Shown here: one piece after another, positions 1-64,000 of the stretch
How the letters are laid out: the number at the start of each line of letters is the position of its first letter
How positions within the stretch are numbered: position 1 is the first letter of the stretch
Assembly: GCF_001632775.1 (NCBI RefSeq)
Contig: NZ_CP015249.1
Location: 1,282,686 to 1,346,685 of the forward strand
Source of the DNA: Dokdonella koreensis DS-123
Lineage (GTDB): Bacteria > Pseudomonadota > Gammaproteobacteria > Xanthomonadales > Rhodanobacteraceae
Direction of reading: 5' to 3'
Length of the DNA stretch: 64,000 bases
Program-made: the position numbers and the translations under genes
Notes under the pieces: generated by a model
The model's input: only the letters and a program-made list of their open reading frames with translations
Database searches by the model: none
Told to the model about the DNA's origin: nothing

Positions 1-291
1 GAAGAAGCCGTAGTGGAGCGCGAAGAATCCCGCGGTACTGCGCTTGCCGGCGTCGGTCTCCGGCACCGGCTGGCCGCCCGAGCGCAGGCCCTGCGTGCTG
101 AACCGGCGCAGGTTCAGCATGCGATGGACGTTGAGGGCGCCGATCACCACGCTCTGCAGCCAGAACGGCCACATCAGCATCGCCACCGGCCAGTCGTGCC
201 AGAGCGCCATCCCCAGCACCAGGACGTTCGAGCCGAGCAGGGCGAGATACTCGCGCCGGGGCGGGGCGGCAGGGGCGGCGGTGCGCGTCAT
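1..291 (-). CDS. DUF6498-family membrane protein, N-terminal part (runs off window)
   Basis: Reading leftwards from the ATG at 291, the frame is open for 97 codons to the window edge. The N-terminal part has two hydrophobic segments (about residues 15-30 and 33-52). It then has a conserved-looking stretch with FSTQGL, a GxxxPETDAxKR-like loop and TAGFFALHYGFF. I recognise this pattern from the DUF6498 family of multi-pass membrane proteins, whose biochemical function is unknown. The gene is divergent from the NYN-domain gene on the plus strand, with about 70 nt between starts. The C-terminal part is outside the window, so length and completeness cannot be judged. Confidence 0.75.
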   Translation of the reverse strand, partial: MTRTAAPAAPPRREYLALLGSNVLVLGMALWHDWPVAMLMWPFWLQSVVIGALNVHRMLNLRRFSTQGLRSGGQPVPETDAGKRSTAGFFALHYGFF

Positions 292-363
292 CGGCGGCTC
301 GCTCGTCGCGGGGACGACCGAAGGGTATACGATGGACCCACCCCCGTCAGCGAGATGCCCGGC

Positions 364-1107
364 ATGGCCTCACCGATCGGCAATACCCGCCTGGCCGTCC
401 TGATCGACGCCGACAACGCGCAGCCGGGCATCGTCGAGGGCCTGCTGGCCGAGGTGGCCAAGTACGGCATCGCCCACGTCAAGCGCAGCTACGGCGACTG
501 GACCGGGCCGCAGCTCAAGGGCTGGAAGGACGCGCTGCTGACCCATTCGATCCAGCCGATCCAGCAGTTCCGCTACACCACCGGCAAGAACGCCACCGAC
601 TCGGCGCTGATCATCGACGCGATGGACCTGTTGTACTCGGACCGTCTCGACGGCTTCTGCCTGGTATCGAGCGACAGCGACTTCACGCGGCTGGCCGCGC
701 GCATCCGCGAGTCCGGGCTGATCGTCTACGGCTTCGGCGAGAAGAAGACGCCCGAGCCCTTCGTCGCCGCCTGCGACAAGTTCATCTACACCGAGATCCT
801 GGTCGGCAAGGAAGACGACGGCGTGGCGATCGCGCCGCGCAGCGACCGCGAGCTCAAGCAGGACAAGCGTCTGCTGAACCTGCTGCGCAACGCCGCCGAC
901 GCCGCCTCCGACGATACCGGCTGGGCCAACCTCGGTGCCGTCGGCAGCACGATCGCCAAGCAGGCGCCGGAATTCGATTCGCGCAACTACGGCTATCGCA
1001 AGCTGCGCGACCTGGTCCAGGCGACGCGCCTGTTCGAGATCGAGGAGCGCCCGATCGGGGGCGGGCAGGCCAAGGCGGTCTACGTCCGCATCGCCCGCAA
1101 GCGCTGA
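364..1107 (+). CDS. NYN-domain / OST-HTH (LOTUS) protein, putative RNA-binding nuclease
   Basis: 247 residues. The N-terminal half is a NYN (PIN-like) domain. LAVLIDADNAQ near residue 10 gives the first acidic pair, and LVSSDSDFTRLAARIRESG near residue 100 gives the second. These Asp residues normally hold metal in this nuclease fold. After a charged linker, the C-terminal segment (about 165-235, RLLNLLRNA ... YGYRKLRDLVQ) fits the OST-HTH/LOTUS RNA-binding domain, a common bacterial partner of NYN. The reading frame is open upstream to position 13, but that part is low-complexity antisense of the divergent DUF6498 gene. I therefore start at 364; an ATG at 355 is the alternative. The substrate is unknown; RNA is inferred from the families. 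Confidence 0.85.
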   Translation: MASPIGNTRLAVLIDADNAQPGIVEGLLAEVAKYGIAHVKRSYGDWTGPQLKGWKDALLTHSIQPIQQFRYTTGKNATDSALIIDAMDLLYSDRLDGFCLVSSDSDFTRLAARIRESGLIVYGFGEKKTPEPFVAACDKFIYTEILVGKEDDGVAIAPRSDRELKQDKRLLNLLRNAADAASDDTGWANLGAVGSTIAKQAPEFDSRNYGYRKLRDLVQATRLFEIEERPIGGGQAKAVYVRIARKR

Positions 1108-1399
1108 TACGGCGCGTCCCGGGCCGCCTCCGGCGCGGCACCGTCTTTACGTTGCATTGCATCCGGGTCCGGCGGTGCGCGCCTGGGCAAGGGCATAATG
1201 GCGCGGTCGCTCCGGTCCGGGATGACCTCTGGCGCACAAGGCGGTCACGTCGATCGGTTAGGCTCGCGCCCGGCCGCGTTTCCGCCTTGGCTGCCGTCTC
1301 CCCCCTCGCTTGCGCATCGCCGATGAACCGACCCCACCGTCCCCGTTCCCCGTTCCGCCCTGGCCGCGGCCGTCGCGCGTGCAGCGGGAGCGCTTGAGC

Positions 1400-2464
1400 G
1401 TGCGCCCGGGAATCGTCCTCGGCCTGCTGGCCGCCACCGCGCTCGTCGCACTCGGCGGCTGCCGCACCGGCGACGGTGCGCCGGCGGGCACGGCGCCGCC
1501 GCCGGCGGTCAGGGTCACCACGGCGGTGCTGCAACCGCAGGCCTGGACCGACACCATCGAGGCGCTCGGTACCGCCAAGGCGAACGAATCGGTGACGCTG
1601 ACCGCGAAGATCACCGAGACGGTGCGCAAGGTCAATTTCAACGACGGCCAGGACGTGGCCGCCGGCGACGTGCTGGTCGAACTGACCTCGGGCCAGCAGG
1701 TGGCTGCGCTCGCCGAGGCACAGGCGACCTCGCGCGACGCCACCCGGCAGTTCGAGCGCCAGCAGGACCTGGTGCGCCAGGGGACGGTCTCGCGCGCGGT
1801 GTTCGACACTGCCCAGGCCACGCGCGATTCCAACAGCGCGCGCGTCAACGCGTTGCGCGCGCAGCTGGCCGACCGCGTCGTCACCGCGCCGTTCGCCGGC
1901 GTCCTGGGCCTGCGCCAAGTCAGCCCCGGCGCCCTGGTGCGGCCCGGCGACATCATCACCACGCTGGACGACATCTCGGTCATCAAGCTCGATTTCTCGC
2001 TGCCGGAAGTGCACCTGGCCGCCGTGGCGGCGGGGCAGTCGGTGGTCGCCCGCAGCCCGGCCTTCCCGGGGCGCAGTTTCGAGGGAACGGTGGTCTCGCT
2101 CGACTCGCGGATCGATCCGGTCACCCGTGCGTTCCAGGTGCGCGCCACGATTCCCAATCCCGATCGCGCGCTGCGCGGCGGCATGCTGCTGACGGTCGGC
2201 ATCCTGCGCCCGCAGCGCGAGGTGCTGGTCGTTCCCGAGATCGCGCTGGTCCAGGTCGGCACCGAGGCCTCGGTGTTCCGTGTCGGCGCCGACCAGCGCG
2301 TGGCGCAGGTCAAGGTCGTGCCCGGCGCGCGCCGGCGTGGCACCGTCGAGATCCGCGAGGGCCTGGCCACCGGCGACCGCATCGTCGTCGACGGCACGGT
2401 CAAGCTGCGCGACGGTGTGCAGGTCGCCGAGGCGGCGGCCACCGCCGGAGCCGAGCCGGGATGA
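1400..2464 (+). CDS. RND efflux periplasmic adaptor (membrane-fusion lipoprotein)
   Basis: About 354 residues of an AcrA/MexA-type adaptor. The N-terminus has a hydrophobic run ending in the lipobox LGGC, so it should be an inner-membrane-anchored lipoprotein. The barrel-sandwich part follows (RVTTAVLQPQ ... NFNDGQDVAAGDVLVEL), then a short helical hairpin rich in Gln/Ala, the second lipoyl half (VVTAPFAGVLGLRQVSPGALV), and the beta-barrel and membrane-proximal domains. GTG 1400 is chosen because GGGAG lies about 10 nt upstream; TTG 1394 is also possible. The gene sits 52 nt before the RND pump it should serve. No outer-membrane factor is encoded next to it, so a shared TolC is likely. Confidence 0.87.
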   Translation: MRPGIVLGLLAATALVALGGCRTGDGAPAGTAPPPAVRVTTAVLQPQAWTDTIEALGTAKANESVTLTAKITETVRKVNFNDGQDVAAGDVLVELTSGQQVAALAEAQATSRDATRQFERQQDLVRQGTVSRAVFDTAQATRDSNSARVNALRAQLADRVVTAPFAGVLGLRQVSPGALVRPGDIITTLDDISVIKLDFSLPEVHLAAVAAGQSVVARSPAFPGRSFEGTVVSLDSRIDPVTRAFQVRATIPNPDRALRGGMLLTVGILRPQREVLVVPEIALVQVGTEASVFRVGADQRVAQVKVVPGARRRGTVEIREGLATGDRIVVDGTVKLRDGVQVAEAAATAGAEPG

Positions 2465-2516
2465 GCGGCGGCACGGTCCGCCTGCGCGCGGTGACGGCCG
2501 TCGCCGCGGAGACGCC

Positions 2517-5500
2517 ATGAACCTGTCCGACCTGTCGATCCGGCGCCCGGTCTTCGCGACCGTCGTCAGCCTGCTGCTGGTGGTGCTCGGCGCGATGGCG
2601 TTCACGCGCCTGACGCTGCGCGAGCTGCCGGCGATCGACCCGCCGATCGTCTCGGTCGACGTGACCTATCCGGGCGCCTCGGCCGCCGTCGTCGAGACGC
2701 GCGTCACCCAGATCCTGGAGGATGCGCTGGCCGGCATCGAGGGCGTGGACACGATCGACTCGCGCAGCCAGAACGGCCGTGCCAGCGTGACGATCGAGTT
2801 CACGCTCAGCCGCGACATCGAGGCGGCCGCCAACGACGTGCGCGACGCCGTCAGCCGCGTGCAGGACCGCATGCCGGAGGAGGCCGATCCGCCGCAGATC
2901 GCCAAGGTCGAGAGCGACGCGGAAGTGATCCTGTGGCTCAACATGCGCTCGGATCGCCTCGATCCACTCGCGCTGACCGACTACGCCGACCGCTACGTGG
3001 TGGACCGGCTGTCGGCACTCGACGGCGTCGCCCGCGTGCAGATGGCCGGCGGCCAGCGCTACGCGATGCGCATCTGGCTGGACCGCGAGGCGCTGGCCGC
3101 GCGCGGGCTGGCGGTTTCCGACGTCGAGGCCGCGCTGCTGCGCGAGAACGTGGAGCTGCCGGCCGGCCGCATCGAATCGGACACCCGCGACTTCACGCTG
3201 CGCGTGCAGCGCAGCTACCAGACGCCCGAGGACTTCGCGCGGATGACGCTGGCCAAGGGCGAGGGCGACGGCTACCTGGTCCGCCTCGGCGACGTCGCCA
3301 CCGTCGAACGCGCGTCCGAGGAACGGCGCGCCTACCTGCGCAGCAACGGCCAGCCGAACCTCGGCCTCGGCATCGTCAAGACCTCGACCGCGAACAGCCT
3401 CGACGTCGCACGGGCCGCCCGTGCCGAGGCCGAGCGCATCCAGGAGTCGCTGCCGCCGGGGACCGACATCTTCGCCGCGTTCGACACCACGCTGTTCATC
3501 GAGGCCGCCGTCGAGCGCGTCTACGCGACGCTGATCGAGGCCGGCGTGCTGGTCGTCATCGTGATCTTCCTGTTCCTCGGCAGCCTGCGCTCGGCGGTGA
3601 TCCCGGCCGTCACGGTGCCGGTCTGCCTGATTTCCGCGTTCATCGCGCTGTACGCGTTCGGCTTCACGATCAACCTGCTGACGCTGCTGGCGCTGGTGCT
3701 GTGCATCGGCCTGGTGGTGGACGATGCGATCGTCGTGCTCGAGAACATCCAGCGGCGCGCCGACCTCGGCGAGCCGGCGCTGGTGGCGGCGCGGCGCGGC
3801 ACGCGCCAGGTCGCCTTCGCCGTGATCGCGACGACCGCCGTGCTGGTCGCGGTGTTCCTGCCGGTCGGCTTCATGGAAGGCAACACCGGGCGCCTGTTCC
3901 GCGAGCTGTCGGTGGCATTGGCCGGTGCCGTCGCGCTGTCGGCCTTCGTCGCGCTGACGCTGACGCCGATGATGTCGTCCAAGCTGGTGCGGCCGCACCG
4001 GGCGCCGCGCGGCTTCAACGCCTTCGTCAACCGCAGACTCGACCGCCTGACCCAGGCCTATCGCCGCCAAGTCGAGCGCACCAGCGGCCACCCGGTGCTG
4101 TTCGGCGTGCTGATGCTCGCGGCCTTCGCCGCCAGCGCCGTGCTGCTGCGCGTGGTGCCGGCCGAGCTGGCGCCGACCGAGGACCGCGGCGTATTCCAGG
4201 TGCAGATCACCGGGCCGGAAGGGGCCGGCTTCGACTACACGGTCGAGCAGGTGCACCAGGTCGAGCGGACGTTCATGGGGCTGATCGACGGCGACGGCCC
4301 GATCGAGCGCGTCAACACGCGCGTGCCCGGCGGCTGGAGCGCCAGCGAGGAAATGCACGCGGGCCAGGCGACGGTGTTCCTGAAGCCGTGGAGCGAGCGC
4401 AGCGAATCGACCACCGCGATCGCCGACCGCCTGCGGCGCGACCTGACCGCCCTGCCGGGCGTGCGCGCGCTGCCGCAGGTGCGCAGCGGCCTGATCCGGG
4501 GTGGCGGCCAGCCGGTGCGCGTCGTGCTCGGCGGCCCGGACTACGCCGAGCTGGCCACCTGGCGCGACCGCATGCTGGTGCGCATGGAACAGAATCCGGG
4601 CCTGTTCGCGGTCGATTCGGACTACAAGGAGACACGGCCGCAGCTGCGCGTGGAGATCGACCACGCCCGCGCCGCCGACCTCGGCGTCTCGGCGCAGGAG
4701 ATCGGCCGCACCCTGGAAACGATGATGGGCTCCCGCCGCGTGACCACCTACGTGCAGGACGGCGAGGAATACGAAGTCATGCTGCAGGCGCGCCGCGACA
4801 ACCGCGCTGCGCCGGCGGACCTGGACAACCTCTACGTCCGCTCGCAGCGCAGCGGCGAGCTGATCCCGCTGGCCAACCTGGTGACCCTGAGCGAGCTGGC
4901 CGAGCCGGGGCAGTTCAACCGCTTCAACCGGCTGCGCGCGATCACGCTGTCGGCCGGCCTCACGCCCGGCACCACGCTCGGCGAGGCGCTGACCTGGATC
5001 GAGCAGGTCGCCGCCGAGGAGCTCCCGCCGACCGCGCTGATCGACTACAAGGGCGACAGCCGCGAGTACAAGAAGGCCGGCGGCGCGGTGGTCGTCACCT
5101 TCGGGTTGGCGCTGCTGATCGTCTACCTGGTGCTGGCCGCGCAGTTCGAGAGCTTCATCCACCCGCTGGTCATCATGCTGACGGTGCCGCTGGCGGTGCT
5201 CGGCGCACTGATCGGCCTGTGGCTGACCGGCGGCACGTTGAACCTGTTCAGCCAGATCGGCATCGTCATGCTGATCGGCCTGGCCGCCAAGAACGGCATC
5301 CTGATCGTCGAGTTCGCCAACCAGCTGCGTGACGAAGGCCGCAGCATCGGCGAGGCGATCGCGGAAGCCGCCGCCGTGCGGCTGCGCCCGATCCTGATGA
5401 CCTCGGTGGCGACGATCGCCGGCGCCGTGCCGCTGGTGGTCGCCGGCGGGCCCGGCTCGGCCAGCCGCTCGACGATCGGCGTGGTCGTGATCTTCGGCGT

Positions 5501-5642
5501 CGCGTTCTCGACCTTGCTGTCGCTGTACGTGGTGCCCTCGTTCTATGCGCTGCTGGCGCCGTTCACGCGCTCGCCCGAGGCGCTGGCGCGCACGCTCGAG
5601 CGCCTCGAGCAGGAGACGCCGGACGTCGGTGGCGCGGCATGA
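2517..5642 (+). CDS. HAE1-type RND multidrug efflux permease
   Basis: 1041 residues, the normal size for AcrB-like pumps. It starts MNLSDLSIRRPVFATVVS, the usual N-terminal amphipathic helix and TM1. TM4 carries GLVVDDAIVVLENIQRR, with the adjacent Asp pair of the proton relay. TM10 carries AAKNGILIVEFA with the matching Lys. Two large periplasmic porter/docking loops lie between TM1-TM2 and TM7-TM8. The Asp pair in a VDDA context marks the hydrophobe/amphiphile class rather than the metal class. It should exchange protons for amphiphilic compounds with the adaptor immediately upstream. It ends in ATGA overlap with the GNAT gene, suggesting translational coupling. Confidence 0.93.
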   Translation: MNLSDLSIRRPVFATVVSLLLVVLGAMAFTRLTLRELPAIDPPIVSVDVTYPGASAAVVETRVTQILEDALAGIEGVDTIDSRSQNGRASVTIEFTLSRDIEAAANDVRDAVSRVQDRMPEEADPPQIAKVESDAEVILWLNMRSDRLDPLALTDYADRYVVDRLSALDGVARVQMAGGQRYAMRIWLDREALAARGLAVSDVEAALLRENVELPAGRIESDTRDFTLRVQRSYQTPEDFARMTLAKGEGDGYLVRLGDVATVERASEERRAYLRSNGQPNLGLGIVKTSTANSLDVARAARAEAERIQESLPPGTDIFAAFDTTLFIEAAVERVYATLIEAGVLVVIVIFLFLGSLRSAVIPAVTVPVCLISAFIALYAFGFTINLLTLLALVLCIGLVVDDAIVVLENIQRRADLGEPALVAARRGTRQVAFAVIATTAVLVAVFLPVGFMEGNTGRLFRELSVALAGAVALSAFVALTLTPMMSSKLVRPHRAPRGFNAFVNRRLDRLTQAYRRQVERTSGHPVLFGVLMLAAFAASAVLLRVVPAELAPTEDRGVFQVQITGPEGAGFDYTVEQVHQVERTFMGLIDGDGPIERVNTRVPGGWSASEEMHAGQATVFLKPWSERSESTTAIADRLRRDLTALPGVRALPQVRSGLIRGGGQPVRVVLGGPDYAELATWRDRMLVRMEQNPGLFAVDSDYKETRPQLRVEIDHARAADLGVSAQEIGRTLETMMGSRRVTTYVQDGEEYEVMLQARRDNRAAPADLDNLYVRSQRSGELIPLANLVTLSELAEPGQFNRFNRLRAITLSAGLTPGTTLGEALTWIEQVAAEELPPTALIDYKGDSREYKKAGGAVVVTFGLALLIVYLVLAAQFESFIHPLVIMLTVPLAVLGALIGLWLTGGTLNLFSQIGIVMLIGLAAKNGILIVEFANQLRDEGRSIGEAIAEAAAVRLRPILMTSVATIAGAVPLVVAGGPGSASRSTIGVVVIFGVAFSTLLSLYVVPSFYALLAPFTRSPEALARTLERLEQETPDVGGAA

Positions 5643-6184
5643 GCGGCGATGAGGCGGTCCTCGCCGGCGAGGGGTTCGTCCTGCGGCCGTGGCGCGCGGA
5701 CGATGCCGTTTCGCTGCAGCGGCATGCCGACGATGCCGAGGTCTCGCGCTTCCTGTCCGATCGTTTCCCGTTTCCGTACACCGCGGCCGACGCCGCGGCG
5801 TTCCTCGCCGGCCCGGTATCGGGCCGCCTGGTGCGCGCGATCGAGATCGACGGCGCCGCCGTCGGTGGCATCGGCGCCGAGCCCGGCCACGACATCTTCC
5901 GCCTGACGGCATCGATCGGCTACTGGCTGGGACGCGCCTACTGGGGCCGTGGCCTGATGCGGCGGGCCGTGGACCACTGGAGCACGCACCTGCTGGCCCG
6001 GTATCCGTTCGAGCGCCTCGAGGCCCGGGTCGCCGCCGCCAATCCCGCCTCGGCGCGCATGCTCGAGCACGCCGGTTTCCACCTGGAGGGCCGCCAGCGC
6101 CGCGCCATGGTCAAGCGCGGTGAGATACTGGACGTCCTGGTCTACGTCCGCCTGCGTTCGGCGCAGGACGACCGGCCCCTCTGA
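5639..6184 (+). CDS. GNAT acetyltransferase, RimJ/RimL type
   Basis: 181 residues with the RimJ/RimL pattern. It opens with LRPWRADDAVSLQRHADD, has a central strand-helix unit around GYWLGRAYWGRGLM (the acetyl-CoA pyrophosphate loop, R/Q-x-x-G-x-G/A like), and then the NPASARMLEHAGFHLEG motif typical of these enzymes. Family members acetylate protein N-termini, amino acids or antibiotics; the acceptor here cannot be told. Its ATG overlaps the stop of the RND pump by 4 nt, so it is probably the last or middle gene of that operon. The methyltransferase follows 10 nt later. Confidence 0.88.
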   Translation: MSGDEAVLAGEGFVLRPWRADDAVSLQRHADDAEVSRFLSDRFPFPYTAADAAAFLAGPVSGRLVRAIEIDGAAVGGIGAEPGHDIFRLTASIGYWLGRAYWGRGLMRRAVDHWSTHLLARYPFERLEARVAAANPASARMLEHAGFHLEGRQRRAMVKRGEILDVLVYVRLRSAQDDRPL

Positions 6185-6194
6185 AGGTATCGCC

Positions 6195-7043
6195 ATGTCC
6201 GACCGTCGACCGCGACGTCCCGGCCCGCTCGCCGCTTCGCCGTGGCGCGAGGCGCGGCGGCCGCCGGCTGCTGCGCCCGCTGAAGCCGCATCCACGCGCG
6301 CACCGGCCGAGCAACGCCTGTACGGCCTCAACGCCTGCCTGGCCGCGTTCGCGCACCGGCCCGAGGACCTGCGCAAGGTCTACCTGCTCGAATCGCGCAT
6401 CGCCGCACTGAAGCCGATACTGGCCTGGTGTGTCGGGCATCGCCTCGGCTACCGCGTGGTCGAGGCCGACGACCTGGACAAGCTGACCGGTTCACGCCAT
6501 CACGAGGGCGTGTGCTTCGACCTGCGCCGGCGCGAGCCGCTCGCACTCGACGCGCTGATCGCCGCGCAGCCGGCGGAGCGTGATTCGCTGCTGGTCTGGC
6601 TCGACGGCGTCGGCAACCCGCACAACCTCGGCGCGGTGCTGCGCAGTGCCGCGCACTTCGGCGTCGGCGGCGTGATCGTGCCGGCCGCGTCCGCGCTCGA
6701 CCTGTCCGGCGCCGCCGCGCGCGTCGCCGAAGGTGGCGCCGAGGCGGTCGCACTGGCCCGCATCGACGATGCGCGTGCCGCGTTCGCCGCGCTGCGCCGT
6801 GCCGGCTACGTGATCGGCGCGACCGTGCCGCGCGACGGCACGCCGCTCTACGAAGCCGCGCTGCCGCGCCGGCTGGTGCTGGTGTTCGGTGCCGAAGGCG
6901 AGGGCATGGACCGGGCCTTGGTGCAGGCAGCCGACCTGTGCCTGACGATCCCCGGCAGCGGCGCGGTCGAGAGCCTCAACATCGCCGCCAGCGCGGCGGT
7001 GGCGTTCGCGGAATGGTGGCGGCAGGTGCGCGTCGGCGGCTGA
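6195..7043 (+). CDS. TrmH/SpoU-family RNA 2-prime-O-methyltransferase
   Basis: 282 residues. An arginine- and proline-rich disordered N-terminus (about 1-40) precedes the substrate-binding domain (YGLNACLAAFAHRPEDLRKVYL). The SPOUT catalytic domain follows with all three motifs: GNPHNLGAVLRSAAHFG (motif 1, Asn and Arg), VFGAEGEGMDR (motif 2) and IPGSGAVESLNIAASAAVAF (motif 3, the knot and SAM site). The enzyme should methylate a ribose in tRNA or rRNA. The extended N-terminus resembles the YfiF group, whose target is not settled, so no symbol is given. A GAAGG ribosome site lies 8 nt before the ATG. Confidence 0.9.
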   Translation: MSDRRPRRPGPLAASPWREARRPPAAAPAEAASTRAPAEQRLYGLNACLAAFAHRPEDLRKVYLLESRIAALKPILAWCVGHRLGYRVVEADDLDKLTGSRHHEGVCFDLRRREPLALDALIAAQPAERDSLLVWLDGVGNPHNLGAVLRSAAHFGVGGVIVPAASALDLSGAAARVAEGGAEAVALARIDDARAAFAALRRAGYVIGATVPRDGTPLYEAALPRRLVLVFGAEGEGMDRALVQAADLCLTIPGSGAVESLNIAASAAVAFAEWWRQVRVGG

Positions 7044-7153
7044 TGCGCTGCCGCGCCTGAGCGGTAGACCACGGGGGATGCCCGGTCGATCGACTGCGCT
7101 CGATCTTGGTGTCCGCCCGACTCGTCGTGCGTGCGGACTCGCCCGGCCAGGCA

Positions 7154-7187
7154 TGCCTCGTTCGAGGCAGCTGCCTGCGGCGCAGGC
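7154..7187. terminator. Two adjacent hairpins between convergent genes
   Basis: TGCCTCG-TT-CGAGGCA (7154-7169) is followed at once by GCCTGC-GGC-GCAGGC (7173-7187). They sit in the 169-nt gap between the 3-prime ends of the methyltransferase (+) and the Asp-box protein (-). No T-run follows on either strand, so factor-independent termination is only a possibility. Confidence 0.35.
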
Positions 7188-7212
7188 GCGGAGCGATGCG
7201 TTCGGCTCGCCG

Positions 7213-9180
7213 CTAAAGCGGCTCGAAATCGTTCGTCGCGATGCGCTCGGTCACGACCGGCGAACGCACGCGCACGCCACCGGTGGTGTTGCTGCTCAGC
7301 ACGACATGGCTGAGTCCGCCGACGCAGCTGGTCACGATCGCGGTGGCGCCCTGGACCGTCGTGTCGAGGGTTTCGGCCGTCCAGGTCAGGCCGCGATCGT
7401 GGGAGCGGTGGAACGTGGCGCTGGTGAACGCGTAGACGGTCCGGTCGTCGCAGGCGTCGAAGGCCAGCAACGGAGCCGGCCAGCCCGGCAAGTTGCCGCG
7501 TGTGTGCCAGCTGTCGCCGCCGTCCATGGACCAGTAAACCGGCACCATGCCGCTGCCTCCGGCGGTCGCCAGCAGCACATGAGGTGCGCTCGGATGAACG
7601 GCTAGTGCCCCGAACGCCGGCGCGGTGACGACCGGCGTCATCGCCTCTCCGGAGCGGTCCGCACGTAGCAGGGTATATGCCAGGTCCGATCCGGCCAAGC
7701 CGTAGAGACGACTGCTGTAGCCGGCCGTGGCAGCGCGCAGGCTCCGCACGCCGGCCTGGACCTGCTGCCAGTGCAGGCCGCCGTCTTGCGACCAGAACAA
7801 CTGGCCGCTGGTGCTCGTAGCGGAAACGCGAGCTGGATCGACCCGGTCGTAGACGATGCTCAAGAACGATGCGTTGAACAGACCTGAATCGGAAGGCAGC
7901 GGTTGCCAGTTGAGACCGCCGTCGGTCGTCCGATAAACCTTCGGTCCTGCCGTTGTACGCGTGACGCTGGCCAGGGCGATCGCCGGATCGCGCGGATGAC
8001 GATCCACGCTCGAGGATATGTGGGTCGTTTCGGCGATGCCGGCACCCGCCTCCCAGGTCAGGCCTCGATCGAGGCTGACCCAGGGCCCGGCCTTGCCGAC
8101 GGCGATCAACGAGCCGTTCGAGCGATGACCGGCCAGGGCATTGATCTGAGCCAGCGGAATGCCGCGCGTACGCACGCTCCAGTGGCGGCCGGCATCGGTC
8201 GAGACCAGCGGGCCCGCCAGCGAAGAGCCGATCATCGTGCCGTCGGCCAGGACTGCCTGCAGACGTGCGTTGCGATCGCTCGGCACGAGCGTCCAGGTCA
8301 CACCGAAATCCAGGCTTTCGCCGAGCTGCTCCTCGTTCACATCGATGACGGTGGCCGCCGACCAAATCCGTCCGCTCTGCAGCGGGTCCGCGAACAAGCC
8401 GAGAATATCCCCCGAGGCGCCCCACACATGGTCGATGTCCTCGTTGTCGTAACGCAGCAGATTGGACACCCAGCCGCCGTCCGACGACCACAGCAGCGCG
8501 AGTACACCTGGCACGACCAGCACTTGCGAGGGCAACGGCATTTGCGGGCTCGGATTGCGCAGCAGGACGTCCCAGTTGGCGCCGCGGTCTCTCGAGAACA
8601 TCACGCGGCTGTCGCGCAGGACTGCGAAATAGCTGCCGTCTCTCGGATCGACCGCCATGCCGAGTGGCTGGAACGTGGCATCGGCGGTCAGCGACTGCCA
8701 GCTCAGACCGCCGTCGACCGACCGCATCGGCCGCGGCGATTGCCACCACAGGTACTCAGCGGAGGCGATCGCCAGCAGTTCAGTCCCGTGCGCCGGGATC
8801 GGATTGAACTGCAGTGCGTTCAATCGCGTACCGACGGCGATGGCGTCCCAGGTCGTGCCGCCGTCGGTGCTGCGCCAAAGCGAGGTGCCCGATGCGGCCA
8901 CGACGAGGTTCGGATCGTGCGGACTGGCCGTTATCGATTGGGCATAGCCGATCGCCGGGACACGCTGCCAGTTCGCCGCCTGATCGGTCGACCGGTACAG
9001 GCCTCCGTACGTGTTGGCGAGCATGACGCTACTCGATGCGACAACCTCCGAGGCGAAGCCGCCCTCCGGCCCGGTCAGCTGCCAGGTGGGCTGCTGCGCG
9101 AAGGCTGGCGTCGCTGCGGCCAGCGACAACGCCAGGCCCGCGACCTTCGTCGTGGTCGTGCTCATCCCGATCGAACGCAT
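7213..9180 (-). CDS. Secreted Asp-box (BNR) repeat beta-propeller protein
   Basis: 655 residues. The ATG at 9180 has a strong GGGAGGGGA ribosome site. A Sec signal peptide ends near AATPAFAQ (about residue 29). The body is about nine sialidase/sortilin-type Asp boxes of the form S-x-D-x-G-x-x-W, for example STDGGTTW, SVDGGLSW, SRDRGANW, SLDRGLTW, TTDGGLNW, SMDGGDSW and SHDRGLTW, spaced as in a multi-bladed propeller. No sialidase catalytic Arg-triad/Tyr arrangement was evident, so a binding role is more likely than hydrolysis. The C-terminus ERIATNDFEPL is a variant of the tail seen on four other secreted proteins here. The reading frame stays open far upstream, but that part is antisense of the M28 gene. 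Confidence 0.85.
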   Translation of the reverse strand: MRSIGMSTTTTKVAGLALSLAAATPAFAQQPTWQLTGPEGGFASEVVASSSVMLANTYGGLYRSTDQAANWQRVPAIGYAQSITASPHDPNLVVAASGTSLWRSTDGGTTWDAIAVGTRLNALQFNPIPAHGTELLAIASAEYLWWQSPRPMRSVDGGLSWQSLTADATFQPLGMAVDPRDGSYFAVLRDSRVMFSRDRGANWDVLLRNPSPQMPLPSQVLVVPGVLALLWSSDGGWVSNLLRYDNEDIDHVWGASGDILGLFADPLQSGRIWSAATVIDVNEEQLGESLDFGVTWTLVPSDRNARLQAVLADGTMIGSSLAGPLVSTDAGRHWSVRTRGIPLAQINALAGHRSNGSLIAVGKAGPWVSLDRGLTWEAGAGIAETTHISSSVDRHPRDPAIALASVTRTTAGPKVYRTTDGGLNWQPLPSDSGLFNASFLSIVYDRVDPARVSATSTSGQLFWSQDGGLHWQQVQAGVRSLRAATAGYSSRLYGLAGSDLAYTLLRADRSGEAMTPVVTAPAFGALAVHPSAPHVLLATAGGSGMVPVYWSMDGGDSWHTRGNLPGWPAPLLAFDACDDRTVYAFTSATFHRSHDRGLTWTAETLDTTVQGATAIVTSCVGGLSHVVLSSNTTGGVRVRSPVVTERIATNDFEPL

Positions 9181-9251
9181 CGCCGTCCCCTCCCGAAGCG
9201 AATGACATTCCGCGCCGGCCCCGACAGCGCCGGCTCCCGAGCCGAACCGTA

Positions 9252-10697
9252 TCAGTTCGCGCCGTCCTTCGCGAACGCCCCCGGCGCCGAGCCGAAGTCG
9301 CCCTCGGCCTCGGCGGCCAGGTACAGCGCCACCGCGTAGACCGCCACGTTCTGGCGCAATTGCTCGATGTCGACCTTGTCGAGCGTGTCGTTGGCGGTGT
9401 GATGCCATTCGAAGTAGCGCGAGGTGTCCTGGTGCAGCGACAGGCCGGCCATGCCGACCGCGTGCACGGCCGAGAGGTCCGAGCCGCCACTGCCGGGCGC
9501 GGCGGCGTCGTAGGTGACGCCGAGCGGCGCCAGCGCGGCGGCAATGCGGTCGATCGCGCCGCGTGCGGACGGCTTGACGGTGGCGGTCAGCTTGACGATG
9601 CGATCGGCGCCGGCGTCGGATTCGGCGCCGATCACGGCCTTGGCGATCTCGGCGCGATGGTTTTCGGCGTAGGCCTTGCCGCCGTAGAGGCCGGCTTCCT
9701 CGTTGGCGAAGGCGACCACGCGGATGCTGCGCCGCGGGCGTTCGGGCAGTTGGGCGATCAGGTGCGCGGCGGCGGTGGTGATGGCGATGCCCGAGGCGTC
9801 GTCGATCGCGCCGGTGCCGAGATCCCAGGAGTCCAGGTGCCCGCCGGTGAGGACGTACTCGCCGGCGTCGTCGCGGCCGCTGATCTCGCCGATGACGTTG
9901 GCACCGGTGTACTCGCCCTCCAGCCCGCAGTCGAGGTCGAGCCGGAGCGAGACCGGTGCGCTGCGGCGCAGCACCGTGTCGAGCAGGTCGGCGTCGGGGT
10001 TCGACAGCGCGGCGGCCGGGATCGGCGTGACGCCGTCGGCGAAGCTGGTGACACCGGTGTGCGGCGTGCGGTTGTTGTCGGACCCGACCGAGCGCAGCAC
10101 GAACGCCGCCGCGCCCTTCTGCGCGGCCAGCGACGGACCGCGCGAGCGCACGCGCGAGCCCTTGCCGTAGTCGGCCCCGTCGACGCGTACGCTCATGCGC
10201 GGGTTGGCGACATAGACGATCTTGCCGCGCACGGCCGCGTCGGTGGCCGCCTGCAACGCCTCGAGCGAGGCGAACGCGGCGACCTCGGCAGTCAGCCCGC
10301 CCTTCGGCGTCGGCCCGGAATTGCCTAGCGCGGTCAACGCCAGCGTCTGGGCGACCGGCGCGACGATCGCGCCGCTCTCGCTGCGACGCACCCATTTCGG
10401 ATAGCTGACCGGCTCGGTCCGGACCGTGTCGAAGCCGAGCGCGCGGAAACGCGCCGCCATCCATTCCCGCGCCTTGAGGTCATTGGCGCTGCCGGCCAGG
10501 CGCGGACCGATCGAGGTGGTCAGGTCCTCGGTCAGCGTCCAGGCCAGATCGTCCTTCAGCCCCTGCGCGCGCAGCGTCTCGGCGGTCGCCAGTGCGCGAT
10601 CGGGGATCGTCGTGGCGGCCGGGCCGGCCGCGAACGCGGGAGCGAGGCCGGTGGCCAGTAGCGCGGACAGGCCGGCGAACAGCGATGCAAGACGCAT
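9252..10697 (-). CDS. Secreted M28-family zinc metallopeptidase
   Basis: 481 residues with a signal peptide cut near LAPAFAA. The N-terminal part contains the protease-associated type insert (roughly 120-260). The catalytic domain has the di-zinc ligands of clan MH: GGHLDSWDLGTGAIDDASG (His and bridging Asp), FANEEAGLYGGKAY (general-base Glu and Glu ligand), ESDAG (Asp ligand) and EWHHTANDTLDKVD (final His). It should act as an exported aminopeptidase or carboxypeptidase-Q-like enzyme in periplasm or medium. GAGGAG lies just upstream of the ATG. It is co-directional with the Asp-box gene 71 nt downstream and could be co-transcribed with it. It is divergent from a second Asp-box gene. Confidence 0.92.
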   Translation of the reverse strand: MRLASLFAGLSALLATGLAPAFAAGPAATTIPDRALATAETLRAQGLKDDLAWTLTEDLTTSIGPRLAGSANDLKAREWMAARFRALGFDTVRTEPVSYPKWVRRSESGAIVAPVAQTLALTALGNSGPTPKGGLTAEVAAFASLEALQAATDAAVRGKIVYVANPRMSVRVDGADYGKGSRVRSRGPSLAAQKGAAAFVLRSVGSDNNRTPHTGVTSFADGVTPIPAAALSNPDADLLDTVLRRSAPVSLRLDLDCGLEGEYTGANVIGEISGRDDAGEYVLTGGHLDSWDLGTGAIDDASGIAITTAAAHLIAQLPERPRRSIRVVAFANEEAGLYGGKAYAENHRAEIAKAVIGAESDAGADRIVKLTATVKPSARGAIDRIAAALAPLGVTYDAAAPGSGGSDLSAVHAVGMAGLSLHQDTSRYFEWHHTANDTLDKVDIEQLRQNVAVYAVALYLAAEAEGDFGSAPGAFAKDGAN

Positions 10698-10877
10698 GGG
10701 GACTCCTCTGGAGCGTGTTGTGGACGTTGAGCCGAGCGCGAAGGCCCAGGCGCGGTGATCGGGCAAGGCACCGCCGGCCGGGCAGGCAAAGCCGAAACGA
10801 TACCAGCCCGCCCGATGTCTTGGTTCGCCGCGATTTTGCGTATCAGGTTTGCGGACAAGAACGAATCGGAGTTCATC

Positions 10878-13721
10878 ATGCGCATCGTACGAGTGCTCGG
10901 CCTGGGCCTCGGCCTCGCCGCCCTGCCGCTGGCGGCGGCACCGGGCAGCTGGACCGGCAGCGGGCCGTTCGGCGGCCAGGTCCATGCCGTGGCTGCCGAT
11001 CCGGCACTGCCGGATCGTCTCTACGCCGCCACCCGCAACGGCTTCTTCCGCAGCCTCGACGCGGGCACGAGCTGGCAGGCGGCGGAGACCGGCCTGCCGG
11101 TGCCGCGGCCGTGGAACGGTGTGTTCGCGACGGACCCGGACACCGGTGGCCTGCTCTGGCTGGTCGACGCGCAGGGGCGCCTGCACCGCAGCACGGACGG
11201 TGCGTCGAGCTGGACCGAGACCGGCTATCGCAACGCCTTCTTCCCGTATGCCGGCCGCGCGCGCCTGGCCGCCGCCCGGGCCGGCAGCGCACGCGTGCTG
11301 TGGCTGGCCACGCGCGGCGGCGGGCTCTCGCGCAGCGACGACGACGGCGCCACGTTCGCGCCGGTCGCTGCGCTCGCCGGGGTCGAGGCCGAGTACGTCT
11401 GGGCCGCACCGGCGCCATCCGCGCTGCTGCTGGCCGGCACGCCCGAAACCGACTGCGCCGGCGGCATCACCCGTCCGCTGCGCCGCAGCGTGGACGGCGG
11501 CGCGACCTGGACCGCCGTAACCGTCGCCGATGCCTGCCAGCAGAGCCTGCTCGCGGCAGCGCGCTCGGCCGCCGACCCGAACCGGCTCTATGCGCTGATC
11601 GGCGCGTACTACCAGCGCGTGGGGCGGTTGCACGTCAGCACCGACGGCGGCGCCACCTGGGCGGCGACCGCGTATCAGGGCGCCGCGCTGGCGGTGCCGC
11701 GGCCCGGCGGCGCCGAACGGCTCTGGCTCGACGCGCAGCTCTCGACCGACGGTGGCGCGACGTTCGCCGCGCGTGCGGCCGGTGTCACGACCAATGGCGA
11801 ACACGTGCCGCTGCCGGTCGACCTGGTCGTGCATCCGGCCTATCCGGCCGTGCCGACGCTGTGGCTGGCCACCGAGTCGGCCGGTCTGTATGCCAGCGGC
11901 AACGACGGCCTGAGCTGGGCACCGTCGAACACCGGCCTGGCGGCGACCAACATCCGCGCGCTGGCCGTGCATCCGCTGGACGGTACGCGCGTCTATGCCG
12001 GCTACGGCGATGCGGCGACCTCACCGTCGCCGGCGCTGTACCGGCGCCTCGGCAGCGGCTGGGCGGCGGCCAACATCGGCCTGGACGCCTACCAGGTGCG
12101 CGGCATCACGCTCGATCCGACCACCGCGGCCGCGCCGTCGCCGATGCTGTACGCGGTCGGCAGCGGCGCGGACCCGGCGACCGGCCTGCGCGACGGTGGC
12201 CTCTACAAGAGCCTGGACGGGGGGGCCACCTGGGCGACGATCGATGCCGGCGTGCCGAGCAACGCGTTCGGGCGCGCGATCGGCATCGTGCGCAACCTAG
12301 TGCCCGATCCGCGCTCGTGCGTCGCGCCGCCGGCGAGTGGTCCGTGTATCAGCGGGCCGCTGCGCACGCTGTACGCGACGGCCACCGGCACGCGCGGCGC
12401 CGGCGGCGTGCGCGCCTGGCGCGTGCTCAAGAGCACCGACGCCGGTGCGAGCTGGGCCAGCAGCGACACCGGCCTGCCGCACGACGTGTCCGCCCCCGAC
12501 GGCAGCTACAGCACGATCAGCGGCGCAGTGCCGCTGGTGATGGATCCCGCCGTGCCCTCGACGCTGTACGTCGGCACGTTTGCGCAGAACACGCGCTACG
12601 ACCCGGTCACCGCCACCTACGACGCGCCGCAGATCGCCAGCGGCGTATTCAGGAGTACCGACGGCGGCGCCACCTGGACACATCGCAGCAACGGCCTGCC
12701 GCGCTTCCCGGGCTCGGCCGATGCGGCGCTGGACGTGCTGGCGCTGGCGATCGATCCGGCGCACCCGCAGACGCTGTGGGCCAGCACGATCGACACCAAC
12801 AACTGGACCGGTCCGGGCAGCCTCTACAAGACCACCGACGGCGGCGCCAACTGGGTGCTGGCCAACGCCGGCATCACCGCTCCGGACACGCGTGCGCTGC
12901 TGGTCGATCCGGCCACGCCGGGCACGCTCTACGCGGCCAGCGGCGGTCTCGATGCGGCCAACCCCGGTGGCGTGTTCAAGAGCGTCGACGGCGGTGCCAC
13001 CTGGCGCTCGATCAGCCTCGGTCTGCCGGCTTCTTCGGCGACTGCGCTGGCGCTCGATCCGGCCGATCCGGCGATCCTGCACGCCGGCTCCGGGGGTGGC
13101 GTGTTCACGCTGGAGCAGCTGCCCGACGCCGACGGCGACGGCATTCCCGACACCGTCGAAGCGGCCGGGCCCAACGGCGGCGACAGCGATGGCGACGGCG
13201 TTCCCGATGCGCAGCAGGCCACGGTCGGCGTGACCGCGCCGGGCGCCGGCACGGCGGCCTGGCGTCCGGGTGACACCGGGACGGCGGCGGCTGCACCGCT
13301 CGGCGCCGACGCGGCCTGGTTCACGGTCAAGCTGGTCGCCGGCAGCTGCCCGCAACTGGTCGACGTGGCGGCCGTCGATGTGGCCGGTTTGCCGGCGGAC
13401 CCGGGTTACGGCTATCCGCGCGGCCTGCTGCGCTTCGAGGCGCCGCAGTGCCCCGGCGCGACGGTCGACGTGACCTTCCACGGCACTGATTTCGGTAGCG
13501 GGTGGCGCTGGCGGCTGTACGGTCCGTCGACCCCGGGTGACGCGGCGACGATCGGCTGGCACGACGCCGGACCGGTCGTCGTCGGCCGGCAGGGAAACAC
13601 CTGGCGCCTGAGCTTCGCCGCCGGCGATTTCGGCAGCTATCGCCCGGCCAGCACCGGCTCGATCCTGTTCGTCGGGGGACCGGCGCGCGAGGAGACGATC
13701 TTCGCCGCCGGCTTCGAGTAG
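10878..13721 (+). CDS. Secreted Asp-box repeat protein with calcium-type repeats, choice-of-anchor U domain and FxxGFE tail
   Basis: 947 residues. The signal peptide is short (LAALPLAAA). At least ten S-x-D-x-G-x-x-W/F boxes run from about residue 50 to 740 (SLDAGTSW, SVDGGATW, STDGGATW, STDAGASW, TTDGGANW). Then come thrombospondin-type-3-like acidic repeats (DADGDGIPD and DSDGDGVPD, about 753-775), which bind calcium in other proteins. A C-terminal beta domain of about 150 residues matches my memory of the choice-of-anchor U domain. It finishes EETIFAAGFE. ATG 10878 is preceded by CGGAG. The long in-frame upstream extension has no signal peptide and is not used. It likely binds glycans or proteins at the surface. 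A strong terminator follows. Confidence 0.87.
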   Translation: MRIVRVLGLGLGLAALPLAAAPGSWTGSGPFGGQVHAVAADPALPDRLYAATRNGFFRSLDAGTSWQAAETGLPVPRPWNGVFATDPDTGGLLWLVDAQGRLHRSTDGASSWTETGYRNAFFPYAGRARLAAARAGSARVLWLATRGGGLSRSDDDGATFAPVAALAGVEAEYVWAAPAPSALLLAGTPETDCAGGITRPLRRSVDGGATWTAVTVADACQQSLLAAARSAADPNRLYALIGAYYQRVGRLHVSTDGGATWAATAYQGAALAVPRPGGAERLWLDAQLSTDGGATFAARAAGVTTNGEHVPLPVDLVVHPAYPAVPTLWLATESAGLYASGNDGLSWAPSNTGLAATNIRALAVHPLDGTRVYAGYGDAATSPSPALYRRLGSGWAAANIGLDAYQVRGITLDPTTAAAPSPMLYAVGSGADPATGLRDGGLYKSLDGGATWATIDAGVPSNAFGRAIGIVRNLVPDPRSCVAPPASGPCISGPLRTLYATATGTRGAGGVRAWRVLKSTDAGASWASSDTGLPHDVSAPDGSYSTISGAVPLVMDPAVPSTLYVGTFAQNTRYDPVTATYDAPQIASGVFRSTDGGATWTHRSNGLPRFPGSADAALDVLALAIDPAHPQTLWASTIDTNNWTGPGSLYKTTDGGANWVLANAGITAPDTRALLVDPATPGTLYAASGGLDAANPGGVFKSVDGGATWRSISLGLPASSATALALDPADPAILHAGSGGGVFTLEQLPDADGDGIPDTVEAAGPNGGDSDGDGVPDAQQATVGVTAPGAGTAAWRPGDTGTAAAAPLGADAAWFTVKLVAGSCPQLVDVAAVDVAGLPADPGYGYPRGLLRFEAPQCPGATVDVTFHGTDFGSGWRWRLYGPSTPGDAATIGWHDAGPVVVGRQGNTWRLSFAAGDFGSYRPASTGSILFVGGPAREETIFAAGFE

Positions 13722-13753
13722 CCGGCAGCTACCGCACCGTTTGGGAGGAGGGA

Positions 13754-13790
13754 GGCGGGACGTGCGCCTGGCGTGCGTCCCGCCGCTTTT
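13754..13790 (+). terminator. Intrinsic terminator after the Asp-box gene
   Basis: A perfect 9-bp stem, GGCGGGACG / CGTCCCGCC, with a 13-nt loop is followed by GCTTTT. It lies 33 nt after the stop codon of the plus-strand gene and before the inverted repeats. Confidence 0.7.
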
Positions 13791-13850
13791 CGGGAGGTTC
13801 ATCCTGCAGCGCGATCATCGCTCCCGCTCCCGCTCCCGTTCCCGCTGTTG

Positions 13851-14123
13851 CTTTCGCCTTTGACGTTGGGCGCCCTAAAGCGAGCCGAGCATCGCAGGCC
13901 AGCCAGGCCGCAGAGCTGCCCCGTGTCTGAGCGAAGCGCGTTGGGGCAACGTGCCTGGCCGGCCGAGAAGCGCAGGGGACCGGCGCGGCGCAGCCGTGCC
14001 GGCTCGCGCCGGCGCAGGCGGTTTTGGTTACTTTTGCCAAGACAAAGAATTTCCTGGAGACATTCTTGACGTCGCGCAGCGACGGCCCGAAGGGCGGCCG
14101 CCAGGGATGGCGGGCCGCAAAAG
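13851..14123 (+). repeat. Left copy of a ~250-nt non-coding repeat (inverted pair)
   Basis: Read 5-prime to 3-prime, this block aligns with the reverse complement of 14248-14496. It begins at CTTTCGCCTTTG. It shares CGCCCTAAAGCGAGCC, CCCCGTGTCTGAGCGAAGCG and GAGAAGCGCAGGGGAC, then GGTTTTGGTTACTT and GCCAGGGATGG in the same order. Most bases agree by hand alignment. This copy carries an extra GC-rich ~35 nt after GCAGGGGAC. Short frames in it give low-complexity peptides and look spurious. I know similar intergenic blocks from Xanthomonadales genomes, but no function. Confidence 0.85.
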
Positions 14124-14247
14124 TGACCCGCGCGCGGAGCGTGCGGAAGCTGTTGCTTTGATCTTCCGCCGTGGCTTTGAGGGATTGCCGGCACGGAGCA
14201 AAGCAGGAGCACGATCAAGAGCTTTCGTCCGCTGCGCGGCCGAGTCC

Positions 14248-14496
14248 CTTTTGTGGCGGTCCATCCCTGGCCGCCACCCGTACGGGCCATCGCTGACGCG
14301 ATGTCAAAAATGTCTTCCGGACATTTTTTGACGGGCCAAAAGGAACCAAAAGCCCTCTCGCCCGGCGTCCCCTGCGCTTCTCGGACGACGAGGCACGGCG
14401 CCCCAACTCGCTTCGCTCAGACACGGGGCGCCTCTGCGGCCTCGCCGCCCTCCGATGCTCGGCTCGCTTTAGGGCGACCAACGGCAAAGGCGAAAG
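14248..14496 (-). repeat. Right copy of the ~250-nt repeat, inverted
   Basis: Reverse complement of the left copy. It contains a perfect internal hairpin near 14305-14332 (AAAAATGTC-TTCC-GGACATTTTT), whose counterpart in the left copy is partly degraded. The spacer between copies (14124-14247) contains GCGGAAG...CTTCCGC, so the whole 646-nt block could fold as one long cruciform or transcript hairpin. It lies between the terminator of the Asp-box gene and the 3-prime end of mscL, thus in a convergent intergenic space with no gene of its own. Confidence 0.85.
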
Positions 14497-14572
14497 CCAC
14501 AGCCACAGCCAACAGCGACAGCCGACAGCTGCAGGTGATCGCTCGTGGGAAGTTCGTATTCCGGCCGGGGCC

Positions 14573-14992
14573 TCAGAGCAGTGGCTTGCCGATCGGCTGG
14601 CCGGCCTTGAGCAGGTCGCGGATCTCGGTCAGCAGCACGACGTCCGCGGGGGGCGCCGCCGGGGCTTCTTCCTGCTTGCGGCTGAGGCGATTGATCGCCT
14701 TGATGACCAGGAAGATCGCGAAGGCGATGATGATGAACTGGATCAGCGTATTGAAGAACGCGCCGTACTGGATCGCGACTTCGCCCTTGCCGTCGGCAGC
14801 GGCCTGCACCAGCACGAGCTTGTAGGCCGAGAAGTCGACACCGCCGATCAGGTAGCCGATCGGCGGCATGATGACCTGATCGACCAGGGACGAGACGATC
14901 TTGCCGAACGCGCCACCGATGACGACACCGACGGCCAGGTCGATCACGTTGCCGCGCATCGCAAACGTCTTGAATTCGCTGAAGAAGCTCAT
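14573..14992 (-). CDS. mscL: Large-conductance mechanosensitive channel
   Basis: 139 residues, the usual size. The N-terminal amphipathic helix ([15 protein letters not shown]) is followed by TM1 with the pore-lining pattern [19 protein letters not shown] periplasmic loop and TM2 ([22 protein letters not shown]) come next, and then a charged C-terminal bundle helix (LTEIRDLL). It forms a homopentameric pore in the inner membrane that opens under osmotic downshock. The gene stands alone between the inverted repeat and the metal efflux operon. Confidence 0.97.
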
Positions 14993-15051
14993 GGGCTTTC
15001 CCTCTCGGTCGATGAAGTGAAGACTGCCGCCGCCGCGGCGGCGGGCCTACT

Positions 15052-19324
<4,273 letters not shown>

Positions 19325-19325
<1 letters not shown>

Positions 19326-20590
19326 CAGGGGGTCTCCTCGTCGGCGGCGAAGGCGTCGCCGGTCAGCCGCTGGATCTCGATCAGGGCGCGGTGGAAATCG
19401 CGCGCGGCGGTGATCTGGTCGCGCCGGGCGGCGAGCAGGTCGGCTTGCAGCTGCGCCCACTCCAGGTACGAGAGCGCGCCGGCGCGATAGCTGCGCCCGG
19501 CTTCTTCCTCGGCCCGGACCAGGCGCGGCAGCACGTCCGTGTCGGCACGGCTCACCGCCTGGCGGTCGGCCAGCAGCCGGCCGTGTGCCTCGGCCAGCGT
19601 CGCGTAGAGGCCGATCGCCTCGGACTCGCGCTCCAGCTCCAGGTCGGCCAGTTCCGCTTCGGCGGCGACGATGCCCGGACGGGCCCGCGTGCGGCTGCCG
19701 AGCGGCAGCGACAGTCCGGCGATCAGCGCGGTGTCGCCGGTCGCCTGCAGGCGGCGCACGCCGACGTCCCAGGCGAGGTCGGCGCTGCCGGCGCTGCGCG
19801 CGAGCTGCAGCCGCGCTTCGCTCAGGCGCCGTTCGTCGGCGAAGCGGCGCAGTTCCGGGCTGCGGTCGAGCAGGGCGGTCAGCGCCTCGAAGGCCGGCAC
19901 GGCCGGCAGCGCCAGCAGGTCGCCGGCAAGCCGCTCGAAGCCCGGATCGCGCTCGCCCCAGGTGGCGGCCAGGCGGCGGCGCGCCGCGGCGCCCTGGGTC
20001 TGCAGCAGCTCGCGTTCGAGCGTGGCCCGCGCCAGTGCCGCTTCGGCGGCGAGCTGCACCGGGCGCGGCGAGGCGCCGGCGCTCACGCGGCGCGCCGCGG
20101 CGGCGGCGGTCCGCGTGCGCTGGTCGACCAGGTCCGTGGCGGCGGCCTCGGCGGCCTGGATCGCCAGCGCGTCCAGGTAGCGCCGGGCGACCTCGGCCAG
20201 CAGGTCCAGGCGTGTCGCCCGGGTCTCGTTCGCCAGGGCGTCCAGGCGGCCCTGGGCCACGGCGACGCGCGCCTCGCGCTTGTCGCCGCGCTCGATCACC
20301 GACGACAGGCTGAGGCTGAGCTCGGCCGCGCCGAAGCCGGCGGTGTCGCCGCTGCCGAGCACGTTCTCGAGCGTGGCGCCGGCCGTCAGCGGCGGCTTCT
20401 GCGCGGCCTCGTCACGGGCGGCGGTCCGGGCGACGCGTGCCAGCGGCAGGCGTTCGAGCGCGGGGTGGCGCTCCAGGGTCAGCGTGAAGGCCTGTTCCAG
20501 GGTCAGCGGCGCCGAATCACGGGCGGACGCCCCCGGTGGCCAGGCGGCCACGCACAGCATGGCGGCCCAGGCCGCCCAATAACGCACCAT
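19325..20590 (-). CDS. TolC-family outer-membrane efflux channel (CzcC-like)
   Basis: 421 residues with a signal peptide cut near PPGASA. It has two repeats of long alpha-helical coiled-coil hairpins rich in Ala, Glu, Arg and Leu (for example LTLEQAFTLTLERHPALE, and the second half with LAEAHGRLLADRQAVSRAD). Short beta stretches such as AAELSLSLSSVIERGDKREAR belong to the barrel. It forms the trimeric exit duct for the CzcB/CzcA-like pair downstream. Its stop overlaps the adaptor start by one base (TGATG). It lies 55 nt after the CzcI-like gene. Confidence 0.9.
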
Positions 20591-20645
20591 CGATCGTCTC
20601 CGAAAAGTTGAACGGGCACGACCGCCGAAGCGGTCGCGGCGGCGC

Positions 20646-20996
20646 TCAGGCGCTGATCGGAGGACGCAGGGGATCGGCCGGCTGGCGGTCGGCGAGGCGC
20701 AGCGGCCGCAGCGGCGGAATGCCGAGGGCCGGTACCGGGGGCGCCACGGCGGGCAGCGCCGCCGGCAGGGCGATCGTGTGCAGGCAGCAATGCAGCGCAT
20801 GCAGCACGAGGTCGGACGGGTTCTCCTCGCCGGTGGTGCTGCCGGCGACCGCCTCGATCTGCGGCTGCGTCGCGCCATGCGCGGCATCGTGCAGGTCGCA
20901 GGCGATGGCGAGCAGCGGCCGCAGCAGGATGCACAGCGCGACCAGCGCCATCACGAGGATGGCGCGCGGGCGGCGATGGCGGGAGACGGCCAGCAT
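20646..20996 (-). CDS. CzcI-like small exported metal-response protein
   Basis: 116 residues. A basic N-terminus and one hydrophobic helix (about 12-32) lead into a short periplasmic domain with Cys and His. CDLHDAAHG lies near residue 33 and VLHALHCCLH near 65-74. The tail is proline-rich. The size, the position as first gene before a Czc-type TolC-adaptor-pump set, and the Cys/His pattern match the CzcI-type proteins linked to cation efflux regulation. DUF2946-type copper proteins are the main alternative. Direct proof of metal binding is absent. It begins 38 nt after the end of the FAH-family gene on the same strand. Confidence 0.65.
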   Translation of the reverse strand: MLAVSRHRRPRAILVMALVALCILLRPLLAIACDLHDAAHGATQPQIEAVAGSTTGEENPSDLVLHALHCCLHTIALPAALPAVAPPVPALGIPPLRPLRLADRQPADPLRPPISA

Positions 20997-21034
20997 GGGC
21001 GCGCAGCCTAGCGGTGACCCGGCGCGCTACACAA

Positions 21035-21721
21035 TCACACGATGCGCCCTTCCAGTATGGCGACGTCGGCGAACGCGGCGCGGAACGTGTCGCCGCGCAC
21101 CAGCGCCGCCACGCCGGCCGGCGTGCCGGTGAAGATCAGGTCGCCGGCCTGCAGCGTGTAGAGCCGTGACAGCTCGTGGATGACCTCGGCGACGGTGAAC
21201 ACCATCTCGGCGATGTCGCCGCGCTGGCGCAGGACGCCGTTGACGTGCAGCGTCAGCGCGCCGCCGGCCGGATGCCCGGTCTCGCCGGCCCGGCGCAGCG
21301 CCGAGACCGGCGCGGAATGGTCGAAGCCCTTGCCGACGTCCCAGGGCAGGCCGCCGGCCTTGGCGCGGGCCTGCAGGTCGCGGCGCGTCAGGTCCAGGCC
21401 GACGCCGTAGCCGTAGATGCAGGCCGGCGCATCGGCCACGGCGATGTCGCGTCCGCCCGACGCCAGCGCGACCACCAGCTCGACCTCGTGGTGCAGGTCG
21501 CCGGTGGCGGGCGGGTACGGCACGTCCGCGCCGTCGGCGACGATCGCGTCCGCCGGCTTGGAGAAGAACACCGGCTGCGAGCGGTCGGCGGTCGCGCCCA
21601 TCTCGCGCGCGTGCTCGGCGTAGTTGCGGCCGATGCAGTAGATGCGGTGCACCGGAAAGCGCGCGGTCTCGCCGACGACGGCAAGGCTGGGAATCGGCGG
21701 GGCGGGAACGACGTAGGTCAT
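21035..21721 (-). CDS. Fumarylacetoacetate hydrolase (FAH) family protein
   Basis: 228 residues, the size of the single-domain bacterial FAH enzymes. Signature parts are IYCIGRNYAEHAREMG, QPVFFSKPADAIV, the metal-binding HHEVELVVAL (Glu pair), GYGVGLDLTRRDLQ (Asp ligand) and FTGTPAGVA near the end. These enzymes cleave C-C bonds in fumarylpyruvate, acylpyruvates or decarboxylate oxaloacetate. The N-terminal pattern is close to fumarylpyruvate hydrolases, but no gentisate genes are nearby, so the substrate is left open. It has no functional link to its neighbours and may only share transcription with the CzcI-like gene. Confidence 0.9.
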   Translation of the reverse strand: MTYVVPAPPIPSLAVVGETARFPVHRIYCIGRNYAEHAREMGATADRSQPVFFSKPADAIVADGADVPYPPATGDLHHEVELVVALASGGRDIAVADAPACIYGYGVGLDLTRRDLQARAKAGGLPWDVGKGFDHSAPVSALRRAGETGHPAGGALTLHVNGVLRQRGDIAEMVFTVAEVIHELSRLYTLQAGDLIFTGTPAGVAALVRGDTFRAAFADVAILEGRIV

Positions 21722-21833
21722 CGGGGCAGGCTCGCGGGAAAGCCGCGATTGTGGAGCGCCTGCCGGCGGCACGGAAGCCTGGCGGTGCCGGGACGCGGCC
21801 GGCGGCGCTCCGTGCCGCCCGGCGCCACCGGTG

Positions 21834-24548
21834 TCAGCGTCGGCCGTCGTCGAGCGCCTGGCGCGCCGATTCGAAGACGCGGCTCGGCGGCGCATCGCGT
21901 GCCGCGATGCCGTCGATCGCCGGGCGCAGCAGCGTGGCTGCTGCATCGCGCTGGCCGCGGCCGGCGGCCAGCAGGCCGCGCAGCGCATCCAGCCGGAAGC
22001 CCCACAGGCCGTCGCTGCCGCCGGCCTCCAGCGCCTCGGGCGCCAGCGTGGCGAGGACCTGGTCGGCCGCATCGAAATGGCCGGTCTCGATCTGCGCCGC
22101 CGCCAGCCAGAAGCCGGCGACCTGGGCCTGCGGATTGCGTGCCGAAAGCCGCGCGACCAGCCGGCGATAGGCCGGCTCCAGTCGTGCCTCGGCACCACGC
22201 GCATCGCCGCTCTCGTAGAGCGCCTGGCTCCAGTTGGCCAGCGCGATGTCGCTGACGTTGTGGTCGTCGCCGAACTTGCCGCGGAATCCCTCGTAGACGC
22301 GTTGCGCATAGTCCAGCGCCCGCGGCCAGTCGCGCCGCCGCACGGCGATGTCGAACAGGTCGCTCAGCACCATGAGGTTGCGCGTATGGCCGGCGCCGAG
22401 CAGGGCCACGATGGTCTTCTGCGCGTCGAGCAACTGCACCTGCGCGGTGTCGTAGTCGCCCTCGAGCGTAAAGGTGCGTGCCACCGCCGCCCGCGCGAAG
22501 GCGCTCGTCAGTCCGTTGTCGTCGCCGCGCGCGGCGATCTCGGCGATCAGCGCCTCGCCTTCGCGCCGTGCCTCGGCGGTCTGGCCGGTCTGGGTCAGTG
22601 CGCCGACGAGGTCCATGCGCAGCGAGTCGCGCACGATGAGGTTGCCCGGTTCCAGCTCGGTCAGTTCCGGAATCGCCTTGCGGTACTCGGGCAGGGCCTT
22701 GGCGTAGTCGCCGCGGTTCATGTGGTAGACGCCCCAGGCATAGGCCTTGAGGTACGGCGCATAGGCCTCGTCCGATCCGGCCACCAGCCGGTCGAGCGTT
22801 TCCAGCTCGCGCAGGCATTCGTCGAACTTGGCCGTGCGCGTGAGCAGGCGGATCAGCAGGCCGCGCGCCTTCAGCGCGTTGAGGCTGGCGGCGCCTTCCT
22901 CCTGTTCGTACAGCGCCAGCGCGCGCCGCGCCTCGGCTTCGGCATCGGGCAGCCGCTCGACGGTGTTGAACAGCGAACTCATGCTGGTGCGGATCGAGGC
23001 TTCGATCAGCGGCTGTTCGGCGAAGCGGCCGGCGACGCGGTCGCGCGCGCCCAGCAGCACGTCCTCCAGCGACGCGTTCTGCCCCTTGGCGGCGACCAGC
23101 GGGTTGGAGCGGCTGATGAGGTCCTCGTTGAGGAAGCGGTTGATCGCCACCGCCGAGGCCAGCTCGCGCTCGGCCTGGTTGCGCGCCCGCACTGCCGCCT
23201 GGTACAGGCCGAGACTGGCGATCACGCCGGCCACCAGCACCGCCACCAGCGCCAACAGGTACGGCCGCCGCGCACGGCTGCGGGCGAGCGCCTCGCGCGC
23301 GCGCCGGGCCTGGTCGTCCGCTTCGCCCGCGCGCCGGGCCTGGTCGCGGCGCTGGTCCAGCGTGCGCAGCCGCATGGCCAGTTCCGCAGCGCTGCTGAGG
23401 CGGCGCGCCGGATCGCCGTCGGTCGCCAGGGCGATGTCCTCGCACAGCAGCGGATCGGCGATGTCCTGCTCCCAGCCGGACGCCATCGGCTTGTTCAGGT
23501 TGCCGGCCAGCAGCTGGTACAGCATGACGCCGAGCGCGAACACGTCGTTCTGCGCGGTCGGCGCGTGGCCGGAGAACACTTCCGGCGCCATGTAGATCGG
23601 CGTGCCGGTGGACGCGTCGGCGGCGAGGTTCTGCGTGGCCGACAGGCCGAAGCGGGTGATGCCCAGTTCTTCCAGCCGGTCGGGGTCGAGCATGCCGCCG
23701 CTGCCGAAGTCGGTCAGCCGGATCAGCGGCGCGGCGTCGCCGGCCGCAATCAGCACGTTGGCGGGCTTGAGGTCCTTGTGCAGCACGCCGACCGCATGCG
23801 CGGCGGCCACCGCATCGGCGATCTGCAGGAACAGCGCCAGGCGTGCGGGAGGTGCGGTCGCCGGCAGCCCGGCCTCGGCCCAGGCCTGCAGGCTTTCGCC
23901 GCCGTAGGCGCATTCGAGGAAGAACGGTGCGGTCTCGAAGTTCCAGTCGATCAGGTCGACGAAGTGGCGCCGGTCCTCGAGGCTTTCCTGCAGCACGCGC
24001 GACAGCGTGGCCTCGCGCTTGAGCGCCTTGAGGCGGTCGTCGCCGACGGCGAACTTGTAGACGCGCCGTTCGTGCGTGCGTGCGTGCTCGGCCAGCCAGA
24101 CCTCGCTGTCGGTGCGCCCGCCCAGCTGGCGTTGCAGGATGAAGTTCTCGCGCCCCGGCACCGGCTGGCCGGTGCGCAGCGCCAGCGGGTTGGGCAGCGT
24201 GCGGCCGATCACGATGCGCTCGACCACGCCGGTCAGGCGGTAGCCGATGCGCGGCTGGGTCACCAGCAGCTCGGCATTGGCCTCGCCGAGTGCGCGCCGC
24301 AGCTTGTTGATCGCGTTCGGCAGCACTTTCTCGACGGTGATACGGCCGGCCCAGACCTGGGCGAACAGCTCCTCCTTGGTCACCACTTCGCCGGCGTGCC
24401 GCAGCAGGCAGGCCAGCACGTCCAGCGCGCGCCGCTCCACGTCCACGCGCAGGCCGGCGACCCGCAGCTCGAAGCTGGTCTCGTCGAACGTGGCGGTGCC
24501 GAAGCGGTACCGATAGGTTTGTTCCCGTGGGGACGGGGTGTCCTTCAT
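21834..24548 (-). CDS. Winged-helix / Ser-Thr protein kinase / TPR membrane fusion
   Basis: 904 residues. Residues about 10-100 are an OmpR-type winged helix (FELRVAGLRVDVERRALDVLACLL ... RITVEKVLPNAINKLRRALG ... IGYRL). Residues about 125-400 are a Hanks-type kinase. The nucleotide loop is degenerate (LGGRTDSEVWLAEH), but the Lys (VYKFA), catalytic HKDLKPANVL (near 255), metal DFGSG (near 279) and GTPIYMAPEVFSGH are intact. So activity is expected. One transmembrane helix (about 426-448) is followed by TPR-like helices to the end. Start ATG 24548 has GGAAG upstream. It diverges from the secreted repeat gene at 24836. The fusion could couple phosphorylation or peptide sensing to DNA binding at the membrane. 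Confidence 0.88.
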   Translation of the reverse strand: MKDTPSPREQTYRYRFGTATFDETSFELRVAGLRVDVERRALDVLACLLRHAGEVVTKEELFAQVWAGRITVEKVLPNAINKLRRALGEANAELLVTQPRIGYRLTGVVERIVIGRTLPNPLALRTGQPVPGRENFILQRQLGGRTDSEVWLAEHARTHERRVYKFAVGDDRLKALKREATLSRVLQESLEDRRHFVDLIDWNFETAPFFLECAYGGESLQAWAEAGLPATAPPARLALFLQIADAVAAAHAVGVLHKDLKPANVLIAAGDAAPLIRLTDFGSGGMLDPDRLEELGITRFGLSATQNLAADASTGTPIYMAPEVFSGHAPTAQNDVFALGVMLYQLLAGNLNKPMASGWEQDIADPLLCEDIALATDGDPARRLSSAAELAMRLRTLDQRRDQARRAGEADDQARRAREALARSRARRPYLLALVAVLVAGVIASLGLYQAAVRARNQAERELASAVAINRFLNEDLISRSNPLVAAKGQNASLEDVLLGARDRVAGRFAEQPLIEASIRTSMSSLFNTVERLPDAEAEARRALALYEQEEGAASLNALKARGLLIRLLTRTAKFDECLRELETLDRLVAGSDEAYAPYLKAYAWGVYHMNRGDYAKALPEYRKAIPELTELEPGNLIVRDSLRMDLVGALTQTGQTAEARREGEALIAEIAARGDDNGLTSAFARAAVARTFTLEGDYDTAQVQLLDAQKTIVALLGAGHTRNLMVLSDLFDIAVRRRDWPRALDYAQRVYEGFRGKFGDDHNVSDIALANWSQALYESGDARGAEARLEPAYRRLVARLSARNPQAQVAGFWLAAAQIETGHFDAADQVLATLAPEALEAGGSDGLWGFRLDALRGLLAAGRGQRDAAATLLRPAIDGIAARDAPPSRVFESARQALDDGRR

Positions 24549-24667
24549 CGTTCTTCCAACCTCTGGTTTCCGGACGACGCCTGCGGATTCCCCACGACCC
24601 GGTGCGTGTCGCACTTTTTCCGATTGATCGTTCGATCGCCAGTGCGCCGGCGCCTGCGCGCCGACAG

Positions 24668-24687
24668 CGTTACCGCTCCGTTACCGC
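24668..24687. promoter_or_regulatory. Direct repeat CGTTACCGC x2, 11-bp period
   Basis: CGTTACCGC occurs at 24668-24676 and again at 24679-24687, one helical turn apart, with a weaker CGTTCCG at 24696. It lies in the 287-nt divergent region between the winged-helix kinase and the secreted repeat gene. Direct repeats of this spacing are the usual target of OmpR-type winged helices, so autoregulation is a reasonable inference. No clear -35/-10 pair could be fixed. Confidence 0.4.
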
Positions 24688-24835
24688 ACCGGTGCCGTTC
24701 CGTGCCGACTCCGATCGGCGCGCTGCCTAGACTGCCGCCGCCATTCGCCTGCCGTGGATCGCCGCCGGTCGTCAGCCGGCCACGGTCGCCGGCCGCCGCG
24801 TGATCCCCACTTTCTACGGAATCGGAGACGCCCTG

Positions 24836-26494
24836 ATGACCCGCGCAACCTTGTCCCGCCTCGCAGTCGCCTGCGCGCTGGCCTTCAGTTCCCTGGCGGC
24901 GACGGCCGCGCCCGACTGGCGCGTGGTGGTCGCCGACAGCGACTCGGGCTTGGTCCTGCCGTCGCTGCTGCCCTCGGCGACCGCATTCGACCTGGAGTGG
25001 GTCTCGCTGGCCAACGCCGGCAACGGTGCCCTCGGCTTCGCGCGCGATGCCGGCAGCAGCAATCCGTACGCGCTGTGGGCCGAGCGCAGCGGCGTGCTGA
25101 TGCCGTTCGCCGAGAACATGGCCACCGGTGCCCTCGGCCCCGGCCGCGCCGGCGCCGAGGCCGGCCACGTGTTCCGCGTGCTGTACCAGAAGCAGGACGC
25201 CAGCGGCCAGGCGCACCGCGTGTTCGGCGCCCGCGCCGGCGAGCCGACCCAGCCCACCGATGCGGCGACCTACGGCGTCTGGCTCTGGAACGGCGCGAGC
25301 AATACCGAGATCGCGCGGCTGAACACGGAAGGCACGCTCGGCCCGGGCTTCGGTCCCGGCGTCGCGTTCACCTACCTGGGACCCACCACCACCACCGCGT
25401 TCCCGCGCGCACGCGCGCTGCCGGGCCAGCGCGTGCTGTTCGACGCGACCGTGACCGGCTCGCTTCGGGCGGTGATCATGCATGAGGCAGGGGTGGGCAA
25501 TCGCGGGTGCTTGCTGGAGGATTCGACCGATCCGGCCTACTCGCCCGGCTTCGGTTCGGCGGTGTTCTACGACAACGGCGGCAGCTATCTGATCGGCGCG
25601 CCGGTGGTCGGTGCCCGCGGCGAAGTCTATGTCGTGTCCGGTGTGCGGGAAAACGGAACGAACGGGCGCGGGATTTTCGCCCTCTGTCGCGGCGCTCCGC
25701 AAGTATTCGCGCGCACAGCGGTGACGGGCAGCCTCGGGCCGGGGATGAGCGACACTTCGTTCATGTTCAGCGAATTCGCCGCGGTCCGGCCCGCGCACGC
25801 GGGCGCGTTCTACTTCTGGGGCGCGGTGACCTCGCCGGCGGGGTCGACCAGCGGCGGTTTCCTGCACGCCGACGGCCACAACACGCCGGTGTACCTCATC
25901 AATACCGAGGGTGCCTACGGGCCGGGCTACACCGGCTACGTGTTCAATTCCACCAGTGCTCCCGCCGAGCTTGCCGCGGCCGGCCGTTACGGCCTGCTGC
26001 GCACCACGATCAAGCCGCTGGCCGGCACGACCTCGATCACCGGCCTGTGGCGGCTGGCGCCGGGCGCCTCGCCCGAGCCGCTCGCGATCATCGGCGATAC
26101 CGGCGCCTATGCGGCGGCGCCGGGCCGGCCGTGGCGGACGTTCCATCGCACGGCGATCCTCGACAGTGGCGAGGTGCTGCTGCTGGCCGAGGTCGGCAAC
26201 CCCACCGAGCGCGGCGTCTGGCGCCTGCGTTCCGGTGCGGCGCCCGTGCGCGAGCTCGGTGTCGGCGACCTGGTCAAGGTGCCCACGAGCGCCGGCCTGG
26301 TCGAGCGCGCGGTGACCGGGATTTCGGAGTTCGACCTGACCAGTCCGGAGAACCTCGGCGAGGACGGCTGGGCCAGCGGCAACGGTACGGTGGTGGTCCG
26401 CGTGTTCGTCACGGGCGTTCCCACGAGCGCCCAGGCCTACGTCCGCGGCTTTGCCGGGCGCGCCGAGTCGCTCCTGGCCGAAGGCTTCGACTGA
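24836..26494 (+). CDS. Secreted protein with ~70-residue GPG repeats and EGFD tail
   Basis: 552 residues. ATG 24836 has GGAG 8 nt upstream. A signal peptide ends near SLAATAA. The mature part repeats a unit marked by G-x-L/Y-G-P-G followed by 4-6 residues and a Phe. Copies are at about residues 95 (TGALGPG), 165 (TEGTLGPGFGPG), 238 (YSPGFGSAVF), 297 (TGSLGPGMSD) and 356 (TEGAYGPGYTG), thus every 60-73 residues. Each seems to carry a short beta sheet with calls such as LWNGASN or LWRLAPGA. I do not recognise a catalytic motif. The C-terminus AESLLAEGFD is a member of the shared tail. It is divergent from the winged-helix kinase. Confidence 0.8.
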   Translation: MTRATLSRLAVACALAFSSLAATAAPDWRVVVADSDSGLVLPSLLPSATAFDLEWVSLANAGNGALGFARDAGSSNPYALWAERSGVLMPFAENMATGALGPGRAGAEAGHVFRVLYQKQDASGQAHRVFGARAGEPTQPTDAATYGVWLWNGASNTEIARLNTEGTLGPGFGPGVAFTYLGPTTTTAFPRARALPGQRVLFDATVTGSLRAVIMHEAGVGNRGCLLEDSTDPAYSPGFGSAVFYDNGGSYLIGAPVVGARGEVYVVSGVRENGTNGRGIFALCRGAPQVFARTAVTGSLGPGMSDTSFMFSEFAAVRPAHAGAFYFWGAVTSPAGSTSGGFLHADGHNTPVYLINTEGAYGPGYTGYVFNSTSAPAELAAAGRYGLLRTTIKPLAGTTSITGLWRLAPGASPEPLAIIGDTGAYAAAPGRPWRTFHRTAILDSGEVLLLAEVGNPTERGVWRLRSGAAPVRELGVGDLVKVPTSAGLVERAVTGISEFDLTSPENLGEDGWASGNGTVVVRVFVTGVPTSAQAYVRGFAGRAESLLAEGFD

Positions 26495-29400
26495 TCCCAC
26501 GGCGGTGGGCAGGGCGCCCGGGCCAGGGACGGCCCAGGCGTCGCTTCGGGGCGGGTGCCGGTGCGGCGGGCGTCAGGCCGCCGGTGCCATCCGCAGCCAG
26601 CGTGCCGCCAGCGGGGGATCAGCAGCAGGCTGACCAGGGTCGAGGACGCCAGGCCGCCGAGCAGGACGATCGCCATCGGGCCCTCGATCTCGTGGCCCGC
26701 CTCGCCGCTCTGCAGGGCCACCGGCAGCAGCGCCAGGGCGGTCAGCAGGGCCGTCAGCAGGACCGGCGTCAGGCGCTCGGCGGCGCCGCGCAGCGCCGTG
26801 TCGAGGTTCCACGGTGCGCCCTCGACCTGGACCAGGTGGTCGTAGTGCGACACCAGCAGGATCGTATTGCGCGCCGCCATGCCGAACAGCGCGACGAAGC
26901 CGACCATCGCGCCGAGCGTCAGCGTGCCGCCGGTCAGCCAGAGTGCCGCGACGCCACCGATGAAGGTGCTCGGCAGCGCCGCCAGGGTGAGCGCGACATG
27001 GCGCGCGCGGCCGTAGGCCAGCGCCAGCAGGACGATCACGACGACGAACGCGAATGCCGAGTAGATCATCAGCTCGCGCGCGGCCGCCCGCTGTGCCTGC
27101 GCGCTGCCGCCGTAGCGCAGGTATACGCCCGGCGGCAGCACCACCTGTGCCGCGATCGCCTGCCGGGCCCGCTCGGCGAAGCCGACCTGGTCGGCCAGGT
27201 CCGGCGTCGCCACCACGGTCTGCCGGCGCAGGCCATCCTCGTGATCGAGCACGCTGCGCCCGTCGACGATGGCGATGGCGGCGACATCGGCCAGCGCGAC
27301 CAGGGCGCCGTCGCGACCGCGCAACGGCAGCCGGCGCAGCGCATCCGGCCCGTCGTCGGTGCCGGCGATGCGCACCACCACCGGCAGGCTGCGGTCGGTC
27401 AGCGTCATTTCCGCCGCGACGGTGCCGTGGAAGGCCGCCTCGATAGTGCGCAGCACGTCGGTCGCCGCCAGCCCGTGCAGCAGCAGCGCCTGCGGATCGA
27501 GGTCCACCTGCAGCTGCGGCTCACGCGGTGGCACCACCAGCCGCACGCCGTCGGCACCGGGCAGGGCCTGCACCGCCGCGGCGATGGCGGTGGCGACCCG
27601 GTCGTTCTCGTCCAGGTCGCTGCCGAACACGCTGACGGAGAACGGTGCGCCTTCGCCGGTCAGGGTCTCGCCGATGCGCTCGGCCAGGACCGAATAGACC
27701 TCCGAGGCCTGGTTCGGATAGCTGTCGAACACGGCGCGGATGTCCGCCTCGATCGCTTCCAGGCGGCGCGCGGCGGTCGGCGCGATGCGGATCTCGAACT
27801 CGCTCTCGTTCGGGGTGTCGGTGTCCTGGCCGTTCTCGGCGCGGCCGATCTGCTGGGCCACGCTGCGCACGCCGTCGATCGCCATCAGCCGCTGCGAGAC
27901 CTCGCGGCCCACGCGCGCGGTTTCGGCGATCGCGATGCCGGGCCGCAGGCTGCTGTGCGCGATCAGGTAGGTCTCGCGGAAGTCCGGCAGCAGCCGTGCG
28001 CCGAACAGCGGCAGCAGCGCGGTGCCGGCCACGCCGGTCACGACCAGCAGCGCGACCAATAGGCGCGGACGCACGGCCAGTCGCCCGATCGCGCGCCGCT
28101 GCACGGCCCTGCAGCGCTGCAGGAAGGCCGCCTCCGGTTTCGGTGCGTGGTCGCGCATGAACACCGCGCAGAGTGCCGGTGTCACCGCCAGCGCGACGAT
28201 CAGCGACAGCCCGACCGCGAGCAGGAACGCGATCGACAGCGGCCTGAAGAACGCGCCCTGCAGCCCGCTCATCGAGAGGATCGGCACGAAGGCGACGGCG
28301 ACCGCGGCGGTGGCGAAGAACACCGGCCGCCGCACCTCCAGCGAAGCCGCGGCGAACAGCCTGTCCAGGTCCGTGCCGGCCGGCGCTTCGCGGCGCCGGC
28401 GCAGGACGTTCTCCACGTCGATCACCGCGTCGTCCACGACCACGCCGAGCGCGACGACCAGGCCGCCGAGCGTCATCGTGTTGAGGCTGAAGCCGAACGC
28501 GGACAGCAGCCAGACCGCCGCCAGCAGCGCCAGCGGGATCGCGCTGAAGGAGATCAGCGCGCCGCGCCAGTCGCGCAGCATCACCAGCAGCAGCGCGACC
28601 ACCAGCGCCGCGCCGATGGCGAGCGAGCGGCGCATCGTGTCGATCGCGTTCTCGACGAAGCTGGCCGGGCGCAGCAGGGCCGGGTGGTAGTCCACGCCCT
28701 GCGCGGCCAATGCCGGCGCCAGCGCGTCCAGCCGCGCCTCCAGCGCGCGCGTGGCCTCCAGCGTGTTGGCGCCGAACTGCGAGGAGGTCTCCACCAGGAT
28801 GCCGGGCTTGCCGGCGATGGTCGCGTCGCCGAACAGCGGCTGCGCACCGTCGGTCACGGTGGCGACGTCGGCCAGGCGCCGCGGCACGCCGTCGGTCACG
28901 TCCACCAGCGCCGCCGCCAGCGCCGAGGCTTCGGCGGCCGGCGGTGCCACCTGCACGACCAGGCGCTGGATCGCGGTCTCCACATAGCCGCCGCCCGCCT
29001 GGCCGGTCGCCGCCGCGATCGCGTCGATCACCGCGTCCAGCCCGAGCCCGGCCGCGGCCAGCCGCAGCGGATCGACTTCCACGCGGCGCTCGCGTGCCTG
29101 GCCGCCGAACAGCTGGACCTGGGCCACGCCCGGTACGCCGAGGATCTGCGGCTTGATCGACCACTGCACGATGTCGCGCAGGGCGAGCGGGTCCAGCGTG
29201 TCGCTGGTGTAGCCGAAATGCAGCAGGTACTCCATCGACGAGCTGAGCGGCGAGAGCTGCGGCGCGCGTACGCCGTCGGGCAGCAGGCCGGCCGCCTCCG
29301 AGAGGCGCTCGATCACCGCCTGGCGCTGGCGGTGCGGGTCGCTGCCGCGGTGGAAGATCACGCGGATCGCCGCCAGTCCCTGGCTGGACGTCGAGCGGAT

Positions 29401-29643
29401 GCGCTCGACGTTCTCGGTGCCGGCCAGCAGGCTCTCGACCGGCCGCGTCACGCGCGCCTCGACCTGGAGCGCGGACAGGCCCGGCGCCTCGATCTGGACG
29501 ACGACGAAGGGCGGCGCGAAATCCGGGAACACGTCGAAGCGTGCGCCGGCCAGTGCGAACGCCCCGGCCAGCGTCACCAGGGCGGCCAGCGCGGTGACGA
29601 TGCGCGGATGGGCGAGCGAAGCGCGGACGATGGCGGCCAGCAT
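26437..29643 (-). CDS. CusA/CzcA-like RND efflux pump (second system), probable 3-prime frameshift
   Basis: 1068 codons as read. TM4 has GVVVDDAVIDVENVLRR, a variant of the metal-class motif with an Asp pair, Asp and Glu. Other pump marks are RFDVFPDFAPPFVVVQ, SMEYLLHFGYTSD and FGMAARNTILLVSHY in TM10. After the last helix (SSTLVSLLLIP) the frame turns to Arg/Pro-rich low-complexity sequence of about 60 codons that runs 58 nt into the convergent gene. One extra base in the five-G run 26613-26617 would give LLLIPPLAARWLRMAPAA and a stop at 26573, the normal kind of ending. So the true gene is probably 26573-29643. The adaptor lies 7 nt upstream. Confidence 0.85.
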   Translation of the reverse strand: MLAAIVRASLAHPRIVTALAALVTLAGAFALAGARFDVFPDFAPPFVVVQIEAPGLSALQVEARVTRPVESLLAGTENVERIRSTSSQGLAAIRVIFHRGSDPHRQRQAVIERLSEAAGLLPDGVRAPQLSPLSSSMEYLLHFGYTSDTLDPLALRDIVQWSIKPQILGVPGVAQVQLFGGQARERRVEVDPLRLAAAGLGLDAVIDAIAAATGQAGGGYVETAIQRLVVQVAPPAAEASALAAALVDVTDGVPRRLADVATVTDGAQPLFGDATIAGKPGILVETSSQFGANTLEATRALEARLDALAPALAAQGVDYHPALLRPASFVENAIDTMRRSLAIGAALVVALLLVMLRDWRGALISFSAIPLALLAAVWLLSAFGFSLNTMTLGGLVVALGVVVDDAVIDVENVLRRRREAPAGTDLDRLFAAASLEVRRPVFFATAAVAVAFVPILSMSGLQGAFFRPLSIAFLLAVGLSLIVALAVTPALCAVFMRDHAPKPEAAFLQRCRAVQRRAIGRLAVRPRLLVALLVVTGVAGTALLPLFGARLLPDFRETYLIAHSSLRPGIAIAETARVGREVSQRLMAIDGVRSVAQQIGRAENGQDTDTPNESEFEIRIAPTAARRLEAIEADIRAVFDSYPNQASEVYSVLAERIGETLTGEGAPFSVSVFGSDLDENDRVATAIAAAVQALPGADGVRLVVPPREPQLQVDLDPQALLLHGLAATDVLRTIEAAFHGTVAAEMTLTDRSLPVVVRIAGTDDGPDALRRLPLRGRDGALVALADVAAIAIVDGRSVLDHEDGLRRQTVVATPDLADQVGFAERARQAIAAQVVLPPGVYLRYGGSAQAQRAAARELMIYSAFAFVVVIVLLALAYGRARHVALTLAALPSTFIGGVAALWLTGGTLTLGAMVGFVALFGMAARNTILLVSHYDHLVQVEGAPWNLDTALRGAAERLTPVLLTALLTALALLPVALQSGEAGHEIEGPMAIVLLGGLASSTLVSLLLIPRWRHAGCGWHRRPDARRTGTRPEATPGPSLARAPCPPPWDQSKPSARSDSARPAKPRT

Positions 29644-29650
29644 GGCGGCG

Positions 29651-30595
29651 TCAGTCGTCGTCGTCCGGTGCCGCGCCGGCCTGCATCGACCAGAGCAGGC
29701 CGACGCCGCGCACGACCACCCGGTCGTCGGCGTCGAGGCCGCGCACCAGCCAGCCGCTGCCGGCCGGCATCAGCAGCGTGACGTCGCGGCGCGCATAGGT
29801 CGCCGGTGCCGCCGCGGCCGTGGCGACCTGGCAGTAGACATGGGCGCCTTGCGCGTCGTGCAGGAGCGCGGTGCCCGGCACGATGAACCCGGCCACGGCC
29901 TCGCCCTCCAGCGCTACCGCAAGGCGTACGCCGGCAGCGAGGCCGGCCGGCGCCGCCGGCAGTTCCAGCAGCGCCGCCGGCGCGGCGCTGCCCGCACGCA
30001 GCGGACCGAGCACGTTCGCGGCAAAGGCGATGCCGTCGATCGAGACCTCGGCACGCCCGGGCAGGTCCGGCAGGCTCTGTCGGCCGGGCAGGTCCACCCG
30101 CAGCAAGGCGGCCTGGCCGCTGCGCAGGCGCTGCAGCAGCGCCTGGCGGTCGCCGTCGGCCATCGCCGCCAGCGGCCCCCACTGCGCGGCCAGCCGTGCC
30201 GATGCCGCATCGAGCGCGGCTTGCGCCTGCGCGGCCTCTGCGTCGGCCGCCTCGACACGCCGCAGCGCGGCCGCGGCGCCGTCCGCGTGCAGGCCGCGCA
30301 GGCGGTCGCGCTCCTGGCGGCCGGCCCGGGCCGTGGCCCGGTCGGCGTCCAGGGCGGCGAAGTCGGTGATCGGCAGCGCCGCATCGAGCACCCGGCCGAT
30401 CGCGGCGAGGCGTGGCGTGGGCGTGGCGGCCACCGGGGTGGCAACCTCGATGCCGATCGCCGCCTGCTGCGCCGCCGTCAGTGTCAGGCCGGGCCCGGCC
30501 GGATCGTCATCGTCGGCGGCGGCCGGCAGCGGGAGCGGGAGCGCCGCGAGCAGCCACAGCCACGGCAGCCAGCGGGCAGGCGATGGGACGTTCAT
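29651..30595 (-). CDS. Short RND efflux adaptor (periplasmic)
   Basis: 314 residues. A signal peptide ends at PLPAAA and is followed by an acidic DDDD patch. The barrel-sandwich start (AAIGIEVATPVAATPTPRLAAIGRVLDA) leads into an Ala/Arg/Glu-rich helical part (about 75-150). A beta-barrel segment (VSIDGIAFAANVLGPLR) and a membrane-proximal end (GLDADDRVVVRGVGLLWSMQAG) follow. It is shorter and less canonical than the CzcB-like adaptor at 18315, and the second lipoyl half is hard to recognise. Position decides the call: stop/start overlap of 4 nt with the TolC-like gene upstream, and 7 nt to the RND pump downstream. Confidence 0.8.
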   Translation of the reverse strand: MNVPSPARWLPWLWLLAALPLPLPAAADDDDPAGPGLTLTAAQQAAIGIEVATPVAATPTPRLAAIGRVLDAALPITDFAALDADRATARAGRQERDRLRGLHADGAAAALRRVEAADAEAAQAQAALDAASARLAAQWGPLAAMADGDRQALLQRLRSGQAALLRVDLPGRQSLPDLPGRAEVSIDGIAFAANVLGPLRAGSAAPAALLELPAAPAGLAAGVRLAVALEGEAVAGFIVPGTALLHDAQGAHVYCQVATAAAAPATYARRDVTLLMPAGSGWLVRGLDADDRVVVRGVGLLWSMQAGAAPDDDD

Positions 30596-32067
30596 CGGCT
30601 CTCCTCGGAATCCTCGACGGCGGGTGACAGCGCCAGTTCCGGCCCGGACAGCGGCGCATGCAGAGCATCCTCCAGCGCCAGCCGCGCCGCCTGCAGGTCG
30701 GCCTGCCGGTGCAGCAGGTCCAGGGCGGTCTCGGTGGCCAGGATCTCGGCGGCCAGGGCCTCGCCGCGATCGATCGCGCCGCGGTCGAGCGCACGGCGGG
30801 CGCGTTCGTGCTGTTCGCGGGCGTCGGCAGCGCGCCGCTCGGCTGCGGCGAGGCCGGCCGCGGCCCCCGCCTCGGCGTCCCGCGCGGCGTCGATCTGGCC
30901 GTGGATCCGGGCCTGCAGCGCCAGCAGGCGGGTGCCGGCCAGTGCTCGCGCGCCCTCGGCCTCGGCGATCTCGCCGCGATTGCGATCGAACACCGGCAGG
31001 TGCAGGCCGAGCGCGAACGGCAGCTTGACGATGCCGTGGTCCCAGACGTAGCCGGGCGACAGCACCACCTGCGGATACTGGCGTGCGACGGCGCGCTGCA
31101 GCTGCCGCTCGGTACCGCTGTAGACGGCGATCGCGGCGCCGAGATCGGCGCGGGCCAGCAGGGCCTGCTCGCGGCGCCCGGCCAGCACGGCCGCGTCGAC
31201 CGGCGGCGGCCGTCCCCAGTCGGGCCAGTCGGTGGCGAGCGCAGCGGCCGCGGCCAGCGGCAGGCCGAGGGCCTGCGCCAGCGCGGCCCGGTCGGCGGCC
31301 AGCGCGGTCGCCGCCTCGCTGCGGGCCGCCGCCGCACGCAGCTGCGCCTCGCGCGCGATCAACTGTTCTCCGGCGTCGTCCTCGCCGGCGGCGACGCGGC
31401 GCGCGACATGGTCGCCGCGCTGGCGCTGCAGGCGTTCGAGCGCGGCCAGCAGGGCCTGTTCGCGCTGGCGCGCCTCGATCGCCGACAGGGCCGCGACCAG
31501 CCGGTGGCGCACCTGCCAGGCCTGCTCCAGCAGATTGGCGCGGGCGGCCTCGACCGCCGATCCGGCGATCGCGCGGTCCAGCTGGCGCTGCCCGGCTGTT
31601 CGCAGCGGGATGTCCAGGCCCAGGCCGTACAGCCACGGCCGCTGCTCGCGCCGCGCGTACTCGGTCTGCAACGACAGGTCCGGATCGGCCGGCAGGCCGG
31701 CGACGGCCTGCTCGGCGCGTGCCGCATCGTATTCGGCACGCACGACGGCAAGCTCGGGGTTGGCGGCGGCCGCCAGGGCGAACAACTGCGCGCGGTCCCA
31801 GCGTGCCGGTGGCCAGTCGCCGGCGAGCGCGGGAAACACCGCGGCGATCCGCTCGCGCAGCGCAGCATCGTCGGGCCGGCGCGCTTCGAAGCTGGCCAGG
31901 CTCTGGGCCGGCGGCAGCGGCCGGGCGACGTAGCGCACGCAGCCGCCGGCCAGCAGCGCCGCGGCGATCAGGGCCGCGAGCGCCACCCTGCCGTTACCGC
32001 GCATGGCGATGCTGCGGCGCAGCAAATCAAGCGCCTGAAGTCGACCCTGGCGACCCACCGGGCTCAC
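30592..32067 (-). CDS. TolC-family outer-membrane lipoprotein of the second RND set
   Basis: 491 residues from GTG 32067, which has AGGGAG 6 nt upstream. ATG 32004 would give a more compact signal peptide and is the alternative. The signal ends in the lipobox LLAGGC. The body shows the two helical-hairpin repeats of the family, for example LAAAANPELAVVRAEYDAARAEQAVAG with DPDLSLQTEYARREQ, and the second half with YPQVVLSPGYVWDHGIVKLPFALGLHLPVFDRNRGEIAEAE. The latter block is common in CzcC/CusC-type channels. It overlaps the adaptor start by 4 nt (ATGA), so channel, adaptor and pump form one operon. Confidence 0.9.
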   Translation of the reverse strand: MSPVGRQGRLQALDLLRRSIAMRGNGRVALAALIAAALLAGGCVRYVARPLPPAQSLASFEARRPDDAALRERIAAVFPALAGDWPPARWDRAQLFALAAAANPELAVVRAEYDAARAEQAVAGLPADPDLSLQTEYARREQRPWLYGLGLDIPLRTAGQRQLDRAIAGSAVEAARANLLEQAWQVRHRLVAALSAIEARQREQALLAALERLQRQRGDHVARRVAAGEDDAGEQLIAREAQLRAAAARSEAATALAADRAALAQALGLPLAAAAALATDWPDWGRPPPVDAAVLAGRREQALLARADLGAAIAVYSGTERQLQRAVARQYPQVVLSPGYVWDHGIVKLPFALGLHLPVFDRNRGEIAEAEGARALAGTRLLALQARIHGQIDAARDAEAGAAAGLAAAERRAADAREQHERARRALDRGAIDRGEALAAEILATETALDLLHRQADLQAARLALEDALHAPLSGPELALSPAVEDSEESR

Positions 32068-32122
32068 GCGATCTCCCTCCCCAAGGGCCAGGAAGATACG
32101 TGCCTTCCCGATCCGCTAGTCG

Positions 32123-32144
32123 AAGCGCGGCCGGGGCCGCGTTT
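32123..32144. terminator. GC hairpin upstream of the second RND operon
   Basis: AAGCGCGGCC-GG-GGCCGCGTTT is a near-perfect 10-bp inverted repeat. It lies after the end of the minus-strand small membrane gene (32304) and before the TolC gene start. It may end transcription from the protease/small-gene unit. No long T-run is present. Confidence 0.35.
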
Positions 32145-32303
32145 CGGGAAGTTTTCCCTGTGCGTCGCGGAATGTCCATGCCTTGCCGGTGCCGATCGGG
32201 CCGCGCGATGACTGCGCCGCAGGTCCGCGCAGCCGGAACTCGCCGGCACGGCGAGCCGTCACGCCGGGACGCGGTGGAACGGGACGCGCCCCGCCACGCG
32301 CGG

Positions 32304-32471
32304 TCAGCGGCCGGACCGTACCTGGCCGACGAACACCATGCCGAGGGCGACGAAGGCGATCGCCACGCCGAAGAACGCCGGTTGCCGGGCCAGCAGGGCC
32401 GCCGCCGAGAACGCGACCGCGGCGGCGAGGAAGGCCAGTCCCACGGCCGCCAGGCCCTGGGAGCGTTTCAT
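32304..32471 (-). CDS. Small two-helix membrane protein (55 aa), hypothetical
   Basis: From MKRSQGLAAVG the frame gives 55 residues with two hydrophobic stretches (about 7-28 and 34-51), a short polar turn and a basic end (VRSGR). It sits 67 nt after the stop of the zinc metalloprotease on the same strand. The longer version of this frame, starting at 32660, overlaps that gene and has an Arg/Thr-rich N-terminus that looks like a shadow. No clear ribosome site precedes the chosen ATG. The composition is typical of a real membrane miniprotein, but no family is recognised. Confidence 0.5.
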   Translation of the reverse strand: MKRSQGLAAVGLAFLAAAVAFSAAALLARQPAFFGVAIAFVALGMVFVGQVRSGR

Positions 32472-32538
32472 CGGTAGCACCGGCACGGCGCGGGTCGAGG
32501 CATGGCGGGTCCGGTGGCGGTGGATCGGCTTGCGCGGC

Positions 32539-34521
32539 TCAGTCACCGAATCCATCGGCGAACAGCGCATCGATGCCGGCAACGGCGAACGCCGGGCTGA
32601 GGTTGAAGAATACGTTGTCCGCGCAGCGCACGCGCACACGCGCCGCGGACCGGTCGACATTCGGCACCTCGATCACTGCCGAGCCGGTGTTGGGCGCCGC
32701 CCGGGCGAGCACGGCGACCGGCACCAGGTCGGTCTCGTTCGCCACGACCAGGTCGATGTCGACGCTGGCGCAGGCGATCGGCGGGGCCTCGGTGGCGGCG
32801 GTGTCCCACAGCACCGTCTGCGGAGCGGGCGTACCCGTGAACTGCCAGGTCGTCGCCGCCGTCGGCTCGGTCACGGCGAACGGCCGGCCGGTGTCGATCA
32901 CGCTGAGGCTCAGTTCGTTGCCACCGGTCGATCCGCCGGCGGCGAGGTTGTCGCGCACGGTCAGCCGGTAGGTGAGCGTGCGGGTGGTCGCGGGAAGGAT
33001 CTCGCCGAAGGCGGGGCCGTCACCGAGCAGGGTCGCCAGGCGCGGCAGGTAGCGCGTCGGCGAAGCCGTCGGCTCGAACGAGCGCTGGATCGGCCCGCTG
33101 CCGGGGTCGGTCTCCAGCGCATTGTTGGCCGGGCCCAGGTCGTACTGCTCCCAGGCATAGGTCAGCTGGGCGCCGGCGGCGGCGCCGAACGCACTGCCGC
33201 TCAGCGCGTACGGCGTACGCGCCGGGATCGTCCGACCCGTCAGCGCCGGCACCACCGGCGGCGCAGAGGGATTGGCCACCGGTGCGCCGCAGGCGCTGAT
33301 CGCGGCGCTGCCGGTGCGCAAGGTGATTTCCTCCAGGCTCCGCGCATGGAAGTAGGGGTCGGAATTGGGCTGGAGGTTGGCGGCGCCGCAGATGCCCGCA
33401 TAGGCCATGATGGTCGAGCCGCTGCCGGGCTCGTAGGCGCTGCCGGCGGAGCGGTTGGGGGGACCGCAATTGGAGACCGTGCTGTTGAACGAATGCCGGC
33501 CGCCGAGCTGGTGGCCGATTTCGTGGGCGACGTAGTCGATGTAGAACGCATCGCTCTGCAGGCGCGAGGCGGACAGCCCGGTGGTGCCGGCGCCCTTGTC
33601 GGACGTGCAGATCACGCCCAGGCCGGCGACGCCGCTGCGCGTGGTGAACACGTGGCCCAGGTCGTAGTTGGCGCTGCCGATCACCGCGTCGAGATTGGCG
33701 GTGTTCTGGTCGATGGCCCCGTCACCGTTGGTGTAGGGGTCGGTCGCGGCATCGGTGTAGATGATCCGGTCGTTGTCAGGCACCAGGGTCAGGTGGATCG
33801 AGAAGTCACGCTCGTACACCTGGTTGATGCGGTTGATCGCGACGGTGACGGCTGCCAGGCCGGCCGCCACCGTCGGCGGATTCGCGCCGGCGATCGCCGC
33901 CACGTAAGGCCGGTTCGCGGCCACCGCCAGGCGATAGTCGCGCCGCGTGGCGCCGGTCGGCACCGGGCCGCCGGCCGGCAGGTCGATCGCCAGCGGCATG
34001 GCGGCATCGGCGTCCTCGACACTGCAGCGGAACGCATCCGGTCGCGTCAGCGCGCTGCGGTGGAACGAAAGATAGTGCGGGCCTTCGCCGAAGGTCTCGG
34101 GCCGCACGATCCACAGGCCGTCGCGCGCGAACACCATCGCGTTCAGCCCGATCGGCGAGAGGTCGATGCGCGCCTGCGTGCCGTCGGCCGCGGTGCCGAC
34201 GTAGCTGCGGATCTGCGGGTAGCGGGCGGCCAGCGCCGCGGGCAGCGTCCCGGAATCGGCCAGGGCGAATTCGGCATAGCCGCCGTCCGGCGCCGGCAGC
34301 GCGATGCGGGTGCCGGCCGCGGATGCGCCGAGGCTGCTGCGCAGCGACGGCCAGTCCAGCCGGATCGTCCGCAGCCGATCGGGCGCGGTGCCCTCGATCA
34401 GCGGCGAGCGGGCGGCGGTGTCCTGCCAATAGGCCGGATCGGCGGCGGCCGCCGATCCGCACAGCACGAGCGCGAGGACCAACCAGGCCCGCCGGTAGTG
34501 GGAGTGCGCGCGCAGTGTCAT
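32539..34521 (-). CDS. Secreted zinc metalloprotease (reprolysin/metzincin type) with FADGFGD tail
   Basis: 660 residues. The signal peptide ends near CGSAAAA. The N-terminal part to about residue 190 reads as a propeptide-like beta region. The catalytic domain has HEIGHQLGGRHSFN, the metzincin HExxHxxGxxH zinc site, and the Met-turn STIMAYAGICG about 50 residues later. The C-terminal part (from about 430) is beta-rich, contains GRTIPARTPYALSGSAFG and looks like Ig-like repeats. The last residues are IDALFADGFGD, a form of the tail shared by other secreted proteins here. It should be exported and degrade extracellular proteins. GTG 34578 is an alternative start but spoils the signal peptide. 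Confidence 0.9.
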   Translation of the reverse strand: MTLRAHSHYRRAWLVLALVLCGSAAAADPAYWQDTAARSPLIEGTAPDRLRTIRLDWPSLRSSLGASAAGTRIALPAPDGGYAEFALADSGTLPAALAARYPQIRSYVGTAADGTQARIDLSPIGLNAMVFARDGLWIVRPETFGEGPHYLSFHRSALTRPDAFRCSVEDADAAMPLAIDLPAGGPVPTGATRRDYRLAVAANRPYVAAIAGANPPTVAAGLAAVTVAINRINQVYERDFSIHLTLVPDNDRIIYTDAATDPYTNGDGAIDQNTANLDAVIGSANYDLGHVFTTRSGVAGLGVICTSDKGAGTTGLSASRLQSDAFYIDYVAHEIGHQLGGRHSFNSTVSNCGPPNRSAGSAYEPGSGSTIMAYAGICGAANLQPNSDPYFHARSLEEITLRTGSAAISACGAPVANPSAPPVVPALTGRTIPARTPYALSGSAFGAAAGAQLTYAWEQYDLGPANNALETDPGSGPIQRSFEPTASPTRYLPRLATLLGDGPAFGEILPATTRTLTYRLTVRDNLAAGGSTGGNELSLSVIDTGRPFAVTEPTAATTWQFTGTPAPQTVLWDTAATEAPPIACASVDIDLVVANETDLVPVAVLARAAPNTGSAVIEVPNVDRSAARVRVRCADNVFFNLSPAFAVAGIDALFADGFGD

Positions 34522-34746
34522 GGGCCGGTTCCGCAGGAGGAGGTGAGGCACCTTGCCATGGCGTCCTGCCATGGGCACTGCCTCGCCGCCAGACGGATGA
34601 CCAACGCGCTGGAAGCTGGCGCCGGAACGTCCAGCCGCCGTGCCGGTGCGGTCATCGCGGCGGCTCGCTGGCCGTTCATCGTCCGGCCACGGCCCGGCGA
34701 GCGCGGGCCTTGCTTCGAATTGCAGCAGGGAAGCCGCGTACGGGTC

Positions 34747-35172
34747 TCAGCGTGGCCGCAGCGCCTTGCGGCGCACCAGCTTGAGGCCGGACCAGAGCGC
34801 GTCCACCGCGCAGACCTTGACGTCGACCAGGCCCAGCGGCAGCGCGAGCGTGCGGATCGTGTCCTCGGTGATGTCGGTATCGGTGCCGGCGCTGCGCTTG
34901 GGCCAGGACACCCAGAGGGTGCCCGCCGGCGGCAGGCGCGGATCGAGCGCCGCCAGGGCCTGGGCCAGCGCCGCGGCGCGCGTCGCGAAGACATGCGCCA
35001 GGTCGAACGCCGCCCGCGGGCCGACCAGGTTCAGGTCCGCCGCCGCCAGGCCGGTCAGGGCCGGGTACCCGGCGGGCGGAAAGCCGCGCAGGTGCACGCG
35101 CAGGCCCGGTGCCAGGCCCAGTTTCTGCCACAGGGGCTTGCCGGAATAGCCGGCCGTCGGAGGACCTGACAT
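34747..35172 (-). CDS. DUF3052 family protein
   Basis: 141 residues. It starts MSGPPTAGYSGKPLWQKLGL and ends with the strongly conserved block GTLWVSWPKRSAGTDTDITEDTIR and LPLGLVDVKVCAVDALWSGLKLVRRK, which I know as DUF3052. These small soluble proteins have a Rossmann-like fold prediction and no established activity. The gene is alone and divergent from the MacA-like adaptor gene, with 99 nt between starts. Confidence 0.88.
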   Translation of the reverse strand: MSGPPTAGYSGKPLWQKLGLAPGLRVHLRGFPPAGYPALTGLAAADLNLVGPRAAFDLAHVFATRAAALAQALAALDPRLPPAGTLWVSWPKRSAGTDTDITEDTIRTLALPLGLVDVKVCAVDALWSGLKLVRRKALRPR

Positions 35173-35271
35173 GCATCACCTCGCGGGCATGAAAGAGGTG
35201 CCTTGCGGCACGTCGGCGCAACCGACAGTCTATGGCAGACTCGCCGCCCGACTGGGGCCGTGGAAGGGGCA

Positions 35272-36501
35272 ATGGACAACAAGAACGAACTGCTGAGCCA
35301 GTTGCGCATCGATCGCAGCACGCCGGAGACCGCCTCGCGCACGCCATGGATCGTCGCCGCCGTGGCCGTGCTGCTGCTGGCCGCCGGTGGCGGTGCCTGG
35401 TGGTTCCTGACGCAGGCCAAGCCGGTGGTCGTCGAATCGGCGGTGGCCGTGGCGCCGGCGGCGGCCGGCAGCGGCGCGACCGCGGTGCTGCAGGCGACCG
35501 GCTACGTCACCGCGCGCCGCCAGGCGACGGTCTCGGCGCAGATCACCGGCACCCTGACCGAGGTGCTGATCGAGGAAGGCGAGCGGGTCGAGGCCGGCCA
35601 GGTGCTCGCGCGCCTGGAGGACACCGCCCAGCAGGCGGGCCTGGGCCAGGCGCAGGCGCAACTGGCGCAGGCGCGCGCCCAGGTCGGCCAGTACCAGGCC
35701 GAACTGGCGCAGGCGCGACGCGACCTGAAGCGCCAGCAGGACCTGGTCGGCCGCAAGCTGGTCTCGCAGCAGGCCGTGGAGACCGCGCAGACGCACACCG
35801 AGACGCTCGCCGCGCAACTGCTGGCACAGCAGCGTTATACGGACCTGGCCCAGGCGCAGCTGCGCAGCGCCCAGGTGCAGCTGGACTACACCACCGTGCG
35901 CGCGCCGTTCGGCGGTGTCGTCATCGCCAAGGCGGCCCAGGTCGGCGAGATCGTCTCGCCGCTGTCGGCCGGCGGCGGCTTCACGCGCACCGGCATCGGC
36001 ACGATCGTGGACATGGACTCGCTCGAGGTCGAGGTGGACGTCAACGAGTCCTACATCAACCGCGTGGCCGCCGGCGCACCGGCGCAGGCGGTGCTGGACG
36101 CTTACCAGGACTGGACGATCCCGGCTCGCGTCATCGCGATCATCCCGACCGCCGATCGCGGCAAGGCCACCGTGAAGGTGCGCGTCGCGCTCGAGCAGAA
36201 GGACCCGCGCATCCTGCCGGACATGGGCACGCGCGTCTCGTTCATGGAAGAGACCAAACCCACCGCGCAGGCCCAGCCGCCCAAGGGCGTGCTGGTGCCG
36301 GCCACCGCGATCGTGCAGCGGGACGGGCGCAACCTGGTCTACGTCATCGACGGCGAGCGCGTGCGCGCGCAGGCGGTGACCCCGGGCCAGGCCTACGCCG
36401 ATCTGCGGCTGGTGGAAGGCCTGGCCGCGGCCACGCGCATCGTCCGCGCGCCATCGCCGGAGCTGGCCGACGGCGCACGCGTGGAAACCCAATCCAAGTA
36501 G
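35272..36501 (+). CDS. MacA-like periplasmic adaptor of an ABC exporter
   Basis: 409 residues. A short cytoplasmic N-terminus is followed by one TM helix (WIVAAVAVLLLAAGGGAWWFL, about 25-46). The barrel-sandwich halves are ATGYVTARRQATVSAQITGTL and TVRAPFGGVVIAKAAQVGEIV. Between them is a long Gln/Ala-rich coiled-coil hairpin (LAQARAQVGQYQAELAQARRDL). Beta-barrel and C-terminal domains follow (LVPATAIVQRDGRNLVYVIDGERV). GGAAGGGG precedes the ATG. The next three genes encode one ATPase and two permeases, so it links an ABC exporter to an outer-membrane channel. Confidence 0.9.
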   Translation: MDNKNELLSQLRIDRSTPETASRTPWIVAAVAVLLLAAGGGAWWFLTQAKPVVVESAVAVAPAAAGSGATAVLQATGYVTARRQATVSAQITGTLTEVLIEEGERVEAGQVLARLEDTAQQAGLGQAQAQLAQARAQVGQYQAELAQARRDLKRQQDLVGRKLVSQQAVETAQTHTETLAAQLLAQQRYTDLAQAQLRSAQVQLDYTTVRAPFGGVVIAKAAQVGEIVSPLSAGGGFTRTGIGTIVDMDSLEVEVDVNESYINRVAAGAPAQAVLDAYQDWTIPARVIAIIPTADRGKATVKVRVALEQKDPRILPDMGTRVSFMEETKPTAQAQPPKGVLVPATAIVQRDGRNLVYVIDGERVRAQAVTPGQAYADLRLVEGLAAATRIVRAPSPELADGARVETQSK

Positions 36502-36584
36502 GCATGGACAAGTAGGCACCGACGTCCTTCCTGCGGGAAGGATCCCTCCGGCCCAGCGGCCGGCCCGAGAAGAGGCGCAAGCGC

Positions 36585-37274
<690 letters not shown>

Positions 37275-37359
37275 ACGCGGCGGCCCGGCGCGCGTCCCGC
37301 GCGCGGCCGCACCGTTCGTCCCGTACGCCTGCCCGGCCTCCCGTTGAGGACTCCATGCC

Positions 37360-38523
37360 ATGAAATACCTGCATCTGATCTGGGCGGCACTGTTCCGCCG
37401 CAAGACGCGCACGATGCTGACCCTGCTGTCGGTGCTTGCGGCGTTCCTGTTGTTCGGCCTGCTCGACGGTGTGCGGGTCGCGTTCAACGCCGGCGGCGAG
37501 GCCGCGGGCGTGGACCGCATGATCGTCGCCTCGCGCTTCTCGATCATCCAGGGCCTGCCGCAGAGCCTGGTCCCGCGCATCCAGGCCACGCCCGGCGTCA
37601 AGAACGTCACCTGGGCCAACTGGTTCGGCGGCTACTACAAGGACCCGAAGAACCAGGGCTTCAACATCGCGATCGGCCCGAACTTCTTCGACGTCTACTC
37701 CGACTACGTCGTCTCGCCCGAGCACCGCAAGGCCTTCGAGGAGACGCGCACCGGTGCGCTGATCGGTGCCACGTTGGCCAAGCGCTTCGACTGGAAGGTC
37801 GGCGACAAGGTGCCGGTCACCGGCGCGATCTACCCCAACAAGGCCACCGGCGACACCAGCTGGACCTTCGACGTGGTCGGCATCTACAGCGCGCGCGAGG
37901 AGAAGCTGCGCGGCATCGAGCAGCAGCTGCTGTTCCGCTGGGACTACTTCGACGAGGCCAACGCCTACAACGATCACGATGTCGGCTGGATCACGATCCA
38001 GGTGACCGATCCCAACCAGTCCGACCAGGTCGCCAAGGCCATCGACGCGCTCTCGGCCAACTCCGATCACGAGACCAAGACCCAGACCGAGCAGGCGTTC
38101 AACCTGTCCTTCGCCAAGCAGATGGGCGACATCGGCCTGATCGTCAGCGCGATCATGGGCGCGGTGTTCTTCACGCTGCTGCTGCTGACCGGCAACACGA
38201 TGGCGCAGGCCGTGCGCGAGCGCATCCCGGAACTGGCGACGCTCAAGACGATCGGCTTCTCCGACCGCACCGTGCTCGGCCTGGTGTTCGGCGAGGCGGT
38301 GCTGCTGATCGTGCTCGGCGGCGTGCTGGGCCTGGGCCTGGCCGCCGTGCTGATGCCGGCCGTCGGCGCCGCCAGCGGCGGCATGATGCAACTGCCGCCG
38401 GTCGGCGCGACCACCTGGCTGATCGGGCTGGTGGTGATGGTCGTCATCGGCGTGCTGGTCGGCGCCCTGCCGGCCCTGCGCGCGATGCGGCTCAAGATCG
38501 TCGACGCACTGGCCGGACGCTGA
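37360..38523 (+). CDS. FtsX/MacB-type ABC permease
   Basis: 387 residues. It has an N-terminal TM ([20 protein letters not shown]), a large periplasmic domain (about 50-255), and three C-terminal TMs with the FtsX fold: [49 protein letters not shown] and the last near 350-372. The coupling segment reads [18 protein letters not shown], the normal contact with the ATPase. It starts 85 nt after the ATPase gene. It should form a heterodimer with the next permease. Confidence 0.92.
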
Positions 38524-38536
38524 GGAGAGACATGCC

Positions 38537-39844
38537 ATGAAATCGTTCTTGCGCGGACTCGTTTCGTTTCTCCTGGTCGTGGTCTCGCTGGCGGCCTGGA
38601 TCATGCTGCCGGGCTGGTTGCTCGGGGCGTTGTTCGTCCTGCTGCTGCTGTGGATGGCCTTCACGCGCGGCGGCCGCCAGGCCGCCTCGGTGACCTGGGT
38701 CGGCATCTCCACGCTCGGCCAGCGGCTGGGCGCCTCCTCCGTCATCGTCGTCGGTATCGCCGGCGTCGTCGGCGTGCTGGTCGCGCTGCTGGCGATGGGC
38801 GATGGCCTGCAGAAGACCCTGCGAAGTACCGGCGACACCCAGACCGCCATCGTCCTGCGCGGCGGCGCCACCGCCGAGCTCAGCTCCGGCGTCTCGCGCG
38901 AGGACGCCACCCTGATCGCGCAGATGCCCGGCATCCTGCGCGACGCCGAAGGCAAGCCGATCGTCTCGCCCGAGCTGGTCGTCGTCGCCAACCTGCCGAA
39001 GAAGTCCACCGGCACCGACGCCAATGTCGAGGTCCGCGGCGTCGGCCCGCAGGCCTGGGCGCTGCGGCCCAACATCAAGATCGTCGAGGGCCGCGCGTTC
39101 ACGCCGGGCCTGCGCGAGATGGTCGTCGGCCAGGGCGCGCGCGCGCAGTTCGCCGGGCTGGAACCCGGCGCGACGATCAACCTCAACAACCAGCAGTGGA
39201 CGATCGTCGGCGTGTTCGAATCCGGCGACGCGCACGAATCCGAACTGCTCGGCGACGTCGAGACCGTGTCCTCCGCCTACCGCCGCGGCGGCTACCAGTC
39301 CGCCACCGTCCGGCTGACCGCGCCGGACGCCCTCGACACGTTCAAGGCCGCCATCGCCGCCGACCCGCGCCTGAAGCTCGACGCCAAGACCACGCTCGAC
39401 TACTACACCGCGCAGTCCGAGGACCTCACCAAGGTCATCCGCATCATCGGCATCACGATCGCGACCATCATGGCGATCGGCGCGATCTTCGGCGCGCTCA
39501 ACACGATGTACGCCGCCGTCCAGACGCGGGCGCGCGAGATCGCCACGCTGCGCGCGATCGGTTTCCGCTCGCCGCCGGTGCTGGTCTCGGTCATGCTCGA
39601 GACGATGCTGCTGGCCTTGCTCGGCGGCCTGCTCGGCGCCGGCATCGCCTGGCTGATCTTCGACAACTACACCGTGTCCACCCTCGGCGCCAACTTCAGC
39701 CAGGTGGTGTTCCGCTTCAGCGTCTCGCCGGCGCTGCTGTGGACCGGCGTGAAATGGGCGCTCGCGATCGGCTTCATCGGCGGCCTGCTGCCGGCCCTGC
39801 GCGCGGCGCGGCTGCCGGTGACGACGGCGTTGCGGGAGTCGTGA
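38537..39844 (+). CDS. FtsX/MacB-type ABC permease (second subunit)
   Basis: 435 residues. Two hydrophobic N-terminal stretches come first (about 5-40), so there is an extra helix compared with the first permease. A third follows at VIVVGIAGVVGVLVALLAMGDGLQ. The periplasmic domain spans roughly 85-300. The FtsX end contains IIGITIATIMAIGAIFGALNTMYAAVQTRAREIATLRAIGFR, VSVMLETMLLALLGGLLGAGIAWLIF and the final helix. It lies 13 nt after its partner. The set (adaptor, ATPase, two permeases) exports a peptide, lipid or antibiotic; the substrate is not visible. Confidence 0.92.
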   Translation: MKSFLRGLVSFLLVVVSLAAWIMLPGWLLGALFVLLLLWMAFTRGGRQAASVTWVGISTLGQRLGASSVIVVGIAGVVGVLVALLAMGDGLQKTLRSTGDTQTAIVLRGGATAELSSGVSREDATLIAQMPGILRDAEGKPIVSPELVVVANLPKKSTGTDANVEVRGVGPQAWALRPNIKIVEGRAFTPGLREMVVGQGARAQFAGLEPGATINLNNQQWTIVGVFESGDAHESELLGDVETVSSAYRRGGYQSATVRLTAPDALDTFKAAIAADPRLKLDAKTTLDYYTAQSEDLTKVIRIIGITIATIMAIGAIFGALNTMYAAVQTRAREIATLRAIGFRSPPVLVSVMLETMLLALLGGLLGAGIAWLIFDNYTVSTLGANFSQVVFRFSVSPALLWTGVKWALAIGFIGGLLPALRAARLPVTTALRES

Positions 39845-39849
39845 CGTGT

Positions 39850-39884
39850 CCGTACGAAGGGCGCCGCGGGTGCTCTTCGTGCGG
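39850..39884 (+). terminator. Stem-loop after the ABC exporter operon
   Basis: CCGTACGAAG pairs with CTTCGTGCGG (one G-U) around a 15-nt loop, starting 5 nt after the last permease stop. No T-tract follows. The rest of the 285-nt gap to the RHS gene holds GTGAC-GAAGT-GTCAC (39926-39940) and an AT-richer patch near 39950-39980 that could contain the RHS promoter. Confidence 0.4.
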
Positions 39885-40129
39885 GAGAAAGTGATCATGC
39901 AGAGGCCAGCCAGCTCGCAGCGCGCGTGACGAAGTGTCACACCGGCATGCTTTTAAAACTGCACAGTTCGGGTTAAGTTCGATGCACGTCGCAGGGAAGC
40001 CCACAGGGGGTCGCCCCGGCGTAGACGTCGGGCATCGGATCGGCTTTCCGTGGACGCGTGAGGGAGCGTGCAAGGCGCTCGCTCGATTGCCGAAGGGGTT
40101 CGGGTTCGGGGCCTGCAAAGGAGCTTTGC

Positions 40130-43100
40130 ATGTCCGTGCTGCACCGCGCGCTGCGCGCCGTGGGTTTCTCTCCTTCCTCGCATCGAGTTGATCGCTCGTT
40201 GACCGCGCCGGTCCTGGCCGGGCTGCTGGCGCTGGCGCCGGGCCTGGTGCAGGGACAAGCCGGTGAAGTGTCGATCTACGACGAGCAGGGGAAGCTGCTG
40301 CGCGGCAGCGAGACGGCGGGGACCTTGGGTCCGGACCTGTTCGGTGACCAGGTGAGCCTGTACACGGGCAGCGTGGAGTTCGTGCAGACGGATGTGAGCA
40401 TTCCGGGCAACAGCGCGCTGCCGGTGTCGGTGGGGCGGCGCTACCGGATCGGCCAGAACCAGCAGCCGAAGGGCCACTTCGCGGACTGGGACCTGGAGGT
40501 GCCGCGCGCACACGGGGTGTTCGCGACGGACATCGGCTGGGCGGTGGACGGCGGCGGCGGCCGCTGTTCGAGTTTCGGTGTGCCGCCGGCGGCGACGGTG
40601 GGGATGCCGCTGGGCGGCAGCTACCTGGTGGAGGCCGAGGCGTACTGGCAGGGCAACTTCATCTACCTGCCGGGCAGCGGCGACCAGGAGATCCTGAGGC
40701 GGGCGCCGGGCAATGCGCCGCCGAGCAATGCCAACAGCAGCAGCTACACGCTGACGACGAAGGCGGGCGGGATGATCCGCTGCATCGGCAGCGGCGCGAA
40801 CGAAGGCTTCGAGCTGCTGACGCCGGACGGGACGACCTACCGGTTCGACCATCGCATCCAGCGCGAGGTGTCGTCGATGGCGGGTGGCGGCGGCCTGGTC
40901 GCGCGGCCGGCGGGGGAGCGCCGGGGCGAGCCGGTGCCGAGCCGGGGTTGGAACGGGGTGCTGCACCGGATCGAGGTGTGGATCGTGCCGACCTTGGTGA
41001 CGGACCGGTACGGCAATACGGTGAGCTATGTCTGGGATGGCTGGCGGCTGCTGCGGATCGAAGGCAGTGACGGGCGGTTGTTGACGTTCACGTACCCGGC
41101 CACTCCGTCCACGAGCCACGAGGTCCAGACGGTGACGGCGCAACCGGGGGGCGGCGAGCTGGCGCGGACCTGGACCTACCAGTACCAGACCCAGGTGTCG
41201 GCCGGTCAGGGCTTTTCGGGGCTCAAGTACGTGAACCTGCCGGGCGGCCTGGGCGCGTGGACGTTCAACCTGGCGCAATTCATGTTCCAGCTGCCGACCG
41301 AGCCATTGGCCTCGCGCTGCAATTACGCCCAGACGGGCGTGGAAGCGGGCGAGCTGACCGGCTCGATGACGCATCCGGGCGGCACGACGGGCACGTTCAC
41401 GCTGGATCGGCTGGAGCACGGCCGCACCTGGGTGGATTTCCACTGCATCCCGCCCACCGGTTTGCCGCTCAACGCGGATGGCTCCTGGACGATGCAGCCG
41501 CGGCAGTTCGGCGAGTGGTCGTTGACGAAGAAGCAGCTGAGCGGCCCGGGCCTGCCCGGCTACACCTGGGACTACGTCTACAACGAGAGCCTGAGCACCA
41601 GCAGCTACTGCTGGGACCCGGCGACGGCCGGTTCGGTCGGCACGCCGGTATGCACGGCATCCTCGCCGACGACCAAGACGGTGCGGGTGGTCGACCCGCA
41701 GGGATACCAGACCCGCTACACGTTCGGGATCCGGTCGAAGGTCAACGAAGGGCAACTGCTGAAGACGGAGTTCGGCTGGAACGGTTCGACGGCGCAGCGG
41801 ACGGTGACGACGACCTATGCGGCCCCGGCGAGCCCGCCGTGGCCGTTGCCGCTGGGGACGAGCATCCAGCAGCGCGGCGATGCGTTCATGGGTGAGCGGC
41901 TGTTCCCGGAGTCGGGTCGCTCGACGACACAGGATGGCGTGACGTTCAGCTGGACGGTGGGCAGTTTCGATGCGCGCGGCCGGCCGCTGGGTGTGGGCAA
42001 GTCCAGTTCGCTGGGGAGCAAGGCGGAGACGACGGCGTACCACGACAACACGAGCAAGTGGGTGTTGGGCCAGGTGGCGAGCGTGATGGTGCAGTTCGGC
42101 AGCCAGACCTGGTATCCGGTGGTGAACACCTACGATGCGACGACGGCGAACCTGCTCACGCACAGCCGCTACGGCAAGCTGCACCGCAGCTACCAGTGGT
42201 ATGCGAACGGGACGCTGTCCAAGAGCATGGATGCCCGCGGGGCGAGCTTCACGAGCTACACGACCAGCTACGGCCCCTACCACCGCGGCGTGCCGACCAG
42301 CATCACCTACGGCAATGGTGACTGGTTGAACGCAAGCATCAACGACACCGGCGAGATCCGGACGGTGCAGCAGGCCGCCGCGCCGGAATTCACGTCGCTG
42401 ACGACCGGCTACCAGTACGACCAGCTGGGGCGCCTGAAGCAGGTGGACTACCCGGGGACGGGCTGGAACCCGCTGGTGATCGGCTACCAGTGGGTGTCGA
42501 CGAGCGAGATGGGGGCCTCGCACTGGCTGCAGACGACCAGCCAAGGCAACGCCCGCACCTTGACGTACTACGACGCGCTGTGGCGGCCGGCGCTGACCAA
42601 GCGATACGACGCGCTCAGCACGGCCACTGAGGACGAAACGCGGCGGATGACGCTGACCCGGTACGACGGCGAGGGGCGGGTGACCTACCAGTCCTACCCG
42701 CAGCGGCTGATCACGTCGATCACGCCGTTGACGCTGCCGGGTGGGACGAAGACGACCTACGATGCGCTGGGCCAGGTGAAGACGACGCTGGCCGACAGCG
42801 AGCTGGGCCCGCTGGAGACGGTGGTGACGTACCTGAGCGGGTTCCGCAAGCAGGTGCTCAACCCGCGGCTGAAGACGACGGTGACCTCCTACCAGGCGTT
42901 CGACGAGCCGGTGGAGGACGCGCCGATGAAGGTGGTGCTGGCCGATGGCGGTGAGATCACCTACACCCGCGACGTGCTGGGCAAGCCGCTGACGCTGAAG
43001 CAGAGCGGCCCGAGCGGTGCGGCGCCGGTGGCCGAGCGCAGCTATGACTACGACACCTACCAGCGGCTGTGCAAGACGGTGGAGCCGGAGAGCGGGGCGA

Positions 43101-45166
43101 CGCTGCTGGGATACGACCTGGCCGACAACGTGACGTGGCGTGCGACCGGCCAGAGCGGTGGGCTGGCCTGCGGCGGCGCAGTGGCGGCGCAGCGGGCGAC
43201 GATGACCTATGACGCACGCAACCGGCTGCAGAGCACGACCTATGCCGATGGGGTGACGCAGGGAACGACGCAGAGCTGGACGCAGGACGGCAAGCTCAAG
43301 ACGGTGACCTCCGGCGGTGCGACCTGGACGTACGGCTACAACACGCGCCGACTGCTGGAGAGCGAGACACTGACGTACGGCGGGACGAACTACCCCTTCA
43401 CCTACCAGCACGACACGAACGGCAGCGTGAAGCAGCTGAAGTACCCGGACGATTCGCTGGTGAACTACGCGCCCAATGCACTGGGCGAGCCGACGTATGT
43501 GAGCGGGTACGCCACGCAGATCAAGTACCACCCCAATGGGGGGCTGTACCGGTTCGCCTATGCGAACGGGATCCAGCACGAGACGCTGCAGAACGCGCGG
43601 GGCCTGCCGGGATGGAGCACGGATACGGGCGTGATCGACGACACCTACACGTACGATGAGAACGGGAACGTCAAGACGATCACCGACGAGACTTCGACCC
43701 CGAACGCGGTACTGGGCCCGAACCTGAGCCGGACGATGGACTACGACAGTCGGGACCGGCTGATCGTGGGTCACTTCAACGACCTGAGCACACTGAGCGA
43801 CCTGAGCGCGCGGGGCGTGACCTTCAGCTACGACATGCTGGACAACCTCCAGACCAACGTGACGGGGCTGCGGAACTTCACGTACCACTACAACGCGCAG
43901 CAGCAGCTGACGAAGATCACCAACGCGGCGCCGCCGCTGTCGTACGTGGACTATGCCTATGACACGCGGGGCAACATGACCTCGCGCAGCGTGGTGGACC
44001 CGGTGACGCCGGCGAACAACCATGCGCGGACGTTCACGTTCGACAAGGCGAACCGGATGACAGCGGTGACGGTGCCGTGGCCGGGGACGGGCGGGGCCTC
44101 GCCGGGGACGACGACGCACGGGTACGACGGCAACGGCCGCCGGGTGGCGATCACGCCGCCGGGTGGGGTGGCGAAGCTGCAGATGTACAGCCAGGGCGGC
44201 CAGCTGCTGAGCGAGATCCGGGCGAACGGATCGGGCCGGGTGAACTACGTGTACCTGGGCCGTCACCTGCTGGCGCGGGTGCCGTACAACAGCCTGGGTG
44301 GTGGTGGCGGTCTGGGGACCTCACCGCCGAAATTCTTCCAGCACACCGACGGTCTGGGCAGCCCGATCGGGGTGACGGACCTGTCGGGTGCAATACAGGG
44401 CTGGCGGACGGTGTACGAGCCGTACGGTGACCAGGTGTTCACGAACGAGGCTGACGGCCCGGCGTATACGGGTCACGTGTCCGACGCGCTGACGACGCTG
44501 ACGTACATGCAGGCGCGGTATTACGATCCGGTGGCGGGGCGGTTCCTGAGCGTGGACCCGGTCGCGGCCAGTCCGGAGAGCATCAACCGGTACTGGTATG
44601 CCAACAACAATCCCTACAAGTACATCGATCCGGATGGACGATTCGGTGTAGTAGGTGCTTTCATTGGAGCACTAGTCGAGGTCGGGGTTCAGGTTGCGGT
44701 GCACGGTGAAGTGAACAACTGGCCTGCTGTCGGGGTTGCTGGAGCAGTAGGGGCCGTTACGGGGGGTGTAGGTGGGTTGCTCGGGAAAGCCGCGGTGAGG
44801 GGGGCTGTTACCACTAGCGAAGCTGTATACGCAACTGCTGCCGTGGGCGGTGCAACCAATGCGTGGGGAAAAGTTGCTGAGAGCGAACTTACTGGCGAGT
44901 CGATCAGCTCTGCAGACGTCGCGCTGGCTGCTGCCGGGGGCAGTCTCGGTGCTGGTGCAGGCGAGAAGATCGGCTTGGCAACTGTTGCGAAACTTGAAAA
45001 TATGGCGGCGAGCGGTGGCATGGCTGGTACGATCAGTAGTACAACACAAGCAGCTGTCCGTCAGGGCGGGCCAATTGTCGAGCCGGCGACTACGGGAATG
45101 CAGAAGGCCGGGCAGCTTGCTGCGGATGCTGGTGCTGTTTACGTGCAAGAGCGTGCAAAGAAGTGA
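40130..45166 (+). CDS. Secreted RHS/YD-repeat protein with variable C-terminal tip
   Basis: 1678 residues. ATG 40130 follows AAAGGAG at ideal spacing, and a signal peptide ends near LVQGQA. The N-terminal 400 residues are beta-rich. YD repeats then run to about 1480, recognisable as GRLKQVDYPG, DALGQVKTTL, DARNRLQSTTYADG, YDSRDRLIVG and YDGNGRRVAI. The shell ends in the RHS core motif (ARYYDPVAGRFLSVDP ... NPYKYIDPDGRFG, near 1465-1505). The last ~175 residues are Gly/Ala-rich (GAVGAVTGGVGGLLG) with lower GC and different codon use. That fits a recombining toxin or effector tip, but no nuclease or other catalytic motif is evident. The AT-rich gene after it may be its immunity partner. Confidence 0.92.
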   Translation: MSVLHRALRAVGFSPSSHRVDRSLTAPVLAGLLALAPGLVQGQAGEVSIYDEQGKLLRGSETAGTLGPDLFGDQVSLYTGSVEFVQTDVSIPGNSALPVSVGRRYRIGQNQQPKGHFADWDLEVPRAHGVFATDIGWAVDGGGGRCSSFGVPPAATVGMPLGGSYLVEAEAYWQGNFIYLPGSGDQEILRRAPGNAPPSNANSSSYTLTTKAGGMIRCIGSGANEGFELLTPDGTTYRFDHRIQREVSSMAGGGGLVARPAGERRGEPVPSRGWNGVLHRIEVWIVPTLVTDRYGNTVSYVWDGWRLLRIEGSDGRLLTFTYPATPSTSHEVQTVTAQPGGGELARTWTYQYQTQVSAGQGFSGLKYVNLPGGLGAWTFNLAQFMFQLPTEPLASRCNYAQTGVEAGELTGSMTHPGGTTGTFTLDRLEHGRTWVDFHCIPPTGLPLNADGSWTMQPRQFGEWSLTKKQLSGPGLPGYTWDYVYNESLSTSSYCWDPATAGSVGTPVCTASSPTTKTVRVVDPQGYQTRYTFGIRSKVNEGQLLKTEFGWNGSTAQRTVTTTYAAPASPPWPLPLGTSIQQRGDAFMGERLFPESGRSTTQDGVTFSWTVGSFDARGRPLGVGKSSSLGSKAETTAYHDNTSKWVLGQVASVMVQFGSQTWYPVVNTYDATTANLLTHSRYGKLHRSYQWYANGTLSKSMDARGASFTSYTTSYGPYHRGVPTSITYGNGDWLNASINDTGEIRTVQQAAAPEFTSLTTGYQYDQLGRLKQVDYPGTGWNPLVIGYQWVSTSEMGASHWLQTTSQGNARTLTYYDALWRPALTKRYDALSTATEDETRRMTLTRYDGEGRVTYQSYPQRLITSITPLTLPGGTKTTYDALGQVKTTLADSELGPLETVVTYLSGFRKQVLNPRLKTTVTSYQAFDEPVEDAPMKVVLADGGEITYTRDVLGKPLTLKQSGPSGAAPVAERSYDYDTYQRLCKTVEPESGATLLGYDLADNVTWRATGQSGGLACGGAVAAQRATMTYDARNRLQSTTYADGVTQGTTQSWTQDGKLKTVTSGGATWTYGYNTRRLLESETLTYGGTNYPFTYQHDTNGSVKQLKYPDDSLVNYAPNALGEPTYVSGYATQIKYHPNGGLYRFAYANGIQHETLQNARGLPGWSTDTGVIDDTYTYDENGNVKTITDETSTPNAVLGPNLSRTMDYDSRDRLIVGHFNDLSTLSDLSARGVTFSYDMLDNLQTNVTGLRNFTYHYNAQQQLTKITNAAPPLSYVDYAYDTRGNMTSRSVVDPVTPANNHARTFTFDKANRMTAVTVPWPGTGGASPGTTTHGYDGNGRRVAITPPGGVAKLQMYSQGGQLLSEIRANGSGRVNYVYLGRHLLARVPYNSLGGGGGLGTSPPKFFQHTDGLGSPIGVTDLSGAIQGWRTVYEPYGDQVFTNEADGPAYTGHVSDALTTLTYMQARYYDPVAGRFLSVDPVAASPESINRYWYANNNPYKYIDPDGRFGVVGAFIGALVEVGVQVAVHGEVNNWPAVGVAGAVGAVTGGVGGLLGKAAVRGAVTTSEAVYATAAVGGATNAWGKVAESELTGESISSADVALAAAGGSLGAGAGEKIGLATVAKLENMAASGGMAGTISSTTQAAVRQGGPIVEPATTGMQKAGQLAADAGAVYVQERAKK

Positions 45167-45183
45167 TGGGGTTTTTGAGCTAG

Positions 45184-45609
45184 ATGATCCGAGGCTGGCA
45201 TGATCAGTGGCATTGTGGGGGGGTGTTGGGGGTCATATTTTGCGCATTGCTCGCAAAGTGGGTTCCTCTAGTATTCAATGGAAAAACAAGATCCCAGCTT
45301 CTCGATGAAAATAGACTGTCTATAGTTCTAGCGAACATATCATTTATTTCCGGAATATTTGGCGGAATTGCATTATATTATTACAATATATTCCAAAAAA
45401 ACGATTGGCGAGGATTGTTCATAGGTTCTGGTTCTGGGGTGTTGGTTTCTATTGTTGCTATATTCGTTGCAACGATGTTTCGCCGGGGCAATATTAAGGA
45501 GGCATATGTGGCATATGCCATATCTCAAGGCGCTCCTTTGCTTGTCATATATTCGATATTCGCAATAATTGTGTCTGGATTTTTCTCAGCCGTATTCAGT
45601 TTGTTTTGA
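45184..45609 (+). CDS. AT-rich four-helix membrane protein, candidate RHS immunity protein
   Basis: 141 codons in one frame. Four hydrophobic helices are visible (about 13-32, 46-66, 77-97 and 113-138), separated by charged loops (NGKTRSQLLDENRLS, FRRGNIKEAY). The base composition is far more AT-rich than everything else in the window, a sign of recent transfer with the RHS tip. The annotated start ATG 45184 has no ribosome site. ATG 45200 has GAGG upstream but is out of frame, because the G-run at 45217-45223 has 7 bases. With 8 it would read MISGIVGGVLGVIFCALLAKW, a natural membrane-protein start. No family recognised; the immunity role is inferred from position. Confidence 0.6.
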   Translation: MIRGWHDQWHCGGVLGVIFCALLAKWVPLVFNGKTRSQLLDENRLSIVLANISFISGIFGGIALYYYNIFQKNDWRGLFIGSGSGVLVSIVAIFVATMFRRGNIKEAYVAYAISQGAPLLVIYSIFAIIVSGFFSAVFSLF

Positions 45610-45616
45610 TTAATAA

Positions 45617-45632
45617 ACTCGGAAGACCGAGT
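45617..45632 (+). terminator. Small hairpin after the AT-rich gene
   Basis: ACTCGG-AAGA-CCGAGT, 8 nt after the stop codon, is a perfect 6-bp stem with a stable GNRA-like loop. There is no T-run, so its role as a terminator is uncertain. Confidence 0.35.
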
Positions 45633-45688
45633 AGGGGGCACCTCTAAAAAACATACGCATCTGATCTCCACCCCAAAGTAGTGCCGAC

Positions 45689-45940
45689 CTAAAGTGGAAA
45701 ATCCGGCGTATTGGGGTTGGGTTGAAACTGCGTCGCGAACTCGCTGGGCGGAACTTCGCCGAGCGAGGAGTGCGGACGGAAATGACTGTAGTCCTGTCTC
45801 CAGCTTTCGATCTTCTGCCGTGCATCATCCAGCGACAGGAACCGGTGGGTATTGAGGCATTCGTCGCGGAAACTGCCGTTGAACGATTCGATGAAGGGGT
45901 TGTCGGTCGGCTTGCCTGGACGGGAAAAATCCAGCACCAC
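45689..45940 (-). pseudogene. IS3-family transposase, C-terminal fragment
   Basis: 83 codons match the end of an IS3-family OrfB integrase core: GKPTDNPFIESFNGSFRDE with the last catalytic Glu region, then NTHRFLSLDDARQKIESW and DYSHFRPHSSLGEVPPSEF. The DDE Asp residues and everything upstream are missing. The frame opens only after unrelated sequence at about 45945-45990, so this is a truncated remnant, not a working transposase. The stop lies near AAAATCCGGCG, as expected near an element end. It marks the accessory region behind the RHS gene. Confidence 0.8.
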
Positions 45941-45989
45941 GCCAGTGATTTTTCGCCTGTCGCAGGGGTAGTGTCGTCAAGAGCTTTAC

Positions 45990-46022
45990 GCGCCTGGCTG
46001 AGTTCTCGCATCAGCCAGGCGC
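45990..46022. repeat. 12-bp perfect inverted repeat between IS remnants
   Basis: GCGCCTGGCTGA (45990-46001) and TCAGCCAGGCGC (46011-46022) flank a 9-nt loop. The hairpin lies between two decayed transposase pieces and might be an IS terminal structure, an attC-like fold or a terminator. None of these can be decided from one copy. Confidence 0.55.
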
Positions 46023-46194
46023 GCCGACGGACAGCCTTTCCGCCAAGAAGAACACCAGGCCAAGCGCGATGCGTTGGGCGAGCAGCTGCCGTAGGTGGGC
46101 TTTATTGCTCGCAATGGCCAGATCATCGGTGCGACCATCGCGATGTTGCCGATCTGCTTGGTCGGCGCGGAGAGGCAGGTCCCGTTGGGCAAAC

Positions 46195-46435
46195 AGTCCG
46201 AAAGCAGATCCTTCGGTACCTTGCTCGATGGGCGTCGTGGTGCCGAGAGGATCGCGAAATCGCGCTTCGTCGTAGTCGATCATCCCACCCTTGGGCGGCC
46301 CCGCGAACCTCGTGCAAGTGGGCGGAGACGGGCTGGACGAGCACTTCCTCCGGCAGCATGCGTTCGAAGCGTTCGACGAAGGCATTCCGGGTGTGTTTGC
46401 TGGACGGGATGCATCGAATCGCGGTGCCGCCGGCT
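46195..46435 (-). pseudogene. Second, frameshifted IS3-type transposase fragment
   Basis: Reading the minus strand, HTRNAFVERFERMLPEEVL continues into VSAHLHEVRGAAQGW. After a one-base shift near 46285 it goes on as MIDYDEARFRDPLGTTTPIEQ. Together these match the ending of IS3-family integrase cores (NAFVExFN ... WxxDYNxxRPHxxLG). Several usual residues are altered (ARF for ERP). It differs from the fragment at 45689, so two distinct elements decayed here. The adjoining 46023-46194 gives no recognisable product in any frame. Confidence 0.6.
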
Positions 46436-46600
46436 TTCAGCCAGCTTGTGAAGATCGGACTGCCCCGGCGACAGTCCAGTCAGCCCGCAGGGGACGAGCG
46501 ACCACGGTGGCGCCTTATAGTCCGACTGCTCGGTCGAGCCTGAGCCGAACAAGGCGAGGGGCGGCGTGCCGCACATCAAAGTTGACCGGGCCCGCCGTGC

Positions 46601-47509
46601 TCACTTCCCCCGCGTCAACGTAATCAGCGCCACGCCCCCCAGGATCACCGCCATCGCGACCAGGTCGCCGATGTGGATCGCCTCGCCGCCGAGGGCGGCG
46701 CCGAGCAGCACGGCGACCGGCGGGTTGACGTAGGCGTAGCTGGTCGCGAGCACCGGCCGCACGGTGCGCAGCAGGTAGAGGTAGGCGGTGAACGCGATCA
46801 GCGAGCCGAACACGGCGAGATAGACCAGGGCCAGGGTGGAGGCGGTGGTCGGTGCGGTGGGCAAGCGTTCGCCGAAGGCGAGGGCGGCGATGGAGAGTCC
46901 GACGCCGCCGCAGAGCATCTGGGCGGCGGTGTTCATCGCGGCGGGCGGCATGTCGCGGCCGCGGCTCCAGACCGAGCCGAACGCCCAGGCGGCAGAGGCG
47001 ACCACGAGGGCCGCCGCGCCGGCGGGGGAGCCGGTCATGCCGCCGCCGAGATTGAGCAGCACGACGCCGATGAAGCCGATCGCCAGGCCGATCCATTCGA
47101 TACGGCGCGGCCATTGCCTGTACAGCGTGCCGAACAGGGCGGCGAACAGCGGCATGCTGGCGACCGCGACGGCGGCGAGGCCGGAGGCGACGGATTGCTC
47201 GGCGAAGCAGACCAGGCCGTTGCCGAGGCCGAGCAGCAGCAGGCCGGTGACGGCGGCGTTGCCCCATTGCGTGCGCGTCGGCGCCGGCAGGCCGCGCCAG
47301 CGCAGGAACGCATAGAGCAGGGCGCCGGCGGTCGTGAAGCGCAGTGCGGCCATCAGGAACGGCGGCCAGCTTTCCAGCGCGACGCGGATGGCGAGATAGG
47401 TGGACCCCCAGATCAGGTAGAGCGTCAGCAGCGACAGGCCGATCGCCCAGCGCGTCTCGCGGCTGAGGGGTGTCTTGGCGGGCACGGCGTCGGGGGCGGG
47501 TGCGTTCAT
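46601..47509 (-). CDS. EamA/DMT-family transporter (YedA-like)
   Basis: 302 residues with ten predicted TM helices in two EamA repeats. The first repeat contains LSLLTLYLIWGSTYLAIRVALESWPPFLMAALRF, broken here into its usual halves. The second contains AWAFGSVWSRG and ends PVLATSYAYVNPPVAVLLGAALGGE. These are the marks of the drug/metabolite transporter superfamily, close to YedA. It exports or imports a small metabolite; the substrate is unknown. It is divergent from the exopolysaccharide genes across 346 nt. Confidence 0.9.
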   Translation of the reverse strand: MNAPAPDAVPAKTPLSRETRWAIGLSLLTLYLIWGSTYLAIRVALESWPPFLMAALRFTTAGALLYAFLRWRGLPAPTRTQWGNAAVTGLLLLGLGNGLVCFAEQSVASGLAAVAVASMPLFAALFGTLYRQWPRRIEWIGLAIGFIGVVLLNLGGGMTGSPAGAAALVVASAAWAFGSVWSRGRDMPPAAMNTAAQMLCGGVGLSIAALAFGERLPTAPTTASTLALVYLAVFGSLIAFTAYLYLLRTVRPVLATSYAYVNPPVAVLLGAALGGEAIHIGDLVAMAVILGGVALITLTRGK

Positions 47510-47617
47510 TCGGGACGTGCGGGCAACGCGGGGCCGCGACGCTACTCGCAACCGGCCGCAAGGGCCAGCGCCATAGGATGGGGCGCGGCATGGAGCCAAT
47601 CGCGGGCGCGTGGAGCG

Positions 47618-47633
47618 GTAGGAAATTTCCTAC
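47618..47633. promoter_or_regulatory. Perfect 16-bp palindrome, candidate LuxR/RcsB-type operator
   Basis: GTAGGAAATTTCCTAC is fully symmetric. Its inner TAGGAAATTTCCTA agrees at 11 of 14 positions with the RcsAB box TAAGAATATTCCTA, as known for enteric capsule genes. So a LuxR/NarL-type response regulator site is plausible. It stands in the 346-nt divergent gap between the EamA gene and the nucleotide-sugar dehydrogenase, 223 nt before the latter. The rest of this gap shows no gene or clear promoter pair. Confidence 0.5.
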
Positions 47634-47855
47634 GCGAAGCCGGGCCGGATGGCGGATGCAGCGGCCGGCGAGGCTGCGCATACTGCCGCGCGGTATCGCC
47701 AGCACGGCCGGCATCGCGGCGCAGGTGGCGGTGTAAATCGTTGTTACGGCAGGCCGAATCCGGCCGGCGGAGGCGGGCCGCGGTGCGCTGCGGCCGACGG
47801 CGCCGGGTTCACATCCTGATAGACTTGCCGCCCCCAAATCGAGGTGGAGCCAACG

Positions 47856-49148
<1,293 letters not shown>

Positions 49149-49161
49149 GCGAGGACGACCC

Positions 49162-50169
49162 ATGCGCATCCTCGTCACCGGCGCGGCCGGCTTCATCGGA
49201 TCGGCGCTCAGCCATCGCCTGCTGGCACGCGGCGACGAAGTGCTCGGCTACGACAACCTCAACGACTACTACGACCCCACCCTCAAGGAAGCGCGACTGG
49301 CGCGGCTGACGCCGCAGCCGCGCTTCGGCTTCGTCAAGGCCTCGCTGGAGGACCGGCCGGCGCTGGAGGCGGCGTTCGCCGACTTCCGGCCGCAGCGCGT
49401 GGTCAACCTGGCCGCGCAGGCAGGCGTGCGCTATTCGCTGACCAATCCGTACGCGTACGTGGAGTCGAACCTGATCGGCTTCATCAACGTACTGGAGGCC
49501 TGCCGGCACGGCGGCGTGGAGCACCTGGTCTACGCCTCGTCCAGCTCGGTCTACGGGGCCAACCGCAAGCTGCCGTTCTCGGTGCGCGACGCAGTGGACC
49601 ATCCGGTCAGCCTGTACGCGGCGACCAAGAAGGCCAACGAGCTGATGGCGCATACCTACAGCCACCTGTACGGCCTGCCGACGACCGGATTGCGCTTCTT
49701 CACGGTCTACGGTCCGTGGGGGCGGCCGGACATGGCGCTGTTCCTGTTCACGCGCAAGATCCTGGCCGGCGAGCCGATCGAGGTGTTCAACCATGGCGCG
49801 CATACGCGCGATTTCACGTATGTGGACGATATCGTCGAAGGCGTGATCCGGACGCTGGACCGGGTGCCGGGGCCGGATGCGGGTTTCGACCCGATGGCGC
49901 CCAACCCCGGTTCGTCGGCGGCGCCGTACCGGGTCTACAACATCGGCAACCACCGGCCGGTGCAGCTGGGCGAGTACATCGCGGTGATCGAGCGCTGCCT
50001 GGGGCGCACGGCGGAGAAGATCCTGCTGCCGCTGCAGCCGGGCGACGTGCCCGATACCCATGCGGACGTGGCGGAGCTGATGAGCGACACCGGCTACTCG
50101 CCGCAGACGCCGGTGGAGGAGGGCGTGGCGCGTTTCGTGACGTGGTACCGGGACTTCTATCACGTTTAG
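49162..50169 (+). CDS. NAD-dependent UDP-uronate 4-epimerase (SDR family)
   Basis: 335 residues of an extended [18 protein letters not shown] is the NAD loop, [17 protein letters not shown] is the hallmark of UDP-glucuronate epimerases, and SSSSVYG plus YAATKKANE gives the Ser-Tyr-Lys triad. RPDMALFLF and [15 protein letters not shown] are the substrate and C-terminal signatures. It interconverts UDP-GlcA and UDP-GalA or the HexNAcA equivalents made by the preceding dehydrogenase. It is the second gene of a two-gene unit before the export operon. Confidence 0.92.
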
Positions 50170-50260
50170 ACGGCACCGGGCCGGGCACAGTCGATCGCGC
50201 TCGAGCCCTGGCGAGCGTGGGGATGGGCAGGGCGGTACGGTTCCGGTTCAGCTTAGAAAA

Positions 50261-50276
50261 TGTGAACTGGTTCACA
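50261..50276. promoter_or_regulatory. CRP/Clp-type operator (TGTGA-N6-TCACA)
   Basis: TGTGAACTGGTTCACA has both consensus half-sites perfect at the right spacing, with arms TGTGAAC/GTTCACA. It ends 48 nt before the export-gene ATG. A TACTCT at 50294-50299 could be the -10 box, which would put the operator centre near -38 to -41, as for class II activation. In Xanthomonadales the homologue Clp controls exopolysaccharide genes. Confidence 0.75.
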
Positions 50277-50324
50277 CAATGATGTGGCTGGGGTACTCTT
50301 CTGACTCGCGAGAGGGGATTTTCG

Positions 50325-50939
50325 ATGAAAGCGTTCATCTGTCGGCTCGGATTGGCCGTCATGCTCGTGGTAGCGGCGCCGGTCCTGGCGCAGGAGCAAC
50401 TGGCCGAGGTAGCGGTGATACCACCGGCGGTGGAGACCTACCGCATCGGTGTGGACGACGTGGTGCAGGTATCGGTGTGGCGTAATCCCGACCTCAGCGT
50501 CTCGGTGCCGGTGCGCCCGGACGGCAAGATCTCGGTACCGCTGATCGGCGATGTCGATGCCGGCGGACGCAAGCCGCAGGACGTGGCCGAGGACATCAAG
50601 GGCAAGCTGTCCACCTTCGTGCGCGACCCGCAGGTCGCGGTGATCCTGACCGAACTGCGCAGCCACGAGTACCTGGCGCGCGTGCGCGTGACCGGGGCGG
50701 TACGCCAGCCGGTGTCGATTCCCTACCGCCAGGGCATGAGCGTGCTCGATGCGGTGCTCGCCGCCGGCGGCACCAACGAGTTCGCCTCGGCCGACAACAC
50801 GCGCCTGTACCGCAAGGAGGGCGACAGCGTGAAGACCTTCCCGGTGAAGCTGGACCGCATCCTCAAGAAGGGCGACTTGTCGACCAACCTGCCGGTGCAG
50901 GCGGGCGACGTCGTCACCGTGCCGGAACGCGCGTTCTGA
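50325..50939 (+). CDS. Polysaccharide export protein (Wza/OPX family, small)
   Basis: 204 residues with a signal peptide ending at APVLAQ. No lipobox Cys is seen, so it is probably soluble periplasmic or outer-membrane-associated. The Poly_export domain starts YRIGVDDVVQVSVWRNPDLSVSV-like and carries VRPDGKISVPLIGDVDAGG. A SLBB segment (VRVTGAVRQPVSIPYRQGMSVLDAVLAAGG) follows. The short form without the Wza C-terminal helix is usual in XrtA-type EPS loci. It begins the export operon behind the CRP/Clp-type box and is followed by the chain-length gene after 14 nt. Confidence 0.93.
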   Translation: MKAFICRLGLAVMLVVAAPVLAQEQLAEVAVIPPAVETYRIGVDDVVQVSVWRNPDLSVSVPVRPDGKISVPLIGDVDAGGRKPQDVAEDIKGKLSTFVRDPQVAVILTELRSHEYLARVRVTGAVRQPVSIPYRQGMSVLDAVLAAGGTNEFASADNTRLYRKEGDSVKTFPVKLDRILKKGDLSTNLPVQAGDVVTVPERAF

Positions 50940-50953
50940 ACGGCGCGCCTGCG

Positions 50954-52507
50954 ATGAACGATCAACTCCCGACCCTCGCCTCGCTGCTCCCGATCATGTC
51001 GCGGGAGGCGTGGCGCCGCCGCGTGGTCCTCGCCATCACCTTCGCCGTGATCGCGCTGGCCGCGCTCGTGCTCGGCGTCATCTGGAAGAAGAAGTACGAG
51101 TCCGCCACGACGATCCTGGTCCAGGAAACCAACATCATCCAGCCGCTGATGGAAGGCCGCGCGGTGCCGACCGGCGTCGGCGACCGTGCCGCGATCGCGC
51201 GCGAGGTGGTGTTCGGCCGCAAGGTGATGACCGAGGTCCTGACGCTCGGCGGCTGGCTCTCCGACAGCCCCGGCCCGATCGAACAGGAACGCCGGATCGA
51301 GGACATCAAGAACGCCACGCGCATCGCCAGCCCGCGCGAGAACCTGATCCGGATCAGCTACACCGACTCGGACCCCGAGCGCGCGTTCAAGGTGGCCGGC
51401 AGCATGGCCGACCTCTTCATCAAGGAGAGCCTGGAGGCGAAGGAGCGCGAGAGCCGCGAGGCCTACAAGTTCGTCGACAGCCAGGTGCAGGAGTACCACG
51501 CCAAGCTGACCGATGCGGAGTCCAAGCTGATGGACTACCGCAACAAGAACCCCGATGCGCGTCCCGGCACCGAGACCGACGTCAACGCGCGCATCAGCGA
51601 GCTGCGCCGCCAGACCGACACGGCACAGATGGAGATCATGGAGCTGCGTTCGCGCGAGGCGGCCCTGGTCTCGCAGCTGTCGGGCGAGTCGGACGTCAGC
51701 GCGGTGCAGACGCGCGAATCGCAGTACCGCCTGCAGCTGGTGGAGCTGCAGGCCAACCTCGACCGGCTGCTGCTCAGCTACACCGACCAGCATCCGGACG
51801 TGATACGCGTGCGGCACCAGATGGCCGACCTGCAGGAAGGCATCCGCCAGGAGCAGGCCGCGGCCGAGCGCCGCCGCGCGCTCGGTGGCGCGGTGGCGGC
51901 CACCGACGAGAACGCGCAGTTCAACCCGCTCTACCAGGAGCTCAAGAGCCGGCTGGCCGAGACGCGCCGCAACATCGCCGCGATCGACTCGCGCCACAAC
52001 GCCAGCAGCACGATGCTGACCGCCGAGCTCGACCGCAGCCGCCGCATCGCCAATTCGGAGAACGTCCTGGCCGAGCTGACGCGCGACTACGAGGTCAACC
52101 GCGACATCTACCAGGACCTGCTGCGGCGGCGCGAGAACGCACGCGTGTCGATGAACCTGGACGCCGAGCGGCGCGGCCTGTCGTTCCGGATCCAGGAGCC
52201 GGCGCTGCTGCCGGTGCAGCCGATCGGCCTGCGCTTCGCGCACTTCGGTGCCGCCGGCATCGGCCTGGGATTGCTGCTGCCGCTGGGCCTGCTGTTCCTG
52301 CTGGCGCAGTTCGACCCGCGCATCCGCTCGGCCGAACGCCTCGAGCAGATCGCCGGCGTGCCGGTACTGGCCAGCGTGCCGGCCTACACCACGTCCCGCG
52401 ACCGCCTGCGCGACCGTTTCCGCACGACCCTGATGGTCCTGATCGTGCTCGGCGTGGCGGCGGCCTATGCGCTGCTGTTCTGGCTGCGGATGGCAAAGAC
52501 GCTATGA
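50954..52507 (+). CDS. Wzz-type polysaccharide chain-length determinant (XrtA-system-like)
   Basis: 517 residues. The first TM (VVLAITFAVIALAALVLGVIW, about 24-45) leads to the Wzz domain (YESATTILVQETN). A long coiled-coil periplasmic arm spans roughly 150-390 (KERESREAYKFVDSQVQEYHAKL, SRLAETRRNIAAID). A GNVR-like part with DYEVNRDIYQDLLRRRENARVSMNLD precedes the second TM (about 420-440). A third hydrophobic helix ends the protein. It has no fused kinase domain. Its ATGA overlap with the next gene suggests a separate ATPase partner, as in BY-kinase/Wzz pairs. Confidence 0.93.
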   Translation: MNDQLPTLASLLPIMSREAWRRRVVLAITFAVIALAALVLGVIWKKKYESATTILVQETNIIQPLMEGRAVPTGVGDRAAIAREVVFGRKVMTEVLTLGGWLSDSPGPIEQERRIEDIKNATRIASPRENLIRISYTDSDPERAFKVAGSMADLFIKESLEAKERESREAYKFVDSQVQEYHAKLTDAESKLMDYRNKNPDARPGTETDVNARISELRRQTDTAQMEIMELRSREAALVSQLSGESDVSAVQTRESQYRLQLVELQANLDRLLLSYTDQHPDVIRVRHQMADLQEGIRQEQAAAERRRALGGAVAATDENAQFNPLYQELKSRLAETRRNIAAIDSRHNASSTMLTAELDRSRRIANSENVLAELTRDYEVNRDIYQDLLRRRENARVSMNLDAERRGLSFRIQEPALLPVQPIGLRFAHFGAAGIGLGLLLPLGLLFLLAQFDPRIRSAERLEQIAGVPVLASVPAYTTSRDRLRDRFRTTLMVLIVLGVAAAYALLFWLRMAKTL

Positions 52508-53286
52508 CCCAAAACGACATCGACAAGCCCGTCCCCGCCCCCGACCGCGTCGGCGACGCGCTGCAGGCCAGCGCCGGCGGCCTCGCGCAGCGCGCGTCGG
52601 CCAGCCGTTCGATCGCCCGCATGGGCGACGGCGCGATGCTGGCGCCGCGCCAGCTGGAGGAGCGCCGGCTGATCCACCGCGAGGGCGCGCGCCAGCAGGC
52701 CGACGCGTTCCGCGAGATCCGCACCAAGCTGCTCGCGCTCGGCGGCGACCAGAACTTCGTGACGATGGTGGCGCCGATCGGCCCGGGCTCCGGCGGCAGC
52801 TTCGTCGCCCGCAACCTGGCGGCGGCGTTCGCGTTCGACGAGGCCAAGACCGCGCTGCTGATCGACTGCAACCTGCGCCATCCCAGCCAGCACCGCACGC
52901 TCGGCATCGATCCGAAGGAAGGCGGGCTGATCGACTACCTCGAGCATCCCTCGCAGGGCATCGAGAAGGCGTTCTACCCGACCGGCGTGCCACGGCTGCG
53001 GCTGATCCCGACCGGCAAGTCGCGCGAGATGGGCGCGGAGTACTTCTCCTCGTTCCGCATGCGCGCGCTGATCGATTCGCTGCGCAGCCGCTATCCGGAC
53101 CGTTACCTGTTCCTGGACGGGCCGGCGGTCAAGGGCTCGCCGGACGCGCGCATCCTGGCCGACCTGGCCGATTTCGTGGTGCTGGTGGTCGGCTACGGCC
53201 GCGAGACGCCCAAGGCGATCGCGCAGGCGGTGGCGGGCTTCGATCCGAACAAGCTGGCCGGCATCGTCTTCAATCATCCGCCGTGA
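52504..53286 (+). CDS. BY-kinase-like ATPase with degenerate Walker A
   Basis: 260 residues of the CpsD/CapB (tyrosine autokinase) fold. QADAFREIRTKLLALGG is the usual lead-in, and ARNLAAAFAFDEAKTALLID the helix and A-prime strand. LFLDGPAVKGSPDARILADLADFVVLVV holds the Walker B Asp. The P-loop reads GPGSGGSF at residues 93-100, so the conserved Lys of GKS is Gly 98. The A-prime motif is IDCNLRHPS instead of IDADLRRPS, so a second Asp is Asn. No Tyr-rich C-terminal tail is present (it ends in FNHPP). It probably binds nucleotide poorly and acts as a structural partner of the Wzz protein it overlaps. Confidence 0.85.
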   Translation: MTQNDIDKPVPAPDRVGDALQASAGGLAQRASASRSIARMGDGAMLAPRQLEERRLIHREGARQQADAFREIRTKLLALGGDQNFVTMVAPIGPGSGGSFVARNLAAAFAFDEAKTALLIDCNLRHPSQHRTLGIDPKEGGLIDYLEHPSQGIEKAFYPTGVPRLRLIPTGKSREMGAEYFSSFRMRALIDSLRSRYPDRYLFLDGPAVKGSPDARILADLADFVVLVVGYGRETPKAIAQAVAGFDPNKLAGIVFNHPP

Positions 53287-53378
53287 CCCGGCGGCACGGG
53301 CTGCAAGGGCGCGCCGGCGCATCGGCGCGGATCGGGCGGGGCGCAGAAGGATTCCGCCACGACGGCGGGAGGGGAGCG

Positions 53379-54668
53379 ATGAACACACCTCTGAAGCGGT
53401 TGGCAGCCTCGGTGCTGGCCGTGCTGGCGGCGCCGGCCGGTGCCGTGCAACTGGACTACACGCTCGAACTGGGCCTGCTGCACAGCGACAACATCAACCT
53501 GAGCGAGGACGACCCGGTCAGCCAGAACGTGGCGATCCCGGCGATCAACTTCAGCCTGCGCCAGGAAGGCGCCACCGTACAGGCGCTGGTGCGCGGCGTG
53601 GCCGAGTACCGCAACTACCTCGGCAACGCGTTCGACGACGAGCTGCGCGGCCAGCTCGACGGCATCGTCAACTGGACGCTGCTGCCCGAGCGCCTGAGCT
53701 GGACGTTCCAGGATGCGCTGGGCCTGCAGCCGATCAACGTGCTGCAGGCCGACACGCCGACCAACCTGCAGCAGACCAACGTCTTCGCGACCGGGCCGAC
53801 GCTGCGCTTCCGGATCAACCCGGTGCTGCGCGGCCAGGCGGAACTGCGCTACGTGGACAGCTACGCGGAGGAGACCGAGGAGTTCAATTCGCGGCGCTGG
53901 ATCGGCGCGCTGCGCGTGTTCCACGACCTCAGCGCCACGGCCGAGGTCTCCGGCAACCTGCAGACCGAGCGCGTCGACTTCGACCAGGACGGCCTGGAGA
54001 ACTACACGCGCTACGACCTGTTCGCCCGCTACACCAGCCACCTGTCGCAGTTCGACCTGGACGCCGCGCTCGGCTACTCGCGCTTCAACTACCGTCACCG
54101 CGACAACCGCTCGGGCGTGCTGGCGCGCGCGATGCTCGGCTGGCGGCCGAGCGCGCGCAGCGGATTCACCCTCTCGGCCGCGCGCCAGTATTCGGACGCC
54201 GCCACCGACATGATGGCCGACCCGGGAACGATCGGCAGCGGTTCCACCGGCATCATCATCGGCGACACGTCGATCGACGCCGGCGTCTACCTGGAAGAAC
54301 GCCTGGAGCTGGCCTACGCCTACACGGCCGAGCGGCTCGGCCTGCGCGTGGCACCGTTCTGGCGCAAGCTCGACTACGGCCAGGACACGCGCGGCGTCGA
54401 CCAGCGCGGCGGCGGCTTCAACGGCGAGCTGAGCTACCGGCTGCGCCCGCAGCTGCGCGGCGGCATCGTGGCGAGCGCCGAGCGGCGCAACTTCGCCGGC
54501 CTGGACCGGCGCGACGACGACACGCGCTACGGCGTGTTCCTGACCCAGCAGTGGACGCGCCACTGGGCCTGGCGGCTCGACCTGCTGCGCGGCGAACGCG
54601 ACAGCACCGGCGACGGCGTGAATTTCGACGACAATCAGGTCTACCTGCGCGTGTCCTATACGCGGTGA
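53379..54668 (+). CDS. Outer-membrane beta-barrel of the EPS system (TIGR03016-like)
   Basis: 429 residues with a signal peptide ending at APAGA. The mature protein is made of alternating beta strands, for example LDYTLELGLLHSDNINLS, LSWTFQDALGLQPINVLQ, LRGQAELRYVDSYAEE and AWRLDLLRGERDS. It ends in the aromatic outer-membrane signature VYLRVSYTR. The opening with DNINLSEDDP is typical of the PEP-CTERM-system-associated outer-membrane proteins found with XrtA-type EPS genes. It may be the channel for the polymer. A GGGAGGGGA-like site precedes ATG 53379. Confidence 0.85.
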   Translation: MNTPLKRLAASVLAVLAAPAGAVQLDYTLELGLLHSDNINLSEDDPVSQNVAIPAINFSLRQEGATVQALVRGVAEYRNYLGNAFDDELRGQLDGIVNWTLLPERLSWTFQDALGLQPINVLQADTPTNLQQTNVFATGPTLRFRINPVLRGQAELRYVDSYAEETEEFNSRRWIGALRVFHDLSATAEVSGNLQTERVDFDQDGLENYTRYDLFARYTSHLSQFDLDAALGYSRFNYRHRDNRSGVLARAMLGWRPSARSGFTLSAARQYSDAATDMMADPGTIGSGSTGIIIGDTSIDAGVYLEERLELAYAYTAERLGLRVAPFWRKLDYGQDTRGVDQRGGGFNGELSYRLRPQLRGGIVASAERRNFAGLDRRDDDTRYGVFLTQQWTRHWAWRLDLLRGERDSTGDGVNFDDNQVYLRVSYTR

Positions 54669-54777
54669 CCGATCGCCGGCCGCGCGCTACGGCGCCGCGG
54701 CGCGGCCTGCGTCGCTGCGGCGCCGTCGTCCGTCCTGACGCGTCGGCACCACGCGCCGCACCATCAGAGGAGATTCC

Positions 54778-55758
54778 ATGAGCGCTATCCTGGTCACCGG
54801 CGGCGCCGGCTACATCGGCAGCCACGTCGTCCTGCAGCTGCTGGCGCGCGGCGAGCGGGTGGTCGTGCTCGACAACCTCGCCAGCGGCTTTCGCGAGGCT
54901 GTGCTCGGCGGCCATTTCGTGCAGGGTGACGTCGGCGATCGCGCCCTGGTCGCTGCGCTGCTGGCCGAGCACGCGATCGACACGGTCATGCATTTCGCGG
55001 CGCACACCGTCGTGCCGGAGTCGGTCGCCGACCCGCTCAAGTACTACGGCAACAACACCTGCGCCACGCGCAACCTGCTGGCGTGCTGCACGGAGGCCGG
55101 CGTGCGCCACATCGTGTTTTCCTCGACCGCCGCGGTCTACGGCATGCCGGCTTCGGGTGTGGCCGACGAGGACACGGCGACCGTGCCGATCAATCCGTAC
55201 GGCAGTTCCAAGCTGATGAGCGAGATCATGCTGCGCGACGTGAGCGCGGCGACGCCGCTGCGCCACGTGATCCTGCGCTACTTCAACGTCGCCGGCTGCG
55301 ACCCGGAAGGCCGCATCGGCCAGTCCACGCCGAAGGCGACGCTGCTGGTCAAGGTGGCCTGCGAGCAGGCCGTCGGCAAGCGCCCGCAGCTGTCGGTGTT
55401 CGGCACCGACTACGCGACCCCGGACGGGACCTGCATTCGCGACTACATCCACGTCGCCGACCTGGCCGATGCGCACCTCAAGGCGCTGGACCACCTGCGC
55501 GCGGGCGGCGACTCGACCACGCTCAACTGCGGCTACGGCCACGGCTACAGCGTGCGCGAGGTGATCGACGCGGTCGAGCGTGTCGCCGGCCACCGGCTGA
55601 CCGTGGTCGACCAGCCGCGCCGCGCCGGCGATCCGCCGGCGCTGATCGCGCGCAGCGACCGGCTCAAGGCGCTGCTCGGCTGGCAGCCGCGCCACGACGA
55701 CATCGATTTCATCGTCGGCAGCGCGCTGGCCTGGGAGCGGAACGGCCGCTATGGCTGA
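54778..55758 (+). CDS. galE: UDP-glucose 4-epimerase
   Basis: 326 residues. ILVTGGAGYIGSHVVLQLL is the NAD site, VVVLDNLASGFREAV the adenosine strand, and FSSTAAVYG and NPYGSSKLMSE give Ser and the Tyr-x-x-x-Lys. RYFNVAGCDPEGRIGQ and DGTCIRDYIHVADLADAH are strong GalE marks. It interconverts UDP-glucose and UDP-galactose for the polymer. The DYIHVxDLA pattern and length make GalE safer than other epimerases. It starts 109 nt after the barrel gene and continues the EPS operon. Confidence 0.94.
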   Translation: MSAILVTGGAGYIGSHVVLQLLARGERVVVLDNLASGFREAVLGGHFVQGDVGDRALVAALLAEHAIDTVMHFAAHTVVPESVADPLKYYGNNTCATRNLLACCTEAGVRHIVFSSTAAVYGMPASGVADEDTATVPINPYGSSKLMSEIMLRDVSAATPLRHVILRYFNVAGCDPEGRIGQSTPKATLLVKVACEQAVGKRPQLSVFGTDYATPDGTCIRDYIHVADLADAHLKALDHLRAGGDSTTLNCGYGHGYSVREVIDAVERVAGHRLTVVDQPRRAGDPPALIARSDRLKALLGWQPRHDDIDFIVGSALAWERNGRYG

Positions 55759-55773
55759 GCGGATGCCACGCGC

Positions 55774-57480
55774 GTGCGGCCGGCGCACCCGCCGGTGAGC
55801 CCCCGGCTGCTGCCGGCCCTGGTCCTGGTGCCGCTGCTGCTCGCGGCAGCGCCGGCACCGGCGGCGATCGGCCTGGACCTGGCCGCGATCGATACCCGCT
55901 CCGCCGCCTATCGGCGCTACCAGGCCTGGGTCGACGCGGCGGTCGCCGGCCGGCCGGACTACGGCTTCTCGGCGAGCGATGCGGCCTACCTGTATCGCCT
56001 GAGCGAGGACGACCGGTATTGCACGCTCGCCGTGCGGCTGGTCGACGAACAGGTCACGGCCGCCGAGCAGGCGATTGCCGAAGGCCGCCGGCCGGCGGTG
56101 GCCGGCGACTCCTACCTGGAGGCCGGGCCGATGATCGGCGCGCTGGCGCTGACCTTCGACTGGTGCGCATCGGTCACCGACGAGGCGCAGCGGACGCGCT
56201 GGCGCACGTACGCCGAGCGCACGCTGACCAACATCTGGCAGCCGGCCGCCGCGCAATGGGGCGAGCGCCCGTTCGCCTGGACCGGCTGGGGCACCGACAA
56301 CCCCGGCAACAACTACTACTACAGCTTTCTCGAAGCGACGATGACCTGGGCGCTGGCCAGCGACAGCGCGCCGTGGCTCGATCGCCTGCGCACGCGCCTG
56401 CTGCCGGCACTGACCGCGTACGCCGGCGCCTTGCCCGGCGGCGGCAGCCGCGAGGGCACCGGCTACGGCACCGCGCAGATGCGGCTGTTCGCGCTGTACC
56501 GGCTCTGGCGCGATTCGACCGGCGAGGACCTGGCCGCCGCGAACACCCACCTGGCCGACACGATCCGCTTCTGGGTGCACGCCACGGTGCCGACCTGGAC
56601 GCAGTTCGCACCGCTGGGCGACCAGGCGCGCACGTCGGTGCCGGAGATCTACGACTACCACCGCCGGCTGATGCTCGAAGCGCGCGCGCTGGCCAAGGAC
56701 GACGCCTCCCGCGACCTGGCCTCCTGGTGGCTGCAGCACATCGCGGTCAAGCGCATGGCGCACGGGTTCAACTACCGCTACGACCTGCTGCGGGCCGGCA
56801 GCGGCGGCCATGCGCCGGCCGCGCTGGACTACTTCGCCGAAGGCAGTGGCCGCCTGTTCGCACGGACCGGCTGGAACCGTGATGCGGCCTGGATCGCATT
56901 CACGGCCGGTCCGTACGTCGAGAGCCACGCGCACCAGGACCAGGGCGCGTTCCTGCTGTTCCGCGATGGCTGGCTGGCGGTGACCGAGAACATCTGGACG
57001 CGCAGCGGCATCCAGCAGGGTACCGAGGTGCACAACGTGCTGCGCTTCGTGCGCAACGGCGCGACGGTCGCGCAGCGCGAGGGCACCACGTCGCGGATGA
57101 CGGTCACCCGCGACGGTGCCGGCGGCACGCTCCACGCGACCGCCGACCTGACGCCGGCCTACGGCGGCCAGGCCGCGGTGCGTTCCTGGGAGCGCCGCCT
57201 GGATTTCGCGGCGGACGGCACGGTGACGGTCGGCGACCGCTACGCGGTGGCCGACGGGACGCGCGCGATCTTCCAGGTCAACGTGCCCGAGCGTCCGGTC
57301 ATCGACGGCCGCGAGGTGCGGGCCGGTGCGCTGCGCCTGCGCGTGCTGGCGCCGGCACGCGTCTCGGTGACGGCGCACGACTGGCACGGCGTGGATGCGG
57401 ACGAGTTCCGCTCCGGCTGGCGCATCGACATCGAGGGCGAGGGCGGCGAGTACCGCGTGGAGTTGGCGACGGGCCGCTGA
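55774..57480 (+). CDS. Heparinase II/III-like polysaccharide lyase, untailed paralogue
   Basis: 568 residues from GTG 55774; GTG 55795 is an alternative closer to the signal peptide. The signal ends near APAPAA. The first ~330 residues are an alpha/alpha toroid with NPGNNYYYSFLEATM and GGGSREGTGYG. The second half is the beta sandwich typical of PL12/15/17-type lyases, holding ESHAHQDQGAFLLF with candidate catalytic His and the aromatic site. It is next to galE and 16 nt behind it. It probably trims or degrades the EPS in the periplasm. It ends GGEYRVELATGR, without the FxxGF tail of its paralogue. Confidence 0.88.
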   Translation: MRPAHPPVSPRLLPALVLVPLLLAAAPAPAAIGLDLAAIDTRSAAYRRYQAWVDAAVAGRPDYGFSASDAAYLYRLSEDDRYCTLAVRLVDEQVTAAEQAIAEGRRPAVAGDSYLEAGPMIGALALTFDWCASVTDEAQRTRWRTYAERTLTNIWQPAAAQWGERPFAWTGWGTDNPGNNYYYSFLEATMTWALASDSAPWLDRLRTRLLPALTAYAGALPGGGSREGTGYGTAQMRLFALYRLWRDSTGEDLAAANTHLADTIRFWVHATVPTWTQFAPLGDQARTSVPEIYDYHRRLMLEARALAKDDASRDLASWWLQHIAVKRMAHGFNYRYDLLRAGSGGHAPAALDYFAEGSGRLFARTGWNRDAAWIAFTAGPYVESHAHQDQGAFLLFRDGWLAVTENIWTRSGIQQGTEVHNVLRFVRNGATVAQREGTTSRMTVTRDGAGGTLHATADLTPAYGGQAAVRSWERRLDFAADGTVTVGDRYAVADGTRAIFQVNVPERPVIDGREVRAGALRLRVLAPARVSVTAHDWHGVDADEFRSGWRIDIEGEGGEYRVELATGR

Positions 57481-57493
57481 GCCTGCCGCTTCA

Positions 57494-57518
57494 GGCCGCC
57501 CGCCGGCGCGGGGCGGCC
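57494..57518. terminator. GC hairpin between convergent lyase genes
   Basis: GGCCGCCC (57494-57501) pairs with GGGCGGCC (57511-57518) around a 9-nt loop, 13 nt after the lyase stop. The remaining 57519-57712 has no gene. A bidirectional terminator is plausible; no T-run. Confidence 0.4.
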
Positions 57519-57712
57519 CGCCTCAGGCCGATGGCGGTTCGATCGGCATGGCGGACGGGATCCGGAAGCTGCCGAGGTCGCGGCTGGTCAGTGCGCGCAT
57601 GCCGGATGCCGCGGACGCGCAGCCCGCGTCCGCCCGGTGGCACCGGACCTGGGCCGACGGTATCGGGGCGGGGGAGCGGCCGGCCACCGTCCAGGCCGCC
57701 GGCCGGCGGGGC

Positions 57713-59425
57713 TCAGTCGAAGCCGTTCTTGAACAGGTCTTCGCTGGTCTTGAGCTCGACCACGTAGCTGCCGCTGCCGCCGCGCACCTCGATGCGCCAG
57801 CCGGAGCGGAAGTCGCTGCCGGCGGTGCGCCAGTCGACCGCGGTGACCGTGGCATTGGCCGGCTGCAGCACGTTGATCTTCAGGCGGCCGGCGGTGACGC
57901 TGCGGCCGGAGATCGTCGGCTGCACCGGCACGTTGACCTGGAAGATCGCCTGCGTGTCGGCGCTGACCGCATAGCTGTCCTGCACCAGCAGGCGCCGGGC
58001 ACCGAACTCGATGCTGCGCTGCCAGGACTGGATCGCGCTGTTGCCGCCATAGGCCGGGGTCAGGTTGGCGGTCGCGCTGAGCGCGCCGTTGGCGCCGGTC
58101 TGCGTGATCGTCATGTTCGAGGTGGTCGGCTCGCGCTGCGCGATCGTCGTGCCGTTGCGCACGAAGCGCAGCACGTTGTGCACGTCGGTGCCCTGCTGGA
58201 TGCCGCTGGAGGTCCAGATGTTCTCGGTGACCGCCAGCCAGCCGTTCTCGTACAGCGTGAACGCGCCCTGGTCTTGGTGCGCATGGCTCTGCACGTACGG
58301 GCCGGCGATGAACGAGAGCCACATGGCGCCGGCATCCCAGCCGCTGCGCGAGAACAGCTGGCCGACGCCGGGCGCGTGGTAGGTCAGGTTCGACGGCGTG
58401 GACGAGGTGGCGCCGGGCTGCAGCAGGTCGTGCCGGTAGTTGAAGCTGTTGGCCATCTGCTGCACGGAGATGCCGTTGAGCCACCACGAGGCGAGGTTGC
58501 GCATCTCGGCGTTGGCCGTGTTGCTGCGTGCCTCCAGCATCAGCTGGCGGTGGTAGTCGTAGAGCTCGGGCTGCGAGGTGCGCGCCTGGTCGCCGATCGG
58601 CGCATAGCGGTCGCGGGTCGGGACCGTGGCATGGGTCCAGTAGGCGACCGTGTCGGACAGGTGGCTGTTCGCGTTGGCGGCGTCGGCGCCGGTCGAGTCG
58701 CGCCAGAGCCGGTACAGCGCGAACACCGTCCGGTGCGAAAGCCCGTAGCCGGTGCCTTCCTGGCTGCCGCCGCCGGGCAGGTTGGCGAAATAGGCCTCCA
58801 GCGTCGGCAGCTTGTTGTTCTGGATCCAGGCCTTCCAGGTCGTGCTGTTGGTGGCCAGCGACCAGTACATCGTCGCCTGCAGGAAGCTGTAGAAGTAGTT
58901 GTTGGCCGGGTCGTTGGTGCCCCAGCCCGACCATGCGAACGCGCGCCCGCCCCATTGGGCCTGGCTCGGGTTCCAGATGTTCCAGATCGCCTGCTCGGCA
59001 TAGGCGCCCCACTGGGTGCGCTGCGCGTCGTTGACGTAGGCGCGGCACCAGTCCCAGGTGATCGCCAGGTCCATCAGCATGGGACCGGCCTGCAGGTAGG
59101 AATCCCCGGCGACCTCCGGCCGCTGGCCGTTGGCGATCGCCGTATTGGCGGCGTTGACCTGCGCCTGGCTCATCTGCACGGCCAGGTTGCAGTACTGCGC
59201 CTGGCCGGTCAGGCGGTGCATGTAGGCCGCGTCGGTCGCCGCGAAGCCGTAGGCCGGGTGGCCGTTGACGGCGGCGTCGACGTAGCTCTTGAAGCGGGTG
59301 TACGCCGCCGACTGCGGGTTGACGTACGAAAGGTCGATCGTGATGCCTTCGGCACCGGCAGCGACCGGACTCAGGGCTACGGCCGCTGCTGCGAGTGCGC
59401 GACTGTAACGATTCCACAGGGCCAT
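57713..59425 (-). CDS. Heparinase II/III-like polysaccharide lyase with KNGFD tail
   Basis: 570 residues. GAGGAAGG lies just upstream of ATG 59425. The signal peptide ends near PVAAGA. It is a full-length paralogue of the gene at 55774 in inverted orientation: NNYFYSFLQATMYW, GGGSQEGTGYG, FALYRLWRDSTG and QSHAHQDQGAFTLY match piece by piece. So the same toroid and beta-sandwich folds and the same candidate His are present. Past the last shared strand (GSYVVELKT) it has SEDLFKNGFD, the tail of other secreted proteins, so its final location may differ from that of the paralogue. A CRP-like box lies 191 nt upstream. Confidence 0.9.
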   Translation of the reverse strand: MALWNRYSRALAAAAVALSPVAAGAEGITIDLSYVNPQSAAYTRFKSYVDAAVNGHPAYGFAATDAAYMHRLTGQAQYCNLAVQMSQAQVNAANTAIANGQRPEVAGDSYLQAGPMLMDLAITWDWCRAYVNDAQRTQWGAYAEQAIWNIWNPSQAQWGGRAFAWSGWGTNDPANNYFYSFLQATMYWSLATNSTTWKAWIQNNKLPTLEAYFANLPGGGSQEGTGYGLSHRTVFALYRLWRDSTGADAANANSHLSDTVAYWTHATVPTRDRYAPIGDQARTSQPELYDYHRQLMLEARSNTANAEMRNLASWWLNGISVQQMANSFNYRHDLLQPGATSSTPSNLTYHAPGVGQLFSRSGWDAGAMWLSFIAGPYVQSHAHQDQGAFTLYENGWLAVTENIWTSSGIQQGTDVHNVLRFVRNGTTIAQREPTTSNMTITQTGANGALSATANLTPAYGGNSAIQSWQRSIEFGARRLLVQDSYAVSADTQAIFQVNVPVQPTISGRSVTAGRLKINVLQPANATVTAVDWRTAGSDFRSGWRIEVRGGSGSYVVELKTSEDLFKNGFD

Positions 59426-59615
59426 CGGGTGACCTTCCTCAATAGGGGAGTGCACGCCGTCGCCCGTCGCGCCCGGCCGGTGAAGCCGGATGCACGATGC
59501 CGATCAGGGGAAAAGAATCCTGCGATGCAACGGGTTACGACGGAAGCGACGTTACCGTGTGGTCGCAAGACGATTGTGAGCAACTCATCAGAAACCGAAC
59601 GCCTCGTTCGATAAC

Positions 59616-59631
59616 TGTGATGGACTTCACT
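59616..59631. promoter_or_regulatory. Second CRP/Clp-like box (TGTGA-N6-TCACT)
   Basis: TGTGATGGACTTCACT differs from the perfect site by one base in the right half. It lies in the 279-nt gap upstream of the tailed lyase (minus) and just after the end of the glycosyltransferase operon. If functional it would put the lyase under the same regulator as the export operon. The gap otherwise shows CGAAC...GTTCG and no gene. Confidence 0.5.
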
Positions 59632-59665
59632 AAAAATCAGGCCGGGGGTCCCGAAACACGGGCCT
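59632..59665 (-). terminator. Intrinsic terminator of the minus-strand glycosyltransferase operon
   Basis: On the minus strand AGGCC...GGCCT encloses CCCG-TGTTT-CGGG and is followed by GATTTTT. It lies 39 nt after the stop of the GT2 gene, as expected for the operon end. Confidence 0.55.
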
Positions 59666-59704
59666 GCGTCCTTGACGGCGTGCGGGCGCCGTCGCGGCGG
59701 GCCG

Positions 59705-60616
59705 TCAGCGGGCGGGGCGGCGCGAGCGCAGGCGCCGGCGCAGGTCGAGCAGGGCCGCCGGCACGAAGGTGGCGCACCACAGCTGGACCACGCCCGGCCG
59801 CGGCCGGCGGCGCAACGGGCCGGCCAGCATGCGGCGGGCGGCCGGCAGGTCGCGCGCATACAGCAGGTGGCGGCCGAAGTCGGTCCGTATCGACAGGATC
59901 TTGCGCTCGATGCGGTCCGCGTCGAAGCCGAGCAGGGCGCCGATCTTCTCGGCGTTGTAGATCTCGCTGGTCGCGCAGCGCTCGATCTGGCTGGTGATGC
60001 TGCCGGCGGCCGGCGTGTAGTTGCCGATCCGCTCCTGGACCGCCCGGATCGTCCAGCCGGCGGCGGCGATCCGCAGCCAGAGGTTGTAGTCCTCGGCGCC
60101 GATCAGCGCGGGGTCCTCGTCGAAGCCGCCGGCGGCCTCGAACGCCGTGCGGCGGACCAGGACCATCGACGTGCAGATCCGGTTGCGTTCCCAGAGACGG
60201 GCCAGGTCCAGTACCGGCGGCAGCGGCGCGCGCTCTTCGCGTGCGCGGCCGTGGACCAGCGCGACCGTGGCGTCGTCGGCCAGCGCCAGCTGGCGCTCCA
60301 GCTTGGCCGGCAGCCACGAGTCGTCGGCGTCGAGGAAGGCGATCCAGTGCCCACGGGCGACGCGGCAGCCGTGGTTGCGCGCCGCGGCCGGCCCCTGGTT
60401 GCGCTGGCGCAGCAGCGTGACGCGCCCGCCGTAGCGGGCGACGATGGCCTCGATCTCCTCGCCGTCCGGCGAGCCGTCGTCGACGACGATCGTCTCGGCC
60501 GGCGGCAGGCCCTGCGCGAAGACACTGTCGAGCGCACGCGCGAGCGTGCCGGCGGCCTTGTAGGCCGGGATCACGACGCTGTAGTCGCGCGGCGCCGGCG
60601 TGGACGGTGCGTTCAT
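59705..60616 (-). CDS. GT2-family glycosyltransferase
   Basis: 303 residues. The GT-A fold starts YSVVIPAYKAAGTLARALDSVFAQ, followed by IVVDDGSPDG and AAARNHGCRVARGHWIAFLDADDSW, in which DAD is the metal/nucleotide-sugar motif. GAEDYNLWLRIAAAG is the usual acceptor/base region (ED). The C-terminal ~80 residues are basic, with RRRPRPG and an Arg-rich end, probably membrane-associated. The donor sugar cannot be inferred. It is the last gene of the minus-strand operon, overlapping its neighbour by 4 nt. Confidence 0.92.
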   Translation of the reverse strand: MNAPSTPAPRDYSVVIPAYKAAGTLARALDSVFAQGLPPAETIVVDDGSPDGEEIEAIVARYGGRVTLLRQRNQGPAAARNHGCRVARGHWIAFLDADDSWLPAKLERQLALADDATVALVHGRAREERAPLPPVLDLARLWERNRICTSMVLVRRTAFEAAGGFDEDPALIGAEDYNLWLRIAAAGWTIRAVQERIGNYTPAAGSITSQIERCATSEIYNAEKIGALLGFDADRIERKILSIRTDFGRHLLYARDLPAARRMLAGPLRRRPRPGVVQLWCATFVPAALLDLRRRLRSRRPAR

Positions 60617-61404
60617 CGGTTCCCCGGCTTGCGCTTGGCCAGCGCGTTGACGACGTAGCTGGCCATGTAGCCGGCAGCCTGCGGCAGGCGCAGGTGCTCG
60701 ACCTCGCGGTAGATCCGCCACTGCCAGCGCGCCGCGCGCAGCTTGTTCGACGAGAGCGAGCCGGCCCGGACCAGGTAGAACGCGAGCGGCTCGTCGTGCT
60801 CGATGCGGACCGCGCGCCCGGCCCGGCGCAGGCGGTCGAGCCAGAACGCGTAGTCCTCGTGCCCGATCTTCAGGAACTCGCCGTCGCCGAGGCTGCGGTC
60901 GTACATGCCGGTCAGGTGGCCGATGTGGTTGCTCCGCAGCAGGTCGTGATAGCCGATCGTGGCCGGCGGCTCGACCCGCGACAGCGTCCGGCCGTCCTCG
61001 GCCACGCGCAGGTAGCTGCCGTAGGACACCTGCGCGCCGGACCGGCGCAGCGTGGCCAGCTGCAGCTCGAGCTTGCGCGGATGCCACCAGTCGTCGCTGT
61101 CGAGGAAGGCGATGTGGCTGCCGGTCGCGGCCGCGAGGCCGGCGTTGCGGGCGGCGGCGACACCGGCATTGGCCTGGCGGACCAGCTTGACGCGGTCGTC
61201 GCTGCGCGCACGGTCCTCCAGCAGGCGTACCGAGCCATCGCGCGAGCCGTCGTCGACGGCGACCAGTTCCAGCGCGCGGTGGGTCTGGCCGAGCACCGAG
61301 TCGACCGACTGCGCCAGCGTCTGCTCGGCGTTGTAGACCGGCATGACGACGCTGACACGCGCCGCCTGCGGGTCCGCCGCGGCGGCCGGACCGGTGCTGG
61401 TCAC
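60613..61404 (-). CDS. GT2-family glycosyltransferase
   Basis: 263 residues from GTG 61404, whose GTGA overlaps the stop of the upstream gene. Motifs: VSVVMPVYNAEQTLAQSVDSVL, VAVDDGSRDGS, AAARNAGLAAATGSHIAFLDSDDWW (DSD motif), and GHEDYAFWLDRLRRAG (ED motif). It differs from the other GT2, so two linkages may be made in sequence. It works at the inner face of the cytoplasmic membrane on lipid-linked sugar. Start choice is supported by the overlap and by the lack of a better ATG before the first strand. Confidence 0.92.
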   Translation of the reverse strand: MTSTGPAAAADPQAARVSVVMPVYNAEQTLAQSVDSVLGQTHRALELVAVDDGSRDGSVRLLEDRARSDDRVKLVRQANAGVAAARNAGLAAATGSHIAFLDSDDWWHPRKLELQLATLRRSGAQVSYGSYLRVAEDGRTLSRVEPPATIGYHDLLRSNHIGHLTGMYDRSLGDGEFLKIGHEDYAFWLDRLRRAGRAVRIEHDEPLAFYLVRAGSLSSNKLRAARWQWRIYREVEHLRLPQAAGYMASYVVNALAKRKPGNR

Positions 61405-62600
61405 GCCGCCGCCCCGCGGGCGCGGCGCCCGGCCCAGGACGCGCGCGGCGGCGGCAGCACGAAATCGCGGTAGTCGTCGGGATTGCCGCTGCGGCCGGCT
61501 TCGGCGGCCTTGACGATGTTGTAGACCTCGCGCGCCGTCACGTAGTGCAGCACGTAGTTCGTGCCGTCGTTGTAGGCGGTTTCCAGGTGCGTGTGCATCG
61601 CGTCGGTGGCCGCGCCGAGCAGGGTGTCGATGTCCGCTTCCTGCGTGCCGTGGGTGTGCACCTTGACGAACACCCATTCGGGCCGGCCTTCGACGTGGAT
61701 GCCGGTGCGCACCCAGGCGTCGACGCGATCGGGTGTCGGCGGGCAGCCGGTCCGCACGTCGGCATTCTCGATGCGCGGCACCAGTCCGAGGCGGCGCTCG
61801 CGCCAGTTCAGGCCCAGCGGGCCCTGCACGATCATCAGGTCGCCGGACGGCGTACCGCCGACGCGTACCGGCTCGCCGGTGTCGTGCGACTTGGGCGCGT
61901 GCGGGTCGTCGGTGGCGTAGTAGATCGCGTTGATCGTGCGCGTCTGCGTGTCGCTGGGCGCGGACGGCAGCGTGAAATCGGCGTAGCAGCCCAGTTCGCG
62001 CAGCAGGATCAGCTCGTTGTCCAGGCCGCACCAGCGACCGTCGGCGCGCGAGTTGTCCAGGCTCCAGTTGCCGTGGATGAAGCCGAACATCAGCTCGCCG
62101 GTCTGCGGATGGCGCGACAGCGCGCCGTGCTTCTCGTGCAGCAGCGTGCAGAAGCGCTGCATGACCGTGCGGAAGTTGTCCTCGGTGTCGTTGTCGTGGT
62201 GCAGGTGGATCTCGATCTCGCCGTAGCCGTCGGCGCACAGCGCCTCGATCTTGGCCAGGTGTTCCTCGAGGTATTCCTCTTCCGGGTAGAAGAAGCCGTG
62301 CTGCGGCGGGCGGCCGTCGGCATCGCGGTGGCGCGACGCCAGTGCGCGGTAGTCGCGGCACCAGCGGTCCACGCGCGCGCGCTGGGTCGGCAGGTCGGCC
62401 TGCTTCCACATCGGCTCGAAATGGTCGACGAAGCAGAACATCACATGGGTCGGCCCGGCCACCACCGGCCGGGGGCGCCGGCGCAGGTAGCTGCCGATCC
62501 AGATCTGCATGTTGCGCGAGCGCAGCAGCCGGCGCAGCGCCCAGGCGGCCAGCCCGGCGAGCAGCAGCAGCGAAACGAGCGTGGCGGCAAGGACGTTCAT
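61401..62600 (-). CDS. Membrane-anchored deacetylase-fold protein of EPS loci
   Basis: 399 residues. An N-terminal TM (about 4-23) anchors it. The rest has HVMFCFVDHFEPMW at the start of the barrel, GYGEIEIHLHHDNDTEDNF in the middle and MFGFIHGNWSLDN later. Asp/His positions in these pieces resemble the metal site of polysaccharide deacetylase/glycosidase barrels, yet the classical NodB words are absent. I know this type only as conserved hypothetical proteins near exopolysaccharide genes. It overlaps the following GT2 by 4 nt, a tight link to polymer assembly. Enzyme activity is inferred only. Confidence 0.75.
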   Translation of the reverse strand: MNVLAATLVSLLLLAGLAAWALRRLLRSRNMQIWIGSYLRRRPRPVVAGPTHVMFCFVDHFEPMWKQADLPTQRARVDRWCRDYRALASRHRDADGRPPQHGFFYPEEEYLEEHLAKIEALCADGYGEIEIHLHHDNDTEDNFRTVMQRFCTLLHEKHGALSRHPQTGELMFGFIHGNWSLDNSRADGRWCGLDNELILLRELGCYADFTLPSAPSDTQTRTINAIYYATDDPHAPKSHDTGEPVRVGGTPSGDLMIVQGPLGLNWRERRLGLVPRIENADVRTGCPPTPDRVDAWVRTGIHVEGRPEWVFVKVHTHGTQEADIDTLLGAATDAMHTHLETAYNDGTNYVLHYVTAREVYNIVKAAEAGRSGNPDDYRDFVLPPPRASWAGRRARGAAA

Positions 62601-62780
62601 CGTCAGGGGGATCCAGAGCAGGCGCCGCGGCTCGCGGCCGGGGCAGCCGATGCGGGCGCGGGCGGTATCGGCGCATTTTCCCAGGTCCGCAGGGGTGGTG
62701 CATACCCGTGCAGCACCGAGCGGAACAATGGTTTACAACGAGGTTTCATCGGGCGCTCCTGCGTCGATGCCGTGGCCGCT

Positions 62781-63422
62781 CTAGCCCGGCTCTTCGGGCA
62801 GGGCGTGCAGCGCGATGCCCTGGTCGCGCCAGCGCGGCAGCATCTGCTCGAGGATGCCCTGCGCGCGCGCGCTGTCGTCGTGCATCAGGACGATCTCGCC
62901 GTTGCGCAGGCCATGGCGCTGCAGGGCCTCGCAGAGCATCGGGACCGGATGGTCGTCGTAGTCGAGGCTGTCGTAGGACCAGTAGGTGATGCCGCGGCGC
63001 GCCTTCGCCAGGTGCAGCAGCAGCCGCGCCGGGGCCACGCCGCGCGGCGTGCGGAAGCGGTGCCGCGCACGGCCGTCGAAGCGTTCCAGCAGGCGGTCGG
63101 TGCGTTCGATCTCGGCGAGCTGCCCGGCCAGCGGCAGGCGGTCGAACTGCGGGTGGCTGTAGGAATGGTTCCCGATCAGGTGGCCCTCGGCCACGATCCG
63201 CTCGACGATCGCCGGGTAGCGCTCGATCTGGTCGCCGATCAGGAAGAAGCTGCCGTGCGCGCCGTAGCGCGCGAGCAGGTCCAGCAGCGGCGGCGTGAAC
63301 TGCGGGTTGGGACCGTCGTCGAAGGTCAGGTAGGCGCAACGCGCGTGCGTCGGCCCGCGGGTCAGCGCCAGGGAATCGGGCAGCAGCCGCAGCAGGGTCT
63401 GTTTGTTCGGCAGCCAGTTCAT
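62781..63422 (-). CDS. Polysaccharide deacetylase (CE4/NodB domain)
   Basis: 213 residues, a bare NodB domain. TFDDGPN at 33-39 gives the general-base and metal Asp. H86 and H90 in HSYSHP are the zinc ligands. RTPRG at 124-128 is motif 3, and IVLMHDD near 184 is the late His motif. There is no signal peptide, so it may be cytosolic or membrane-peripheral, as in XrtA-linked deacetylases. It should remove N- or O-acetyl groups from glycan precursors. No strong ribosome site precedes ATG 63422. It lies 180 nt before the deacetylase-fold gene and 100 nt after the GT4 gene. Confidence 0.9.
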   Translation of the reverse strand: MNWLPNKQTLLRLLPDSLALTRGPTHARCAYLTFDDGPNPQFTPPLLDLLARYGAHGSFFLIGDQIERYPAIVERIVAEGHLIGNHSYSHPQFDRLPLAGQLAEIERTDRLLERFDGRARHRFRTPRGVAPARLLLHLAKARRGITYWSYDSLDYDDHPVPMLCEALQRHGLRNGEIVLMHDDSARAQGILEQMLPRWRDQGIALHALPEEPG

Positions 63423-63522
63423 CGGGGTGCGGCGTCGTGCGGTGGCCGGGTGGTGACCGGTGGCGTGGATCGGTTCGCCGGGCCCGGCGCGGTGCGCAAG
63501 TATCCCATCCCGGCAAGACAGG

Positions 63523-64000
63523 TCAACGCGAGGTGCCGTCGGCGGCCGCCGGCTGTCCGCGATAGACCGCCTCGTAGCGCCTGGCCATGGCGTCGATCGA
63601 GCCGTTGGCGAGCGCCCAGCGGCGGGCGGCATCGCTCATCGCCTGGCGCCGGGCCTCGTCGCCGAGCAGGGCGGCCAGCGCATCGGCCAGCGCGGCCGGA
63701 TCGGCCGGCGGCACGACCAAGCCGTTGACGCCGTCGCCGACGATCTCCGGGTTGCCACCCACGGCGGTCGCGACGACCGGCAGGCCGGCCGCGCAGGCCT
63801 CGACCAGGGCGATCGAATAGCCTTCGGTGCTGGAGGACATCACGAACAGGTCGAAGCCGCACAGCAGCTGCTTGACGTCGCTGCGGTCGCCGAGGAAATG
63901 CACCTGGCCGGCGATGCCCGTGTCGCGGGCCTGGCGTTCCAGGTCGGTGCGCAGGCTGCCGTCGCCGACGATGACCAGCGCGCTGCGCGGCCGCTCGCCG
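63523..64000 (-). CDS. GT4-family glycosyltransferase, C-terminal part (runs off window)
   Basis: About 159 codons up to the window edge. The GT-B C-terminal domain is clear: LVIVGDGSLRTDLER, VHFLGDRSDVKQLL, the donor-binding SSSTEGYSIALVEACAAGLPVVAT (E-x7-E region) and VGGNPEIVGDGVNGLVVPP. The apparent ATG at 63903 is internal, as the upstream codons fit the family. It uses an NDP-sugar donor for the same polymer as the GT2 enzymes. The N-terminal acceptor domain lies beyond the window. Confidence 0.9.
   Translation of the reverse strand, partial: GERPRSALVIVGDGSLRTDLERQARDTGIAGQVHFLGDRSDVKQLLCGFDLFVMSSSTEGYSIALVEACAAGLPVVATAVGGNPEIVGDGVNGLVVPPADPAALADALAALLGDEARRQAMSDAARRWALANGSIDAMARRYEAVYRGQPAAADGTSR

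Follow-up and report, generated by a model that had tools for sequence, protein, structure and literature searches.

How the type II secretion system (T2SS) chooses its cargo is a long-standing open question. C-terminal signals are well described for other machines: the PEP-CTERM/exosortase system pairs a C-terminal tag on many exported proteins with one machine, the C-terminal domain of about 80 residues recognized in type IX secretion (T9SS; PorU sorting) is a sorting element of secreted and surface proteins, the type I secretion signal is carried by cargo without an N-terminal signal peptide, and the BAM β-signal closes β-barrel proteins with a terminal aromatic residue. For the T2SS, the portions considered here of studies in Dickeya/Pectobacterium and Vibrio involve the PDZ domain of GspC in substrate recognition (PMC12369372; PMC7949064).

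The window analyzed here, a stretch of 64,000 nucleotides from the genome of Dokdonella koreensis DS-123, indeed holds the five similar C-termini that an earlier note had quoted from it, with the same letters and at the stops at 7213, 13721, 26494, 32539 and 57713. These tails and one untailed relative are as follows.

7213..7248, minus strand: variant tail ERIATNDFEPL and stop of a 650-residue BNR propeller protein (gene 7213-9165); outlier, A replaces F
13689..13721, plus strand: tail EETIFAAGFE and stop of a BNR/Sortilin-type propeller (gene about 10893-13721, its start probably upstream of 10893)
26462..26494, plus strand: variant tail AESLLAEGFD and stop of a GPG-repeat secreted protein (gene 24800 or 24839-26494); outlier, L replaces F
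32539..32574, minus strand: tail IDALFADGFGD, with an extra G, and stop of a reprolysin-type metzincin (gene 32539-34521)
57713..57745, minus strand: tail SEDLFKNGFD and stop of a heparinase II/III-like lyase (Hepar_II_III_C; gene 57713-59425)
55795..57480, plus strand: untailed lyase paralogue ending in YRVELATGR, a natural control for the tailed lyase

The bodies had been described as unrelated in fold, which holds for four of them by Pfam (two BNR/Asp-box proteins, one reprolysin-type metzincin and one Hepar_II_III_C lyase), while no Pfam family matches the GPG-repeat protein at E<=0.01. A choice-of-anchor domain, assigned earlier to one of the five, was found in none of them in NCBIfam at E<=0.1; choice_anch_J (E 3e-15) lies instead in a different tailed protein, the subtilase L076:14465-19411 of the same genome. 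A donor-strand idea, in which the tail would be a first strand split off from a choice-of-anchor J domain, was dropped, as only one domain with a similar start turned up in the sample.

The tail is real and far more frequent than these five cases. Under a loose rule, [DE]x[IL]Fx[DN][GD]F[DE] followed by 0-5 residues, 39 of the 932 genes called in 1.26 Mb of sampled genome sequence are tailed. The conserved stretch is about nine residues long, and 35 of the 39 have F at the fourth place; this consensus is matched by three of the five window tails (13721, 57713 and, with its extra G, 32539), to which those at 26494 and 7213 are outliers. The motif as first proposed, [DE]x[LIV][FLA]xx[GD]F[DE] within three residues of the end, was found in 23 of 876 genes, whereas shuffled C-termini yield 0.02 on average; by a crude prediction, 22 of the 23 have a signal peptide (Fisher p 9e-7). 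Both refuting conditions named in the note thus came out in favour of the tail. Likewise, the 29 strict cases have almost no counterpart in shuffled C-termini, and 27 of them passed a crude signal-peptide test, the other two being judged positive by eye; a Tat-type signal motif was seen in 2 of 110 tailed proteins. When the motif was allowed at any position in the 876 genes, 37 copies were found versus 0.1 on average in shuffled proteins, and 30 of the 37 lie within six residues of the end. Some copies stand in tandem, some between two domains and some directly behind a signal peptide, and there are copies with at least 160 residues downstream. The core is followed by 0-5 residues with neither a hydrophobic helix nor a basic end. 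As a DNA pattern, FxxGF[DE] plus stop gave 19 matches in the whole genome, 18 of them with a true stop, versus none for the backward pattern, and the identical tail peptide is encoded by AT-rich codons in some genomes; the backward control and the varied codons argue against a compositional or repeat artefact, a reading that was rejected. The motif is thus kept at the protein level, on exported proteins. A literature search with six tail spellings found none of them, setting aside a string that matches a Chinese plant name.

Comparison with relatives shows that the tail is an add-on at exposed protein ends, since all six metzincin homologues from tail-negative relatives stop about where the tail of the window metzincin begins, and since the lyases of the window form a tailed and untailed pair with 59% identity over 535 aligned residues; for the untailed one, no Pfam family matched at E<=0.001. 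The metzincins of g229 lack the tail. In G308, R replaces G in 56 of 61 copies, and this swap suggests one shared reader. The strict motif under-counts tails: the genus g251 appeared tail-free under it, and the ending LIFQDRFEP of its metzincin led to a relaxed pattern. Furthermore, a pattern without the leading acid, run on eight genomes with T2SS-A only (see below) and eight tail-free genomes, was needed for the tails of G277, which has 23 copies by this pattern and a low count under the earlier one. Among the 80 loci listed, the only gene families recurring near tails in at least three were ECF-type sigma factors, kinases and one amidohydrolase-like family, and inspection by eye of eleven stretches from two low-count genomes, one of them G277, revealed no evident common neighbour gene.

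A gene set that follows the tail across genomes, as the note had proposed to seek, was found in a second T2SS (T2SS-A), a classical gspC, gspD and gspE set that the window genome carries beside an Xps-type T2SS (B). The genome holds the GspC with HR and the GspD and GspE equivalogs of a classical machine: TIGR02517 (561 bits) and TIGR02533 (688 bits), the GspD/GspE equivalog models, and T2SSC PF11356 for GspC-A (93.8 bits) all score above cut-off, whereas the NCBIfam GspC models stay below theirs and the PDZ matches fall just below the Pfam cut-off. A GspC-like gene is present in 24 A-locus genomes and in no B locus; HR and PDZ parts were seen in 23 aligned A-type copies, one copy being shortened, and the one B-type GspC/XpsN tested, that of the Xps-type system of the window genome, gave no PDZ match. 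The type A and type B secretins separate completely in a tree.

Among 43 genomes picked by the author for GspD typing, GspD scored above cut-off in all 25 tail-positive genomes and was of type A in each, and type A was found in none of 15 tail-negative ones, except for one distant A-like copy in G332. In an order-wide profile of T2SS-A (gspC, gspD, gspE) over 225 genomes at least 95% complete, the tail by T2SS-A table reads 62/2/7/154, with 62 genomes having both, 154 neither and nine discordant. This table leaves out 19 distant A-like secretins, all of them in tail-free genomes of f2; counting them as A gives 62/2/26/135, with 28 discordant. The tail is thus co-inherited with T2SS-A, with exceptions in both directions. 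Type-A GspD fragments are present in 4 of 13 tail-only genomes, and no type-A GspD was found in G334 (17 motifs, 97% complete); conversely, G498, G526, G544 (partial match only), G353, G360 and G454 have type A with 0-3 motifs.

Since the tail occurs mostly in genomes with T2SS-A, it may be an address label for this machine, and we lean slightly towards its being a short linear address on folded periplasmic cargo of T2SS-A. The cargo would pass the inner membrane via Sec, occasionally Tat, and then fold; the exposed tag would bind T2SS-A on its periplasmic side, the GspC PDZ domain being the most plausible docking site, or else the secretin N-domains, and the docked cargo would leave through GspD-A, the tag probably staying uncleaved. 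From sequence, we infer both the reading site and the causation. The tailed proteins combine a Sec/Tat signal peptide with a T2SS in their own genome, as is required of T2SS cargo, with order-wide exceptions for the latter. More tentatively, the tail could be a transplantable nine-residue linear signal that is recognized by the PDZ domain of GspC or by the secretin and determines by itself which periplasmic proteins, once folded, exit by the classical T2SS in Lysobacterales also running an Xps-type T2SS. With a short motif that dozens of unrelated proteins share in a genome and that is co-inherited with a single T2SS, cargo choice becomes directly testable; if the proposal is true, cargo lists could be read from sequence and the tail could serve as a portable export tag.

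Besides the discordant genomes, further observations count against the T2SS-A reading: only 6 of 332 genes near gspCDE-A are tailed, which is below the 4% sample average and hence no enrichment (0 of 453 at B loci), and tails were found in MAGs named Alcanivoracaceae. The main rival, though an unlikely one, is a surface anchor, in which T2SS-A or Xps exports the proteins anyway and the tail docks to an outer-membrane or surface partner co-inherited with T2SS-A. The subtilase with choice_anch_J is of a kind that bears anchoring tails elsewhere, as are some other tailed proteins; the tandem and internal copies would suit docking, and the lyase paralogue and g229 metzincins manage without a tail. 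A possible parallel is one Wenzhouxiangella strain, whose proteases are inferred, in the part of the report considered here, to be surface-held rather than released (PMC7691419). However, no partner was found, and the one machine tested for co-inheritance is a secretion system; moreover, the need for an anchor should not disappear merely because T2SS-A is lost.

Co-inheritance alone cannot tell T2SS-A apart from other genes with losses in the same clades. The association could be a by-product of phylogeny: a lifestyle with many surface proteins would be ancestral, T2SS-A and tails would have been lost independently in the same clades, and another gene would be the reader. The genomes are indeed non-independent, the profile covers T2SS-A alone and exceptions run both ways; nevertheless, this appears improbable, as tail and T2SS-A are jointly absent from most of f2, from much of f1 and largely from f178, and the observed concordance of 216 was never attained in 2000 within-family permutations of the gene (at most 200). 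Quite improbable, too, is a processing signal, recognized and then cleaved or modified by a sortase-like, PorU-like or C-terminal protease enzyme: most copies are terminal, but the few residues behind the core form no helix or basic end, and other copies have long downstream sequence, directly follow a signal peptide or are in tandem. CTERM-like cleavage or transpeptidation is not favoured, because copies stand in tandem, between domains and directly behind the signal peptide.

The earlier suggestion of a tag of an undescribed system therefore divides: there is strong support for a tag for export or sorting on proteins whose bodies are unrelated in fold, whereas the machine that follows it is a T2SS and its type is therefore known. 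The short linear tag tied to a T2SS seems undescribed, and passages of two 2025 T2SS papers state that a signal of this kind is not known. As the note had stated, no PEP-CTERM, LPXTG or T9SS domain is present: eight tailed proteins gave no match to curated CTERM models (E<=0.1) or to the T9SS model, 16 of the 39 sampled 45-residue C-termini matched no CTERM/T9SS model, with only a HAF repeat at E 0.04, and the sortase pattern of LPXTG, helix and basic tail is absent from the five window tails and the sampled ones. In the descriptions considered here, GlyGly-CTERM/rhombosortase and MYXO-CTERM/myxosortase resemble the present case in that many unrelated exported proteins share a C-terminal tag and a single machine goes with it; however, PEP-, GlyGly- and MYXO-CTERM consist of a motif, a transmembrane helix and a basic end and are cleaved, whereas the tail here has no helix or basic end. 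The T9SS domain is also C-terminal, but has about 80 residues versus about nine, and type I cargo lacks the N-terminal signal peptide that the tailed proteins carry. The BAM β-signal is similarly C-terminal with an aromatic residue, but ends in it, whereas the F of the tail precedes an acid and the Pfam-matched bodies are soluble folds. Closest are the T2SS signals of Dickeya/Pectobacterium (PelI, Pel3) and Vibrio (VesB), likewise exposed flexible elements of folded periplasmic cargo; as far as the portions considered here describe them, these are composite or structural and vary by cargo, whereas the tail is one linear nine-residue motif common to dozens of unrelated proteins per genome.

The five C-termini that the earlier note had quoted for a common tail on secreted proteins were all present in the window as claimed. 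In the whole genome, where the window occupies positions 1,282,686-1,346,685 of a single 4,446,619-base contig, the DNA pattern FxxGF[DE] plus stop matched 19 times (18 with a real stop, one with TGG) and never in the backward control, while the pattern without the stop matched 144 times against 14 in the control. Genes were called with a simple home-made codon model in the window and 60 stretches of 20 kb across the genome (1.264 Mb; a stretch overlapping the window was omitted), and 39 of the 932 called genes were tailed under a loose rule, with the consensus [DE]x[IL]Fx[DN][GD]F[DE] followed by 0-5 residues. After removal of 56 genes cut off by the edge of a stretch, the strict tail was found in 29 of 876 genes, against a mean of 0.005 in C-termini shuffled 200 times. 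A crude home-made signal-peptide test, which also picks up membrane proteins, was positive for 27 of these 29 (the remaining two were recognized by eye) and for 385 of the 847 untailed genes. The motif as the earlier note had worded it proved enriched among signal-peptide proteins as well (22 with, one without, p 9e-7). At any place in the 876 genes, the motif occurred 37 times, 30 of them within 6 residues of the end; shuffled proteins gave an average of 0.1.

When 200 genomes of the home order, Xanthomonadales/Lysobacterales, were searched for homologues of the tailed metzincin, 21 genomes had them, at 26 loci, and all 26 were inspected. Six from tail-free genomes (G338 twice, G386, G401, G406 and G425) end no more than 9 residues past the final aligned position, roughly at the point where the tail starts in the tailed ones. 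Among the other 20 (query counted), ten finish in the tail, directly or past a further domain, four in the close variants IFRNGFQ, VFADGMESD, IFADSFE and IFEDTFGG..., and one in LIFQDRFEP; one carries the motif and then 300 more residues, and four C-termini fell outside the fetched stretch. The two adjoining lyase genes of the window share 59% identity across 535 aligned residues and differ in their ends, VELATGR in one and VELKTSEDLFKNGFD in the other. By these alignments, the tail is an add-on to protein bodies. The untailed, heparinase-like lyase closes an exopolysaccharide-like cluster (49162-57480) with epimerase-like genes, a Poly_export protein and a porin-like protein, beside its tailed paralogue. 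The window also encodes a 1655-aa RHS-repeat protein without a tail (40199-45166, plus strand).

The tail is not strictly terminal. Seven of the 37 motif copies sit 13 to 212 residues before the end, and several precede a further domain; two copies in a row occur in 2 of 86 tailed genes (loci L119 and L127), and genome G369 has five match pairs spaced 27-33 bases. In genome G277, the motif directly follows the signal peptide, at the mature N-terminus, in two proteins. These proteins and three with internal Cys-bearing copies are as follows.

L255:1629-3614, plus strand, PQQ-type propeller of G277, motif at the mature N-terminus
L257:9650-11278, plus strand, DUF1800 protein of G277, motif at the mature N-terminus
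L027:6705-11156, minus strand, internal Cys-bearing motif CIFGHDFE
L055:15794-18823, plus strand, internal Cys-bearing motif VFCSGFD
L066:13837-16980, plus strand, internal Cys-bearing motif LFCTGFE

The three Cys-bearing copies are each followed by some 160 C-terminal residues that look alike. Since internal, tandem and post-signal-peptide copies exist, a docking motif is a better fit than a terminal signal removed by cleavage.

The pattern [DE]x[ILVMF]Fx[NKDE]GF[DE] matched 73 times in the window's genome and 0 to 3 times in each of 273 further genomes drawn from the class. Across the order (299 genomes), the tail was frequent in some genera and absent from other genera of the same family, and in some genomes the same peptide was encoded by AT-rich codons. 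Carriers among the matches listed (at least 80 loci) included Dokdonella, Chiayiivirga, Tahibacter, Pseudofulvimonas, Marinicella and many Lysobacterales MAGs. Tails were also seen in MAGs named Alcanivoracaceae (L097, L115, L122, L123, L141), by name seemingly outside the order. In one genus (g251), the G of the motif is substituted, and its genome G308 has R in 56 of 61 matches (DxIFxDRFE; e.g. L226, L229, L238), with 9 of 10 matches read lying within 8 residues of the C-terminus. Such an in-step change in dozens of unrelated proteins would be the expected trace of a co-evolving reader.

The secretin model TIGR02517 was searched in 43 genomes chosen as tail-positive or tail-negative, and 73 secretin loci (all matches above the cut-off plus two fragments) were fetched and typed with the two secretins of the window's genome as references. 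The type II secretion system (T2SS) secretins fell into two kinds: type A, of the classical system with adjacent gspC, gspD and gspE, and type B, of the Xps system, whose operon in the window's genome encodes XpsM together with an XpsN-like protein. Each of the 25 tail-positive genomes had type A; of three weak-tail genomes, G335 and G278 had it and G334 did not. Type A was missing from all 15 tail-negative genomes, save for a distant A-like secretin in G332 (35%); two of these 15 (G012 and G290) had no GspD above the cut-off. A quick tree of 71 secretins gave a full A/B split; the G332 secretin joins the A side on a long branch, and type A secretins broadly track families. We read type A as ancestral and lost in a large clade of family f1, most of f2 and largely f178; tails are absent in the same clades. 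Adjoining one gspC-A, a Delta-60-repeat secreted protein (L266:11079-12623, plus strand) ends in NDIIFRYGHE, possibly a degenerate tail.

Searching GspD-A in the 299 genomes gave 135 matches, of which 116 were kept, some partial and that of G544 (312 bits, half length) doubtful. The 19 set aside are a distant type (at most 376 bits) from tail-free genomes of f2 genera g2, g3, g273, g276 and g299, which we take to be perhaps the Xcs system. With tail-positive defined by a self-chosen cut-off of at least 7 relaxed-pattern matches, the hand-compiled tables gave 99 genomes with both, 13 with the tail only, 17 with A only and 170 with neither; by genus, the counts were 23, 0, 4 and 44, and cut-offs of 5 and 10 gave similar tables. 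Among genomes at least 95% complete, the table was 61/2/8/154, and it became 62/2/7/154 (n=225) after G277 was reclassified as tail-positive (23 matches without the leading acid, 0 in the control). Concordance was 216 of 225, and 2000 within-family permutations of the gene reached at most 200. Four of the 13 tail-only genomes (G483, G438, G389, G394) contain type-A GspD fragments (42-60% identity, two at a contig start); such fragments were not found in the other nine, eight of which are at most 90% complete, and G334 (97% complete) is the clearest exception. Type A with 0-3 motifs occurred in G498, G526, G544, G353, G360 and G454, and G335 had 9 matches with 3 in the control. Counting the 19 distant secretins as A changes the table to 62/2/26/135, and on that count an A-like secretin would not be sufficient for tails. 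The earlier note had suggested looking for a gene whose presence follows the tail; the typing and the order-wide profile both point to T2SS-A.

According to the excerpted text of PMC12369372, proteins exported by the T2SS reach the periplasm through Sec or Tat and are folded before they leave it. Both sorts of signal peptide occur on tailed proteins, in agreement with this, a twin-arginine-type signal being present on 2 of 110 scanned (a DUF1501 protein in the single case tested). HR and PDZ parts are visible in the 23 aligned copies of type-A GspC, and both match OutC. The PDZ match of the window genome's copy is just under the Pfam cut-off; the type-B GspC of this genome matches GspC in the HR part only. 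The same excerpts describe the Dickeya OutC PDZ bound by a disordered PelI loop and a Vibrio cargo that requires the EpsC PDZ. Given these precedents and the PDZ part of GspC-A, the favoured reading is that the tail is a linear address read by the GspC-A PDZ or by GspD-A. Its chief competitor is a surface anchor, in which the tail would act after export by the same T2SS. For the address reading, we infer the reading site, the sufficiency of the tail and its non-cleavage.

No description of the motif was found among the literature matches listed, six spellings of its core gave no match in the literature collection searched, and NCBIfam 20.0 placed no model over the tail in eight tailed proteins and 16 C-termini scanned alone. 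As far as the excerpts of two 2025 papers go (PMC11981180, PMC12369372), a conserved or linear T2SS signal is not known. The T2SS and C-terminal sorting tags are already known as kinds; if our reading is true, a short linear tag common to many proteins and tied to the T2SS would be new.
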